Below are positions 1 to 49,595 of a stretch of 49,595 bases of DNA, piece after piece. How positions within the stretch are numbered: position 1 is the stretch's first letter; each line of letters opens with the position of its first letter. The stretch spans positions 1 to 49,595 of the forward strand of contig QKHS01000070.1 in the NCBI GenBank assembly GCA_003249955.1, written 5' to 3'. This DNA is from Bacteroidales bacterium (GTDB taxonomy: Bacteria > Bacteroidota > Bacteroidia > Bacteroidales > ML635J-15). The position numbers and the translations under genes were made by a program. Below the pieces are notes generated by a model. The model made no database searches and was not told the DNA's origin. It worked only from the letters and a program-made list of their open reading frames with translations.

Positions 1-820
1 TTTCTGGAGAATTCCGACAGCAAATATACTTACAGATTCAAATGATACGATTGCATGTGGGTTAACGTATGATAATCTTAGGGCAGAGAATCCGGGAAGT
101 GGAATAGTTGGTTACTGGGATGAAATAAATCCTGCAACAGTATTTGATGATCAATTTGATACTGAGACATCGGTAACAGTGCAAAATTTTGGACTTCATG
201 AATTATATTGGATAGAAGAAACCGGGCCGGCATTATATCCCGGATTTTGTACAGACACCGCAGGTCCTTTAAGGCTTTATTTTGTTGAGCAACCATTTGT
301 TTCTGCAGGTGCTGATGATTATTTCTACGGATACTCTTATGAACTTAACGGAGAAATTCTTATTGATGATAATCCAGATTTTGATATGGCAATAAGTACA
401 TTATGGCAAACAGACAATGCTGTACTTGATAATTCTGCCGGACTTACCACTAATGCAACTGTTGCCGCATTCGGAGAATATGAATTCAGGCTTTTGGCTT
501 ATTATACAGATTTTTCCTCCTGTTTTTACAGAGATACAGTAAACATAACCTATGTTGACCCCGTTTTCATCGGCATTGAAAAAGAAAATCAGGAAGAAAC
601 AAAATTTAATATCTTTCCTAATCCGGTAAGTTCAATGCTAAATATTGTTTCAACCGTTGAGCCGGAACAAATACAGATAACAGATATAAACGGCCGCCTA
701 ATTAAAACTTTGTCCGGGAATTGTAAAAGTATAGATATTTCTGCACTCGAAGCCGGAGTATATTTTGTTAAAATCTACACAACAGAAGGAATCCACATTA
801 ATAAATTCATTAAAGAATAG
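1..820 (+). CDS. T9SS-sorted secreted protein, 3' part (5' end outside window)
   Basis: The frame is open from base 2 to the stop at 818-820, so only the last 273 codons of a longer gene are present; a GTG at 179 is an internal codon and not the start, because homology to the next gene extends upstream of it. The C-terminal ~80 residues form a type IX secretion sorting domain, with the signature FNIFPNPVSSMLNIV, then ITDINGRLI and a final EAGVYFVKIYTTEG...KFIKE strand. Such domains direct export across the outer membrane and surface attachment or release. The upstream part is a Cys-containing beta-rich repeat of unknown role. The product is closely related to the next gene and lies just upstream on the same strand. 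Confidence 0.85.
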   Translation, partial: FWRIPTANILTDSNDTIACGLTYDNLRAENPGSGIVGYWDEINPATVFDDQFDTETSVTVQNFGLHELYWIEETGPALYPGFCTDTAGPLRLYFVEQPFVSAGADDYFYGYSYELNGEILIDDNPDFDMAISTLWQTDNAVLDNSAGLTTNATVAAFGEYEFRLLAYYTDFSSCFYRDTVNITYVDPVFIGIEKENQEETKFNIFPNPVSSMLNIVSTVEPEQIQITDINGRLIKTLSGNCKSIDISALEAGVYFVKIYTTEGIHINKFIKE

Positions 821-830
821 ATTAATTGTA

Positions 831-838
831 TATATTTG
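831..838 (+). promoter_or_regulatory. Bacteroidetes-type -7 box (TATATTTG)
   Basis: TATATTTG matches the Bacteroidetes TAnnTTTG -7 element and lies 35 bases before the ATG at 874. No convincing TTTG -33 box is seen at the usual spacing, so the second paralog may have its own weak promoter or be cotranscribed with the first gene. Confidence 0.4.
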
Positions 839-873
839 TGGTGATTGCAGTGTATTTGTTTAACACCAAAGCC

Positions 874-2262
874 ATGAAAAACATTCTTTTTTTAGTTGTA
901 TTGCTATTCCTGTTTAAGTATAATGCCTTTTCGCAATGTTCGGACCCTGATGCCGGTTCTGGTTTTGCCGTTTGCGGTCCTTCGTGTGAACTTCATGTAA
1001 CTGATGCTACCACCGGATATTGGACAGCCTGTTATGGCTTAAGTCCTATAAATCCGCAACCAATATTCAGCCCGTCAAATACCTCACAAACCCCCGTAGT
1101 TACTTTGCAGGAACTTATGGGTAACAAAATTATCAAATTTGTATGGACAGACAACAGCGGACCCTGTACCGATACTGTTCAGGTAGAATTTGTTGAAATA
1201 CCTGTTGTTTTTGCCGGTGAAGACAAAGATGTGTGCGGGCCTTATGTTGTTATGGAAGGAGTTAGTTCCGGTTTTACAGGTAGCTGGTTACCAAACGGGT
1301 CAGATTTTGATGACTTCTCTGACCCTCAGGCAAGCGTTTTTTCCGGTAATTATGCAGAAAAAACATTTACATGGCTGGAAATACATCAGGCAATGACAGC
1401 ATCCATCGGTTGTTCTTCTCAGGATGATGTTGTGATAACTTTCTGGCGAAAACCAACCGCGAACATACTTACAGAAGCTACAGATTCAATTACCTGTGGC
1501 CTTACATTTTGTAATCTGCGTGCAGAAAATCCCGGAGCCGGAATAACCGGAAACTGGTTGTCCGATGATCCGGTAGTTGCATATGAACAAAATCCTGATA
1601 ATACAGATACCCGCGTTACTTTTTCCACTTATGGTATTCATAATCTTTATTGGGTAGAATCAGTAGAACCTGAATTATATCCCGGATTCTGTTCCGATAC
1701 GGCAGGCCCGCTGAGGCTTCATTTTGTTGAACAACCTCTGGTTTCCGCCGGTGCCGATGATTATCTTTACGGATACTCATATGAACTTAACGGCGAAATC
1801 CTGATCGATGACAACCCTGATTTTGATATGACAATAGGCACATCATGGCAAACAGACAATGCTGTACTTGATAATTCTGCCGGACTTACCACTAATGCAA
1901 CTGTTGCCACATTCGGGGAATATGAATTCACGCTTTTGGCTTATTATACAGATTTTGCCTCCTGTTTTTACAGAGATACAGTAAACATAACCTATGTTGA
2001 CCCCGTTTTCATCGGCATTGAAAAAGAAAATCAGGAAGAAACAAAATTTAATATCTTCCCTAATCCGGTAAGTTCAATGCTAAATATTGTTTCAACCGTT
2101 GGGCCGGAACAAATACAGATAACAGATATAAACGGCCGCCTAATTAAAACTTTGTCAGGAAATTGTAAAAGTATAGATATTTCTGCACTCGAAGCCGGAG
2201 TATATTTTATAAAAATATTTTTACCCGACGGAATTCAGTTAAGAAAGTTTGTGAAGGAATAA
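874..2262 (+). CDS. T9SS-sorted secreted protein, tandem paralog
   Basis: This 463-residue protein starts at the ATG at 874, which opens a clear signal peptide (MKNILFLVVLLFLF...AFSQ); an upstream TTG at 826 would place 16 extra residues before the signal and is rejected. The mature part is rich in Cys and aromatic residues and carries motifs such as GSWLPNG, TFTWLEIH, GLTFCNLRAENPG and ELYPGFCSDTAGPLR, suggesting repeated beta-sandwich modules. The last ~80 residues are a T9SS sorting domain (FNIFPNP, ITDINGRLI, EAGVYFIKI, KFVKE). From about residue 325 it is almost identical to the preceding gene, except for the last 17 residues. A surface or extracellular role is inferred; the ligand or enzymatic function is unknown. 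Confidence 0.88.
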   Translation: MKNILFLVVLLFLFKYNAFSQCSDPDAGSGFAVCGPSCELHVTDATTGYWTACYGLSPINPQPIFSPSNTSQTPVVTLQELMGNKIIKFVWTDNSGPCTDTVQVEFVEIPVVFAGEDKDVCGPYVVMEGVSSGFTGSWLPNGSDFDDFSDPQASVFSGNYAEKTFTWLEIHQAMTASIGCSSQDDVVITFWRKPTANILTEATDSITCGLTFCNLRAENPGAGITGNWLSDDPVVAYEQNPDNTDTRVTFSTYGIHNLYWVESVEPELYPGFCSDTAGPLRLHFVEQPLVSAGADDYLYGYSYELNGEILIDDNPDFDMTIGTSWQTDNAVLDNSAGLTTNATVATFGEYEFTLLAYYTDFASCFYRDTVNITYVDPVFIGIEKENQEETKFNIFPNPVSSMLNIVSTVGPEQIQITDINGRLIKTLSGNCKSIDISALEAGVYFIKIFLPDGIQLRKFVKE

Positions 2263-2289
2263 TGTGGAGAAAAAATTAATATTACACAG

Positions 2290-2323
2290 CAGGGATTAAA
2301 ATTTTTTTGATCCCTGTTTTTTT
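2290..2323 (+). terminator. Rho-independent terminator after T9SS genes
   Basis: CAGGGAT (2290-2296) pairs with ATCCCTG (2310-2316) and is followed by seven T residues (2317-2323), 27 bases after the stop of the second T9SS gene. Confidence 0.85.
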
Positions 2324-2388
2324 AGATACAATAATTTCAAATAAAAACAATCACGAAATACACTACATGTTTTATGTAAAATTTTGTG

Positions 2389-2396
2389 TAGATTTG
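2389..2396 (+). promoter_or_regulatory. -7 box (TAGATTTG) before vsr remnant
   Basis: TAGATTTG fits TAnnTTTG and lies 19 bases before the ATG at 2415 of the vsr remnant, as expected for the promoter of the original intact gene. No clear -33 box is seen. Confidence 0.4.
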
Positions 2397-2414
2397 GGCA
2401 TATAAAAAACTGAA

Positions 2415-2498
2415 ATGACCGACGTACACAACAAAGAAACCCGCAGCTATAACATGAGCAGGATCAAAGGCAAGGATATGGGGATTTATTGCGATTAG
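2415..2498 (+). pseudogene. vsr: Remnant of very-short-patch repair endonuclease (vsr), N-terminus only
   Basis: The 27-residue frame starting at 2415 reads MTDVHNKETRSYNMSRIKGK followed by DMGIYCD and a stop. The first 22 residues match the conserved N-terminus of Vsr endonucleases, which start with a DVH...RS.NMS.I.GKDTKPE-type segment. Vsr nicks T:G mismatches left by deamination at Dcm-type methylated sites and usually sits beside a cytosine methyltransferase. Here the frame breaks just after GKD, so the catalytic domain is absent, and no downstream remainder or methyltransferase is visible. It looks like a deletion scar at the edge of the insert carrying the helicase. The family call rests on motif recognition alone. 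Confidence 0.7.
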
Positions 2499-2524
2499 AT
2501 TACCTCGTTTTGTTCAAAAATTAG

Positions 2525-2532
2525 TAGCTTTG
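2525..2532 (+). promoter_or_regulatory. -7 box (TAGCTTTG) for nuclease-helicase gene
   Basis: TAGCTTTG fits the TAnnTTTG consensus 19 bases before the ATG at 2552. A TTTG at 2509-2512 is only 12 bases upstream, shorter than the usual 19-21, so the -33 element is uncertain. Confidence 0.45.
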
Positions 2533-2551
2533 AGAAAAAGTAATTAAGTTT

Positions 2552-4531
2552 ATGTTAAACTATTTGTATAGAGACAGTATATGTGCTTTTTTAAATAAAA
2601 GTATTGAAGAAATTATTGGTACGATAACGATAGCAAACCAGTTTGATTCAAATCATAATCAAAATAAATCATGGGAAGAACAGATCATTATTCTTAAAAA
2701 GGCATTATTAGATTATACCGGTACAATAATTTTTGAATTTTCTATACCACGGATGGGTAAACGATTAGACTGTTTATTAATAATTCAGAATATTGTATTT
2801 GTTATTGAATTTAAAGTAGGGGAGAAGGATTATCTTTTTTCAAATTATGAGCAAGTTTGGGACTATGCTCTTGATTTAAAAAATTTTCATAAGCCAAGTC
2901 ATGATGTTGTTATTGTTCCAATACTTCTAGCAACAGAAGCAAAAGTTTCTGAGTTTCAATTTATCGAAGACTCTCACAATGATAATTTAGTAAGACCACT
3001 TAAATCTAATAAAGATGAACTAAGAGAAATTATAAGACAATGCCTTGAGAAATTTAAAAAGTTTAATTCAATCTCTACTCAAGAGTATGTGGAGGGTAGT
3101 TATTCGCCTACACCAACTATTATTGAAGCAGCAGTATCATTATATAAACATCATTCTGTAAAAAACATTACCAGAACAGATGCTGGGGCTAAAAATCTTA
3201 GCAAAACTACAACATCTGTTTCTAAGATTATCGAATATGCCCAATCGGAAAATAAAAAAGTTATTTGTTTTGTTACTGGAGTGCCAGGGGCTGGCAAAAC
3301 TCTTGTTGGATTGAATGTTGCAACTCAACATTTAGATAAAAAAAAGGCAACACATAGTGTGTTTTTATCTGGAAATGGGCCTCTGGTTAAAATTCTTCAG
3401 GAAGCCTTAGCGCGAGATAAAGTAAAGTCTGAAAGAGAATTAGGTAACAAAATTACTAAAGATACTGCACGAAAAGGCGTTAAAGCATTTATTCAAATTA
3501 TTCATCATTATAGAGACGCATATTTAGTTGATCCCAATCCTCCTTTTGACCATGTTGCAATCTTTGACGAGGCGCAGAGAGCGTGGAATAAAGAACAGAC
3601 GGTAAACTTTATGAGAAGAAAAAAGGGACAATCAAATTTTACATATTCTGAACCGGAATATCTCATTTCATGTCTTGATAGGCATCATGATTGGGCTGTA
3701 ATAGTCTGCCTTGTTGGAGGTGGACAGGAAATTAATACTGGAGAAGCAGGAATTTCAGAGTGGCTTTTAGCGATTAAAGATTCTTTTCCTAATTGGGAGG
3801 TTTGTGTTTCGCCCAATTTGTCGGATAGTGAATATAATGCTATAGAAGCAATAGAAGAGTTAAAAAAACAATGTGTATTTAAATTTGATGAGGACTTACA
3901 TTTGGCTGTTTCTATGAGATCATACAGAGCAGAAAATGTTTCATTATTTGTTAAGCAGATACTAGATGAAGATAGCTCTGGTGCAAAACAAACATTTTTA
4001 AACATTTCAGAAAAATACCCAATAACAATAACGAGAAATATTGAGTCTGCTAAAAGATGGTTGAAAGAAAAAGCAAGAGGATCTGAAAGGTATGGGATTG
4101 TAGTGTCATCACAAGCATACAGATTAAAACCACTGGCAATTGATGTAAGAGTTGATGCAAATCCAGTACATTGGTTTTTAAGCGATAAAGACGACGTTCG
4201 TTCTTCATATTATCTTGAAGATGTTGCCACAGAGTTTCAAATTCAAGGATTGGAGTTAGATTGGTGTTGTGTAACCTGGGATGGAGATTTGAGATATTCT
4301 GATTCTGGTTGGGAAACATTTTCTTTTGTCGGGAATAAATGGCAAAGAATAATAAAAGAAGAACGGAAAAAGTACTTAATAAATGCTTATAGGGTTTTAC
4401 TTACACGAGCTAGACAAGGAATGGTAATCGTTATTCCAGAAGGCAGTATTGATGACCATACAAGAAAGCCAGAGTATTATGACTCGACGTACAATTATCT
4501 TAAGTCTATTGGAATACCTGAAATAGAATGA
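2552..4531 (+). CDS. PD-(D/E)XK nuclease-DUF2075 (Schlafen group 3-like) helicase fusion
   Basis: This 659-residue protein has two parts. Residues ~55-130 carry a PD-(D/E)XK nuclease pattern: RLD with D73, then E86-F-K88 on the next strand, and a QxxxY-like Q101...Y105. Residues ~235-640 form a P-loop helicase domain of the DUF2075 type, with Walker A GVPGAGKT (243-250), Walker B IFDEAQ (337-342) and an SF1-like terminal motif LLTRARQGMVIV near 625. Nuclease-helicase fusions of this kind are typical of antiphage and other mobile defence genes; no target is shown by sequence. The gene stands alone between a vsr remnant and an opposite-strand housekeeping gene, and its coding DNA looks more AT-rich than its neighbours. 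Both suggest horizontal acquisition. Domain calls are confident; the defence role is inference. Confidence 0.85.
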   Translation: MLNYLYRDSICAFLNKSIEEIIGTITIANQFDSNHNQNKSWEEQIIILKKALLDYTGTIIFEFSIPRMGKRLDCLLIIQNIVFVIEFKVGEKDYLFSNYEQVWDYALDLKNFHKPSHDVVIVPILLATEAKVSEFQFIEDSHNDNLVRPLKSNKDELREIIRQCLEKFKKFNSISTQEYVEGSYSPTPTIIEAAVSLYKHHSVKNITRTDAGAKNLSKTTTSVSKIIEYAQSENKKVICFVTGVPGAGKTLVGLNVATQHLDKKKATHSVFLSGNGPLVKILQEALARDKVKSERELGNKITKDTARKGVKAFIQIIHHYRDAYLVDPNPPFDHVAIFDEAQRAWNKEQTVNFMRRKKGQSNFTYSEPEYLISCLDRHHDWAVIVCLVGGGQEINTGEAGISEWLLAIKDSFPNWEVCVSPNLSDSEYNAIEAIEELKKQCVFKFDEDLHLAVSMRSYRAENVSLFVKQILDEDSSGAKQTFLNISEKYPITITRNIESAKRWLKEKARGSERYGIVVSSQAYRLKPLAIDVRVDANPVHWFLSDKDDVRSSYYLEDVATEFQIQGLELDWCCVTWDGDLRYSDSGWETFSFVGNKWQRIIKEERKKYLINAYRVLLTRARQGMVIVIPEGSIDDHTRKPEYYDSTYNYLKSIGIPEIE

Positions 4532-4546
4532 AATTTATTAATATTA

Positions 4547-5824
4547 TTATAAAAAGCTCTCCACATCCCCAACCTCCAACGGTATCCCTTCGCACAAATC
4601 AACAGGCTTGTCTGCAACCAGAATATCGTTTTCAAGTCTTATTCCGAATCCTTCGGCGGCGATATATATAGCCGGTTCGCAGCTAAGAATCATGCCGGGC
4701 AGAAGAGGAGTGTCCTTTTTTCCGGTGTCGTGAACATCGAGGCCGATAAAATGTGAAACCCCGTGCATATAGTATTTCTTTAAAGTAGGTTTTTCAGGGT
4801 CCTGAGCAGCAATCTCTGCTTTTGTTAATAAACCAAGGCTTAAAAGTTCCTGTTCAATTAAAGATTCGCAGTTACTGTTTAGCTGGCGGATTGTAGTTCC
4901 CGGAACCATCATTGATTTCATTTGCTTCATTACCGAAAGCACCGAGTTGTAAACGGTTTTTTGTCTTGCGGTAAATTTTCCAGAAACAGGAATAGTACGG
5001 CTTAAATCGGCTGCATAATAGTCAACTTCGGCTCCGAAATCAAGCAGTAGTAAATCACCGTCTTTACATTGATTACGGTTTGTGTTATAGTGTAAAATAC
5101 AATTGTTCGGTCCCGAGGCAATAATAGGAAGGTAGGCGTGGTCCTGAGCTCCTGCCGAGAGAAACGACCTGGTCATTTCTGCTTCCACCTCATATTCGTA
5201 ACAACCCGGTTTTACAAATTTCAGGATATCGCGGAAAGCATTTCCGGTAATATTTATAGCCGCCCGCGTGGCAGCAATTTCTTCGGGTGTTTTTTGCAAA
5301 CGCAGATTCATGAAAACAGGGTCGGGATCGACGAAGTAAAGATTGTGATGAGACTGTTCTATATTATGTTTCCATTCGTGAATAAACGGGTTTTCGTAAT
5401 GTGTTCCGCGCACGTTTGACGAATGTGAGAAATACACGTTTTTGGTTTTGTCGAGCAATGAATTCATAATCAACTCAAATTCCGGCAGATATTCAATATT
5501 TGCTATGCCGGAAATCTCCGCTGCTTCATGTTTTGTGTATTTGTGGCCGGTCCATATCAGCATTCTTTCGTCCGGTTCAATTATAAAGGCATATTCCTCG
5601 GTCCGCTTGTTGGCAGTATCGTTAAAAAGCAGAATAATTGTACTCTCCTGAGTAAGTCCGCTAAAGTAGTAAGTGTCGGAATTCTGCCTGAATTTAAAGA
5701 ACTGATCCCCGTTTCTCGGGAATTGTTCGGCAGAGAATAATACTACCAGAGAGTCGGGTAATAATTGTGTGTATAGCTTTTGTCTGTTGGCGGTGAAGAA
5801 TGTTTTGTCGAAGTGTTTTTTCAT
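4547..5824 (-). CDS. pepP: Xaa-Pro aminopeptidase (M24B family)
   Basis: The 425-residue product has the two-domain layout of aminopeptidase P: an N-terminal creatinase-like domain (to about residue 170) and a pita-bread M24 catalytic domain. Predicted dinuclear metal ligands are D262 (LDFGAE), D273 (AADLSRT), H358 (HGVSHFIGLDVHD), E383 (CEPAIYI) and E399 (GIRLEND). It releases N-terminal residues that precede proline and is expected to be cytoplasmic, having no signal peptide. It is convergent with the nuclease-helicase gene, with only 15 bases between stops and no obvious hairpin, and it has its own promoter upstream. Confidence 0.93.
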   Translation of the reverse strand: MKKHFDKTFFTANRQKLYTQLLPDSLVVLFSAEQFPRNGDQFFKFRQNSDTYYFSGLTQESTIILLFNDTANKRTEEYAFIIEPDERMLIWTGHKYTKHEAAEISGIANIEYLPEFELIMNSLLDKTKNVYFSHSSNVRGTHYENPFIHEWKHNIEQSHHNLYFVDPDPVFMNLRLQKTPEEIAATRAAINITGNAFRDILKFVKPGCYEYEVEAEMTRSFLSAGAQDHAYLPIIASGPNNCILHYNTNRNQCKDGDLLLLDFGAEVDYYAADLSRTIPVSGKFTARQKTVYNSVLSVMKQMKSMMVPGTTIRQLNSNCESLIEQELLSLGLLTKAEIAAQDPEKPTLKKYYMHGVSHFIGLDVHDTGKKDTPLLPGMILSCEPAIYIAAEGFGIRLENDILVADKPVDLCEGIPLEVGDVESFL

Positions 5825-5850
5825 TTTGTAGTGATTTAATACACAAATGG

Positions 5851-5880
5851 CAAAGTTAATGAAAGATATTTATTCTGCAA
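5851..5880 (-). promoter_or_regulatory. Promoter of Xaa-Pro aminopeptidase gene
   Basis: On the minus strand a TTG (5880-5878) and TAACTTTG (5858-5851) are separated by 19 bases, matching the Bacteroidetes -33/-7 arrangement 26 bases upstream of the ATG. Confidence 0.6.
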
Positions 5881-6004
5881 GCAGGAGATCTGCGTATTTT
5901 TTCCGGCCCTCATGAAGAGATTTTCAAGTTACAGATACACGAATGCTTTCAGATAATATTACATCCGGCAGGCTACACATGTAGATTAAAATTCATTACC
6001 CCGC

Positions 6005-6406
6005 CTACTTACAATTAACTTCTACCGCCTTTTCCGCTTTTGCATATCCCAGTTCCGCTGCTTTACGGAAATCTGCACAGGCTCCGTCGTTTTGCCTTAT
6101 AGTGATTTTTACCAGGCCTCTGTTATAGTATGCCAGAGCATAATCAGGACTTAGTTCAGTTGCTTTTGTATAGTCGTCTATTGCTCCCTGAAAATCGCCT
6201 GTACTTTCTTTTGCTGCTGCACGGGTAACATATGCCTTTAAAAATAAAGGGTCCATCTCAATGGCTTTGTCAAAGTCTTTTATTGCTGCATAATAACTGC
6301 CGAGGTTAGCCTTGTCTTTTCCTTTTTCAAAGTAATCCGTGGCCGTTTGGCAAAATCCGCTCTGAAAACAGATACAAATTCCGGTTATGAAGATTAGCTT
6401 ATTCAA
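6005..6406 (-). CDS. Secreted TPR-repeat protein
   Basis: This 133-residue protein has an N-terminal signal peptide (MNKLIFITGICICFQSGFCQ) followed by about three tetratricopeptide repeats (residues ~23-125), recognisable by repeating A...KA.E.DP and YYNRGLVKI motifs. TPR proteins are scaffolds for protein-protein contacts; the partner is unknown. The start codon is TTG (6406-6404), chosen because it begins exactly at the signal peptide and no ATG or GTG lies nearby in frame. It ends in Cys-Lys and is probably periplasmic. It sits 36 bases downstream of yifB and may be read through from it. Confidence 0.8.
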   Translation of the reverse strand: MNKLIFITGICICFQSGFCQTATDYFEKGKDKANLGSYYAAIKDFDKAIEMDPLFLKAYVTRAAAKESTGDFQGAIDDYTKATELSPDYALAYYNRGLVKITIRQNDGACADFRKAAELGYAKAEKAVEVNCK

Positions 6407-6442
6407 GTTATGTTGTTTTGGTTAATTACGCTTAAAATTATA

Positions 6443-7981
6443 TTAATTCCCCCAACTCTCCCTGTCAAGGCTTCTGTAATGAATTGCTTCCGCTATATGC
6501 GAAGCCTGAATGTTTTCGCATTCCTCCATATCTGCAATAGTCCGTGATAATTTTATTATCCTGTCATAAGCACGTGCAGACAAATCGAGTTTTTCCATTG
6601 CGTTTTTAAGCAGATTAAGGCAGGTTTCATCAAGTTTGCAGAATTCCTTAATCATTTTCGAATTCATCTGGGCATTGCAATAAACATTTTTTCTTTTTTT
6701 AAACCTTTCAGCCTGTATCCGGCGGGCTTTTATTACACGTTTCTGAATTTCTTTACTCCGTTCGGCAGGTCTGGCATCTGACAGCTTGTCGAAACTCACA
6801 GGTGTTACTTCAAGGTGAATATCAATTCTGTCCAGGAGCGGGCCCGAAATGCGGTTCATGTATTTTTGAACGGTAGAAGCGGAGCAAAGACATTCTTTGT
6901 CCGGGTGATTGTAATATCCGCACGGGCAAGGATTCATTGATGCAACAAGCATTAAACTGGCCGGATACTCAACGGTAAATTTTGCCCTCGAAATTGTCAC
7001 AACCCGGTCTTCCAGAGGTTGGCGCATAACTTCCAGCACTGTACGTTTGAACTCCGGTAATTCGTCCAGAAATAAAACCCCGTTATGTGCGAGCGAAATT
7101 TCTCCGGGTTGAGGGTAAGTTCCTCCGCCGACAAGAGCCACATCGGAAATTGTATGATGAGGACTTCTGAACGGACGTTGGAGCATAAGTGATTTTCCGC
7201 CTTCTGTTTTCCCGGCAACAGAGTGAATTTTAGTGGTTTCTATAGCTTCATCAAGTCCCAGTGGGGGCAAAATTCCGGGGATTCGTTTTGCAAGCATTGT
7301 CTTTCCCGAACCGGGAGGCCCGATTAAAATTATATTATGTCCGCCGGCGGCAGCTATTTCCAAAGCACGCTTTACATTTTCCTGTCCTTTTACATCAGCA
7401 AAGTCTGTTTCTATTTCCTCAATTCCTTTGTTGAATTCGGCTTCAATATCAATTATTACCCTTTCGAGTCCGGTTTCTCCGTTCATAAAACCTATAAGCT
7501 GTGTAATATTGCTTACTCCGTAAACTTCGAGTCCTTCAACAACGGCAGCTTCACGGGTGTTTTCCACCGGCAGTATTACTCCCTTAAAGCCGGCATCTCT
7601 GGCATTTATAGCAATAGGCAAAGCCCCTTTTATGGGATTGACATTTCCGTCAAGAGAAAGTTCTCCCATAATAATAAAATCTTCGAGCCGGTCTGAAATT
7701 ATTTGCTCTGATGCTGCCAAAACGCCTGTTGCAATCGGTAAGTCATAAGCAGAACCCTCTTTGCGGACATCGGCAGGAGCCATGTTTATAACAATCTTTT
7801 TCCCCGGCCACTTATACCCGTTGGTGGTAAGCGCACTTATCATACGTTGCTGGCTTTCCTTTATTGCAGAATCTGCCAGTCCGACAAGATAAAAGTTTAT
7901 CCCCTGAGATACGTTTACCTCAATAGTTATTGTATTGGCATTTATCCCGTCAACGGCAGACCCGTATGTCTTAACAAGCAT
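6443..7981 (-). CDS. comM: YifB/ComM family Mg-chelatase-like AAA+ ATPase
   Basis: The 512-residue protein matches the YifB/ComM family over its full usual length. It has an N-terminal Lon-protease-like ChlI domain (residues ~20-165), an AAA+ core with Walker A GPPGSGKT (221-228) and Walker B VLFLDELPEF (~299-308), a Cys cluster NPCPCG...CLC (~350-367), and the C-terminal Mg-chelatase-associated domain containing RAYDRIIKLSRTIAD. ComM is known as a hexameric DNA helicase that promotes branch migration during natural transformation; other members are poorly characterised. A near-consensus promoter lies upstream. The TPR gene follows on the same strand. Confidence 0.92.
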   Translation of the reverse strand: MLVKTYGSAVDGINANTITIEVNVSQGINFYLVGLADSAIKESQQRMISALTTNGYKWPGKKIVINMAPADVRKEGSAYDLPIATGVLAASEQIISDRLEDFIIMGELSLDGNVNPIKGALPIAINARDAGFKGVILPVENTREAAVVEGLEVYGVSNITQLIGFMNGETGLERVIIDIEAEFNKGIEEIETDFADVKGQENVKRALEIAAAGGHNIILIGPPGSGKTMLAKRIPGILPPLGLDEAIETTKIHSVAGKTEGGKSLMLQRPFRSPHHTISDVALVGGGTYPQPGEISLAHNGVLFLDELPEFKRTVLEVMRQPLEDRVVTISRAKFTVEYPASLMLVASMNPCPCGYYNHPDKECLCSASTVQKYMNRISGPLLDRIDIHLEVTPVSFDKLSDARPAERSKEIQKRVIKARRIQAERFKKRKNVYCNAQMNSKMIKEFCKLDETCLNLLKNAMEKLDLSARAYDRIIKLSRTIADMEECENIQASHIAEAIHYRSLDRESWGN

Positions 7982-8013
7982 TTTGTATTGTTATTTAATG
8001 ATTAATCGGATGG

Positions 8014-8044
8014 TAAAGATAATGGAAAATAAATAAAATACAAA
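8014..8044 (-). promoter_or_regulatory. Probable promoter of yifB/comM
   Basis: On the minus strand TTTG (8044-8041) is followed after 19 bases by TATCTTTA (8021-8014), one mismatch from TAnnTTTG, 32 bases upstream of the yifB start. Confidence 0.5.
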
Positions 8045-8129
8045 ACGATGTCAAACTAATTATTACTATTGTAACAGTAATAATACAGTTTATAACAGAT
8101 TGAAAAAAGTGTTGCGAACAACTATAGGA

Positions 8130-8277
8130 GGAATTAAGCAAAATTTCCGGGGTCTGCGTTAAATAAAAAATCATAGCGACAAATATTTGTGAGAGCGACG
8201 TGAGCAGGCCATGGAACCGCAGTCCGCATGGCAAGCTAGCCAAAGGCAAAAACGGCGGTCCGGCTCCGGAGGTGAAA
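8130..8277 (+). repeat. Dispersed intergenic repeat, copy 1
   Basis: This non-coding block matches, in inverted orientation, the block at 48471-48592. Shared pieces in order include GGAATTAAGC/GGATCAAGCC, CTGCGTTAAATAAAAAA (8154 onward), TCATAGCGA, GCGACG, AGGCCATGGAA (8206-8216) and CCGGCTCCGGAGGTGA (8260-8275). Copy 1 lacks about 10 bases present in copy 2 and carries roughly 30 extra bases near 8217-8247. No open frame of interest crosses it. With an identifiable partner 40 kb away, it is best seen as a member of a dispersed repeat family. Confidence 0.75.
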
Positions 8278-8494
8278 CCACAAAGCCGCTAACGAATGAC
8301 ATTGCCGGTAGATTGTAATACACTCAACTCGTTTGCAACTGCATACTACATCGATTACAGACTACAGATTACCGATTACAAAAACATCCGGGCTAATTCT
8401 ATTCCTGAATTGATGTAATCCACCGGAAATTTTGCCTGATCCTACAGGAGTCCGGTCAATCTGGATAACAAGCTTTCAATAGCTTATTCCTTTA
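8278..8494. other. Non-coding gap between repeat copy 1 and trpS promoter
   Basis: Together with the repeat, this fills the 565-base divergent gap between yifB and trpS. It holds a degenerate GATTACA array (8353-8380), listed separately, and otherwise no coding frame, RNA gene or strong hairpin that I can recognise. Confidence 0.5.
8353..8380. repeat. Four-copy heptamer array (GATTACA-like)
   Basis: Four head-to-tail heptamers read GATTACA, GACTACA, GATTACC, GATTACA with no spacer. The copies differ by at most two bases from each other. It lies in the intergenic region between dispersed-repeat copy 1 and the trpS promoter. Function unknown. Confidence 0.8.
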
Positions 8495-8525
8495 TTTGTA
8501 ATTTGATATTTGTTTTCTATCTTTG
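8495..8525 (+). promoter_or_regulatory. Promoter of trpS
   Basis: TTTG (8495-8498) and TATCTTTG (8518-8525) are spaced by 19 bases, an exact match to the Bacteroidetes -33/-7 consensus, 21 bases before the ATG at 8547. It also shows that the longer reading frame beginning at 8523 cannot be the true start, since that codon overlaps the -7 box. Confidence 0.85.
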
Positions 8526-8546
8526 CTGTTTCTTAGAAAAACTATT

Positions 8547-9539
8547 ATGGAAACAGTATTAAGCGGAATAAGATCAACAGGAAATCTACATCTCGGAAAT
8601 TATTTAGGGGCTGTGCAGAATTTTGTAAAAATGCAATATGACAACAATTGTTACTTTTTTATTGCAGATTACCATTCGTTAACAACACATCCTACTCCTG
8701 GCGATCTGCATAAAAGTGTCCGTCAGGTTCTGGTTGAATATCTGGCTGCAGGCATCGATCCTGAGAAATCGACTTTATACGTGCAGAGCGATGTTCCTGA
8801 AATTGCAGAATTGTATTTATTGCTCAATATGAACGCTTATCTTGGCGAACTGGAAAGAACCACTTCATTTAAAGATAAAGCCAGAAAACAGCCTGAAAAT
8901 ATAAATGCCGGCCTTTTAACTTATCCGGTCTTAATGGCTGCCGATATTGTCATTCACCATGCTGATAAAGTTCCTGTTGGTAAAGATCAGGAGCAAAACC
9001 TTGAAATGGCACGCAAATTTGCCCGTAGGTTTAACAATATGTACAATGTAGAATATTTTAAAGAGCCGGTAGCTTATAATTTTGGCAAAGAACTGGTCAA
9101 GATACCCGGACTTGACGGAACCGGTAAAATGGGAAAATCCGAAGGAAACGGAATATTTCTGGCAGACGAAGAAGCCGTAATCCGCAAAAAAATAATGCGT
9201 GCCGTTACTGATGCCGGACCGACTGAACCAAACTCTGTTATGCCCGAAGTAATCGCTAATTTGTTTACCATAATGGATATTGTTTCCACTCCGGATACTG
9301 TTAAATTCTTTAAAGAAAAATACGCAAGTTGCGAAATTCGCTACGGAGATCTTAAGAAACAACTTGCCGAAGACGTTTGCAAGCTTATTGCACCGATAAA
9401 TCAACGAATCAAAGAAATAGATTCTGACAATGAATACCTGAGTAAAGTTGCAAAACAAGGTGCCGAAAAAGCCCGCGAAAGTGCAGCTAAAACAGTAAAA
9501 GAAGTAAGGGAAATTATCGGGTTCAGAAAGTTTTATTAA
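8547..9539 (+). CDS. trpS: Tryptophanyl-tRNA synthetase
   Basis: This class Ic aminoacyl-tRNA synthetase of 330 residues charges tRNA-Trp. The Rossmann-fold signature HLGN (15-18, equivalent to HIGH) follows the opening METVLSGIRSTGNLHLGNYL, and GKMGKS (193-198) is the KMSKS loop. PVGKDQEQNLE (~143-153) is the conserved substrate-binding segment. The ATG at 8547 is chosen because an earlier in-frame TTG overlaps the promoter and the family begins at METVLSG. The gene is convergent with the ATP synthase operon, with a shared bidirectional terminator. Confidence 0.97.
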   Translation: METVLSGIRSTGNLHLGNYLGAVQNFVKMQYDNNCYFFIADYHSLTTHPTPGDLHKSVRQVLVEYLAAGIDPEKSTLYVQSDVPEIAELYLLLNMNAYLGELERTTSFKDKARKQPENINAGLLTYPVLMAADIVIHHADKVPVGKDQEQNLEMARKFARRFNNMYNVEYFKEPVAYNFGKELVKIPGLDGTGKMGKSEGNGIFLADEEAVIRKKIMRAVTDAGPTEPNSVMPEVIANLFTIMDIVSTPDTVKFFKEKYASCEIRYGDLKKQLAEDVCKLIAPINQRIKEIDSDNEYLSKVAKQGAEKARESAAKTVKEVREIIGFRKFY

Positions 9540-9553
9540 ACAAAACAACATAA

Positions 9554-9592
9554 AAAAAGCCGGTGACTGATTTTGTTAGTCACCGGCTTTTT
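9554..9592. terminator. Bidirectional terminator between trpS and atpG
   Basis: AAAAAGCCGGTGACT (9554-9568) and AGTCACCGGCTTTTT (9578-9592) form a 15-bp perfect stem with a 9-base loop, flanked by A and T tracts, so it can act for trpS (+) and for the atp operon (-), whose last stop lies only one base beyond it. Confidence 0.95.
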
Positions 9593-9593
9593 C

Positions 9594-10469
9594 TTATCCT
9601 TTAAGAGCATTGGCACCGCTCGTTATTTCAAGAATTTCATTTGTAATTGCAGCCTGGCGTGCTTTATTATACATCAGGGTGAGATCTTTTATCAGTTCGG
9701 TAGCATTATCTGTTGCCTGATGCATTGCAGTCATTCTGGCACCATGTTCGGCAGCATTGCTGTCAAGAATAGATTTAAACATTTGTACTTTCAGTGATTT
9801 TGGAATCATTTCCTCAATTATATCTTCAACCTTAGGCTCAAAAATATATTCAGAAGGATTTGATCTTTCTTCTACCTCAATTGACACAGGTACAAACTGC
9901 TCAACTAATTGATGATGAACGGCAGCATTTTTAAAACTGTTAAATACAATATCTACTCTGTCAAAAACTTTATCGGCAAACAGTTTCATTACATATTCGG
10001 CAATTTTTGATGTGTTCTCAAAATTAAGTTCGTCAAATATTTCATTGTTGCTGCCTATAACCTCAAATCCGGATTTTTTTGCAAAGTCATATGATTTTCT
10101 GCCAATGCAGTAAAATTTCACATTTCCCGCTTCTGCCTGAGCACTGTAATCTTCATTTATTAATTGCATTGCTCTTTTGCAGATATTGGCATTAAAAGCT
10201 CCGCATAATCCCCTGTTTGATGCAATAAGAACTATCAGAATTTTATCGGCTTTGCGTGTTTGGTTATAAGTGCCGACGTGGTCTTTGCCAAGGCCGGAAC
10301 TTACCTCAACCAGCACTTCGCGCAATTTATTGGCATATGGTCTGATTTGCACGACCCTATCCTGCGCTTTCTTCAACTTGGCAGCAGACACCATTTTCAT
10401 GGCAGACGTAATTTGCCTTGTCGATTTTACCGAAGTGATTCTGTTTCGTATATCTTTTAATCCTCCCAT
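9594..10469 (-). CDS. atpG: F1F0 ATP synthase gamma subunit
   Basis: The 291-residue product is the central-stalk gamma subunit, which rotates inside the alpha3-beta3 hexamer. The N-terminal helix (KDIRNRITSVKSTRQITSAM) and C-terminal helix (ATELIKDLTLMYNKARQAAI) are the conserved coiled-coil pair that forms the rotor shaft, and GLCGAFN (~78-84) is the family's conserved loop. It is the last gene of the operon, 9 bases after atpA, and its stop abuts the shared terminator. Confidence 0.97.
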   Translation of the reverse strand: MGGLKDIRNRITSVKSTRQITSAMKMVSAAKLKKAQDRVVQIRPYANKLREVLVEVSSGLGKDHVGTYNQTRKADKILIVLIASNRGLCGAFNANICKRAMQLINEDYSAQAEAGNVKFYCIGRKSYDFAKKSGFEVIGSNNEIFDELNFENTSKIAEYVMKLFADKVFDRVDIVFNSFKNAAVHHQLVEQFVPVSIEVEERSNPSEYIFEPKVEDIIEEMIPKSLKVQMFKSILDSNAAEHGARMTAMHQATDNATELIKDLTLMYNKARQAAITNEILEITSGANALKG

Positions 10470-10478
10470 AATGATGGT

Positions 10479-12059
10479 TTATTTTTTATATTTCTCGGTA
10501 AATTCAGCAGCTACTTTTGCAAGGACAGAAGTAATTTCATCTGATAATTCTCCTTTTGCCAGTCTGTCCATAATGTCTTTGTTATTTGCATTAAGGAACT
10601 CTACATAGCGCATTTCAAATTCTCTGATTTTATCCAGAGGAACATCTTTTAGTAATCCGTTTGTACCGCAGTAAATAATTGCAACCTGATTTTCGACCAA
10701 TACCGGTGAGCGTTCAGCCTGTTTCAGTATTTCAACATTTTTACGTCCTTTATCAATAACCGAAAGAGTTACAGCATCAAGGTCAGAACCAAATTTTGAG
10801 AAAGCTTCAAGTTCGCGGAACTGAGCCTGATCAATTTTTAAAGTTCCGGCGATTTTTTTCATACACTTAATCTGTGCATTACCCCCAACTCTGGAAACAG
10901 ATACCCCTACGTTAATAGCAGGACGTACACCGGCGTTGAAAAGGTTTGATTCAAGGAAGATCTGTCCGTCGGTAATAGAAATTACGTTTGTTGGAATATA
11001 TGCCGAAATATCACCTGCCTGAGTCTCAATAATCGGTAATGCAGTCAGAGATCCTCCTCCTTTTACTTTGCCTTTGAGACATTCCGGAAGGTCGTTCATA
11101 GATGCTGCAATTTCGTCTGACTGAATAATTTTGGCAGCACGTTCAAGTAATCTTGAGTGCAGATAAAAAACGTCACCAGGATAAGCTTCACGTCCCGGAG
11201 GTCTTCTCAGCAACAAGGAAACTTCACGGTACGAAACAGCTTGTTTAGACAGGTCATCATAGATGATAAGTGCCGGACGTCCGGTATCGCGGAAATATTC
11301 TCCGATTGCGCAACCTGCGAAAGGAGCATAAAACTGCATAGCAGCAGGATCAGAAGCAGAAGCTGTGACGATTACGGTATAATCCAGTGCTCCGGCTTCT
11401 TCCAGAGTTTTTGTTATATTGGCAACTGTAGATCCTTTTTGTCCGATTGCTACATAGATGCAATAAACCGGTTCGCCTTTGGCATAAAACTGCTTTTGAT
11501 TGATAATTGTATCAATGGCAATTGCGGTCTTTCCTGTCTGACGGTCTCCGATAATGAGCTCTCTTTGTCCTCTTCCGATCGGAATCATTGAGTCGATAGC
11601 TTTAATCCCGGTTTGTAACGGTTCGGTAACCGGCTGTCTGAAGATTACACCGGGAGCAATTCTTTCCAGAGGCATTTCGTGAAGTTCTCCGCCAATAGGG
11701 CCTTTGCCATCGAGAGGTTCACCTATAGTATTAACAACACGGCCGAGCATCTGTTCGCCTACCATGATAGAAGCAATCCTGCGAAGTCTTTTTACGACAT
11801 TCCCTTCTTTAATATCGTCGCTGTGTCCTAATAATACCGCCCCGACATTGTCTTCTTCAAGGTTAAGAACAATACCTTTTACCCCGTTTTCAAATTCGAT
11901 AAGCTCATTTGACTGCACATTATCCAATCCGTGAATACGTGCAATCCCGTCACCAACCTGTAAAACAGAACCAACTTCTTCGAGACTCGTTTTTGAAGAT
12001 AATCCCTCTAATTGTTGTTTTAATATTTGAGATACTTCTGATGGTTTAATATCTGCCAT
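10479..12059 (-). CDS. atpA: F1F0 ATP synthase alpha subunit
   Basis: This 526-residue subunit binds non-catalytic nucleotides in the F1 head. It has the beta-barrel N-terminal domain, Walker A GDRQTGKT (171-178), the segment [20 protein letters not shown] and the conserved [20 protein letters not shown]. Full length and no unusual substitutions are seen. It lies 21 bases downstream of atpH and 9 bases upstream of atpG. The partner beta subunit gene (atpD) is not in this window. Confidence 0.98.
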
Positions 12060-12080
12060 AATGATAACTTATTTTATGTT

Positions 12081-12638
12081 TTAAATTTTCTTTACGTATG
12101 AATCTGATTTTAATGACTTTTTGATTTCCCTGAGCTGGGTAGCGATACTTAAGTCGAGTTGCTGATGCTCTATGCGTATGATAATTCCGCCCAACATTTC
12201 GGGATTAATGTGATCATTAATTTCTACTCCTGATTTGTATGAATCGGAAACTGTTTTTGCAATTTTGTCTTTTGCGTCATTACTTAAGCCCTCGGGAGTG
12301 GTAAGAATAACTTTTTTAATGTTAAATTCTTTTCGGTACATATCTTCAAAATTTCTTGAAATATCCGATATGTATGCTTCACGATTATTTTCTACCAGCA
12401 TACGCAGAAAATTCATCGACATTTTGTTGATACTGCTTTCAAAAACATTTGATAAAAGCCTGGACTTTTCAGATGGCTTAATTATCGGGCTTGTAATTAC
12501 AGAGTAGAATTCCTGATTATCTGAAATTGTTTTTTTGATTAACGTGAAATCTGCAAAAACATCTTTTAAAATACCCTGTTCTTTTGCCAGAATAAATATT
12601 GCTTTGGCGTATCTTACTGAGATTTTACTTTGGTTCAT
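12081..12638 (-). CDS. atpH: F1F0 ATP synthase delta subunit
   Basis: The 185-residue peripheral-stalk subunit joins F1 to the b subunits (OSCP homologue). It shows the usual N-terminal helical domain (RYAKAIFILAKEQG at ~9-22, LLSNVFESSINKMSMNFLRM) and the conserved C-terminal GGIIIRIEHQQLDLSI segment, where the canonical sequence is GG..I..GD...D.S. It starts one base from the end of atpF, indicating tight translational coupling. Confidence 0.94.
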   Translation of the reverse strand: MNQSKISVRYAKAIFILAKEQGILKDVFADFTLIKKTISDNQEFYSVITSPIIKPSEKSRLLSNVFESSINKMSMNFLRMLVENNREAYISDISRNFEDMYRKEFNIKKVILTTPEGLSNDAKDKIAKTVSDSYKSGVEINDHINPEMLGGIIIRIEHQQLDLSIATQLREIKKSLKSDSYVKKI

Positions 12639-12639
12639 G

Positions 12640-13134
12640 TTAGTTAAACTTTACATCTTTTAGTAAATCATCGACCAAACTTTCGTTATCTGCTTTGGTC
12701 TTTAACTCTCTGCGCAAAACTTTTTCGGCAACCAGAACAGATAAATCGAGAACCTGATTTTTAATTTCGTCCATAGCAGCGGATTTTTGAGCAGCAATTT
12801 CCATAGCAGCAGATTTTTTAATCTTTTCAACTTCTGCCATTGCTTCCTGTTTTGCCTGTGCCACAATCTGATCTTTAATTTCTCTTGCTTCTCTCATCAG
12901 ATTATCTCTTTCAACACGTGCTTCAGCCATTATTTTTTCATTTCCTGCCTGAAGTGATTTCATCTCCTCACGTGCTTTTTCAGCCATGTTTAACGCATCT
13001 TCGATACTTTGATTACGCGAACTTATCATTTTATTGATGGGCTTCCATGCAAATTTTGTCAGAACAAGTAATAAAATCGTAAAGATAAGCCCTGTCCAAA
13101 ATATAAGTCCGATTCCTGGTGTTACGAGATCCAT
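12640..13134 (-). CDS. atpF: F1F0 ATP synthase b subunit
   Basis: The 164-residue subunit is anchored by one N-terminal membrane helix (GLIFWTGLIFTILLLVLTKF, ~9-28) and continues as a long charged helix that dimerises to form the stator stalk. The motif FAWKPINKMISSRNQSIEDAL is typical of b subunits. It lies between atpE and atpH, separated from atpE by 75 bases that contain a strong hairpin. Confidence 0.96.
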   Translation of the reverse strand: MDLVTPGIGLIFWTGLIFTILLLVLTKFAWKPINKMISSRNQSIEDALNMAEKAREEMKSLQAGNEKIMAEARVERDNLMREAREIKDQIVAQAKQEAMAEVEKIKKSAAMEIAAQKSAAMDEIKNQVLDLSVLVAEKVLRRELKTKADNESLVDDLLKDVKFN

Positions 13135-13159
13135 AATATTTCGTTTTTTTAAGTTCTTT

Positions 13160-13199
13160 AAAAAACATTTCCCGGAGCCAATCGCCCGTCGGGAAATGT
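13160..13199 (-). promoter_or_regulatory. Terminator-like hairpin between atpE and atpF
   Basis: ACATTTCCCG (13165-13174) and CGGGAAATGT (13190-13199) form a perfect 10-bp stem with a 15-base loop. On the minus-strand transcript it comes just after atpE and is followed by six U residues, so it resembles a leaky terminator or a 3'-end stabiliser. Either would raise c-subunit mRNA relative to downstream subunits. Confidence 0.75.
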
Positions 13200-13209
13200 A
13201 AGTTTGTTT

Positions 13210-13413
13210 TTAGCTTTGCAAAAGAGCAACAACAACACCAAACAAAGCAACACCTTCAACCAAAGCAGCAGCAATGATCATAGACATCTGAATGTTTTTT
13301 GCAGCTTCTGGCTGTCTTGCGATTGCGTCCATAGCAGCGCTACCAATTTTTCCGATACCATAGCTGGCACCAATTACTGCCAAAGCAGCACCAATTGCCG
13401 GAATTCCTGTCAT
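13210..13413 (-). CDS. atpE: F1F0 ATP synthase c subunit (proteolipid)
   Basis: This 67-residue hairpin of two membrane helices forms the rotor ring. Helix 1 (~5-27) has the glycine-rich packing motif GASYGIGKIGSAAMDAIARQ and the polar loop RQPE (33-36). Helix 2 carries the ion-binding carboxylate E53 in ALVEGVALF. Glu followed by Gly, without the Thr/Ser of sodium-binding rings, suggests proton coupling (inference). The N-terminus is short, with no cleaved signal. Confidence 0.96.
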   Translation of the reverse strand: MTGIPAIGAALAVIGASYGIGKIGSAAMDAIARQPEAAKNIQMSMIIAAALVEGVALFGVVVALLQS

Positions 13414-13452
13414 AATTGTATAATATTAAAGTTAAACATAAAAAATTAAATT

Positions 13453-14538
13453 CTAGTGATGTTCTTCAACTGCCATGCTTATAAACAGTGATGATAACAT
13501 TGTGAAAATATATGCCTGTAAGAATGCAACCAATAGTTCCAGGCAATTCATAAATAATACGAAAAGAACCGAAACGGGCGACATTGTAAAGGATTCAAAA
13601 ATAAATATAAGCGAAACAAGACTTAAAATTATAATATGCCCTGCTGTAATGTTTGCAAAAAGACGGATTGTTAAAGCTACCGGTTTTACAATCATTCCCA
13701 TTATTTCAACAACTGCCAGAATCGGTTTTACAAAAACAGGAACTCCCGGCATCCACAGTGTGTGTTTCCAGTAATGCTTGTTGCCGTTTAAATTAATTGC
13801 AAAAAATGTAAATAACGCCAGTGTCATTGTTACTGCAATGTTCCCTGTTACGTTTGCTCCTCCCGGGAAAAACGGGATTATTCCGAAAAGATTATTAAAA
13901 AAGATGAAGAAAAAGACCGTAAGTAAATATGGTAAAAACTTATCTGTCTTTTTGCCAAGATTAGGGTAAACAATCTCGTCTTTTACAAATAAAATCAATG
14001 GTTCCATAACCGATTGTAAACCTCTCGGTCTTCCGGGATTCTTTTTATAGGCTTTGGCAACACTTACAAAAATGAGAACAATAAACAAAGACACAATAAT
14101 CATTGCAAAAACATTCTTTGTAATAGAGAAGTCAAGCGGCATTTCATTAAGAACAACATTTTCCCCTTCTTTTTCTTCGAACCGGAGTTGTCCGTCAGTA
14201 TCTGCCATGTAAATCTTCTCGTCATATAATGCATATTTGTTATCACCTTTTTCAACTATCTTATGCCCGTGCTCAAATTCAGATGACATAAAAACGTCAA
14301 ATTGTCCCTTATAAACAACAATAACCGGTAAAGGAATGGAAACCACAACCTCTTCACCGTTATCTTTTTTATAATCCAGAATATGCCACTGGTGCGCATC
14401 TTTAATATGATGCATTATCAGTTCAATGACATTAAATTTCTCACCCTCTCCTTCATTTTCCTTTGCATCAGAAGCCATCACAATATTGCTAAAACACAGA
14501 ACTGAACAAAGACTGATTAAATATAAAATATGCTTCAT
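13453..14538 (-). CDS. atpB: F1F0 ATP synthase a subunit
   Basis: The 361-residue subunit is longer than the ~270 residues of E. coli because of a ~150-residue N-terminal extension: a signal-like segment (MKHILYLISLCSVLCFSNIVMA) and a charged extracytoplasmic part. The catalytic channel domain follows, with about five to six membrane helices and the essential Arg in LTIRLFANITAGHII (~285-299). Such extensions are usual in Bacteroidetes. The gene precedes atpE by 39 bases. Confidence 0.95.
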   Translation of the reverse strand: MKHILYLISLCSVLCFSNIVMASDAKENEGEGEKFNVIELIMHHIKDAHQWHILDYKKDNGEEVVVSIPLPVIVVYKGQFDVFMSSEFEHGHKIVEKGDNKYALYDEKIYMADTDGQLRFEEKEGENVVLNEMPLDFSITKNVFAMIIVSLFIVLIFVSVAKAYKKNPGRPRGLQSVMEPLILFVKDEIVYPNLGKKTDKFLPYLLTVFFFIFFNNLFGIIPFFPGGANVTGNIAVTMTLALFTFFAINLNGNKHYWKHTLWMPGVPVFVKPILAVVEIMGMIVKPVALTIRLFANITAGHIIILSLVSLIFIFESFTMSPVSVLFVLFMNCLELLVAFLQAYIFTMLSSLFISMAVEEHH

Positions 14539-14620
14539 AATAATCTTTTACTTAATTTAAGTGGCACTACAAATTTACATTTTCAATTTTAATATGCTAA
14601 TAAAAAATGAAATATTTTTT

Positions 14621-15013
14621 TCATACATTATTTTTAAACTGTCGCACAAGATAAACAACTTCTGCCGTAAGATAAATGAAATAAATCATGAAAAATTGTA
14701 AAACATATTCTTTGCGGAAAAAACTGTCATTTATTAAGTGCGGAAGCAAAAACAATATGGCGAAAAACATTTTTACAAGGCTTGTTGCAAGATATGCATA
14801 ACCCAACATGTCAGGCTTTGACCTTTTTAGTATTATCTTAACCGCAACAACAGTCGCAATTGTGATTACAAACATAAACGGATGGACAAACAACACCCCC
14901 GGAGCGTAAAAGTATCGTGAAAAAAAATGTAATAACGAATAATGTCCGGCAAAAATAAAAATTGCCGCAAAACTGAACTTCTGTAGAGACTGAAAATCCT
15001 GTTTACTTATCAT
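14621..15013 (-). CDS. AtpI-like four-helix membrane protein of the atp operon
   Basis: This 130-residue protein has four predicted membrane helices (roughly 15-33, 43-60, 72-95, 103-124) and no other recognisable motif. Its place between atpZ and atpB is where AtpI, a c-ring assembly helper, is encoded in many bacteria, but sequence similarity is weak. Its ATG overlaps the atpZ stop by 11 bases, so translation is coupled. AtpI-like function is inferred from position and topology. Confidence 0.65.
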   Translation of the reverse strand: MISKQDFQSLQKFSFAAIFIFAGHYSLLHFFSRYFYAPGVLFVHPFMFVITIATVVAVKIILKRSKPDMLGYAYLATSLVKMFFAILFLLPHLINDSFFRKEYVLQFFMIYFIYLTAEVVYLVRQFKNNV

Positions 15014-15239
15014 TGATTATTTTTGAAATTACCAGATACATTGATCCGATTACTGCAAATAAAGATAAGCCTATTGTAAACCACGGAGTGTCATTATTAA
15101 AATATTTATCAAGCTGTTTTCCGCCTAAGGCTCCCCCTGCAATCATAATTCCCATTTCCAAAGCCAGAGACGAATACCTGACAAATTTATTTAAGCCGTC
15201 CTTATTATCTTTGGGCTTGTCTTCGGGATTATTACTCAT
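15003..15239 (-). CDS. atpZ: AtpZ/AtpI family ATP synthase accessory protein
   Basis: The 78-residue protein has a charged N-terminus and two membrane helices containing GIMIAGGALGGKQLDKYF and PWFTIGLSLFAVIGSMYLV, the pattern of AtpZ/AtpI family proteins linked to F-ATPase operons and proposed Mg/Ca transport or c-ring assembly. The start is placed at the ATG at 15239 (MSNNPEDKPKDNKD) and not at an upstream ATG at 15317, because the upstream extension lies wholly inside the bactofilin gene. The ATG overlaps the bactofilin stop by 8 bases. Confidence 0.8.
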   Translation of the reverse strand: MSNNPEDKPKDNKDGLNKFVRYSSLALEMGIMIAGGALGGKQLDKYFNNDTPWFTIGLSLFAVIGSMYLVISKIINDK

Positions 15240-15612
15240 TTGATCCGTCTCCGCCGTTATCTGTGCGGATATTTCCTCCCATATTGCAACTTCCTGTAAA
15301 AATTGCTCCCGGCTCAATTGATAATTTTGAAGTAATTATATCTCCGTAAATTCTTGCTGTAGATTTTAAAATTAATAATTCCTCAACAGTAATTTTTCCT
15401 TCCACCTGTCCGGAAATTTCAGAGTTTTTACAATAAATTTCTCCTAAAATCTTTCCGGGAGCGCCCAATACAAGTTTAGCCTTCATGTTAAGGTTTCCGG
15501 TTAAACTTCCGTCAATTCGTAAATCCCCGTTTGATACAATATCTCCGTTTACAGAAGTTCCACTTCCGATAATGTTTAAATTGTTCTGTTCCTCTTCGTA
15601 ACTTCTTGCCAT
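15232..15612 (-). CDS. Bactofilin (polymer-forming cytoskeletal protein)
   Basis: This 126-residue protein consists of a short tail and a bactofilin beta-helix (residues ~14-110) with repeating G-hydrophobic turns: GDIVSNGDLRIDGSLTGNL, GEIYCKNSEISGQVEG, ARIYGDIITSKLSIEPGAIF. Bactofilins polymerise without nucleotides and scaffold cell-envelope or localisation functions. It is the first gene of the operon leading into the ATP synthase and overlaps atpZ by 8 bases. It has a minus-strand -7 box just upstream. Confidence 0.92.
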   Translation of the reverse strand: MARSYEEEQNNLNIIGSGTSVNGDIVSNGDLRIDGSLTGNLNMKAKLVLGAPGKILGEIYCKNSEISGQVEGKITVEELLILKSTARIYGDIITSKLSIEPGAIFTGSCNMGGNIRTDNGGDGSNE

Positions 15613-15636
15613 AGTCTTAGTTTTTTTTGCGATTCA

Positions 15637-15644
15637 CAAATATA
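15637..15644 (-). promoter_or_regulatory. -7 box (TATATTTG) for bactofilin-atp operon
   Basis: Minus-strand TATATTTG (15644-15637) lies 24 bases before the bactofilin ATG. No TTTG -33 box is seen at 19-21 bases, so this is a partial match and probably the operon promoter. Confidence 0.5.
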
Positions 15645-15701
15645 AAACAAAAGATTATGTTTTTTTAAATATTTTAAAAAGAAATAACGAATTCCGGTTA
15701 A

Positions 15702-15757
15702 ATAAAAAACAGAAGTCAGGCCATTCATTAAATAATAAATAGTCAACTCCTGTTTAT
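15702..15757 (-). terminator. Probable terminator after the DsrE-like gene
   Basis: On the minus strand AAACAGGAGT (15755-15746) pairs with ACTTCTGTTT (15716-15707), ten pairs with one G-U, around a 29-base loop, then a U-rich tail. It lies 22 bases after the dsrE-like stop. Confidence 0.55.
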
Positions 15758-15777
15758 CCGGGGTATCCTGGCAATGC

Positions 15778-16281
15778 TTATGTGAAAATTATCTGAGTAT
15801 GGTCTCCGCCGGCCATTTCGTAAAACTGGCCTATTGTCAGAATTCCGCTTACATGTTCGCTAAGATCCTCTTTTTTAAGTTTGAACATATCCATTGCAAG
15901 CTTGCATGCATATATTTCTCCTCCTCCGGCAGTAATCATTTCCATAAACTCATCAACAGGAGGAATATCCAAAGCCTCCATCTGGCTCTTCATCATTGCA
16001 GAAACTCCCGCTTCCACAAACGGAACAGAACCTAACCATGTGGGAAACGGAAGGCCTCCGGGCATTCGCATTGCCGGATTGCCTACGGTTGCTGTTTTCA
16101 ATTTCATCATTTGTTTCTTGGTAATAGCATCAAGTCCGAAAAATGTGAAGAACAGCTTTGCTTCTATTCCCTCCATTACTGCGCCATTTGTCATAACCAA
16201 CGCTGCATAAACATCTTCAATTGTCCCTTTTGCGCAAATAATGCAAACCTTTTTTAAAGGCGATTCATTGTTATTGCTCAT
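15778..16281 (-). CDS. DsrE/DsrF/DrsH-like (DsrE_2) sulfur-relay protein
   Basis: The 167-residue protein belongs to the DsrE/F-like family that handles protein-bound sulfane sulfur. It starts at the ATG at 16281 (MSNNNESPLKKVCIICAKG), because the upstream 18 residues read through the intergenic region. The conserved Cys in IYACKLAMDMF (~130) is the likely sulfur carrier, and the AKGTIEDVYAALVMTNGAV helix is typical. It is the last gene of a run with a TusE/DsrC-like protein (19 bases upstream), a DUF1641 protein and a sulfide:quinone oxidoreductase-like flavoprotein, which fits a sulfur-transfer role. Confidence 0.85.
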   Translation of the reverse strand: MSNNNESPLKKVCIICAKGTIEDVYAALVMTNGAVMEGIEAKLFFTFFGLDAITKKQMMKLKTATVGNPAMRMPGGLPFPTWLGSVPFVEAGVSAMMKSQMEALDIPPVDEFMEMITAGGGEIYACKLAMDMFKLKKEDLSEHVSGILTIGQFYEMAGGDHTQIIFT

Positions 16282-16300
16282 AAAATTTAATTTTAAATTA

Positions 16301-16612
16301 TTAAATACAACTTGTTGGCTTGGAGACTCCGGCAATTTTTGTTGCTTTTTTTAACGGAGCCCCGGGAAAAAGTTGATAAAATTCTTTAGTGTCAACTACT
16401 CCTGATTTGCTGACAGAACGGATTGTTAATGCCTCGCCTGATTTTACTTTATTCCTGATAAAATCCAAAACAGCAAAATGCTTTTCTGTTAATTCCAGAT
16501 CTTCTTCTTTTGCAATTGCTACAGCAATTTCTTTTGTCCATTCTTCCGGTCTGATCATGTAACCCTCTTCGTTTACTTCGATCATTTTTCCTGCTAATTC
16601 TTTTTGTGCCAT
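16301..16612 (-). CDS. tusE: TusE/DsrC-family sulfur carrier
   Basis: The 103-residue protein matches DsrC/TusE over its full length, including EEWTKEIAVAIAKEEDLELTE-type helices and the C-terminal arm ending SKPTSCI. The penultimate Cys (CysA) is present, but the second DsrC cysteine 11 residues earlier is replaced by Thr. The protein is therefore of TusE type and unlikely to form the DsrC trisulfide with dissimilatory sulfite reductase. The ATG at 16612 (MAQKELAGK) is preferred over one seven codons upstream. Sulfur acceptance and relay is the family role; the partner is probably the adjacent DsrE-like protein. Confidence 0.85.
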   Translation of the reverse strand: MAQKELAGKMIEVNEEGYMIRPEEWTKEIAVAIAKEEDLELTEKHFAVLDFIRNKVKSGEALTIRSVSKSGVVDTKEFYQLFPGAPLKKATKIAGVSKPTSCI

Positions 16613-16675
16613 AATATTAATTTTAATTGTCATTTTTAATTTTTAACAGAACCCCGACTGCCCGTAGCCGGTTTT

Positions 16676-17296
16676 CTAATCACCATCCAATTCTCTTTTT
16701 ATTTCTTTTATCGTTCTGAGTGAATAAGCCAGTGTTTGTCTTACTTCCGGAGACCTCAATTCTTTAAATAATCCAAGCATAGACTTATTGTCAAGACTTT
16801 TGTCAGTTTTTGTAGTTACGAGAACCTTCGAAATCTTTTCCAGATTTTTGATTAATTCAGGATTTGAAAAGTTTACAGCAATCTTTAACAAACTATCCAT
16901 ATTATCGGCAAGATTTCTGAAAGTTTCGAAATATCCTTTTTCCTCCCAGTCGGCAATTGTTTCTATTGTGTTTAATCCCAAATCGTGAACTATAGGTCCG
17001 ATATCCTTAAGTAAGTCGTTGAGACTTTCAAATACCCCCATCATCTGATTCAGATTTTTAATATTCTTTGTAAGTCTCAGAACCAGCATTTTTAATTCAT
17101 CCGGATTCAGTTCTATGTTGTTATGATCCAGTTCCTCAACAACAGTATTATACATGTCGTATCCTACAATTTTCACATCATCAACCAGGTCTTCAATTTC
17201 CTGTGACTTCCGACGCTGAATTTCCACATATTGCAAAACCATATCAAGTTTTGCATTTATTTCGTCAAAGCGATTATTTATTTCCGATTCGTTCAT
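16676..17296 (-). CDS. DUF1641 family protein
   Basis: This 206-residue, mostly helical acidic protein has a C-terminal DUF1641-type region (about residues 105-200: LNTIETIADWEEKGYFETFR, MLGLFKELRSPEVRQTL, LRTIKEI). DUF1641 proteins are regularly encoded beside sulfide:quinone oxidoreductase-like flavoproteins, as here (11 bases away), but their function is unknown. There is no signal peptide or membrane segment. A role as partner of the flavoprotein is inference from context. Confidence 0.8.
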   Translation of the reverse strand: MNESEINNRFDEINAKLDMVLQYVEIQRRKSQEIEDLVDDVKIVGYDMYNTVVEELDHNNIELNPDELKMLVLRLTKNIKNLNQMMGVFESLNDLLKDIGPIVHDLGLNTIETIADWEEKGYFETFRNLADNMDSLLKIAVNFSNPELIKNLEKISKVLVTTKTDKSLDNKSMLGLFKELRSPEVRQTLAYSLRTIKEIKRELDGD

Positions 17297-17307
17297 TTTC
17301 CGAAATT

Positions 17308-18546
17308 TTAATAAGTCAATTTTTTACCTGCCATAGACATGTTAGTGGAAATAGGCATCTCTTTTCCTTTAAGTAAAACATGCCAGTACATCCATCTGAA
17401 AATCATTTTCCCGTAATGATTCATTTTTGTAACTTTCAATAACCCGAAAGGCCCGACACCAGGTAAAGGGAAAGTTCCGGGTAATGGCTCAGTGTCATAA
17501 TTAAAATCAATTAATGTCCCCATTCCGTTACCGGTTACAATATAGCAATTTGCATGGCCATCGAATTTTGCGGTAAACGGCCGCCCTTCTATCGCACACA
17601 TAAGGTTCTCTGTAAGAATCTCTGCTGCAAAATGAGCTACGGAACCGGCCTTTGATGTCGGTAAATTAGCTGCATCTCCCAGAACAAAAATGTTTTCATG
17701 CCCGTTTGCCTGTAGAGTGTATTTGTCTGTCGGAACAAAATTCAGATCATCACCCATACCGCTTCTTTCAATCATGTCATCACCTTTGTTGGTCGGTACC
17801 GACACTAAAAGATCGAAAGGAACCTCCAATCCGGCATAGTCTATGATTTTTTTCTCTTTGTTGTCAACTTCAGCAATATTATAATCAGGAATAATTTTGA
17901 TGTTTTTCTCCTCCAGAAGCTGACTAAGCAGTTTTGTGGCAATTGGTTTTGTAAATGCTCCGGGTAATGGCGTTACCAAAGTTATGTCAACCTTGTCTCT
18001 CATTCCGCGCTGAGTAAAATATGCATCAGCAAGAAATACAAATTCCAAAGGAGCAACAGGACATTTGTAAGGCAATTCCGCTATATTCACAACCAGCCTG
18101 CCACCCTGCCATGTTTTAAGATGTTCTGCAAGTGCAAGTGTCCCGTCAATAGAATAAAAGTCAAAAACATCCTTGTACCACAATTCACCTTTAAGCCCTG
18201 GAGTTTCTTCAGGAGCCAGCCTTGCCCCTGTAGCAATTATCAGATAATCATATTTTAATACCTGAGAGCCTTCAACCAAAAGAACCTTGTTTTCTTCAGG
18301 TACTATTTTATCAATCTGAGAGTAAATAACGTTAACCCCGACAGGAAAGAAATCTGCCTTGGGCTTTATTACATCATGCTTTTTATAAATCCCGAAAGGA
18401 ATAAACAAAAATCCGGGTTGATAATAATGTGTTTTACATTGATCAACAATGGTAATGGTCCATTCATCCTGCAAAAGTTCTTTGCTGAGTTTGTTTGCCA
18501 TAAGAGTACCGGCTGTTCCGGCACCTAAAATCACGATTTGTTTCAT
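17308..18546 (-). CDS. sqr: Sulfide:quinone oxidoreductase-like FAD flavoprotein
   Basis: The 412-residue protein opens with a dinucleotide-binding GAGTAGT motif (8-14) and has a second FAD motif IFVLGDAANLPTSK (~297-310). Cys162 in PYKCPVAPLE and a later Cys in HANCYIVTGNG are placed like redox cysteines of SQR enzymes. The hydrophobic C-terminus (FGLLKVTKMNHYGKMIFRWM) fits monotopic membrane attachment. SQRs oxidise sulfide to sulfane sulfur and pass electrons to quinone. The ATG at 18546 is chosen because FAD proteins of this family begin at K-Q-I-V-I-L-G-A-G. It is first of the four-gene sulfur module. Confidence 0.85.
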   Translation of the reverse strand: MKQIVILGAGTAGTLMANKLSKELLQDEWTITIVDQCKTHYYQPGFLFIPFGIYKKHDVIKPKADFFPVGVNVIYSQIDKIVPEENKVLLVEGSQVLKYDYLIIATGARLAPEETPGLKGELWYKDVFDFYSIDGTLALAEHLKTWQGGRLVVNIAELPYKCPVAPLEFVFLADAYFTQRGMRDKVDITLVTPLPGAFTKPIATKLLSQLLEEKNIKIIPDYNIAEVDNKEKKIIDYAGLEVPFDLLVSVPTNKGDDMIERSGMGDDLNFVPTDKYTLQANGHENIFVLGDAANLPTSKAGSVAHFAAEILTENLMCAIEGRPFTAKFDGHANCYIVTGNGMGTLIDFNYDTEPLPGTFPLPGVGPFGLLKVTKMNHYGKMIFRWMYWHVLLKGKEMPISTNMSMAGKKLTY

Positions 18547-18632
18547 TATAAATGTTTTTATTGTTAATCTTATAACAAAAGAACGGCTTTTGTTCATGTA
18601 AGTTGAAATATGTAATATGATAATTATTAGTT

Positions 18633-18648
18633 TATGATATGTATCATA
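18633..18648. promoter_or_regulatory. 16-bp dyad between sqr and repeat-protein genes
   Basis: TATGATA-TG-TATCATA is a perfect 7-bp inverted repeat around a two-base centre. It lies in the 254-base divergent gap, 87 bases from the sqr start and 153 from the + strand gene. A dimeric regulator site is likely; a Crp/Fnr-type protein is encoded 1.5 kb away, but the link is inference. Confidence 0.5.
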
Positions 18649-18800
18649 TTGATTATTAACACAATATGCCTGTTCCCGGACATTATATGTTTAAAGTCAG
18701 AATTTAAATGTTGTTAAATATTGCAAAACCATATAGGGGGGTTTTGAGTTTTAGTTGTCATATGGTTGTTGAAATTATAGAATAACTTAAAATTTAAATT

Positions 18801-19922
18801 ATGAAAATCAAAATTACTGCGATTGTTTTATTCGTTTTTTCCTGTGTTGCTGTCATCGCTCAGGATCAGAATGTCTCAGAAAACAGAGCTTTTCAGATAA
18901 GCTTTATTTCTCCTCTGGGAACCAACGGTTTAGATTCCTGGAAAATTTCAAATAATGTATCCGTAAATATTTTTGCCGGTTATAACGGAGGCCTTGACGG
19001 ATTTGAGATCGGAGGATTTTATAACGGGTTACACAAAGATATGAAAGGTGCTCAGCTTGCCGGATTTGTAAATACAGTTCTGGGAAATATGAAAGGCCTT
19101 CAGGGATCAGGATTTGCAAATTTTGTGAAAGAGGAATCAAAAGGAACCCAATTATCCGGTTTTACAAATGTCGCATTGAATGACTTTACAGGACTTCAGG
19201 CAAGCGGATTTGCAAATTATGCAAAAAACATTCCGTCAGGAGTTCAGATCTCAGGATTTGCAAATGTTAACCTTGGAGATATAAAAGGCGTACAGGCTTC
19301 GGGTTTTGCAAATGTAAATAAAGGAAAAACCGATGGAGCCCAAATAAGCGGATTTTTCAATTACACAAAAAAACTTAAGGGCATACAGATAAGTTTTATA
19401 AATATTGCAGATTCTGTTGAAAGCGGATTACCAATAGGCTTTTTCAGTTATGTTAAAAACGGATATCATAAGTTTGAATTCGGAGGGAATGAATCCTTAT
19501 ATGGTGTTGCCAGTTTCAAAACCGGAACGACAAAATTTTATAATATCTTTTCATTGGGAATCAATATTAATAACAACAATTTGTTTTGGGGCTTTGGTTA
19601 TGGTATAGGAACCCTTATTCCTGTATCTGAAAAAATAAGTATGAATATCGATTTAATCAGTTATCAGATAAACGATGATACGTTCCGGACATATTATAAT
19701 TTTAATTCACTGAATAAACTGAACGTAAATGCAGCTATGCGGTTAACGGATGGATTGGCGGTATTTGGCGGAATAAGCTGGAATGTCCTGGTTTCTGATG
19801 TTTATGACTACGAAGGAAATCACATTGAAGCCGATTTGGCTCCATGGAGTGTTTATAACAGGACTCAAAATAATATTAATGTAAAAATGTATCCGGGTTT
19901 TTCATTAGGACTAAGATTCTGA
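18801..19922 (+). CDS. LA_2272-type surface repeat-containing protein
   Basis: This 373-residue protein has a signal peptide (MKIKITAIVLFVFSCVAVIAQ) and, at residues ~55-210, about seven to eight repeats of ~20 residues with the core G.Q.SGFAN, for example KGLQGSGFANF, TGLQASGFANY and GVQISGFANV. The C-terminal ~150 residues look like beta-barrel strands ending SLGLRF, with a terminal aromatic. The repeat resembles the LA_2272 surface-repeat family, which is of unknown function. An outer-membrane location is inferred. A terminator follows the stop. Confidence 0.8.
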   Translation: MKIKITAIVLFVFSCVAVIAQDQNVSENRAFQISFISPLGTNGLDSWKISNNVSVNIFAGYNGGLDGFEIGGFYNGLHKDMKGAQLAGFVNTVLGNMKGLQGSGFANFVKEESKGTQLSGFTNVALNDFTGLQASGFANYAKNIPSGVQISGFANVNLGDIKGVQASGFANVNKGKTDGAQISGFFNYTKKLKGIQISFINIADSVESGLPIGFFSYVKNGYHKFEFGGNESLYGVASFKTGTTKFYNIFSLGININNNNLFWGFGYGIGTLIPVSEKISMNIDLISYQINDDTFRTYYNFNSLNKLNVNAAMRLTDGLAVFGGISWNVLVSDVYDYEGNHIEADLAPWSVYNRTQNNINVKMYPGFSLGLRF

Positions 19923-20003
19923 TTATATAAAATTGAATCATGGTCCTGCCTGGATAAATTTTATTGTTAAGAGACAATACTAACTAAATCTGCAATTCTT
20001 ATA

Positions 20004-20044
20004 AAAACGTTGTTGACAACACCTGATTGTTAACAGCGTTTTTT
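20004..20044 (+). terminator. Terminator after repeat-containing surface protein
   Basis: A 16-pair stem (20004-20019 with 20027-20042, two G-U pairs) around a seven-base loop ends in a T run continuing to 20044, 82 bases past the stop. Confidence 0.85.
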
Positions 20045-20100
20045 ATTTCAGCCCCAAAATGAAAAATTTTTATTAAATTTACACACTTAATATTCATTTT

Positions 20101-20796
20101 ATGTCTGAAAATGAAATACAATGTTCCTGCGAAGGCTGTCATTTAAAAACGGTAGTCTATAACAGTCTGAACGATGCAGATATTTTAAGTGTATGCGGAG
20201 ACAGACGCGAATGTCGTTACAGCAAAGGCGATGTAATTATTGAAGAAAATGCAGAGATAAAAGAATTTATTTATCTTAAATCCGGGTTGGTAAAAATATT
20301 CAGAAAGGTTGCGGATGGCAGGGAACAAATACTTAATATTGCTACTCCGATGGAATTTGTAAGTTTACTTTCTGTTTTTTCAGAGAAATATTATAAATTC
20401 AGTATATCTGCTCTTGATGAAACATCAGTTTGTGTAATCAGCCTCGACCTGATAAAGTCTTTGATTATTTCAAACGGTAATTTTGCATTGGGACTCATGG
20501 AAAAAATGAGCAAAAATGCTGACAAAATAATTCTTCAGAATTTAAGCCTGAACATGAAAAACCTGAGAGGAAGAATTGCATATATACTTCTGATTTTTTC
20601 AAAAGACATCTATAAATCCGAATGTTTTGATTTGCCGGTTTCCCGTAAAGAAATTGCCCAATTGATAGATATGACAACGGAAAACGTAATAAGAATTCTT
20701 TCGGAATTCCGCCGCGATAATATTATTAAAATAAACGGCAAAAATATTGAGATTGTAAATCTTAAAGTACTTGAGCAAATTTCTATACATGGATAA
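20101..20796 (+). CDS. Crp/Fnr-family transcriptional regulator with N-terminal Cys cluster
   Basis: The 231-residue protein has a cyclic-nucleotide-binding-like beta-roll (~25-140, with KGDVIIEENAEIKEFIYLKSG and REQILNIATP) and a C-terminal winged helix (~180-225: SRKEIAQLIDMTTENVIRIL). Residues 8-13 read CSCEGC, with further Cys at ~32 and ~38. This recalls FNR-type cluster ligands but with different spacing, so a redox or oxygen sensor is possible but unproven. Its stop codon overlaps the start of the radical SAM gene by 8 bases, so the two are cotranslated. Confidence 0.9.
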   Translation: MSENEIQCSCEGCHLKTVVYNSLNDADILSVCGDRRECRYSKGDVIIEENAEIKEFIYLKSGLVKIFRKVADGREQILNIATPMEFVSLLSVFSEKYYKFSISALDETSVCVISLDLIKSLIISNGNFALGLMEKMSKNADKIILQNLSLNMKNLRGRIAYILLIFSKDIYKSECFDLPVSRKEIAQLIDMTTENVIRILSEFRRDNIIKINGKNIEIVNLKVLEQISIHG

Positions 20797-21802
20797 AATT
20801 ATGATACCTCATATCGCTGTTGAGGTAAATAACTCCTGCAATCAAAACTGTATATTCTGTTATAACCACATCCCTCACGAAGACATTAAGAGAGACGGAA
20901 ATTATAAAGCATTGCTAAAAGTCCTGAAACGAATATACACATTAGCCGATATCGGCAATATTACTTTTACCGGCGGAGAACCTTTGCTTGAACCCAGGTT
21001 GCCGGAGCTTATCCTTTTTGCAAAAATGAAAAAGTCTTTATCGACCGTTATTTCCAACGGAACACTTTTTACTCAGGACAGGCTCAGGGAAATGCTTTTG
21101 GTCAAAAACGATTTGTTTCAGTTACCGGTTCATAGTCATAAATCCGAAGTTCATGACCGTATGACCGGTTTAAACGGTTCGCATGAAAAGTCGGTAAAAG
21201 CAATTAAAGAATTGCAGTCTGCCGGGGCCGGTGTTGTTGCGGTAATTGTATTAACCGGGCTCAATGCTAAGGACGTTGACAAAACCATACAATTTATTTC
21301 AGAACTCGGCATAAAACAGGTTTCGGTAGATCGCTACAACATTGGTGGAACAAATAAAAACAAATACTCTGCAATTCTTCCGGAAAAGCAGGAACTGAGA
21401 AATGCATACACATTAATTAATAGTACATCAAAAAGTCTCAATATAAAATTAAGTTCTAATGTATGCACTCCACATTGCATTCTTAACCCTGCAGATTTCC
21501 CTTTTATAATGTTTGGTAACTGCCCCGAAAACCCGTTACATTTTCCGGTAACAATTTCAGTTGACGGAACAGTCCGGGTCTGTAACCACAGCCCGGTTGC
21601 TGCCGGGAATATTTTTAAAGAAAGATTTCAGGATATTTTAAAATCAGACTATGTTAAATCGTGGAACGAAAACATTCCTGATTTGTGCAGGGATTGCAGT
21701 TTATGGAAGAACTGCCGGGGAGGTTGCAGGGCAGCTTCGGAACAAACCGGCGGAAGCAACAAAATGGCAGATCCTGTAATTCGCGGAATTGCCGGATATT
21801 AG
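20789..21802 (+). CDS. Radical SAM/SPASM-type enzyme coupled to Crp/Fnr regulator
   Basis: This 337-residue protein has the radical SAM 4Fe-4S motif C17-N-Q-N-C21-I-F-C24 and the SAM-binding FTGGEPLLEPRL segment. The C-terminal region (~235-330) is rich in Cys (GNCPENPLHF, VRVCNHSP, DLCRDCSLWKNCRGGC), the signature of a SPASM or related domain holding auxiliary clusters. SPASM enzymes modify peptides, proteins or haem precursors. No short precursor peptide is visible nearby, so the substrate is unknown. The ATG at 20789 lies inside the regulator's last codons (ATGGATAA overlap). Confidence 0.88.
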   Translation: MDKIMIPHIAVEVNNSCNQNCIFCYNHIPHEDIKRDGNYKALLKVLKRIYTLADIGNITFTGGEPLLEPRLPELILFAKMKKSLSTVISNGTLFTQDRLREMLLVKNDLFQLPVHSHKSEVHDRMTGLNGSHEKSVKAIKELQSAGAGVVAVIVLTGLNAKDVDKTIQFISELGIKQVSVDRYNIGGTNKNKYSAILPEKQELRNAYTLINSTSKSLNIKLSSNVCTPHCILNPADFPFIMFGNCPENPLHFPVTISVDGTVRVCNHSPVAAGNIFKERFQDILKSDYVKSWNENIPDLCRDCSLWKNCRGGCRAASEQTGGSNKMADPVIRGIAGY

Positions 21803-21971
21803 GGAATCATTTCTCTAATAAAAATATTAAAATCTGACATAAAATTGTTAATAAAACTTTTCACTTTCAACAATAAACATTGTTAACTTAATTTGATTTA
21901 CTTCTGCGGGCATTGGTAACACAAGGGTTTTGCCTTTTGACGATGATTTGTAATTAATTGTTGAAAAAATA

Positions 21972-22000
21972 TTGTGTTAAAGAAAATTATATTATTTTTG
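21972..22000 (+). promoter_or_regulatory. Promoter of rplM-rpsI operon
   Basis: TTG (21972-21974) and TATTTTTG (21993-22000) are separated by 18 bases, close to the Bacteroidetes consensus. The resulting leader before the GTG at 22065 is about 55-60 bases. Confidence 0.65.
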
Positions 22001-22064
22001 CAGTCCGTTTGGTCATCCAGCCTATGGGGTAAATATTTATTAATTAATTAAAATTTACAAAGTA
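22001..22064 (+). promoter_or_regulatory. rplM 5' leader with hairpin before the start
   Basis: The 64-base leader contains GTAAAT (22029-22034) that can pair with ATTTAC (22053-22058) just before the GTG start, plus an upstream GC-richer segment (22001-22029). Autogenous control by L13 is conceivable; the sequence alone does not prove it. Confidence 0.35.
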
Positions 22065-22520
22065 GTGAAAACATTGAAGTACAGAACATTATCAGCAAAT
22101 AAAGAAACTGTTAACAAACAGTGGTTTGTTGTTGACGCAGAAGGAGAAGTTCTTGGCCGTTTGGCAGCAAGAGTTGCTATGGTTCTTCGCGGGAAACATA
22201 AAACTGATTACACACCACATGTTGACTGTGGCGATAATGTGATTATTATTAACGCTGAAAAGATTCGCCTCACAGGCAATAAACTTGCAGATAAAGTTTA
22301 TATCAGACACTCCGGCTATCCTGGCGGACAAAAATCAACAACAGCACAGGAAATGCTTGATAAACATCCTGAAAGGATTATTGAAAAAGCTGTTAAGGGA
22401 ATGTTACCTAAAAACAGTTTGGGTGCTGAATTATTCAGAAATTTATATGTTTATGTTGGAAGCGAGCACAAACAGGAAGCTCAGAAACCAGCTAAGTTGG
22501 ACTTAAATACAATTAAATAA
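22065..22520 (+). CDS. rplM: 50S ribosomal protein L13
   Basis: The 151-residue protein matches uL13, an early-assembling large-subunit protein. Diagnostic segments are [19 protein letters not shown] (~21-39), [17 protein letters not shown], and [11 protein letters not shown]. The start codon appears to be GTG at 22065, giving [13 protein letters not shown], as in Bacteroidetes homologues that begin with a short extension before the core. It is followed after 5 bases by rpsI. Confidence 0.97.
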
Positions 22521-22525
22521 GCATT

Positions 22526-22912
22526 ATGGAAGTTTTTAATGCAATAGGCCGTAGAAAGGCAGCTGTAGCAAGAGTTTATCTCAGCGAAGGCAAAGGTAAT
22601 ATTACAATTAATAATAAGAAACTGGAAGAATATTTCCCGGTAATGCAACTTCAGTATATCGTGAAACAACCTTTCCTTACTTTAGACAAACTTGAAAGCT
22701 GGGATGTTAAAGCTAACATCGATGGCGGAGGTATCAGCGGACAAGCTGAAGCTTTACGTCTGGGAATTTCAAGAGCGTTGCTTAAAGTAGATCCGGAGTA
22801 TCGTGCAAGTCTTAAACCACAAGGTTTTCTTACACGTGACCCGAGAGTTGTTGAAAGGAAAAAACCGGGACAGAAAAAAGCCCGTAAAAGATTCCAGTTC
22901 TCTAAACGTTAG
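22526..22912 (+). CDS. rpsI: 30S ribosomal protein S9
   Basis: The 128-residue uS9 protein starts MEVFNAIGRRKAAVARVYLS and ends in the basic tail RKPGQKKARKRFQFSKR-like sequence, whose final S-K-R contacts P-site tRNA. GQAEALRLGISRALL (~72-86) is the conserved core. It is co-transcribed with rplM in the usual bacterial order. Confidence 0.98.
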   Translation: MEVFNAIGRRKAAVARVYLSEGKGNITINNKKLEEYFPVMQLQYIVKQPFLTLDKLESWDVKANIDGGGISGQAEALRLGISRALLKVDPEYRASLKPQGFLTRDPRVVERKKPGQKKARKRFQFSKR

Positions 22913-22947
22913 TATTTTAGTGAGTTATAAATCAAGTTTAGTATCTA

Positions 22948-22988
22948 AATTGCCCGGACAGACCATCTTTTGGCTCTACCGGTCAATT
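22948..22988 (+). promoter_or_regulatory. Hairpin in the rpsI-rpsB gap (candidate S2 leader)
   Basis: AATTG (22948-22952) pairs with CAATT (22984-22988), enclosing ACC/GGT (22962-22964 with 22981-22983) with an asymmetric left bulge. It lies 35 bases before the rpsB ATG in a 110-base gap with no clear promoter. The position fits a ribosomal-protein autoregulatory element; this is a hypothesis. Confidence 0.4.
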
Positions 22989-23022
22989 GTTACTACAGAA
23001 AGTAAACTTTAAATTTTAAAAA

Positions 23023-23859
23023 ATGCCAAGAGTAAGTTTTGATCAATTACTTGACGCAGGTGTTCACTTCGGACACTTAAAGCGTAAATGGAATCCGTCT
23101 ATGGCTCCTTACATTTTCATGGAACGTAACGGTATTCACATTATTGACCTGCACAAAACAGCTATCAAAATAGATGAAGCTGCCAATGCAATGAAGAACA
23201 TCGCAAAATCAGGTCGTAAAATTCTTTTCGTTGCAACAAAAAAACAAGCTAAAGACATTGTTGCCGAAGAAGTTACCAAAATCAACATGCCTTATGTTAC
23301 AGAACGTTGGCCCGGTGGTATGCTTACCAACTTCCCGACTATCCGTAAAGCTGTTAAGAAAATGTCTTTAATCGACAAAATGCACGTTGACGGAACATTT
23401 GATTCACTTTCAAAACGTGAAAAACTTCAGATTACCCGCCAAAGAGCAAAATTAGAAAAGAACTTAGGTTCAATTTCTGACTTGTCAAGATTACCGGCTG
23501 CTCTTTTCGTTGTTGACGTAATGAAAGAAAAAATCGCTGTCAGAGAAGCTATAAGATTGGGTATTCCTGTTTTTGCAATGGTTGACACAAATTCAGATCC
23601 TAAACCTATCGACTTCCCGATCCCTGCAAATGATGATGCTTCAAAATCAATTCAGTTGATTCTCAGCATTATGTGCCAGGCTATTAAAGAAGGTCTTAGC
23701 GAAAGAAGCGTAGAAAAAGAAAATACTGCAAAATCAGTTGACGAAGCTGGTGACGATGCAGGAGAAGAAAGAAAATCTTCACGTACAAGAACAAGAGCAA
23801 AGAAAGAAACTGCTGTTGCAGAAAACGCTCCTGTTGAAGAAGAAAATGATGAAGAATAA
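23023..23859 (+). CDS. rpsB: 30S ribosomal protein S2
   Basis: The 278-residue protein begins VSFDQLLDAGVHFGHLKRKW and contains YVTERWPGGMLTNF and PVFAMVDTNSDP, diagnostic of uS2. The C-terminal ~45 residues are an acidic/basic low-complexity tail (AGDDAGEERKSSRTRTRAKK, EEENDEE), longer than in E. coli. It is followed by tsf after 25 bases, the near-universal rpsB-tsf pairing. Confidence 0.98.
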   Translation: MPRVSFDQLLDAGVHFGHLKRKWNPSMAPYIFMERNGIHIIDLHKTAIKIDEAANAMKNIAKSGRKILFVATKKQAKDIVAEEVTKINMPYVTERWPGGMLTNFPTIRKAVKKMSLIDKMHVDGTFDSLSKREKLQITRQRAKLEKNLGSISDLSRLPAALFVVDVMKEKIAVREAIRLGIPVFAMVDTNSDPKPIDFPIPANDDASKSIQLILSIMCQAIKEGLSERSVEKENTAKSVDEAGDDAGEERKSSRTRTRAKKETAVAENAPVEEENDEE

Positions 23860-23884
23860 TTAGAAACTTTAAAATTACACAAAA

Positions 23885-24712
23885 ATGGCAAATATAACTG
23901 CTGCTGATGTTGGCAAATTAAGACAAATGACCGGTGCCGGTATGATGGATTGCAAAAAAGCATTGGTTGAAGCTGACGGAGACTTCGACAGAGCAAAAGA
24001 ATTAATTCGCGAAAGAGGTCTTGCTATAGCTAACAAAAGAGCTGACAGAGAAGCATCTGAAGGTGCAGTGTTGGCAAAAACTGTAAATAATGACACTGTT
24101 GGAGTAATGGTAGCTCTCAATTGTGAAACTGATTTCGTGGCTAAAAATGTTGATTTCGTGGAATTGGCAAAAACAATCCTCGAAACTGCTGCTAAGGAAT
24201 TACCAGCCGACATCGAAGCTTTGAAAAATTGTACAGTTAACGGTCAGACAATTACAGACCTGGTTGCTGAAAGATCTGGTATCACAGGCGAAAAAATGGG
24301 ACTCGCTTATTATGAAAAAATTGAAGCTGCTCAGGTTAGCTCATACATACATATGGGTAACAAATTAGCTACAATGGTTGGTCTTAATAAAGTTGTTGAT
24401 CCTAAAGTAGGATTTGGCGTTGCAATGCAGATTGCTGCTATGAATCCTGTTGCTGTTGATAAAGATTTTGTTCCTCAGGAGGTTATCGAAAAAGAACTCG
24501 AAATCGGTCGTGAACAGGCACGTAACGAAGGTAAAGCAGAAGAATTACTTGATAAAATTGCTCAGGGTAAACTTCAGAAATTTTTCAAAGAATCTACTTT
24601 ACTTAATCAGGAATTTGTTCAGGAAGGTAAAATTACTGTTAAAGAATATTTACAAAAACAGGAAAAAGACCTTACTGTTACAACTTTCAAAAGATTCGGT
24701 CTTTCCAACTAA
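23885..24712 (+). CDS. tsf: Elongation factor Ts
   Basis: The 275-residue nucleotide-exchange factor for EF-Tu has the N-terminal UBA-like domain with KLRQMTGAGMMDCKKALVEA (~10-29), the core motif NCETDFVAKN (~78-87) involved in displacing GDP, and a C-terminal module ending VKEYLQKQEKDLTVTTFKRF. It is the last gene of the operon and is followed by a strong terminator. Confidence 0.98.
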   Translation: MANITAADVGKLRQMTGAGMMDCKKALVEADGDFDRAKELIRERGLAIANKRADREASEGAVLAKTVNNDTVGVMVALNCETDFVAKNVDFVELAKTILETAAKELPADIEALKNCTVNGQTITDLVAERSGITGEKMGLAYYEKIEAAQVSSYIHMGNKLATMVGLNKVVDPKVGFGVAMQIAAMNPVAVDKDFVPQEVIEKELEIGREQARNEGKAEELLDKIAQGKLQKFFKESTLLNQEFVQEGKITVKEYLQKQEKDLTVTTFKRFGLSN

Positions 24713-24733
24713 ACAAAAACAAATCAAATATTT

Positions 24734-24763
24734 AAAGGCTGTCAGATCTGACAGCCTTTTTTT
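24734..24763 (+). terminator. Terminator after tsf
   Basis: AAAGGCTGTCAGA followed by its complement TCTGACAGCCTTT makes a near-perfect palindrome with a run of seven T residues, 22 bases after the tsf stop. Confidence 0.93.
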
Positions 24764-24798
24764 GTTGCCGTTTCAAACATTCCTGTCATTCAAATTGT

Positions 24799-24806
24799 TA
24801 TTTTTG
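24799..24806 (+). promoter_or_regulatory. -7 box (TATTTTTG) for miaB
   Basis: TATTTTTG matches TAnnTTTG and lies 17 bases before the ATG at 24823, implying a very short mRNA leader. No clear -33 box at 19-21 bases. Confidence 0.5.
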
Positions 24807-24822
24807 CACTCAAATTATCGCG

Positions 24823-26142
24823 ATGAACAAAAAAGTATATATTGAGACATACGGCTGCCAGATGAATGTTGCCGACTCCGAAACTGTTGCCGGAATTATG
24901 CACTCCAGAGACTATTCTGCAGAAACAGACATTAATTCTGCCGATGTTATTATTATCAACACCTGTTCGGTTAGAGATAATGCAGAAAAAAAAATATGGA
25001 ACAGGTTAGATTATATCAAAAGCTTAAAACGTAAAAACAAAAACCTTAAAGTCGGAATAATCGGTTGTATGGCTCAGCGTATTGCGGAAAAATTACTTGA
25101 ACATCCGGTTGTGGATTTTGTCGCAGGTCCCGATGCTTATCGTAATTTGCCCGATCTGGTAAGTGAAACTGATATAGGATTCAAATTATCCAATACAGAT
25201 TTTGATATTTCAGAAACATATTCAGGAATTGAACAACTGAAAACAGGAACAGACGAAATTTCAGGGTTTGTGGCAATAACCCGGGGATGCAATAATTTTT
25301 GCTCATACTGCATTGTCCCTTATACGCGTGGGCGTGAAAGAAGCAGTTCATACAAAGATATAATTGCAGAAGTAAAAAGCCTTGCAAATAAAGGGTTTAA
25401 AGAAGTTACACTTCTGGGACAGAATGTAAACTCATATTTATTCGAAGATGATGAAAACAAAGTTGATTTCCCTTTATTAATAAAAATGGTTGCACATACA
25501 GTTCCTGAAATGAGAGTAAGGTTCACAACCTCACATCCCAAAGACATATCTGATGCATTAATCGACGCCATTGCAGAGAATAAAAATATTTGTAATCATA
25601 TTCATCTGCCTGTCCAGTCAGGAAGTAATAAAGTACTGGAATTAATGAACAGAAAATATACAAGAGAATGGTATCTGGAAAGAATAAAAACAATAAAAGA
25701 AAAAATTCCGGACTGTGGCTTATCTTCCGATATCTTTTGCGGATTTTCGGGTGAAACAGAAGAAGATTTTCAGGAAACACTGGATTTAATGAATATAGTA
25801 GGCTACGATTTGGCTTTTATGTTTAAATATTCTGTAAGGCCCGGAACGGCAGCATCAAAAAATCTTGAAGATGATGTGCCAGAAGAGGCAAAAAAAGAAA
25901 GACTCAGCAGAATGATTAAAGTACAGAATAAGATTTCTCTGGCAAAAAACCGTGCAGATATAGGTAAAACATACGAAGTCCTTGTAGAAGGCCATTCCAA
26001 ACGTTCAGAAGAAATGCTTTTCGGTCGTACAGAACAAAGTAAGGTCGTGGTTTTTCCGGCTGAGAATGCGAAAAGAGGAGATTTTGTAATGGTTAAAATT
26101 ACAGAAGCCAGTTCTGCAACATTAAAAGGGATTATAGTATAG
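24823..26142 (+). CDS. miaB: tRNA-2-methylthio-N6-dimethylallyladenosine synthase
   Basis: The 439-residue methylthiotransferase adds a methylthio group to i6A37 of tRNAs that read UNN codons. It has the N-terminal UPF0004 domain with C12, C48 and C82 binding the auxiliary cluster, the radical SAM motif C156-N-N-F-C160-S-Y-C163, and a C-terminal TRAM domain (~375-439). IETYGCQMNVADSE and NTCSVRDNAEKKIW are typical of MiaB as opposed to RimO or MtaB. It is transcribed from its own promoter after the tsf terminator. Confidence 0.95.
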   Translation: MNKKVYIETYGCQMNVADSETVAGIMHSRDYSAETDINSADVIIINTCSVRDNAEKKIWNRLDYIKSLKRKNKNLKVGIIGCMAQRIAEKLLEHPVVDFVAGPDAYRNLPDLVSETDIGFKLSNTDFDISETYSGIEQLKTGTDEISGFVAITRGCNNFCSYCIVPYTRGRERSSSYKDIIAEVKSLANKGFKEVTLLGQNVNSYLFEDDENKVDFPLLIKMVAHTVPEMRVRFTTSHPKDISDALIDAIAENKNICNHIHLPVQSGSNKVLELMNRKYTREWYLERIKTIKEKIPDCGLSSDIFCGFSGETEEDFQETLDLMNIVGYDLAFMFKYSVRPGTAASKNLEDDVPEEAKKERLSRMIKVQNKISLAKNRADIGKTYEVLVEGHSKRSEEMLFGRTEQSKVVVFPAENAKRGDFVMVKITEASSATLKGIIV

Positions 26143-26233
26143 AGACGAAATTATTTAGCTTGTTTTGAATTAATGGGACGAAAGACAATTTGCATAGTCA
26201 CTTAAACAATTACATAAAAACAATTTTATTGGC

Positions 26234-26578
26234 ATGGATCAGATAAATGAATTTCGCGAATATCGCTCAAAGATGAATGAAAAACTGTTAAGTAAAAACA
26301 ATAAAGTCATTAAAAGACTATATAGCCTTGACACCTTAACTTATCAGGATTCTGCGCTGGACACCAAAACCAAGGAAATGCTGGGGCTTGTGGCATCAAT
26401 GGTTTTGCGCTGTGACGATTGTGTAAAATACCATTTGGAGACATGCCATAAATCAGGTGTAAAGACAGATGAAATATTAGATATATTCAGCATTGCAAAT
26501 GTTGTAGGCGGAACTATTGTAATTCCACATACACGTCGTGCTCTTGAATATTGGGAGCTGCTGGAAAAAGAAGATTAA
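26234..26578 (+). CDS. AhpD-like/carboxymuconolactone decarboxylase family protein
   Basis: This 114-residue single-domain protein carries the AhpD-type redox motif C60-D-D-C63-V-K-Y-H (CxxC followed by His) and the core EMLGLVASMVLRC. Family members act as alkylhydroperoxidase partners or decarboxylases; the CxxC...H pattern favours a peroxidase or disulfide function. The surrounding genes (miaB, TonB-like) give no functional hint. Confidence 0.85.
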   Translation: MDQINEFREYRSKMNEKLLSKNNKVIKRLYSLDTLTYQDSALDTKTKEMLGLVASMVLRCDDCVKYHLETCHKSGVKTDEILDIFSIANVVGGTIVIPHTRRALEYWELLEKED

Positions 26579-26586
26579 TCCTTTCT

Positions 26587-26605
26587 GTTTACATAAAATG
26601 TAAAC
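26587..26605. promoter_or_regulatory. Dyad GTTTACAT-AAA-ATGTAAAC upstream of TonB-like pair
   Basis: A perfect 8-bp inverted repeat with a 3-base spacer lies 9 bases after the AhpD-like stop and 171 bases before the first tonB-like gene. Another GTAAAC occurs near 26626. It has no T tract, so an operator is more likely than a terminator. Confidence 0.45.
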
Positions 26606-26775
26606 AACTACAGTAATTTTACCCGTAAACATACTAAAACCAACAGGCAAAATCGTTATTTATTAAATAAGCATTTTGTTTAATTGTTATTAATATCTTT
26701 TTGAATGAATAAAAATCTACCGGAATTAACAACAGTTTTAATTTTCAGATTTATTCACTTTAAAAAATTAATGAC

Positions 26776-27450
26776 ATGGAAGCAAAAAAGTCCCCTGGAG
26801 CCAATCTCGAAAAAAAGAGAATTCTTTTCCTTGAAGTAGGATTTGTGATTGCGTTGGGCATATGCCTGGCAGCATTTGAATGGTCAGAAGAAGAAATTCC
26901 TGAAGTCTTTTCCGGAAGTAGTGTAATGTTGGATGATACAGAGCACGACATAATAATTCCGGTTACACCGCCTCCGCCAACTGCTCAGAGAGTAATTGCC
27001 GAGACAATTATTATCCGCCCTGATGATCTTATTATCGAAACAACACCCGAAATTCCGGATGTGGAAACAGAGTATCTGCCGGAAACAGATTATTCTGTTT
27101 TGGAAAGTTATATTCCCGAAGAGAAACCGGAAATCTTTTCGATAGGATTAGTTGACCAAAAACCACTTTTCCCGGGCGGAGATGCTGCTCTGTTAAGTTT
27201 TATAAGAGATAATATTCACTATCCTCCGATTCCAAAAGAAAATAATATTCAGGGAAAAGTATATATTCAGTTTGTTATCGGAAGAGATGGAAAAGTAAGC
27301 AATCTTACCGTAGTAAAAAGCGTTGACAGATATCTTGATCAGGAAGCACTTCGTGTGATCTCTTTGCTACCTGACTGGACGCCCGGAGTTAAAGGAGGGA
27401 GACTTGTCCCTGTTTCGTACATAATACCGATAAATTTTATTATCGGATAA
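26776..27450 (+). CDS. Energy transducer TonB-like protein 1
   Basis: The 224-residue protein has a cytoplasmic start (MEAKKSPGANLEKKRILF), one membrane helix (~16-36), a Pro/Glu-rich periplasmic linker (VTPPPPTAQR and following) and a C-terminal TonB domain (~138-224) containing PPIPKENNIQGKVYIQFVIG and DQEALRVISLLPDWTPG. TonB proteins couple the proton-motive force to outer-membrane receptors. No exbB/exbD is nearby. Its paralog follows after 115 bases, and the similarity includes the 5' leader. Confidence 0.9.
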   Translation: MEAKKSPGANLEKKRILFLEVGFVIALGICLAAFEWSEEEIPEVFSGSSVMLDDTEHDIIIPVTPPPPTAQRVIAETIIIRPDDLIIETTPEIPDVETEYLPETDYSVLESYIPEEKPEIFSIGLVDQKPLFPGGDAALLSFIRDNIHYPPIPKENNIQGKVYIQFVIGRDGKVSNLTVVKSVDRYLDQEALRVISLLPDWTPGVKGGRLVPVSYIIPINFIIG

Positions 27451-27565
27451 ATCAGAATTTTCAATAAAATTTTATGGAATAATAATTTTGATTGAATCGA
27501 AGATTAAATTTTTATAAAAATTCAGAACATAATTCTCAGTTTTATTCACACAAAAACTTACAGAC

Positions 27566-28252
27566 ATGAAAACAAAAAAAACAACCAAAGCAAATCTCGA
27601 AAAAAAGAGATTTCTTTTCCTTGAGTTGGGATTATTACTCGCGCTTGGAATTTGTTTTGCCGCATTTGAATGGTCAAGTGAAGAAAGCAATTCAACAGAT
27701 CTTGGTAATTTAAAAGCATCTTCATATTTTGAAGAAGATGTACAAATAACCGTTACCCCTCCGCCACCACCTGAGATAAGGCCTCCGGACCCTGTCGTAA
27801 TTCCGGAAGTTATTCTTATTGTTGACAAACCAGTAGATGACGATAATGACATCTTTGTTGAAAAAACAGAACCGGTTTCGCCGGTAATAAGAAAACCGGT
27901 AATCCCGGATGATATTCCTGAAGAAACTATTGAGGTTATTGATTATGTAAAAGTTGAAGTAAAACCGGTATTCCCGGGCGGAGATGCTGCCTTGTTAAGT
28001 TTTATAAAAGACAATACAAAGTATCCGGAGATTCCGAAAGAAAATAATGTTGAAGGAAAAGTTTATGTTAAGTTTATTATTGACACCAAAGGGAAAGTCA
28101 CAGGTGTAAGTATCGCAAAAGGAGTTGACCCTTATCTTGATGCAGAAGCAATGAGAGTTGTCTCTTTAATTCCTGAATGGAGTCCAGGCAAACAAAGAAA
28201 TAAAGCAGTGCCGGTAGCTTACATAATACCTATAAATTTCAAATTGTATTAA
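27566..28252 (+). CDS. Energy transducer TonB-like protein 2
   Basis: The 228-residue paralog of the preceding gene has the same layout: a charged start ending in ANLEKKRFLFLELG, one membrane helix (~18-37), a Pro-rich linker (TPPPPPEIRPPDP) and a C-terminal TonB domain with YPEIPKENNVEGKVYVKFII and DAEAMRVVSLIPEWSPG. The N-terminal and TonB domains are well conserved between the two, while the linker has diverged in length and sequence. Different receptor partners are possible. A terminator follows. Confidence 0.9.
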   Translation: MKTKKTTKANLEKKRFLFLELGLLLALGICFAAFEWSSEESNSTDLGNLKASSYFEEDVQITVTPPPPPEIRPPDPVVIPEVILIVDKPVDDDNDIFVEKTEPVSPVIRKPVIPDDIPEETIEVIDYVKVEVKPVFPGGDAALLSFIKDNTKYPEIPKENNVEGKVYVKFIIDTKGKVTGVSIAKGVDPYLDAEAMRVVSLIPEWSPGKQRNKAVPVAYIIPINFKLY

Positions 28253-28268
28253 CCCTGATAAACATTTT

Positions 28269-28297
28269 AAGAGACTCCGCTTCCGGCGGAGTTTCTT
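28269..28297. terminator. Terminator between tonB-like 2 and EamA permease genes
   Basis: AAGAGACTCCGC (28269-28280) and GCGGAGTTTCTT (28286-28297) form a 12-pair stem with one wobble and a five-base loop, between two convergent stops. T tracts are short on both sides, so efficiency is uncertain. Confidence 0.65.
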
Positions 28298-28300
28298 ATT

Positions 28301-29215
28301 TTATAAAAAGAATAAGGCAACTCCGGCCACAGAAATAACTGCCCCGGCAATTTCAATAAAACTTATTTTTTCTTTATTTATCAGCATCGAAGGAAGTATT
28401 ATTATTACGGGAGCCAAAGATGTTAATGTTGCAGCTATTCCTGTACTGGTATATTTTACGGCAATTAAAGAAAACGAAACGCCTAAAAAAGGGCCTACAA
28501 ATGAGCCCAGAGTAACAGCCTTCATTGCAGAAATATTTTTCAATCCGGCAAATGTTTTTTTCCACAGTCCTGCAATACTGATTATTATAAGATAACCGGC
28601 AACTCCGGCAATTATTCTTATCTGACTGGCAGCAAAAGCATCATAATTACCCATCCCTTTTTTACTTATAACCAATCCGCCTGCCTGACCAGCCGCTCCG
28701 CCAAGTGCCAGCAATAGTCCTATAATGGTTACCGATATTTTGCCCGGTTTTAAATTCCCGTCTCCGTTAACTTTCTTTTTTCGCTTAAGCATTACCATAG
28801 CAATTCCAGATACAGTTACCATCATTGCCAGAATCTGTTTGCCTGTCATGGTTTCGCCAAGAATCATCCATCCCAGTATTGCAGTAATGGGAGGCACAAG
28901 AGACATTACCAGCATAGAAACCCGGGCTCCTATGGTTACAAAAGCCTGAAAAAGCATAATGTCCCCTATTACAAACCCGACAAGACCTGAAATAAGCAAC
29001 CAGAACCATGTTTCTGAATCAGCATCAAAAGGTAAGATTTTCCCCCTTACAACTAATGTATAAAGACTGACAAAGACAAAAGCAATTAACATCCGGATAA
29101 GATTCATCGGGACAGTACCTATTTTCTTCCCGGCAGATTCGTAAGATAAGGCACTGACAGTCCAGCAGAATGAGGTAATCAGTGCAAATATTTCCCCCTG
29201 ATATGTGTCAAACAT
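28301..29215 (-). CDS. EamA-family (DMT) transporter
   Basis: The 304-residue protein has about ten hydrophobic helices arranged as two EamA repeats (~8-137 and ~158-304). It has the family's typical N-terminal FALITSFCWTVSALSYESAG and mid-protein PITAILGWMILGETMTGKQ motif, echoed by LAPVIIILPSMLINKEKISF in the second half. Drug/metabolite transporters move small metabolites or amino acids across the inner membrane; the substrate cannot be told from sequence. It is monocistronic, with its own -7 box. Confidence 0.9.
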   Translation of the reverse strand: MFDTYQGEIFALITSFCWTVSALSYESAGKKIGTVPMNLIRMLIAFVFVSLYTLVVRGKILPFDADSETWFWLLISGLVGFVIGDIMLFQAFVTIGARVSMLVMSLVPPITAILGWMILGETMTGKQILAMMVTVSGIAMVMLKRKKKVNGDGNLKPGKISVTIIGLLLALGGAAGQAGGLVISKKGMGNYDAFAASQIRIIAGVAGYLIIISIAGLWKKTFAGLKNISAMKAVTLGSFVGPFLGVSFSLIAVKYTSTGIAATLTSLAPVIIILPSMLINKEKISFIEIAGAVISVAGVALFFL

Positions 29216-29232
29216 AAATAAAATTAAGTTTG

Positions 29233-29240
29233 CAAATATA
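29233..29240 (-). promoter_or_regulatory. -7 box (TATATTTG) of EamA gene
   Basis: Minus-strand TATATTTG (29240-29233) lies 17 bases before the ATG. CAAA repeats further upstream are at non-ideal spacing for a -33 box. Confidence 0.45.
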
Positions 29241-29468
29241 ATTGTATTTCAAAATCAAAATCAGTGGAAATAAAACATTTTCTGATTATTTGAAATACAC
29301 AAAATTTCAGACACCTTTCTTTGTTCCCAACCCGTTTTATTGTAAAGAATAAGTAGCACGGAAAGTTATAAAATTCAGATATTAATTTTATTCCGGAGTT
29401 AAATCTCTGTTTGCCGTTTATTTAAGCCGGGCTGTTGCTGTTATGCCGATTTATGTGACAATTTTGAT

Positions 29469-29476
29469 TATTTTTG
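29469..29476 (+). promoter_or_regulatory. -7 box (TATTTTTG) almost touching the rlmN start
   Basis: TATTTTTG ends four bases before the ATG at 29481. If it is the -7 element, transcription would begin at or within the first codon, giving a leaderless mRNA. Confidence 0.4.
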
Positions 29477-29480
29477 CAGT

Positions 29481-30524
29481 ATGTTTAGCGGGAAAGAAAA
29501 TATAAGAGATCTGAATGTCAGTCAAATAGGAGAATTTTTAATCTCTGTTGGAGAAAAAAAATTCAGAGCCGGACAGATTTATGAATGGTTGTGGAAAAAA
29601 GGGGTGACAGATTTCGGGCAAATGACTAATATTCCGTCAGGCTTAAGAGAAAAACTAAATGAGTTGTTTTTTATTGACGGAGTTAATATTTCTTTTAAAA
29701 TATCAGGAAAAGATAAGACCACCAAAACATTATTCCAATCATTTGATAACCTGAATTTTGAAGGGGTTCTTATTCCCGGTAAGGAACGTGTAACAGCCTG
29801 CATTTCCACACAGGCCGGATGCCCTTTAAATTGTAGTTTTTGTGCAACCGGAGAGTTGGGATTTAAAAGAAACCTTAATTCCGGCGAAATATTTGATCAG
29901 GTTTTTAAGTTAAATAAGTTAAGTGAAGAGATTTTTAACAGAAACCTGTCAAATATTGTAATCATGGGAATGGGAGAACCATTATTGAATTATAACAACA
30001 CAATGTCGGCGATAGATCACATAACATCTCCGTCAGGGCTTGGGATGTCTCCTCAACGTATCACTCTTTCCACGGCGGGCATTTGTCCCGAAATTAAAAG
30101 AATGGCAGACGATGATGCAAAAATAAATCTTTCTGTTTCTTTACACTCTGCCGATAACGAAAAAAGGTCTGTGTTAATGCCGGTAAATAAAAAATATGAT
30201 TTGAATTCTCTTAAAGAAGCTCTTAAATATTATTACAATAAAACAGGTAAACGTATAACCTATGAATACCTGCTTTTAGGTGGGATTAACGATTCAGGAG
30301 AAGATGCTGTCCTTTTAACGGAATTCACAAAAATAACTCCCTGCAAAATAAATCTTATCGAGTACAATCCGCATGAGAATGATAGTTTTGCAAGTCCGGC
30401 AAAGGAAAAAACAGAAGCATTCATGAAATTCCTGGAGAGCAGGAACCTTGTAGTAACTCTGAGGAAATCAAAAGGCCAGGATATAAATGCAGCATGCGGG
30501 CAACTGGCAAATAAAAAACAATAA
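29481..30524 (+). CDS. rlmN: Dual-specificity 23S rRNA/tRNA C2-methyltransferase RlmN
   Basis: The 347-residue radical SAM enzyme methylates C2 of A2503 in 23S rRNA and A37 in some tRNAs. It has the cluster motif C114-P-L-N-C118-S-F-C121, the methyl-carrying Cys near the C-terminus (C339 in AACGQL), and the second mechanistic Cys C107 in ACIST. The N-terminal helical domain includes KKFRAGQIYEWLWKKG. Motifs MGMGEPLLNYNN and SLHSADNEKRSVLMPVNKKY are family-specific. Length is normal. Confidence 0.95.
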   Translation: MFSGKENIRDLNVSQIGEFLISVGEKKFRAGQIYEWLWKKGVTDFGQMTNIPSGLREKLNELFFIDGVNISFKISGKDKTTKTLFQSFDNLNFEGVLIPGKERVTACISTQAGCPLNCSFCATGELGFKRNLNSGEIFDQVFKLNKLSEEIFNRNLSNIVIMGMGEPLLNYNNTMSAIDHITSPSGLGMSPQRITLSTAGICPEIKRMADDDAKINLSVSLHSADNEKRSVLMPVNKKYDLNSLKEALKYYYNKTGKRITYEYLLLGGINDSGEDAVLLTEFTKITPCKINLIEYNPHENDSFASPAKEKTEAFMKFLESRNLVVTLRKSKGQDINAACGQLANKKQ

Positions 30525-30580
30525 TTTTAGTATTTAAATAAAAATATCTATATTAGCACACAATTAGAAAACTAACGATT

Positions 30581-32137
30581 ATGAAAAGATTATTACCATT
30601 GATTTTTGCTGCAATCATTTGCACAGGGGTTGTAAACGCACAATCTTCGACAAGTTTTGGTTTTGATAAAGAATTGGTTCTCCCGGACTTAAACGAGTAT
30701 GTCAGATTTATCGGCGCTGATTCTGATGGCTTTTATGCCTTAAGAATTAACGAAAAAGATGATCTCTACCTCGATTTCTTCAATGGAAACTCAATGAACA
30801 GAGAATCTTCCAACCAGTTGATTCTCCCGATGATGGGCGGGATTAAAGCAGAATATGTTGAGATGTTCTATCTTGATGGTAAACTTGTGCTTTTTACTCA
30901 GGTTGTTAATAATACAATTAAAGAAAAAACACTTTACATACAGCAAATCAATAAAAGCGGACAGATAATAGGGGAACCTGTAATGATCGGCAAACTTACA
31001 AATCAGAACATAAGCGTTGATTTTAATGTTGAACTTACTCCGAATCAGCAAAATGTTTTTGTTTATTACAGCCGTCCTTTCCAGACTTATAATGAAGAAC
31101 CTTTCTTTTTTAAAGTTTACGATCCTGACATGAAAGAAGTTTATAACAATACAATAAAACTTCCTTTGGTAGGTGATGCATTCAGCATTGATCAGACCGT
31201 AATTGCAAACAGCGGTAACGTTTATATGTTAGCCCGCGTTAGCCCGGACCCACGTCAGTTGAAAAGAATGAAAACCATTATTTATGATTATAAACTTCTT
31301 ATGTTTGACGCTTCAAACGGAACCGTTACAGATGTAGATGTTAAAGGAAAAAAATACATTCTCGTTGATGCTATTATGGGTCTTGATGAAAATGAAAATG
31401 TAGATATTTTTGGTTTTATGGTACGTAAAGGCAAAACAGAATATGAAGGAATCTTCCATCAGAAATATAATACCAAGACCAAAAGTTTTGTAACCGGGGA
31501 CGCTAAAAAAGCCGACTATACATTCTCTAAAACTGAAGTTCCTGAATTCCGTTCAGAAAGACTTACAAAGTTTTATGAAGATATGTATAATTACAAATTG
31601 TTGGATGTACTTTATCTTTCAAATGGTGGTTCCGTTGTAATTGCAGAGCATCAGAACTACTGGATGGACTCTATAATTGTTCCCGGCTCCAAAGAAATTA
31701 TTTACAACGATTATTACAGATTTAATGATGTTTTAGTTGCATATTGCAGTCCTGAAAACAACATGGAGTGGATGACCAGAATTCCGAAATCTCAGTATAG
31801 TTACAATGATCTTGGTAAATATTCTTCTGTTGCAGCATTTGCTGTTGGAGAGAAAGTATTTTTATTCTATAATGATAATGCAAAAAATATTAAACTTTTG
31901 CAACAAGGCAACCTTAACGGAATGGACTATAAAGAAATTGCAGCACCTGAAAGAAAAGGCGTTGCTGTTGCAGTTTCTGTTTTCTCTGATGGAAAAGTTC
32001 ACGGAGAACCAATGTTCAACAAAAAGAATAAAAAATACAGAATTGCTCCTGAGTTCTTTAAAGAATACAATCAAAGACACTACCTTTATACTCAAAGCGG
32101 ATCTAAAGTAAAATTCGCAGTATTTACAGGAAGATAG
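30581..32137 (+). CDS. Secreted protein of unknown function
   Basis: This 518-residue protein begins with a signal peptide (MKRLLPLIFAAIICTGVVNAQ) and is otherwise made of beta-rich repeating segments (FYALRINEKDDLYLDFF, YYSRPFQTYNEEPFFFKV, GNVYMLARVSPDP) that could form a propeller-like fold. It lacks a T9SS tail and lipobox, so periplasmic location is likely. I do not recognise a family. A terminator shared with the convergent alanine dehydrogenase gene follows. Confidence 0.75.
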   Translation: MKRLLPLIFAAIICTGVVNAQSSTSFGFDKELVLPDLNEYVRFIGADSDGFYALRINEKDDLYLDFFNGNSMNRESSNQLILPMMGGIKAEYVEMFYLDGKLVLFTQVVNNTIKEKTLYIQQINKSGQIIGEPVMIGKLTNQNISVDFNVELTPNQQNVFVYYSRPFQTYNEEPFFFKVYDPDMKEVYNNTIKLPLVGDAFSIDQTVIANSGNVYMLARVSPDPRQLKRMKTIIYDYKLLMFDASNGTVTDVDVKGKKYILVDAIMGLDENENVDIFGFMVRKGKTEYEGIFHQKYNTKTKSFVTGDAKKADYTFSKTEVPEFRSERLTKFYEDMYNYKLLDVLYLSNGGSVVIAEHQNYWMDSIIVPGSKEIIYNDYYRFNDVLVAYCSPENNMEWMTRIPKSQYSYNDLGKYSSVAAFAVGEKVFLFYNDNAKNIKLLQQGNLNGMDYKEIAAPERKGVAVAVSVFSDGKVHGEPMFNKKNKKYRIAPEFFKEYNQRHYLYTQSGSKVKFAVFTGR

Positions 32138-32157
32138 ATATTGGATAAATATAAAAT

Positions 32158-32186
32158 AAAAAAAGCCGGTTTAACCGGCTTTTTTT
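32158..32186. terminator. Bidirectional terminator between 30581-32137 gene and ald
   Basis: AAAAAGCCGGTT and AACCGGCTTTTTT form a stem with A and T tracts on both sides, 20 bases after the + strand stop and directly abutting the alanine dehydrogenase stop (32188). Confidence 0.9.
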
Positions 32187-32187
32187 A

Positions 32188-33405
32188 TTACATTGCTGCT
32201 AACAGGAGATCCAGATCCTTTGAAAATATGCCATGGATTATTCCTATGTGCTCATCTGTTAAAATCCCGTTATATATATATACTCCGGTTCTTACCCCCG
32301 GATTAGCTTTAAGGTATTGGGTAATACTCCCCGAAGTCTGCATTTTTAATAACTCTCCTGCCAGTATATTACTAATGGCATAAGAGGCTGTTCTGGCAAC
32401 TCTTGAGGCAATATTCGGCACACAATAATGAATAACTCCGTGTTTAGTGTAAACCGGGTTTTTATGAGTTGTAGGTTTGCCTGTTTCAAATATTCCTCCC
32501 TGATCAATGCTGATATCAACAATAACGGAATTGCGTTTCATCTGCATTACCATCTCTTCCGTAATAATAATATTAGGACGCTTATTGTAAATACGCTTTG
32601 CCCCAATAACTACATCTGCTGTTTTTAATGCAGACATCAGAACTTTGGAATGAATGGTACTAGTAAATACAGCCGTCCCTAAATGCCTTTGCAAACCATC
32701 CAGTTTTGCAACGGAGTTGTCGAAAACTTTTACCATAGCACCAAGAGCATGTGCGGTCTGTGCTGCATATGTCCCGGCAGTTCCGGCACCGATTATTACA
32801 ACTTCTGTAGGCGAAACGCCTGTAATTCCACCCAGCATTTCCCCTTTGCCTTTGTGTATATTACTAAGATACTCAGAGGCAATAAGAACCGATGACCTTC
32901 CTGCAATTTCACTCATCGATTTTACAATCGGATTTGTCCCCCGGGAGTCCTGCATTGTATCAAAAGCCAGAGCTGTTATCCGTTTCTGCATTAGCTTAAG
33001 GAAATATTCTTTCCCCTGACAATTTGAGTGTAAAGATGTAATTACAAGTTGATTTCCTCTCAGTAAATCTATTTCTTCAGAGGTAAGGGGAAAAATCTTA
33101 AGTATTATATCACAACCAAAAATTTCGACAGGCTCTTTTGTGATAGTTGCACCATAATCGGCAAATTGTTGGTCATAAAAATTCGATCCCCTGCCTGCAC
33201 CTTCCTGAATTATTACCTCGAATCCTTCTTTTACGAGATATTCTACTGCAAGCGGAGCAAGCGGAATTCGATGTTCTACTCCGCTGTTTTCTGCTGGAAC
33301 ACCTATTTTAAACGACTTTTTTTCAGTTATTACCTCAAGCATTTCTTCCTGAGGCATAAGAACCGAACCGTGAATAAATGCACCTGGCTTTTGTGATGAG
33401 GTCAT
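32188..33405 (-). CDS. ald: Alanine dehydrogenase (transhydrogenase-alpha-like)
   Basis: The 405-residue enzyme interconverts alanine with pyruvate and ammonia using NAD. It has the N-terminal catalytic domain with IGVPAENSGVEHRIPLAP (~34-51, including the conserved pyruvate-binding Arg and Lys-type positions) and a Rossmann domain with VVIIGAGTAGTYAAQTAHALGA (~207-228). The ~30-residue N-terminal extension (MTSSQKPGAFIHGSVLM) is seen in Bacteroidetes homologues. It could also be the alpha part of transhydrogenase, but no beta subunit gene adjoins. Confidence 0.88.
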   Translation of the reverse strand: MTSSQKPGAFIHGSVLMPQEEMLEVITEKKSFKIGVPAENSGVEHRIPLAPLAVEYLVKEGFEVIIQEGAGRGSNFYDQQFADYGATITKEPVEIFGCDIILKIFPLTSEEIDLLRGNQLVITSLHSNCQGKEYFLKLMQKRITALAFDTMQDSRGTNPIVKSMSEIAGRSSVLIASEYLSNIHKGKGEMLGGITGVSPTEVVIIGAGTAGTYAAQTAHALGAMVKVFDNSVAKLDGLQRHLGTAVFTSTIHSKVLMSALKTADVVIGAKRIYNKRPNIIITEEMVMQMKRNSVIVDISIDQGGIFETGKPTTHKNPVYTKHGVIHYCVPNIASRVARTASYAISNILAGELLKMQTSGSITQYLKANPGVRTGVYIYNGILTDEHIGIIHGIFSKDLDLLLAAM

Positions 33406-33497
33406 ATTATTTTTTGATTATAAAGATACTGATTTTTTTAATAAAAGTCAAAAATCAAAATGTGAATGTAAAACCTGAAAATCAATTATCAGAATTC

Positions 33498-35651
33498 TTA
33501 TTTTAGCTCAAGATATGATAATTCAAAATCAATTTGTTTCTTCTGAAGATTTACACCAATGATTTTAACACTTACAACGCCACCCAGTTGATAACACTTT
33601 TTGGTGTAAGTACCGGATATGCAGTAATCTTCGGCATTGTAAACATAAAAATCATCGTTCAATGTTCTCATATGTACCAAACCTTCGCAGGCATTATCTT
33701 TTAGCTGTACAAAAAATCCCCATTCTGTAACACCCGATATTACACCTTCGAATATTTGCCCCACTTTATCCTGCATAAATTCCACTTGCTTGTATTTTAT
33801 TGAGGCTCTTTCGGCCAGGCTGGCCTGTTGTTCCATGTAGGAACAATGTTTTGTTTTTGTTTCAAGTCCGGTAGTGTCCGGGTTTTTCTTCCGGATGTAA
33901 TCAAATAATAAACGATGTACCAAAACATCAGGATAGCGACGTATAGGAGATGTAAAATGCGTATAATGGTCAAAAGCCAATCCGTAGTGACCAATGTTTT
34001 TTGTAGTGTAAATAGCTTTGGACATTGCTCTTACTGCCAGATTTTCAATAATATTCTGTTCCGGTTTTCCGTAAACCTCTTTTACAATATTATTCATCGA
34101 TTTTGCCAATGCCAGATTGTTCGACATGTCGATGGAATATCCGAATCTTCCGATAAAACCTGAAAAGCTCTCAAGTTTTTCCATGTTCGGTTCTGCATGA
34201 ACCCTGTAAACCATTTCTTTGGGAGACTTGCTCTTCCCGAACATCTCTGCTGCCTTTCTGTTTGCAAGCAACATAAATTCTTCAATCAGATTGTTTGATT
34301 CTCCTGATTCTTTAAAATAAACTCCGGTAGGAACTCCTTGTTCGTTAAGGTTAAATTTTACCTCAAAATGTTCAAAATTAAAGGCTCCGGTTTTAAATCT
34401 TTCACTTCTTAATATCTTAGCCAGCTCATTTAGTTTTTTAAGTTCTTCACTAAAATCACCCACTCCCGTATCAAGAATATTCTGAGCTTCTTCGTATGAA
34501 AATCTCCGGTTCGACTTAATGATTGTTTTTACTATTCTGTATTCAACCACCTCTGCCTTTTCTGTCATTTCGAGAATAACCGAGAAGCACAGTTTTTCTT
34601 CGTCCGGCCTCAGAGAACACAGAAAATTTGACAATCGCTCGGGTAACATCGGGACTACGCGGTCAACCAGATAAACAGATGTGGCACGCTCGTATGCCTC
34701 TTTATCCAGGTCGCTGCCTTCGGGAATGTAGTTTGAAACATCTGCAATATGAACCCCGATAATAAAGTTACCGTTTGAGGTTTTTTCGAAAGACAGAGCA
34801 TCGTCAAAATCTTTTGCATCAACCGGGTCAATGGTAAAAGTAGGAACATCTCTGAAGTCTTCACGGGTTTCATAATCGTACTGAGTTATTTTATCATTGA
34901 TTTTGGCTGCAGCTTTTTCAATATCATCTGAGAATTTATACGGTAACCCGAATTCTGCAAGAATTGCGTGCATTTCAACCTCATTTTCGCCGGGTTTCCC
35001 TAAAACCTCCACAACCTTACCGGTGGGATTTTTACTTTTTTTATGCCATTCGGTTATTTCAACTATAACTTTTTCTCCGTCTTTAGCTCCGTTAAGATTA
35101 TCTCCGGGAATAAAAATATCGTAAACCATTTTAACGTTGTCAGGAACCAGAAAAGCATAAGAACCTGATTTTTCAATTGTACCGACAAATCTCAGAGTGG
35201 CTCTTTTTATAATTTCGACAACTTCTCCTTCAATACGGCTTCCTTTACGTCTTGCATATAGACTGACTTTTACGGTGTCTCCGTGCATTGCAGAGTTCAG
35301 ATTGGTAAACGGGATAAAAATATCGTCGCTTATATCATCACTTATAACGAATGCATTCCCCGATTTATTCATGTCAATTTCACCAACGACATAACCGGTT
35401 TTTGACTTAAGCTTATACTTTCCTTTAGAGGTTTCTTTAAGACTACCTGCTGCTACCAGTTCATCAAGAACCTTCGCGACCAGGGTTCTGTCATTACTTT
35501 CGGTTACAAAAAGCATGGCTGAAACTTGTTTGTAATTCAGTTCTTTTTGAGGACCGGATGAGAATATACTTAATATTCCCGAAGTAATAGTCTTTTTGTT
35601 AAACACTGTTGTATCAAGGCTTTGCTTCTTGTTCTTCTTTGAGTTTTTCAT
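33498..35651 (-). CDS. rnr: Ribonuclease R (RNB family exoribonuclease)
   Basis: The 717-residue 3'-5' exoribonuclease has an N-terminal winged-helix and cold-shock domains (~25-240), an RNB catalytic domain (~255-590) with the metal-binding acidic cluster D276, D281, D283 and D284 in TIDPVDAKDFDDALSF, and a C-terminal S1 domain (~635-710: GQIFEGVISGVTEWGFFVQL). It degrades structured RNA and takes part in RNA quality control. Length matches RNase R of Bacteroidetes. It is monocistronic. Confidence 0.96.
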   Translation of the reverse strand: MKNSKKNKKQSLDTTVFNKKTITSGILSIFSSGPQKELNYKQVSAMLFVTESNDRTLVAKVLDELVAAGSLKETSKGKYKLKSKTGYVVGEIDMNKSGNAFVISDDISDDIFIPFTNLNSAMHGDTVKVSLYARRKGSRIEGEVVEIIKRATLRFVGTIEKSGSYAFLVPDNVKMVYDIFIPGDNLNGAKDGEKVIVEITEWHKKSKNPTGKVVEVLGKPGENEVEMHAILAEFGLPYKFSDDIEKAAAKINDKITQYDYETREDFRDVPTFTIDPVDAKDFDDALSFEKTSNGNFIIGVHIADVSNYIPEGSDLDKEAYERATSVYLVDRVVPMLPERLSNFLCSLRPDEEKLCFSVILEMTEKAEVVEYRIVKTIIKSNRRFSYEEAQNILDTGVGDFSEELKKLNELAKILRSERFKTGAFNFEHFEVKFNLNEQGVPTGVYFKESGESNNLIEEFMLLANRKAAEMFGKSKSPKEMVYRVHAEPNMEKLESFSGFIGRFGYSIDMSNNLALAKSMNNIVKEVYGKPEQNIIENLAVRAMSKAIYTTKNIGHYGLAFDHYTHFTSPIRRYPDVLVHRLLFDYIRKKNPDTTGLETKTKHCSYMEQQASLAERASIKYKQVEFMQDKVGQIFEGVISGVTEWGFFVQLKDNACEGLVHMRTLNDDFYVYNAEDYCISGTYTKKCYQLGGVVSVKIIGVNLQKKQIDFELSYLELK

Positions 35652-35780
35652 TTTGGCACTATGTTTGTAAAACGGTATGTGATTAAAAATATTCTCTGAA
35701 AAAAAATGTTGAATTTAAATAAAAAAATGTATTTTTAACGAAATTTTTAAAATTAGTAACCAAATTAAAAAATTATTGCC

Positions 35781-36371
35781 ATGAAGACAACTACATTAGC
35801 CAAAAGCATCTTAGTAATCGCAGTTTTAGCATCAGCAGTTACTTTTACTTCTTGCAAAAAGAATAAAGGTGTTATTAAACCGGAGAAGAATGCTAAAGAA
35901 ATTATTATTCCATGTAAAGACGAAGGTCGCTCAGATAAGAACTACTTCAGAGCTGACGCTCAGGCAACATCTCAGGACATGAGTTTGTCAAGAGAAAAAG
36001 CTTTGACTGCAGCAAAACAAAGATTGGCAGGTCTTATCAACACCAAAATCAAATCAGTTACTGATCGTTATGTAAACGAAACCGAGGTTGGAACAAACTC
36101 TGATTTTGAACAGAAATTCGAAAACCTTACCAGAGAAGTTGTTAACCAGACTTTAGTTGATATTGCAATTGTTTGCGAAAAGAACTTTCAGGAAGCAACA
36201 GGCAAGTACACAACTTATATTGCAATCGAAGTTGACAAAGAAGCAATGTTAAACGGTATCAGCAACAGCATCAGCAAAGATCAGAAATTGAGAGTTGATT
36301 ATGACAAAATGAAATTTGAGCAGATTTTCAACGAAGAAATGGAAAAACTTTCTGAAGAATCAGGAAACTAA
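35781..36371 (+). CDS. LPP20-like lipoprotein
   Basis: The 196-residue protein has a lipoprotein signal with lipobox VTFTSC (Cys26) followed by a charged stretch. The body (~45-180) contains FRADAQATSQDMSLSREKALTAAKQ and a KYTTYIAIEVDKEAM strand, resembling LPP20/FlgO-like lipoproteins of unknown function. It is probably attached to the outer membrane. It stands alone and is followed by a terminator. Confidence 0.8.
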   Translation: MKTTTLAKSILVIAVLASAVTFTSCKKNKGVIKPEKNAKEIIIPCKDEGRSDKNYFRADAQATSQDMSLSREKALTAAKQRLAGLINTKIKSVTDRYVNETEVGTNSDFEQKFENLTREVVNQTLVDIAIVCEKNFQEATGKYTTYIAIEVDKEAMLNGISNSISKDQKLRVDYDKMKFEQIFNEEMEKLSEESGN

Positions 36372-36397
36372 TTTAAAGAATATGACAAATATAAGAG

Positions 36398-36422
36398 AGA
36401 GGCTGTAAGGCCTCTTTTTTTT
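36398..36422 (+). terminator. Terminator after LPP20-like lipoprotein gene
   Basis: AGAGGC (36398-36403) pairs with GCCTCT (36410-36415), followed by eight T residues to 36422, 26 bases past the stop. The T run overlaps the 3' end of rnhB on the other strand. Confidence 0.85.
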
Positions 36423-37017
36423 AAAATAATTTCAATTGCGTATCTGTTAATCTGTAGCTAAGACGGTGATAATCAGTTATTCCATGCTTTACAATGGCAT
36501 CTCGATGGAATTTCGTCGGGTATCCTTTATTTTTATCCCAACCGTAAACAGGAAACTCCTCATGTAGTTTCAACATATATTCATCACGATAAGTTTTTGC
36601 TAATACCGAAGCAGCCGCGATTGAAAAAAATAAAGAATCTCCCTTGATAATGCATTTGTGAGGTATTCCGGGAAATGGTTTAAATCTGTTTCCGTCGATT
36701 AATAACAGGTCCGGAACTATTTTTAATTGTGCTACAGCTTTATGCATTGCAGCAAACGAAGCATTAAGAATATTAATTTTATCTATTTCGTGATTATCCA
36801 GACTGCCAACAGCCCACGCGATTGCTTCTGCTTCAATTTCGGGTCTAAGCTTTTCGCGTTGTTTTTCACTTAGTTGTTTGGAATCGTTAAGTAATTTATG
36901 GTGATAATCCGGTGGTAAAATTACTGCGGCAGCAAATACCGGGCCGGCAAGGCATCCGCGTCCGGCTTCGTCACACCCGGCTTCTGTTTTCCCTTCCTGG
37001 TAAAATGAACTGAGCAT
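36421..37017 (-). CDS. rnhB: Ribonuclease HII
   Basis: The 198-residue enzyme cleaves RNA in RNA:DNA hybrids and single ribonucleotides in DNA. Catalytic acids are D16 and E17 in [18 protein letters not shown]108 in LLIDGNRF, and a later Asp in [12 protein letters not shown]. It is the last gene of the kdsB-glycosyltransferase-rnhB run and lies 2 bases after the glycosyltransferase stop. Confidence 0.96.
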
Positions 37018-37019
37018 TG

Positions 37020-38150
37020 TTAAATTGTTTTGATAGCCTTATCAATACATTCCCAAAGTCTGTCGGCAGATTTATCCCATGAAAACTTTTGTCTTTGAGT
37101 TCTGCCTTTTTCAATCAGTGAATCTCTTAATTCCTGATTGTTTATCAGTTCCGACATGTATTCCGCAACCTGACGATGATCATCCGGGGAGCATAATAAT
37201 GCAGCATCTCCTACAACCTCCGGCAGAGATGTGAGGTTGCCGGATATTAAAGCAGTTTCGGCATACATTGCCTCTACAAGAGGAATTCCGAATCCTTCAA
37301 AAAAAGGAATATAAACAAGGGCAATTGCAGATGCCAGGATATTATGTAAATCTTCAACATTCAGCCTGCCTGTAAAAACCACATCTTCTTTATAAACCAT
37401 ATTTTTTAAAACGGCATCGATTTCTTCTGTCAGATGCATTGCAGAGCCTACAATTATAAGTTTCTGATCATACTCTCCTGATGCACGGAATATTTCGTAG
37501 GATTTGAGCAGGCCGGGTACGTTTTTACGGGGATTCAATGCTCCTACAAACAGAAAATAATCTTTGCCACCTGTATAAGTATTTTTTACTTTTAGTTTTA
37601 CTCCGTTATCAACCGGGGTATATGCAGAATTTGACCCGTTATAGCAGACTGTTATCTTTTCCGGCTTAATATTAAAAGTTTTTGCTATATCTGACTTTGA
37701 ATATTCGGAAACTGTGCCAAGGCTAACAGCTCTATTTGCATATTTAGGGAAGAAATAGTTATAATATTTTCGTACCCAAAAAGGAAGTTGTCGCGGGTTG
37801 TGTACAAAATTTATATCGTGAATAACGCTTACCTGAGGAACATTTGTTCTTAATGAAATAAATCCGTCAGTGGAAAGGAATAACCCGGCATTTATTTTTT
37901 TCAAAACACGGGGAATAACAAATTCCATCCATAAATACCAAAGAAACGGATGTCTGGTTGGTGGTCCGGCAATTATGGGGACTACATTTTCTGAGAAAAC
38001 AAATGAAGAGTCATATTTTCTGTCAAATATAAAGTAAAAAGTATGCTCAGGGTGTGCAAGTGTAATCCTTTTCAATGTTTCATAACTGAACCATCCGATT
38101 CCTTCGAGTTTGTCTTTAAGTAATAGTCTGGTATTTACGGCAATATTCAT
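37020..38150 (-). CDS. Family 4-type glycosyltransferase
   Basis: The 376-residue GT-B enzyme has an N-terminal domain with [20 protein letters not shown] (~118-137) and a C-terminal nucleotide-sugar domain with [18 protein letters not shown] (~198-215), and [17 protein letters not shown] (~282-298), which contains the EX7E-type motif. The product is likely a sugar transfer for envelope glycans; the sugar and acceptor are unknown. Its ATG shares a base with the kdsB stop (TAATG), so the two are coupled, suggesting a link to lipopolysaccharide core synthesis. Confidence 0.9.
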
Positions 38151-38899
38151 TATAATAGTCCTACTTGTCTTATTCTGTCCAGATCTTTGGGAGTGTCAAT
38201 CGAAATGCTTTCGTGTTCTGTAAAAGCAATTTTTATCGTGTATCCGTTTTCAATCCATCTCAATTGCTCAAGACTTTCAGCAAGTTCAAGGGTTGAAGGT
38301 TTCAGTTTTGTTATCTCATGTAATATTTCTTTTCTGTAGGCATATAACCCTATATGTTTGTAAAACAGATGTTTTGAAACCCATTTGTTTTCACTTACAC
38401 CCCGCAGGTAAGGAATAGGAGACCTGCTGAAATATATTGCCTCGTGGTGGTTGTTGATTACTACTTTGGGTTTATTCGGGTTAAAAATATCGTCTTTGTT
38501 GTTTATTGGTTTTATAAGTGTGGCAATCTGATTCTTTTTCAGTTTGAAGCATTTTTTTATTTCCAGCAATTGCTCTGTTTTGATAAAAGGTTCGTCACCC
38601 TGAATATTTACTACAACATCCCATGTCCTGTTTTCAAGCATTTCGATTTTTTCAATAGCCTCTGCACACCTGTCTGTACCGCTTTTGTGTTTTTTCTTGG
38701 TCATTACCGCTTTCCCTCCAAATCGCTCTACTTCATTCAGAATTCTTTCGTCATCAGTGGCTACATATACATCCTCAAAAACCTTTCTGGCCTGTGTATA
38801 TACATTATGTACCATGGTCTTGCCATTTATGTTAACCAGCGGTTTTCCCGGGAACCTTGTTGAAGCATACCTGGCAGGAATAATTGCGATAAAATCCAT
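38150..38899 (-). CDS. kdsB: 3-deoxy-manno-octulosonate cytidylyltransferase
   Basis: The 249-residue enzyme activates KDO as CMP-KDO for lipopolysaccharide inner core. It opens with IPARYASTRFPGKPLVNING (~6-25), the nucleotide-binding signature, and has VVNIQGDEPFI (~96-106) and HIGLYAYRKEIL (~189-200). It is of standard length. It is the first gene of a run with a glycosyltransferase and rnhB, so LPS core synthesis is the common thread. Confidence 0.96.
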   Translation of the reverse strand: MDFIAIIPARYASTRFPGKPLVNINGKTMVHNVYTQARKVFEDVYVATDDERILNEVERFGGKAVMTKKKHKSGTDRCAEAIEKIEMLENRTWDVVVNIQGDEPFIKTEQLLEIKKCFKLKKNQIATLIKPINNKDDIFNPNKPKVVINNHHEAIYFSRSPIPYLRGVSENKWVSKHLFYKHIGLYAYRKEILHEITKLKPSTLELAESLEQLRWIENGYTIKIAFTEHESISIDTPKDLDRIRQVGLL

Positions 38900-38980
38900 A
38901 ATTTAAAATTTGGGTTAAAAATAATCAATTTTAACATTTTACTGATTGTAAATCACTATAAAAAGTTTTATTTTGTATTT

Positions 38981-40063
38981 ATGAGCGAACAAGCCGAAGA
39001 AATTGTAAAAAACTTTAAATCCAACAGGGTAATTTTACCGGCTATTTTTGGTCTGGGTATAGTCGGGTGGCTTTTCTACCGGGATTTTAATAAAATCGAC
39101 TTTTCGCTTTTTACATTTACTTATCTGAGTCTTTTGTATTTTATCGGAGCTTTTGCTATGATGTTTTTCAGAGACTTCGGTTATGTAATGAGAATGCGGG
39201 TACTTTCGGATGGAGAGTTAAGCTGGATACAATGCATAAAAATTGTGTTTTTATGGGAATTCGGTTCTGCGGTTACTCCTTCCGCAGTAGGAGGAACGGC
39301 TCTTGCAACAATTTTTTTATGGAAAGAGGGGCTTAATGTAGGGAAAAGCACTTCTGTAGTTTTGGCTACTTCGTTTCTCGACGAACTTTATTTTAGTGTA
39401 ACGTTCCCTCTTATTCTTATTTTGTTTTCAAAAACAACACTTTTTGTTACCGGAGATAACAACGGTTTTGTACGGAATTTATTCGGCTTTGCGATGGCCG
39501 GCTATATCCTTAAACTGTCATGGACTGTTCTAATGGCATATACATTATTTATAAATCCACGTTTTTTTGCAAATCTTATTAAATCAGTATTCAGAATCAG
39601 ATTCCTGAAAAAATGGAGGAGCGGAGCAGAACAAACGGCAGTTGACTTTGAAATAGCAAATAAGGGGTTAAAAGCAAAGGGTTTTAAGTTTTGGGCAAAG
39701 TCTTGTCTTGCCACGTTTATTTCATGGACATCAAGATATTGTGTTCTGAATTTTCTGTTGGTGGCAATGATGTTTTCTGTTGACGGCGGAGAAAAAGGTA
39801 TTGGTATTTATGATCATTTTCTTATTTTTGCGAGGCAGTTAATAATGTGGATTTTAATGTTGGTTATGCCTTCTCCGGGAGGAAGTGGCTTTGTTGAAGC
39901 AGTTTTTACCACCTTTATGGCTGATTTTGTTCCGGTTGCAGGATTTGTGGTTGTTATGGCTTTAATCTGGAGGTTGGTTACTTATTATCCTTATCTGATA
40001 ATAGGATCGGTTATTACTCCGGGATGGCTTAACAAAAAATTTAAGAAGTCAAAACAATCATAG
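38981..40063 (+). CDS. Lysylphosphatidylglycerol synthase TM-family (flippase-like) membrane protein
   Basis: The 360-residue protein has about eight membrane helices and the family's ELYFSVTFPLILI and MPSPGGSGFVEAVFTTFM motifs. The domain is the membrane half of lysyl-phosphatidylglycerol synthase (UPF0104), found alone in many bacteria. Such stand-alone versions are proposed lipid or polyprenyl flippases. It is divergent from kdsB by 81 bases and precedes rpiB by 56 bases. Confidence 0.88.
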   Translation: MSEQAEEIVKNFKSNRVILPAIFGLGIVGWLFYRDFNKIDFSLFTFTYLSLLYFIGAFAMMFFRDFGYVMRMRVLSDGELSWIQCIKIVFLWEFGSAVTPSAVGGTALATIFLWKEGLNVGKSTSVVLATSFLDELYFSVTFPLILILFSKTTLFVTGDNNGFVRNLFGFAMAGYILKLSWTVLMAYTLFINPRFFANLIKSVFRIRFLKKWRSGAEQTAVDFEIANKGLKAKGFKFWAKSCLATFISWTSRYCVLNFLLVAMMFSVDGGEKGIGIYDHFLIFARQLIMWILMLVMPSPGGSGFVEAVFTTFMADFVPVAGFVVVMALIWRLVTYYPYLIIGSVITPGWLNKKFKKSKQS

Positions 40064-40119
40064 CTTAAGAATCCGGATGGAACCTGGGAAATAAAATTAA
40101 CGATAAAATACTTAATAAA

Positions 40120-40557
40120 ATGAAAATAGGATTTGCCTGCGATCACGCAGGATATAAGTTAAAAAACTTTTTAATTGAATATCTCGAAAAAAAGGGAGTT
40201 GAAACACTAAATTTCGGAACCAATTCTGAAGAAAGTTGTGATTATCCTGATTTTGCGCATCCGTTGGCATATTCTGTTGAAAAAGGAGAGTGTGATTTGG
40301 GAATATCCATTTGCGGAAGCGGAAACGGAATAAACATGACTGTAAACAAGCATAAAGGCATTAGAAGTGCTTTATGCTGGAATGTGGAAATTTCTGAGCT
40401 GGCAAGACTGCATAACGATGCAAATATATGCGCCCTGCCTGCAAGATTTATTTCTGAAGAAACAGCCGTTGAAATTGTGGAAAAGTTTCTTAATACAGAA
40501 TTTGAAGGAGGAAGACATATCAACAGAATAAATAAAATTCCGGTCGCAAATACATAA
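40120..40557 (+). CDS. rpiB: Ribose-5-phosphate isomerase B
   Basis: The 145-residue enzyme interconverts ribose 5-phosphate and ribulose 5-phosphate in the pentose phosphate pathway. It carries FACDHAGYKLKNFL (~5-18, with D8 and H9), the catalytic-base Cys65 in SICGSGNGINM (63-73) and the conserved segment KHKGIRSALCW. Length and motifs are standard for RpiB (LacA/RpiB family). Confidence 0.95.
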   Translation: MKIGFACDHAGYKLKNFLIEYLEKKGVETLNFGTNSEESCDYPDFAHPLAYSVEKGECDLGISICGSGNGINMTVNKHKGIRSALCWNVEISELARLHNDANICALPARFISEETAVEIVEKFLNTEFEGGRHINRINKIPVANT

Positions 40558-40636
40558 TTGTCCGGTATTCATTCTGCCGGGTTTAAGCATTGGCTTATTA
40601 AAAGTTATTGCCGGTAAGCTGTTTTTTGAAAACAAA

Positions 40637-40663
40637 AAAGCGGCCGGGACTCCCGAACCGCTC
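40637..40663 (-). terminator. Strong minus-strand terminator with no nearby gene
   Basis: The minus transcript reads GCGGTTCGGGA, a short apex, then TCCCGGCCGC and six U residues (plus-strand A run 40634-40639). The stem is GC-rich with one small interior asymmetry. On the plus strand it lacks a T tract, so it does not serve rpiB. It suggests an unannotated minus-strand RNA ending here. Confidence 0.7.
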
Positions 40664-40960
40664 ATCTGCCACATATTAAAATGAACTAACCACGATTATG
40701 TTGCTGAGAAAATTTACAATTCTTTATTCTTATGATTACTTATGCTTTGTGGAATGTTAAGGTTGTTTTTCGGAACGATACTATAATTGTTTTGACAAAC
40801 ATTAAAATGTACAAATAAATATGACCGCAGAATGTATGCGTTATTAATTTCGCTTTTTTCGCAGTCAAAGCTGAATAAGTTAAAACTTAATCTCTGGCAG
40901 CAATTTATCAGTCCGTTGTTTTCCATAAAGAATATCTTTATTACAAAGTGAAAATAAATT
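40640..40960 (-). ncRNA. Candidate small RNA ending at the orphan terminator
   Basis: Inferred only from the orphan terminator at 40637-40663 and the absence of a coding gene upstream on this strand. The 5' end is unknown; no perfect TAnnTTTG box was found in this interval, so the limits given are arbitrary. The alternative is a long 3' UTR of the LuxE-type gene at 41150-42139. Confidence 0.25.
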
Positions 40961-41149
40961 TACTGTAATTTTAGAAGAAACGTGCTTAATAGCTATATTA
41001 ATATTTGTCGTATGTCGAAAAGATGAAAGCGTTGCGTTTTGCGTTTTGTGCTACATGTATAAGAATATGTTGAGGTTACTTTTAAATTCTGATGTTTTGT
41101 GTGTTTTTACCAAATTCAGGCATGTGTTCAGTTCATAAAACAAACGGTG

Positions 41150-42139
41150 TTATGCGTTCATAAGATTGCATCCGCGAACTTCTGCAGAATCAAAGCGGCC
41201 ATTAATCCAAAATGAGCCGTTTTCGGAAATTTTCCCCAAATCTCCCGTTTCAATAAAGCAGCACGAGTTAATGTTTGCCAGATCAATTACATTTATAGCT
41301 CCGGTACCGGAATTTCTTACAGTTAACGGGTCTGCGGCATCTCTCACGAGCACTTTCATCCACGGAGGACAGAAGTACTGTCCGTTTTGTCCGGAATATG
41401 CCTGTGACAATAATTCAGTCATTCCATATTCTGAATGTACAGAACTAACGCCAAATGATTTTTTAATAACCGAATGTAGTTCTTCCCGTGTGATTTCTTT
41501 ACGGTTTCCTTTCATTCCTCCGGTTTCCATAATCAGACCTGTTTTCATTTTTGTCTGATATTTTTCTGCAAAATCCAGCAGGGCAAAACTGACCCCGATA
41601 AGCAGGTATTTTTCACTTTTCCTCTCAAGTTTTTCAATCAGTTTAATCAGCTTGTCAAATTCATTCAGAAAAAACCCGCTGTCTTTTTTACCCGATAGTT
41701 TAATCAGCTCATCAACCATATATATCAGGCTTGAACCGCCTCTTTCGAGATACGAAGGAAGCAATGCTATTATTGTGTAATCCTGAGGCGATCCGTAAAA
41801 AAGTTCAAATGATTTTAAAAATGAATCTCTGTAAACTGATGTGTCGCTTACAAAATGACTTGAAGGAATATTTCCTGTTGTAGAACTGGATGTGAATATT
41901 GTAAAGTTATCGTGTTCTCCCGTAACTACTTTGTGTGTTTTAAAGAATTGAGCCGGTAAAAACGGAATGTCATTAATATTTTTGATTTTTGACGGATCTG
42001 TATTTAAGAACCTGCAGAAATCTCCGTAAGTTTTGTTATTCCGGTATTGATATCTGAATGCTTCAACAGCAAGCACCCCAAACATTTCAGGCGTTATTCC
42101 CGAGAAGATATTTTTATAATAATTATCTAAACTAAACAT
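41150..42139 (-). CDS. LuxE-type acyl-protein synthetase family protein
   Basis: The 329-residue protein resembles LuxE/acyl-protein synthetases of the ANL superfamily. TSSSTTGNIPSSHFV (~84-98) is the nucleotide-binding loop, LIMETGGMKGNRKEIT (~203-218) and HSEYGMTELLSQAYS (~233-247) match later ANL motifs, and SCCFIETGDLG is near the C-terminus. LuxE activates fatty acids as acyl-AMP for transfer; related proteins act in O-antigen or lipid modification. The ATG at 42139 is chosen because a longer frame starting with TTG at 42157 overlaps the -7 box. It is apparently monocistronic, so the substrate is unclear. Confidence 0.82.
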   Translation of the reverse strand: MFSLDNYYKNIFSGITPEMFGVLAVEAFRYQYRNNKTYGDFCRFLNTDPSKIKNINDIPFLPAQFFKTHKVVTGEHDNFTIFTSSSTTGNIPSSHFVSDTSVYRDSFLKSFELFYGSPQDYTIIALLPSYLERGGSSLIYMVDELIKLSGKKDSGFFLNEFDKLIKLIEKLERKSEKYLLIGVSFALLDFAEKYQTKMKTGLIMETGGMKGNRKEITREELHSVIKKSFGVSSVHSEYGMTELLSQAYSGQNGQYFCPPWMKVLVRDAADPLTVRNSGTGAINVIDLANINSCCFIETGDLGKISENGSFWINGRFDSAEVRGCNLMNA

Positions 42140-42154
42140 TTGATTTTGTTTTTG

Positions 42155-42162
42155 CAAAAATA
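42155..42162 (-). promoter_or_regulatory. -7 box (TATTTTTG) of LuxE-type gene
   Basis: Minus-strand TATTTTTG (42162-42155) lies 15 bases before the ATG at 42139. It overlaps the T tail of the upstream gene's terminator, so the two signals are packed together. Confidence 0.5.
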
Positions 42163-42192
42163 AAAAAAAGAGGCATAAGAACTATGCCTCTT
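42161..42192 (-). terminator. Terminator after the 42213-43013 gene
   Basis: On the minus strand AAGAGGCATA (42192-42183) pairs with TATGCCTCTT (42177-42168 region), then eight T residues follow, 20 bases after the stop. Confidence 0.88.
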
Positions 42193-42212
42193 GCGAATAC
42201 ACCCCTTGAGTC

Positions 42213-43013
42213 TTATTTTTTCTTAAAGACAACGTATTCGTTTTCAAAGTTTAAAAAGTACTCCCCCTTTTTTAAGTTCGAAACATCCACCACATCTCCT
42301 GTCCCGGATATAAGTTCTTCGCCGAATTCATCAATTACGGCATAATATGTATATGAGCTGAAAGCGATTTCTTTAGCTACTTTTGTAAGTTTTGTCGTAA
42401 CGGTAACCGGCTCTTTTTCGATGTTAAAGACCATTTCGTCCGAATAGAATTTACGGTTTAGATGATCTACCTGGTAAACACGATAGCGGTTTTCTCCATT
42501 ATAAGGATATACTTTTTGGGAATAGTTACGACGTCCGGGGCCTCCTTCTCCGGGAATACGGCCGACTTCAATCCACTTTCCCCATCTGAATTCTTCTACG
42601 TGAAAAGGTAACTTTCCTGATTCATTGTCGGTAACAAATTTGAGTACATTATCGTAACCTAAAACCTGAGAAACGACTTCGTAAGTACATAATGGTTTTA
42701 ATACTTCCGGATTTACAAGTTTAGGAGTGCAGTCCTCGTGATGTTTTATTACAACTTCATACTCCTGACCGAACTGTAAGCCTACGTAATCAAGGCTGAT
42801 TCTGAAAGCACTTGAATTTATTACATCTTCGAATTTTTTGTCATTAACAAAAACTTCATAGGCACAATACTCTTCTCCGATATCCAACATAGGATTTATT
42901 ATGTAAAGATCCTTACCCTGATATACCCCCTTCAAAATCATATCGTCTGCTTTCAGATTAAGTCCCGAAAAAACCAGTACAATTGTTAAAAATGCTAAAG
43001 TGCTGTTTTTCAT
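42213..43013 (-). CDS. Secreted protein of unknown function
   Basis: The 266-residue protein has a signal peptide (MKNSTLAFLTIVLVFSGLNLKA) and a body of beta-rich segments (KDLYIINPMLDIGEEYCAYE, FRISLDYVGLQFGQEYEVVI, ENRYRVYQVDHLNRKFYSDE) resembling fibronectin-like or Ig-like strands. The C-terminus (VVDVSNLKKGEYFLNFENEYVVFKKK) recalls a T9SS tail in shape but lacks the usual IYPNP motif, so export to the surface is uncertain. It has its own promoter and terminator. Confidence 0.75.
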   Translation of the reverse strand: MKNSTLAFLTIVLVFSGLNLKADDMILKGVYQGKDLYIINPMLDIGEEYCAYEVFVNDKKFEDVINSSAFRISLDYVGLQFGQEYEVVIKHHEDCTPKLVNPEVLKPLCTYEVVSQVLGYDNVLKFVTDNESGKLPFHVEEFRWGKWIEVGRIPGEGGPGRRNYSQKVYPYNGENRYRVYQVDHLNRKFYSDEMVFNIEKEPVTVTTKLTKVAKEIAFSSYTYYAVIDEFGEELISGTGDVVDVSNLKKGEYFLNFENEYVVFKKK

Positions 43014-43044
43014 AGTTTTACAAATTTTATTAACAAATTATGAA

Positions 43045-43076
43045 CAAATTTAGTATGTTAATTGGCTTTTTCCAAA
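43045..43076 (-). promoter_or_regulatory. Promoter of 42213-43013 gene
   Basis: On the minus strand TTTG (43076-43073) and TAAATTTG (43052-43045) are separated by 20 bases, a full match to the Bacteroidetes consensus, 31 bases before the ATG. The -33 box sits in a two-copy 12-bp tandem repeat (43072-43095). Confidence 0.75.
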
Positions 43077-43221
43077 TTTTTTTCCAAATTTTTTTTAAAA
43101 AATATACAACAGTAAAGAAATTGTTACGTTATTCATCTGATTATCAACATGTTTATGGTTGTTAAGATTTTTTTGTTTGTAACAATAAAAATTAAGCTGA
43201 AAATTTTGTTTTACAAATATT

Positions 43222-43229
43222 ATTTTTGT
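43222..43229 (+). promoter_or_regulatory. -7 box (TATTTTTG) of MORN-repeat gene
   Basis: TATTTTTG matches TAnnTTTG and lies 30 bases before the ATG at 43259. The nearest TTTG upstream is too close (12 bases), so the -33 box is unclear. Confidence 0.5.
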
Positions 43230-43258
43230 GTTGATTCGGACAAATAAAATTTAACTAA

Positions 43259-45046
43259 ATGAAAAACTGCACTTTTTTCTTATTTATTTTTATAAGCATT
43301 GCTGCTTTTGCTCAGGAATACACTTATGACACAACTTATTATCAAAACGGAAAAGTAAAGGAAACCGGTGTTCTTCATATGGGACAAAAGTCCGGCACAT
43401 GGAAATATTATTCTCCTGAAGGTAAAATTATGGCAGAGACAGACTATTATAAAGATGTTCTGCATGGTTTAAATAAGGTGTATTTCCCGGACGGGAAAGT
43501 TAAAGAGGAATATAATTACTGGGGAAATGAGCGACACGGGGCTTTTGTCGAAAATTATAAAGATGGAAATCCTTCGGTAAAGGGTTATTATCACAGTAAT
43601 CTTAAAGACAGCATCTGGCAGATATTTTATGAAGGCGGGAAGTTACAGTCGGAGGTAATTTATAAAAAAGGGGTTCTTGTTAAAATACAAAGCTTCTATA
43701 CTCCGGCAGGGAAACAGACTGTTATTAATGGTAACGGCGAAATGGTAAGCTATTATCCCAGTCTTCAGAAAAGTTCCGAAGGAAAAATCGAAAATGGTTT
43801 GGAGCAGGGCTTATGGGTATATTACTATGAAAGTGGTAAAAAAGCATCGGAGGGAAATTATAATAACGGGATAAGGGTAGGAACATGGTATGAATGGTAC
43901 GAGAACGGGAACAAGAAAAGCGAAGTAAGTACAGAATCAGGTATGAATATATTCTGGACAGAGAACGGGGATAAAGAAATGGAGGGAAAGCTTACTGACG
44001 GTAAACGTGAGGGGTTATGGACTTACTGGTATCCGAACGGAAAAGTTAGGAGTACAAATTTATATGAGAATGATCTTCGTAACGGGTTGCAGACAAAGTT
44101 CTTTGAAAACGGACAAAAACAATCAGAATTAAATTATGTTAACGGAGTTCTTGAAGGTGAAGCTCATTTCTGGCTTGAAGATGGTAAGAAAGATATTGAC
44201 GGAAACTTTTCCGGTGACCTTCAGGATGGCTTGTGGACATATTGGCGTACCGACGGAACCAAAGGGAATGAAGGAAATTTTGTTAAAGGAAAGATGGACG
44301 GACGTTGGAATTTTTGGTATTCAAACGGCAAAATCTGGAAAGAAGTAGATTACACAAACGGTCTTAAGGACGGAGCCTGGAATGTTTTCTTTGAAAACGG
44401 AAATCAATTCAGACAGGGCCAGTTTGAGAACGATTTTGAAGTTGGGGAATGGAAAGAATGGTATTCGGACGGAACTCTTGCTATGCAGGGAACATACAAT
44501 CTTGGAGTAATGACTGGTACCTGGACGACATGGCATGAAAACGGAGAAAAGAAATCTATGATTGAATATAAAGACGGACTTATTGCCGGAAAAAATTTCT
44601 TTTGGTATCCTAACGGAAAAAAACAGCTTGAAGAAAGCTATAAACTGATTGAAGTAAAATCAACAGATGATTTCAGTGTAAAAAACAAAACGACATCTGT
44701 TCTTCACGGAGCATATAAGACTTACAATATCCGGGAATTTGAGATTATTTCGGGTGTTTATTCGGAAGGTCAGAGAAACGGTAAATTTGTTTACAAAAAC
44801 AATAACGGAGGAACGGTAAAAGTTGAAAATTATAAGATGGATAAACCTGACGGGAAATGGCAGACTTTTTATGATTTCGGTCCTTTGGAGTCTGAGGTTA
44901 ATTATGAAAATGGACTTAAGGAAGGGAAATCCACTTATTACGACCAAAAAGGGAATATTACTTTTCAGGCGGTCTTTCATGCCGGAAGACAAACGGATAT
45001 TTTAATTGATAACAATCCGAACTTACCTCAGAATAAGAACAGATAA
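43259..45046 (+). CDS. Large secreted MORN-repeat (YwqK-type) protein
   Basis: The 595-residue protein has a signal peptide (MKNCTFFLFIFISIAAFAQ) followed by roughly 22-24 consecutive MORN-variant repeats of about 23 residues. Cores such as GLWTYWYPNGK, GTWYEWYENGNKKSE and GEWKEWYSDGTLAMQG show the W.Y..G pattern. Repeats like these form an extended beta-solenoid-like scaffold. YwqK-type proteins with the same repeat are often labelled antitoxin components, but no toxin is nearby. An envelope location is inferred from the signal. Confidence 0.85.
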   Translation: MKNCTFFLFIFISIAAFAQEYTYDTTYYQNGKVKETGVLHMGQKSGTWKYYSPEGKIMAETDYYKDVLHGLNKVYFPDGKVKEEYNYWGNERHGAFVENYKDGNPSVKGYYHSNLKDSIWQIFYEGGKLQSEVIYKKGVLVKIQSFYTPAGKQTVINGNGEMVSYYPSLQKSSEGKIENGLEQGLWVYYYESGKKASEGNYNNGIRVGTWYEWYENGNKKSEVSTESGMNIFWTENGDKEMEGKLTDGKREGLWTYWYPNGKVRSTNLYENDLRNGLQTKFFENGQKQSELNYVNGVLEGEAHFWLEDGKKDIDGNFSGDLQDGLWTYWRTDGTKGNEGNFVKGKMDGRWNFWYSNGKIWKEVDYTNGLKDGAWNVFFENGNQFRQGQFENDFEVGEWKEWYSDGTLAMQGTYNLGVMTGTWTTWHENGEKKSMIEYKDGLIAGKNFFWYPNGKKQLEESYKLIEVKSTDDFSVKNKTTSVLHGAYKTYNIREFEIISGVYSEGQRNGKFVYKNNNGGTVKVENYKMDKPDGKWQTFYDFGPLESEVNYENGLKEGKSTYYDQKGNITFQAVFHAGRQTDILIDNNPNLPQNKNR

Positions 45047-45144
45047 GAAATGTCTTAAGTTAGCAGCGTTTTGCAGCTTTGTTATAATTGCATTTCAGGC
45101 AGTTCTGATTTTAAGACACCATTGTAAAACAATCGTAAGCATTG

Positions 45145-45720
45145 ATGAAGAAAGCTATTATTTTAATATTCATATTTTTTTCGGTAAAATCGTTCTCACA
45201 GGAGCAAAAATACCTGTACAGCGGAGGAATGTTATTGTTCCAGCCCGGTTATACAATGGCAGAAAATCCCAACCAGAAAATTGAGTCGTTAGGATTCGGA
45301 GTAGGCGGGGAATTGAGATTTTACATAAAAAATCACCTTACTGCCGGCATTATCGGGGGAAGTCAGAAAACAGGATATAATTCGTCAGGATCAGAAAATT
45401 CATACATCAGTCTCGGGTATGGCGGCCCGTTTATAGGATATACTTATTCCGGGAACAGATTCAGGATTTGTGCATCTGTCAGTGCCGGAAAAGGACGAAT
45501 TAAAAATTTACATATCGAAAGTCAGGATGGAGTGGTTTTAAATAATGCCGAATATTATAATTATTCTGCCTGGGTAGGGTATCCTATGTTGAGTTTTGAC
45601 TATTTTATGACAAAAAAAATAGCCTTTACTTCGCAGGTTATTTATTTAACTGCCCTATATAATGAAAATGATTTGTATTTTTGTCCGGTTTTTCAATTAG
45701 GAGTTTTATTTAACAGATAA
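45145..45720 (+). CDS. Small outer-membrane beta-barrel-like protein
   Basis: The 191-residue protein has a signal peptide (MKKAIILIFIFFSVKSFSQ) and alternating hydrophobic strands (LGFGVGGELRFYIKNHLTAG, SLGYGGPFIGYTYSGNRFRI, VFQLGVLFNR) that suggest an 8-stranded barrel ending in an aromatic-containing terminal strand. No specific family is recognised. The ATG at 45145 is preferred over a TTG one codon upstream. It lies 98 bases after the MORN gene and 6 bases before glyS, so partial co-transcription is likely. Confidence 0.75.
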   Translation: MKKAIILIFIFFSVKSFSQEQKYLYSGGMLLFQPGYTMAENPNQKIESLGFGVGGELRFYIKNHLTAGIIGGSQKTGYNSSGSENSYISLGYGGPFIGYTYSGNRFRICASVSAGKGRIKNLHIESQDGVVLNNAEYYNYSAWVGYPMLSFDYFMTKKIAFTSQVIYLTALYNENDLYFCPVFQLGVLFNR

Positions 45721-45726
45721 TAAATA

Positions 45727-47265
45727 ATGGTACAGGAAGATATTTTTAAGAAAATTATTGCACACTGCAAAGAGTATGGTTTTATTTTTCAATCATCAGA
45801 ATTATATGACGGTTTAAGTGCTGTTTATGACTATGGTCAGAATGGTGTGGAACTGAAAAACAACATAAAAGAGTATTGGTGGAAAGCGATGACTCAGATG
45901 AACGAAGAAGTTGTAGGAATTGACTCTGCCATTTTTATGCACCCTACAATCTGGAAAGCATCAGGTCACGTGGATGCTTTTAACGATCCGTTGATTGACA
46001 ATAAAGATTCGAAAAAGAGATATCGTGCCGACGTGCTGGTTGAAGATTATCTTGAAAAAATAAATGATAAAATTAAAAAAGAGGTTGAAAAAGCTGCAAA
46101 ACGCTTTGGTGACAGCTTTGACGAGCAACAATACCGGACTACCAACCCTAGAGTAATGGAATATGCTCAGAAAATAGAGTCGGTAAGGACCGAATTTTTT
46201 GGAGCATTGGAAGCAAATGATCTGGAAAAAGTCCGTCAGATAATAATTGATCTGGAAATCGCATGTCCTGTGTCGGGAAGCAGAAACTGGACAGAAGTTC
46301 GTCAGTTTAACCTTATGTTCGATACAAAATTAGGCTCTGTTGCCGAAGGTGCCAACACTATTTACCTGCGTCCTGAAACAGCTCAGGGGATTTTTGTAAA
46401 CTATCTGAACGTACAGAAAACCGGACGTATGAAAATTCCTTTCGGGATTGCCCAGATTGGTAAGGCTTTCCGTAACGAAATTGTTGCACGTCAGTTTATT
46501 TTCCGTATGCGTGAGTTCGAACAAATGGAAATGCAGTATTTTGTAAAACCGGGAGAAGAATTAAAATGGTTTGAGTCCTGGAAAGACAAACGTATTAAAT
46601 GGCACATGGCAATGGGAATTAATCCTGCAAAATACCGCTGGCATGCTCATGACAAACTTGCACACTATGCTAACGCAGCTTTCGATATCGAGTTTGAATT
46701 CCCGTTCGGGTTTAAAGAACTTGAAGGAATCCATTCCCGTACAGATTTTGATTTGACACAACACCAGAATTTCTCCGGTAAAAAAATCCAGTATTTTGAT
46801 AATGAATCCGGCGAAAGCTATGTGCCGTATGTAGTTGAAACATCTGTAGGTCTGGACAGAACATTCCTTTCGATACTTTCTGCATGTTATAACGAAGAAC
46901 AGGTCGGAGAAGAAACAAGAGTTGTATTAAATATTCCTGCACCTTTAGCTCCTGTAAAAGTTGCCGTTTTACCGCTTGTTAAAAAAGACGGTTTGCCGGA
47001 GCTTGCACGCGAAATTCTGAATGAACTTAAGTTTGACATGAACTGCATGTACGAAGAAAAAGATTCTATCGGGAAACGTTACCGTCGTCAGGATGCGATA
47101 GGAACACCTTTCTGTATTACTGTTGATCATCAGTCTGCAGAGGATAGGACTGTTACTATACGTTACCGTGACACAATGGAGCAGGAAAGAATTCCGGTTG
47201 AGAAAGTTGCCGGAATTGTAAGAGAAAAAGTTGATCTGAAAAACCTGTTGAAGAAATTGGTATAA
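45727..47265 (+). CDS. glyS: Glycyl-tRNA synthetase (dimeric, eukaryotic/archaeal-like type)
   Basis: The 512-residue class II synthetase charges tRNA-Gly. It has the motifs of the homodimeric alpha2 enzyme: DGLSAVYDYGQNGVELKNNI near the start, motif 2 IGKAFRNEIVARQFIFRMRE (~238-257), the motif 3-like VVETSVGLDRTFLSIL (~370-385), and a C-terminal anticodon-binding domain (~400-512). This single-chain type is common in Bacteroidetes, unlike the alpha2beta2 enzyme of E. coli. It is followed by an EamA gene after 18 bases. Confidence 0.95.
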   Translation: MVQEDIFKKIIAHCKEYGFIFQSSELYDGLSAVYDYGQNGVELKNNIKEYWWKAMTQMNEEVVGIDSAIFMHPTIWKASGHVDAFNDPLIDNKDSKKRYRADVLVEDYLEKINDKIKKEVEKAAKRFGDSFDEQQYRTTNPRVMEYAQKIESVRTEFFGALEANDLEKVRQIIIDLEIACPVSGSRNWTEVRQFNLMFDTKLGSVAEGANTIYLRPETAQGIFVNYLNVQKTGRMKIPFGIAQIGKAFRNEIVARQFIFRMREFEQMEMQYFVKPGEELKWFESWKDKRIKWHMAMGINPAKYRWHAHDKLAHYANAAFDIEFEFPFGFKELEGIHSRTDFDLTQHQNFSGKKIQYFDNESGESYVPYVVETSVGLDRTFLSILSACYNEEQVGEETRVVLNIPAPLAPVKVAVLPLVKKDGLPELAREILNELKFDMNCMYEEKDSIGKRYRRQDAIGTPFCITVDHQSAEDRTVTIRYRDTMEQERIPVEKVAGIVREKVDLKNLLKKLV

Positions 47266-47283
47266 GTTGCCGGAAGTAAATTG

Positions 47284-48189
47284 ATGGAAAACAGGAAAAA
47301 ACAACTTCTGGTTTACGGGCTCCTCACTATTTCTATGATTTTGTGGGGAACTTCGTTTGTCTGGACCAAAGTTGCTTTACAATATTACAATACAAATACA
47401 ATTGTATTCTTTAGGTTATTTGTTTCTGCAATAGTTCTTATTCCGGTTCTTATTGTAACTAAAAAATTCAGATTTCCGGCAAAAAAACATCTGCTGATGT
47501 TTATGCTTTTGGCTTTGTTTGAGCCCTTTCTTTACTTTCTGGGGGAAACAAACGGGTTACGCTTTCTTGATCCCTCCATGGCATCTGTATTAATCTCTGT
47601 AATTCCATTGTTTACTCCTTTTGTTGCTTATTATTTTTTAAAGGAAAAGATAACCTTTGTTAATTTATTAGGGATTATAATTTCTATCAGCGGAATTATT
47701 GTTTTGGTTTTTGGTAAAGACATGAGTATGGAAGTTGCCCCTGTAGGACTGGCTTTGATTTTTCTATCTATTTTTGCCGCCAACGGGTATAGTGTAATGA
47801 TTAAAAAATTACCGGAAGAGTATTCAATTCTCAATATTATTTTTTGGCAGAATATCTTTGGGATGTTGTATTTCAGCCCGATTGTTTTTTTTACATCTTA
47901 TAACGACTTTTTTGTTACCGGATTTGTTAAAGAAGGATTCTGGGCAATTGCAGAGCTGGGATTTTTCGCATCTACGCTGGCTTTTCTGTTCTATATGTAC
48001 GGTCTGAAATTTATGTCTATCACCAAAGTAAATGTTTTTACCAATACTATTCCTATTTTTACCATCATCATTTCATGGCTTTTCCTTGATGAAGATATAA
48101 GTACGAAAAAGATTACCGGTATATTAATTGTAATTCTGGGAGTTATAATTTCGCAGTTGAAGTACAGGATTTTTTCTTCTAAAAAATAA
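47284..48189 (+). CDS. EamA-family (DMT) transporter
   Basis: The 301-residue protein has about ten helices in two EamA repeats (~10-142 and ~155-298). Segments ILWGTSFVWTKVALQYYN and ANGYSVMIKKLPEEYS open the two halves, and ETNGLRFLDPSMASVLISVI is conserved in the family. The substrate is unknown. It shares only general family features with the other EamA protein at 28301-29215. The ATG at 47284 follows an in-frame TTG by one codon. Confidence 0.9.
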   Translation: MENRKKQLLVYGLLTISMILWGTSFVWTKVALQYYNTNTIVFFRLFVSAIVLIPVLIVTKKFRFPAKKHLLMFMLLALFEPFLYFLGETNGLRFLDPSMASVLISVIPLFTPFVAYYFLKEKITFVNLLGIIISISGIIVLVFGKDMSMEVAPVGLALIFLSIFAANGYSVMIKKLPEEYSILNIIFWQNIFGMLYFSPIVFFTSYNDFFVTGFVKEGFWAIAELGFFASTLAFLFYMYGLKFMSITKVNVFTNTIPIFTIIISWLFLDEDISTKKITGILIVILGVIISQLKYRIFSSKK

Positions 48190-48470
48190 GCATCAGGCAA
48201 TATTTCTGGGGGATTATAAAAACTTAAGAATAAAAATATTTCATAAAAAAATAAAGACTAAAATATTCTTTATTCTCTCTTTCTTTTGTCATTGCCACAA
48301 AAGAAACAAAAAGGCTAGGAAAAACAAAGCTTCAACCCGCCTCAATCAAAACAACAGAATTGTATTGCAACCGGGCCTAAAACAAAGTCCCTTCACACAT
48401 ACCTTTAAAACTTTGCTTTAGTCAATGACATAATAATGTCAGCTTGCCACAATTCTAGTTGTTTTGATTT
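48190..48470. other. Non-coding gap leading into repeat copy 2
   Basis: No gene is seen. It includes a perfect 10-bp inverted repeat (48280-48306) that may be the outer end of dispersed-repeat copy 2. The remaining sequence has no partner elsewhere in this window, so I cannot say whether it belongs to the element. Confidence 0.5.
48280..48306. repeat. 10-bp perfect inverted repeat near repeat copy 2
   Basis: TTTCTTTTGT (48280-48289) and ACAAAAGAAA (48297-48306) are exact complements around a 7-base spacer, forming a stable hairpin on either strand. It lacks a T tract immediately after the stem on the plus strand. Confidence 0.75.
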
Positions 48471-48592
48471 TCACCTCTGGAGCTGGCCCGCTGTTTTTCC
48501 ATGGCCTACCCGCGTCGCATTACTGAATATTCTTCGCCATGATTTTTTTATTTAACGCAGAAAAACTCTTCCCCAGAAATTCGGCTTGATCC
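48471..48592 (-). repeat. Dispersed intergenic repeat, copy 2 (inverted)
   Basis: Read on the minus strand this block aligns to 8130-8277. It shares CTGCGTTAAATAAAAAA, TCATGGCGAA, GCGACGCGGG, AGGCCATGGAA and GCTCCAGAGGTGA in the same order. It is about 25 bases shorter overall. It sits between an EamA gene and tRNA-Cys, with no coding frame. Confidence 0.75.
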
Positions 48593-48653
48593 TAGGTTAC
48601 TTGTGTAGTACAAACATAATTGTCTGTTTTGTAATTTGTGATTCTTCTTTAAC

Positions 48654-48685
48654 AAAAAAGCACCTTCGTTTCCGAAAGTGCTTTT
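48654..48685 (-). terminator. Terminator of tRNA-Cys
   Basis: On the minus strand AGCACTTTCG (48682-48673) pairs with CGAAGGTGCT (48668-48659), including one G-U, with a four-base loop and a six-T tail, directly after the tRNA. Confidence 0.9.
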
Positions 48686-48686
48686 G

Positions 48687-48757
48687 AGGTACCTGGCGGA
48701 GTCGAACCGCCGTAGCCGGTTTTGCAGACCGGTGCCTAGCCACTCGGCCAAGGTACC
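48687..48757 (-). tRNA. tRNA-Cys (anticodon GCA)
   Basis: The 71-base minus-strand sequence folds as a cloverleaf: acceptor GGTACCT/AGGTACC, anticodon arm CCGGT-CTGCAAA-ACCGG with GCA at the centre of the loop, and T arm GGCGG-TTCGACT-CCGCC. The discriminator base is U (T73), which is characteristic of tRNA-Cys. CCA is not encoded and must be added after transcription. It has its own consensus promoter and terminator, so it is a single-gene unit. Confidence 0.96.
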
Positions 48758-48769
48758 GAAATGGGATTG

Positions 48770-48800
48770 CAAATATAGAATAAAATTTTTATCAGCCAAA
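48770..48800 (-). promoter_or_regulatory. Promoter of tRNA-Cys
   Basis: TTTG (48800-48797) and TATATTTG (48777-48770) on the minus strand are separated by 19 bases, an exact Bacteroidetes -33/-7 match, 13 bases upstream of the mature tRNA. Confidence 0.85.
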
Positions 48801-48957
48801 ATTATTTTTACAGAAGCATTGTTTTAATGTAAAATATGCCCGGAAAACCATTGTGAGAGCAATATAAATATGTATAGGACACAAGCCGGACATAAGACAG
48901 TATTCCAGAAAAATAAAAATCGTAAATATATTATTGTTACCTAATTTAGAGAGTTTT

Positions 48958-48990
48958 TTTGTTCAATTAAGGATAAGTTTTCTAATTTTG
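48958..48990 (+). promoter_or_regulatory. Promoter of PLP-enzyme gene
   Basis: TTTG (48958-48961) and TAATTTTG (48983-48990) are separated by 21 bases, matching the Bacteroidetes consensus. The leader to the ATG at 49029 is only about 30-35 bases, too short for a SAM riboswitch. Confidence 0.8.
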
Positions 48991-49028
48991 TGCCCTTAAC
49001 ACAAAGTTTTACACATTATATTTTAAAA

Positions 49029-49595
49029 ATGGAAACAAAAAACAAAGGTTTTAACACCAAATTAATTCACGCAGGTGATTATGACGATGCTTTGGGAAGT
49101 GCAGTTCCGCCGATTTACCAAACATCCACATTCAGATTTAAAGATGCCAAACATGGGGCAGATTGTTTTGCAGGAAGAGATTCAGGATATATTTATACCC
49201 GTATAGGAAACCCGACAATCAATTCATTTGAAGAAAAACTTGCACAATTGGAAAACGGTTATCGCGGAATCGCTTTGTCAAGCGGAATGGCTGCTGTAAC
49301 TACAGTTTATATGGCTTTACTTGGTAAAGATCAGCATATCAGCATATGATCAGCACTGATGCTGTTTATGGCCCTTCCAGAGCTGTTCTTGAAAGAGATT
49401 TCTCAAGATTTGGTGTCCAGTATGACTTTGTTGACACTTCTGATATTTCATTGATTGAGAAGGCAATTAAGCCAAATACAAAATTATTATACCTCGAAAC
49501 CCCGACTAATCCGACTATGGCAATAACTGATATTAAAGCAGTATCGGAACTTGCTCACAAACACGGAATTATTGTTTGTGTTGATAATACTTTCA
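49029..49595 (+). pseudogene. Methionine gamma-lyase/cystathionine-type PLP enzyme, frameshifted and cut by window end
   Basis: The ATG at 49029 starts METKNKGFNTKLIHAGDYDD and continues through PPIYQTSTFRFKD and SGYIYTRIGNPTINSFEEKL, the N-terminus of Cys/Met-metabolism PLP enzymes (trans-sulfuration family). The frame ends after 107 codons at TGA (49347-49349). A second frame from ATG 49346 continues with STDAVYGPSRAVLERDFS and LYLETPTNPTMAITDIKA to the window end. Removing one copy of the 8-bp tandem duplication CAGCATAT (49332-49339 and 49340-49347) restores a single frame. The PLP-binding Lys would lie beyond the window. It may be methionine gamma-lyase or a cystathionine enzyme; the specificity cannot be decided here. 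Confidence 0.88.
49332..49347. repeat. 8-bp tandem duplication inside PLP-enzyme gene
   Basis: CAGCATAT occurs twice head to tail (49332-49339, 49340-49347). The extra eight bases shift the frame by +2 and create a TGA stop that overlaps an ATG in the restored frame (ATGA at 49346-49349). Confidence 0.95.

Follow-up and report, generated by a model that had tools for sequence, protein, structure and literature searches.

Two inverted elements and their neighbouring genes

The window, which is the whole 49,595-nucleotide stretch of contig QKHS01000070.1 analysed here (Bacteroidales bacterium, assembly GCA_003249955.1), contains two copies of a repeat in opposite orientation. Copy A lies between a Mg-chelatase/ComM-like gene on its left (6443-7981, minus strand) and a W/Y-type class I tRNA synthetase gene on its right (8523-9539, plus strand). 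Copy B adjoins the stop codon of an EamA transporter gene on its left (47281-48189, plus strand), and its right neighbour is tRNA-Cys (48686-48757, minus strand). Both had initially been annotated as intergenic and non-coding, and recognised genes are indeed absent from them. The longest mechanically called ORFs overlapping the elements are 84 and 83 aa (copy A, 312 bp; copy B, 403 bp), and at these lengths, with ORFs of at most 84 aa, neither copy has a transposase of its own.

The two copies are related far beyond chance. Local alignment of A (plus strand) against B (minus strand) scored 46.0, and 500 dinucleotide-preserving shuffles gave a mean of 11.0 and a maximum of 19.5; an alignment no better than shuffled sequence, the outcome which the initial annotation had named as counting against a repeat family, was thus not obtained. 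The collinear segments listed in that annotation are found in both copies in the same order, and its indels of about 10 and 30 bases correspond to alignment gaps of about 9 and 30 bases. Its ends (8130-8277 and 48471-48592) proved too short, as the true elements extend over 8131-8442 and 48190-48592 (Table 1).

Copy A is a shortened form in which most of the RNA described below has been lost. Alignment with copy B and comparison with longer copies reveal that it has no helices P2-P5, and it is not among the 28 matches of the RNA model in this genome. In copy B the folded RNA forms the interior of the element (48280-48518). The high score of its core against model R1 is expected, since copy B is one of the 13 training sequences of the model (row L030). 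The flanks of copy B match at three of eight positions and carry no target duplication.

Table 1. Features of MITE copies A and B in the window
Feature	Position	Strand	Basis
MITE copy A, 312 bp, short form, RNA mostly lost	8131..8442	+	TIR alignment, length; no match to RNA model
Copy A left TIR GAATTAAGCAAAATTTCCGGGG	8131..8152	+	2 mismatches to TIR pattern
Copy A right TIR GGATCAGGCAAAATTTCCGGTG	8421..8442	-	1 mismatch to TIR pattern
Copy A left target duplication TATAGGAG	8123..8130	.	7/8 identical to 8443-8450
Copy A right target duplication TACAGGAG	8443..8450	.	7/8 identical to 8123-8130
Remnant of RNA 5' part in copy A, with extra segment of about 30 bases	8195..8277	+	alignment with copy B
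MITE copy B, 403 bp, RNA-bearing	48190..48592	-	TIR alignment, length
Copy B 5' TIR GGATCAAGCCGAATTTCTGGGG	48571..48592	-	2 mismatches to TIR pattern
Copy B 3' TIR GCATCAGGCAATATTTCTGGGG	48190..48211	+	2 mismatches to TIR pattern
RNA core of copy B, helices P1-P4	48313..48518	-	model R1: 216.3 bits, E 7.9e-56
3' hairpin P5 of copy B, TTTCTTTTGT-GGCAATG-ACAAAAGAAA	48280..48312	-	sequence; same hairpin in other copies of the type

The MITE family and its partner insertion sequence

The repeats are MITEs, and their termini match an insertion sequence of the ISAon1/ISL3 family in the same genome (G000). This partner element of 1.4 kb (C6, 5229-6639) possesses two exact copies of the family's TIRs. 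One of its ORFs matches the NCBIfam model "ISAon1 family transposase N-terminal region" with 152 bits, and the other matches "ISAon1 family transposase" (NCBIfam, 502 bits) and DDE_Tnp_ISL3 (Pfam, 190 bits). Behind the TIR, one end of a MITE and one of the partner element also share a sequence similar to GATTACAAAAA. Judging from these sequences, the transposase of the ISAon1 element probably mobilises the MITEs in trans.

The TIRs of the elements resemble GGATCAAGCAAAATTTCTGGGG. The TIR pattern GGATCARGCAAAATTTCYGGGG has 46 sites in the genome at up to 3 mismatches and its reversed pattern none. For CTGCGTTAAATAAAAAA, with up to 2 mismatches allowed, the 4.70-Mb genome has 29 sites, 5 of them exact, against 6 for the reversed pattern. 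A BLAST search of the genome with copy A returned 59 matches. The RNA model gave 28 matches in it; merging these with 31 of the BLAST rows places the family at no fewer than 39 distinct sites, a lower bound (11 found by BLAST only, 20 by both and 8 by the RNA model only). The predicted dispersed family with many genomic members is therefore real.

The lengths of elements with both ends located cluster in three classes. Copy A represents the shortest (about 250-340 bp), which lacks most of the RNA, copy B represents the middle one (about 390-405 bp), and the longest members measure about 480-600 bp. Flanking 8-bp duplications are identical in 7 of 19 such elements and match at 7 of 8 positions in 3 more, that is, they are present in 10 of 19, against a mean of 0.62 and a maximum of 5 when the flanks were re-dealt. 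ISL3 elements generate 8-bp duplications. The TIRs, the duplications and the matching insertion sequence bear out the MITE-like character first suggested for the repeat, including the terminal repeats and target duplications that were to be looked for. The other suggestion, a structured element, holds for copy B and the intact copies, in which covariation of the interior is strong, but not for copy A, where the structured part is mostly lost. Intact copies are both MITEs and structured elements.

The folded RNA, its distribution and a second vehicle

Intact members of the family enclose a conserved RNA structure, composed of helix P1, a long P2 capped by P3 and P4, and a 3' hairpin, P5. Folding of the stretches as first delimited gave no signal (z -0.11 and -0.03) because the RNA is missing from one copy and was truncated in the other stretch. 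Two copies taken in full gave good folds (z -3.86 and -4.75). In the alignment of 13 interiors from which the RNA model was built, 24 of 57 pairs show two-sided change. In a larger alignment fitted to the model (A3; 60 distinct rows from 64 matches, 5 antisense) this rises to two-sided compensatory change in 53 of 57 pairs, and 96.1% of cells pair. On each of five measures the larger alignment exceeds every one of 500 shuffles and every slid version. The compensatory changes that the initial annotation proposed to seek with a covariance model are present in both alignments. Across 59 rows (3 antisense) there are 185 G-U against 16 A-C pairs on the sense strand, and 78 against 14 when three G-U-rich columns are left out; this excess points to RNA, and to the sense strand.

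Hairpin P5 follows the core in 76 of 84 copies examined, and in 52 of these 76 its loop could form at least four pairs with the final six bases of the core. Variants include CUUGAU/AUCAAG, CUUGAC/GUCAAG, CUUGAA/UUCAAG and CUUAUG/CAUAA, and in the CUAGCC type of this genome, present in the window, the pairing amounts to 3 bp only. The mean complementary run is 4.26 over 43 distinct pairs, above the maximum of 4.12 in 2000 re-dealings. Runs of at least 4 exceed expectation modestly (24 of 43 against 19.4 re-dealt, a count reached by 92 of the 2000). An ordinary terminator was considered for P5 and dropped, since its U-run precedes the stem.

A search with a full copy in 61 genomes matched mainly the interior, in G001 and G018 of the same genus; at one G001 locus (L105) an element end matched too, and in each of six other genomes there was a single weak match. 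Within the genus, the RNA model matches 7 of 26 genomes, with 28 matches in G000, 25 in G018, 9 in G001, 4 each in G011 and G024, and 1 each in G009 and G019. In the order, at least 25 of 393 sampled genomes (G000 included) and at least 21 of 206 genera have a match, and in a phylum sample of 395 at least one genome besides G000; both scans scored 6 candidates per genome (hence 6 rather than 28 in G000), and the counts are lower bounds. One exact pattern was found in 4 stretches of 2 MAGs in genome_contigs and was not found in viral_contigs.

Direct repeats of at least 30 bp (32-277 bp) flank the RNA at 30 of 82 loci, these being the unique RNA loci outside ISAon1 MITEs with enough flank, as opposed to 0 of 82 in a control pairing flanks of different genomes. 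Such repeats were seen in 3 of 19 ISAon1-type copies (L019, L212, L216), a set in which a within-genome control is impossible. No long flanking repeats were found at copies A and B, the ends of which are of the ISAon1 type, so they are not IS1634-type elements.

TIRs such as CCTGACTTGTCCCC are located inside a number of the long repeats, and the same TIR is found at an IS1634-family locus of G018 (L248). Genome G402 has eight TIR sites of this kind and eight other genomes have none. All seven G402 elements readable on both sides have repeats of 37-235 bp, in five cases within 3 bp of both TIRs; by reading, the RNA is contained in four of the eight elements, and the other four combine the same ends with a different interior.

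Of 10 RNA-bearing genomes tested, 7 have an IS1634-family transposase that scores over the cut-off. Among 14 IS1634-family loci, four in G018 and G242 (L240, L248, L246, L251) have CCTGACTT or CCTGTTTT ends and repeats of 65-214 bp which are flush with, or a few bases from, both ends. Two (L238, L247) have long repeats at one end only, and for eight no repeat could be tied to their ends; some loci lie near contig ends. The end of the RNA locus L163 (G242) matches that of the autonomous element L245 (G024) at 23 of 24 bases; TIRs common to RNA loci and IS1634-family elements are shown for part of the loci. Within the genus, 5 of 7 RNA-bearing genomes have the transposase over the cut-off, as do 4 of the 19 that lack the RNA (p 0.028).

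G000 itself has no IS1634-family transposase over the cut-off. Nevertheless, IS1634-like ends are retained at its locus L208, their repeats being about 75% identical, and L216 has a composite structure, with an RNA-bearing ISAon1-type MITE inside IS1634-like ends and a 68-bp repeat (93%). At the model matches L209-L211 and L214 neither end type is clear. For IS1549 and IS1634, PMC2266710 reports long repeats of variable length (8-514 bp), and for their family C-----YT ends.

We infer that the RNA is a passenger which is selected as RNA and has changed its vehicle at least once. In the simplest history, an IS1634-type ancestor would have carried it, and ISAon1 ends would subsequently have captured it in this lineage.

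Possible role of the RNA and comparison with known systems

Movement does not require the RNA, because short copies and the RNA-free G402 elements have also spread. Of the unique RNA loci, 96 are flanked by genes on either side; these genes are convergent at 34 loci, divergent at 16 and co-directional at 46. In the co-directional group the RNA is on the strand of the genes at 33 loci and antisense at 13 (p 0.0045); other settings gave 32/44, 33/46 and, as the strictest, 27/39 (p 0.004-0.024, the strictest 0.024). The ISAon1 MITEs of G000 are evenly split (4 and 4), without a sense bias, and the short copies that lack the RNA (3 and 1) are too few to serve as a control. The bias could also stem from insertion preference. 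A Bacteroidota-type promoter motif, TANNTTTG, was sought in 30 copies (about one per genome) and is not enriched upstream of the RNA (2 of 30 against 2.3 expected).

The missing promoter motif and the sense bias behind genes suggest, with less certainty, that the RNA acts after read-through transcription. It would then act in cis within read-through 3' UTRs, where a compact domain could protect or end the host transcript, and the insertion would become easier to tolerate. Action in the 3' UTR is our best guess, and cis action there is favoured over a trans-acting RNA with moderate confidence. The explanation as a whole, with MITEs probably moved in trans, an RNA passenger that changes vehicles and a putative 3' UTR role, is given roughly an even chance. 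The wider proposal is more tentative: a new class of structured RNA that may be a transferable transposon passenger, selected across the order, swapping unrelated DDE vehicles of the IS1634 and ISL3 types and acting in 3' UTRs.

The RNA might instead act in trans as a separate ncRNA, for instance as part of an RNP that helps the element persist. It would be analogous to a transposon guide RNA or a retron RNA while being neither. Such action in trans appears rather unlikely. Its structure, sense-strand G-U usage and 3' pairing would suit a stable RNA, as would copies behind genes of the opposite strand (the 16 divergent and 13 antisense of the 96), but the lack of excess of the promoter motif argues against it. 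A protein partner is likewise not apparent: no recurrent neighbour protein was found at 43 RNA loci, the largest group besides the RNA comprising 3 loci in 2 genomes, and G000 has neither reverse transcriptase (PF00078) nor TnpB-type (PF07282) matches. For G000, a retron RNA (no PF00078 match at E≤0.001) and a TnpB omega RNA were accordingly dropped as candidates. Of the 7 members of the genus that carry the RNA, 3 have a PF00078 match, one of them below the cut-off, and PF07282 exceeds its cut-off only in G018 among the 26 genomes. The Rfam search gave no match of the RNA to the IscB omega RNA (HEARO).

That the structure is a relic of a recent common source with no present function is improbable. 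Copies within one genome are alike and the short derivatives multiplied despite losing the RNA, yet compensatory changes span 21 genera and drift alone would not keep them. DNA hairpins have roles in some mobile elements, and the fold could similarly work as DNA, as a cruciform or single-strand hairpin that serves transposition or the choice of target. This is quite improbable, given the G-U excess on one strand, the sharing of the RNA by elements of two unrelated transposase families and the existence of same-ended elements without it. Retroposition of the RNA itself, the first reading of the 32-277 bp repeats as long target duplications, deserves almost no credence: the repeats adjoin TIRs and occur likewise in RNA-free and autonomous IS1634-family elements, repeats of 8-514 bp are reported for IS1549/IS1634 in PMC2266710, and G000 has no PF00078 match.

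Returning to the RNA as a vehicle-changing passenger, its size, covariation and 3' loop-core pairing are usual among the bacterial structured ncRNA classes of Rfam, from which it differs in being multi-copy inside MITEs and in having no gathering-level match. Among Rfam 15 families tRNA-Cys alone reached its gathering score in the window, and for two RNA copies all scores at E≤5 were far below gathering. It is thus absent from Rfam 15 despite 28 matches in G000, 25 in a relative and a presence in at least 21 of 206 genera. The literature searched does not describe it; it may be identical with one of the 3161 candidates of PMC8040213.

The RNA elements of related genomes resemble the IS1634/IS1549 family in their long repeats abutting TIRs. 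In contrast to its members they are 0.4-0.9 kb long and have no transposase, and some of them bear the RNA; the window copies do not have such ends. These long-repeat MITEs carry the behaviour reported for IS1634/IS1549 over to small non-coding elements.

With the ISL3 family, the ISAon1 group and their derived MITEs, the window family shares identical TIRs, 8-bp duplications, non-coding sequence and dispersal, and at this level it is a further example of a known element type. It differs in its interior, which does not originate from a transposase region and holds a conserved RNA. MITE interiors are commonly regarded as leftover DNA. In this family it is the interior that is conserved and the ends that can be replaced, and what a transposon gains from a folded RNA thereby becomes testable. 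The main interest of the family is that one conserved RNA domain is common to MITEs of two unrelated insertion-sequence families.

Gene copies in long repeats, and RNA-free elements flanked by long repeats

In the long direct repeats that flank elements at some loci of G018 and G001, two genomes of the same genus as the Bacteroidales genome G000, a truncated gene copy can be compared with the full one. At L104, L112 and further loci of this kind the two differ mostly close to the element, and at L104 the differences form a run of synonymous codon changes. Long repeats also flank miniature elements of the related genome G402 (L229, L231, L233, L234) which lack the RNA but have the same CTGACTTGTCCCC ends, their interior being filled by GCAGAGTTGCGCAGAGG-type repeats.

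Interior variants of the copies

Tandem GATTAC-type repeats were found inside short MITE copies of G000 (L012, L014, L040). In several of the G018 RNA copies (L104, L106, L111), hairpin P3 includes an additional segment, about 80 bases long.

ISAon1-type ends and direct repeats in G000

A lone exact ISAon1-type TIR was detected near an IS1-family transposase gene.

Lone ISAon1-type TIR and neighbouring transposase gene
Feature	Genome	Contig	Position
Single exact ISAon1-type TIR	G000	C7	60876-60897
IS1-family transposase gene	G000	C7	L120 932-1636 (numbering of the locus)

Two ISAon1-type copies are enclosed by direct repeats of 111 bp (L019) and 63 bp (L212), in contrast to the 8-bp duplications which this family makes.
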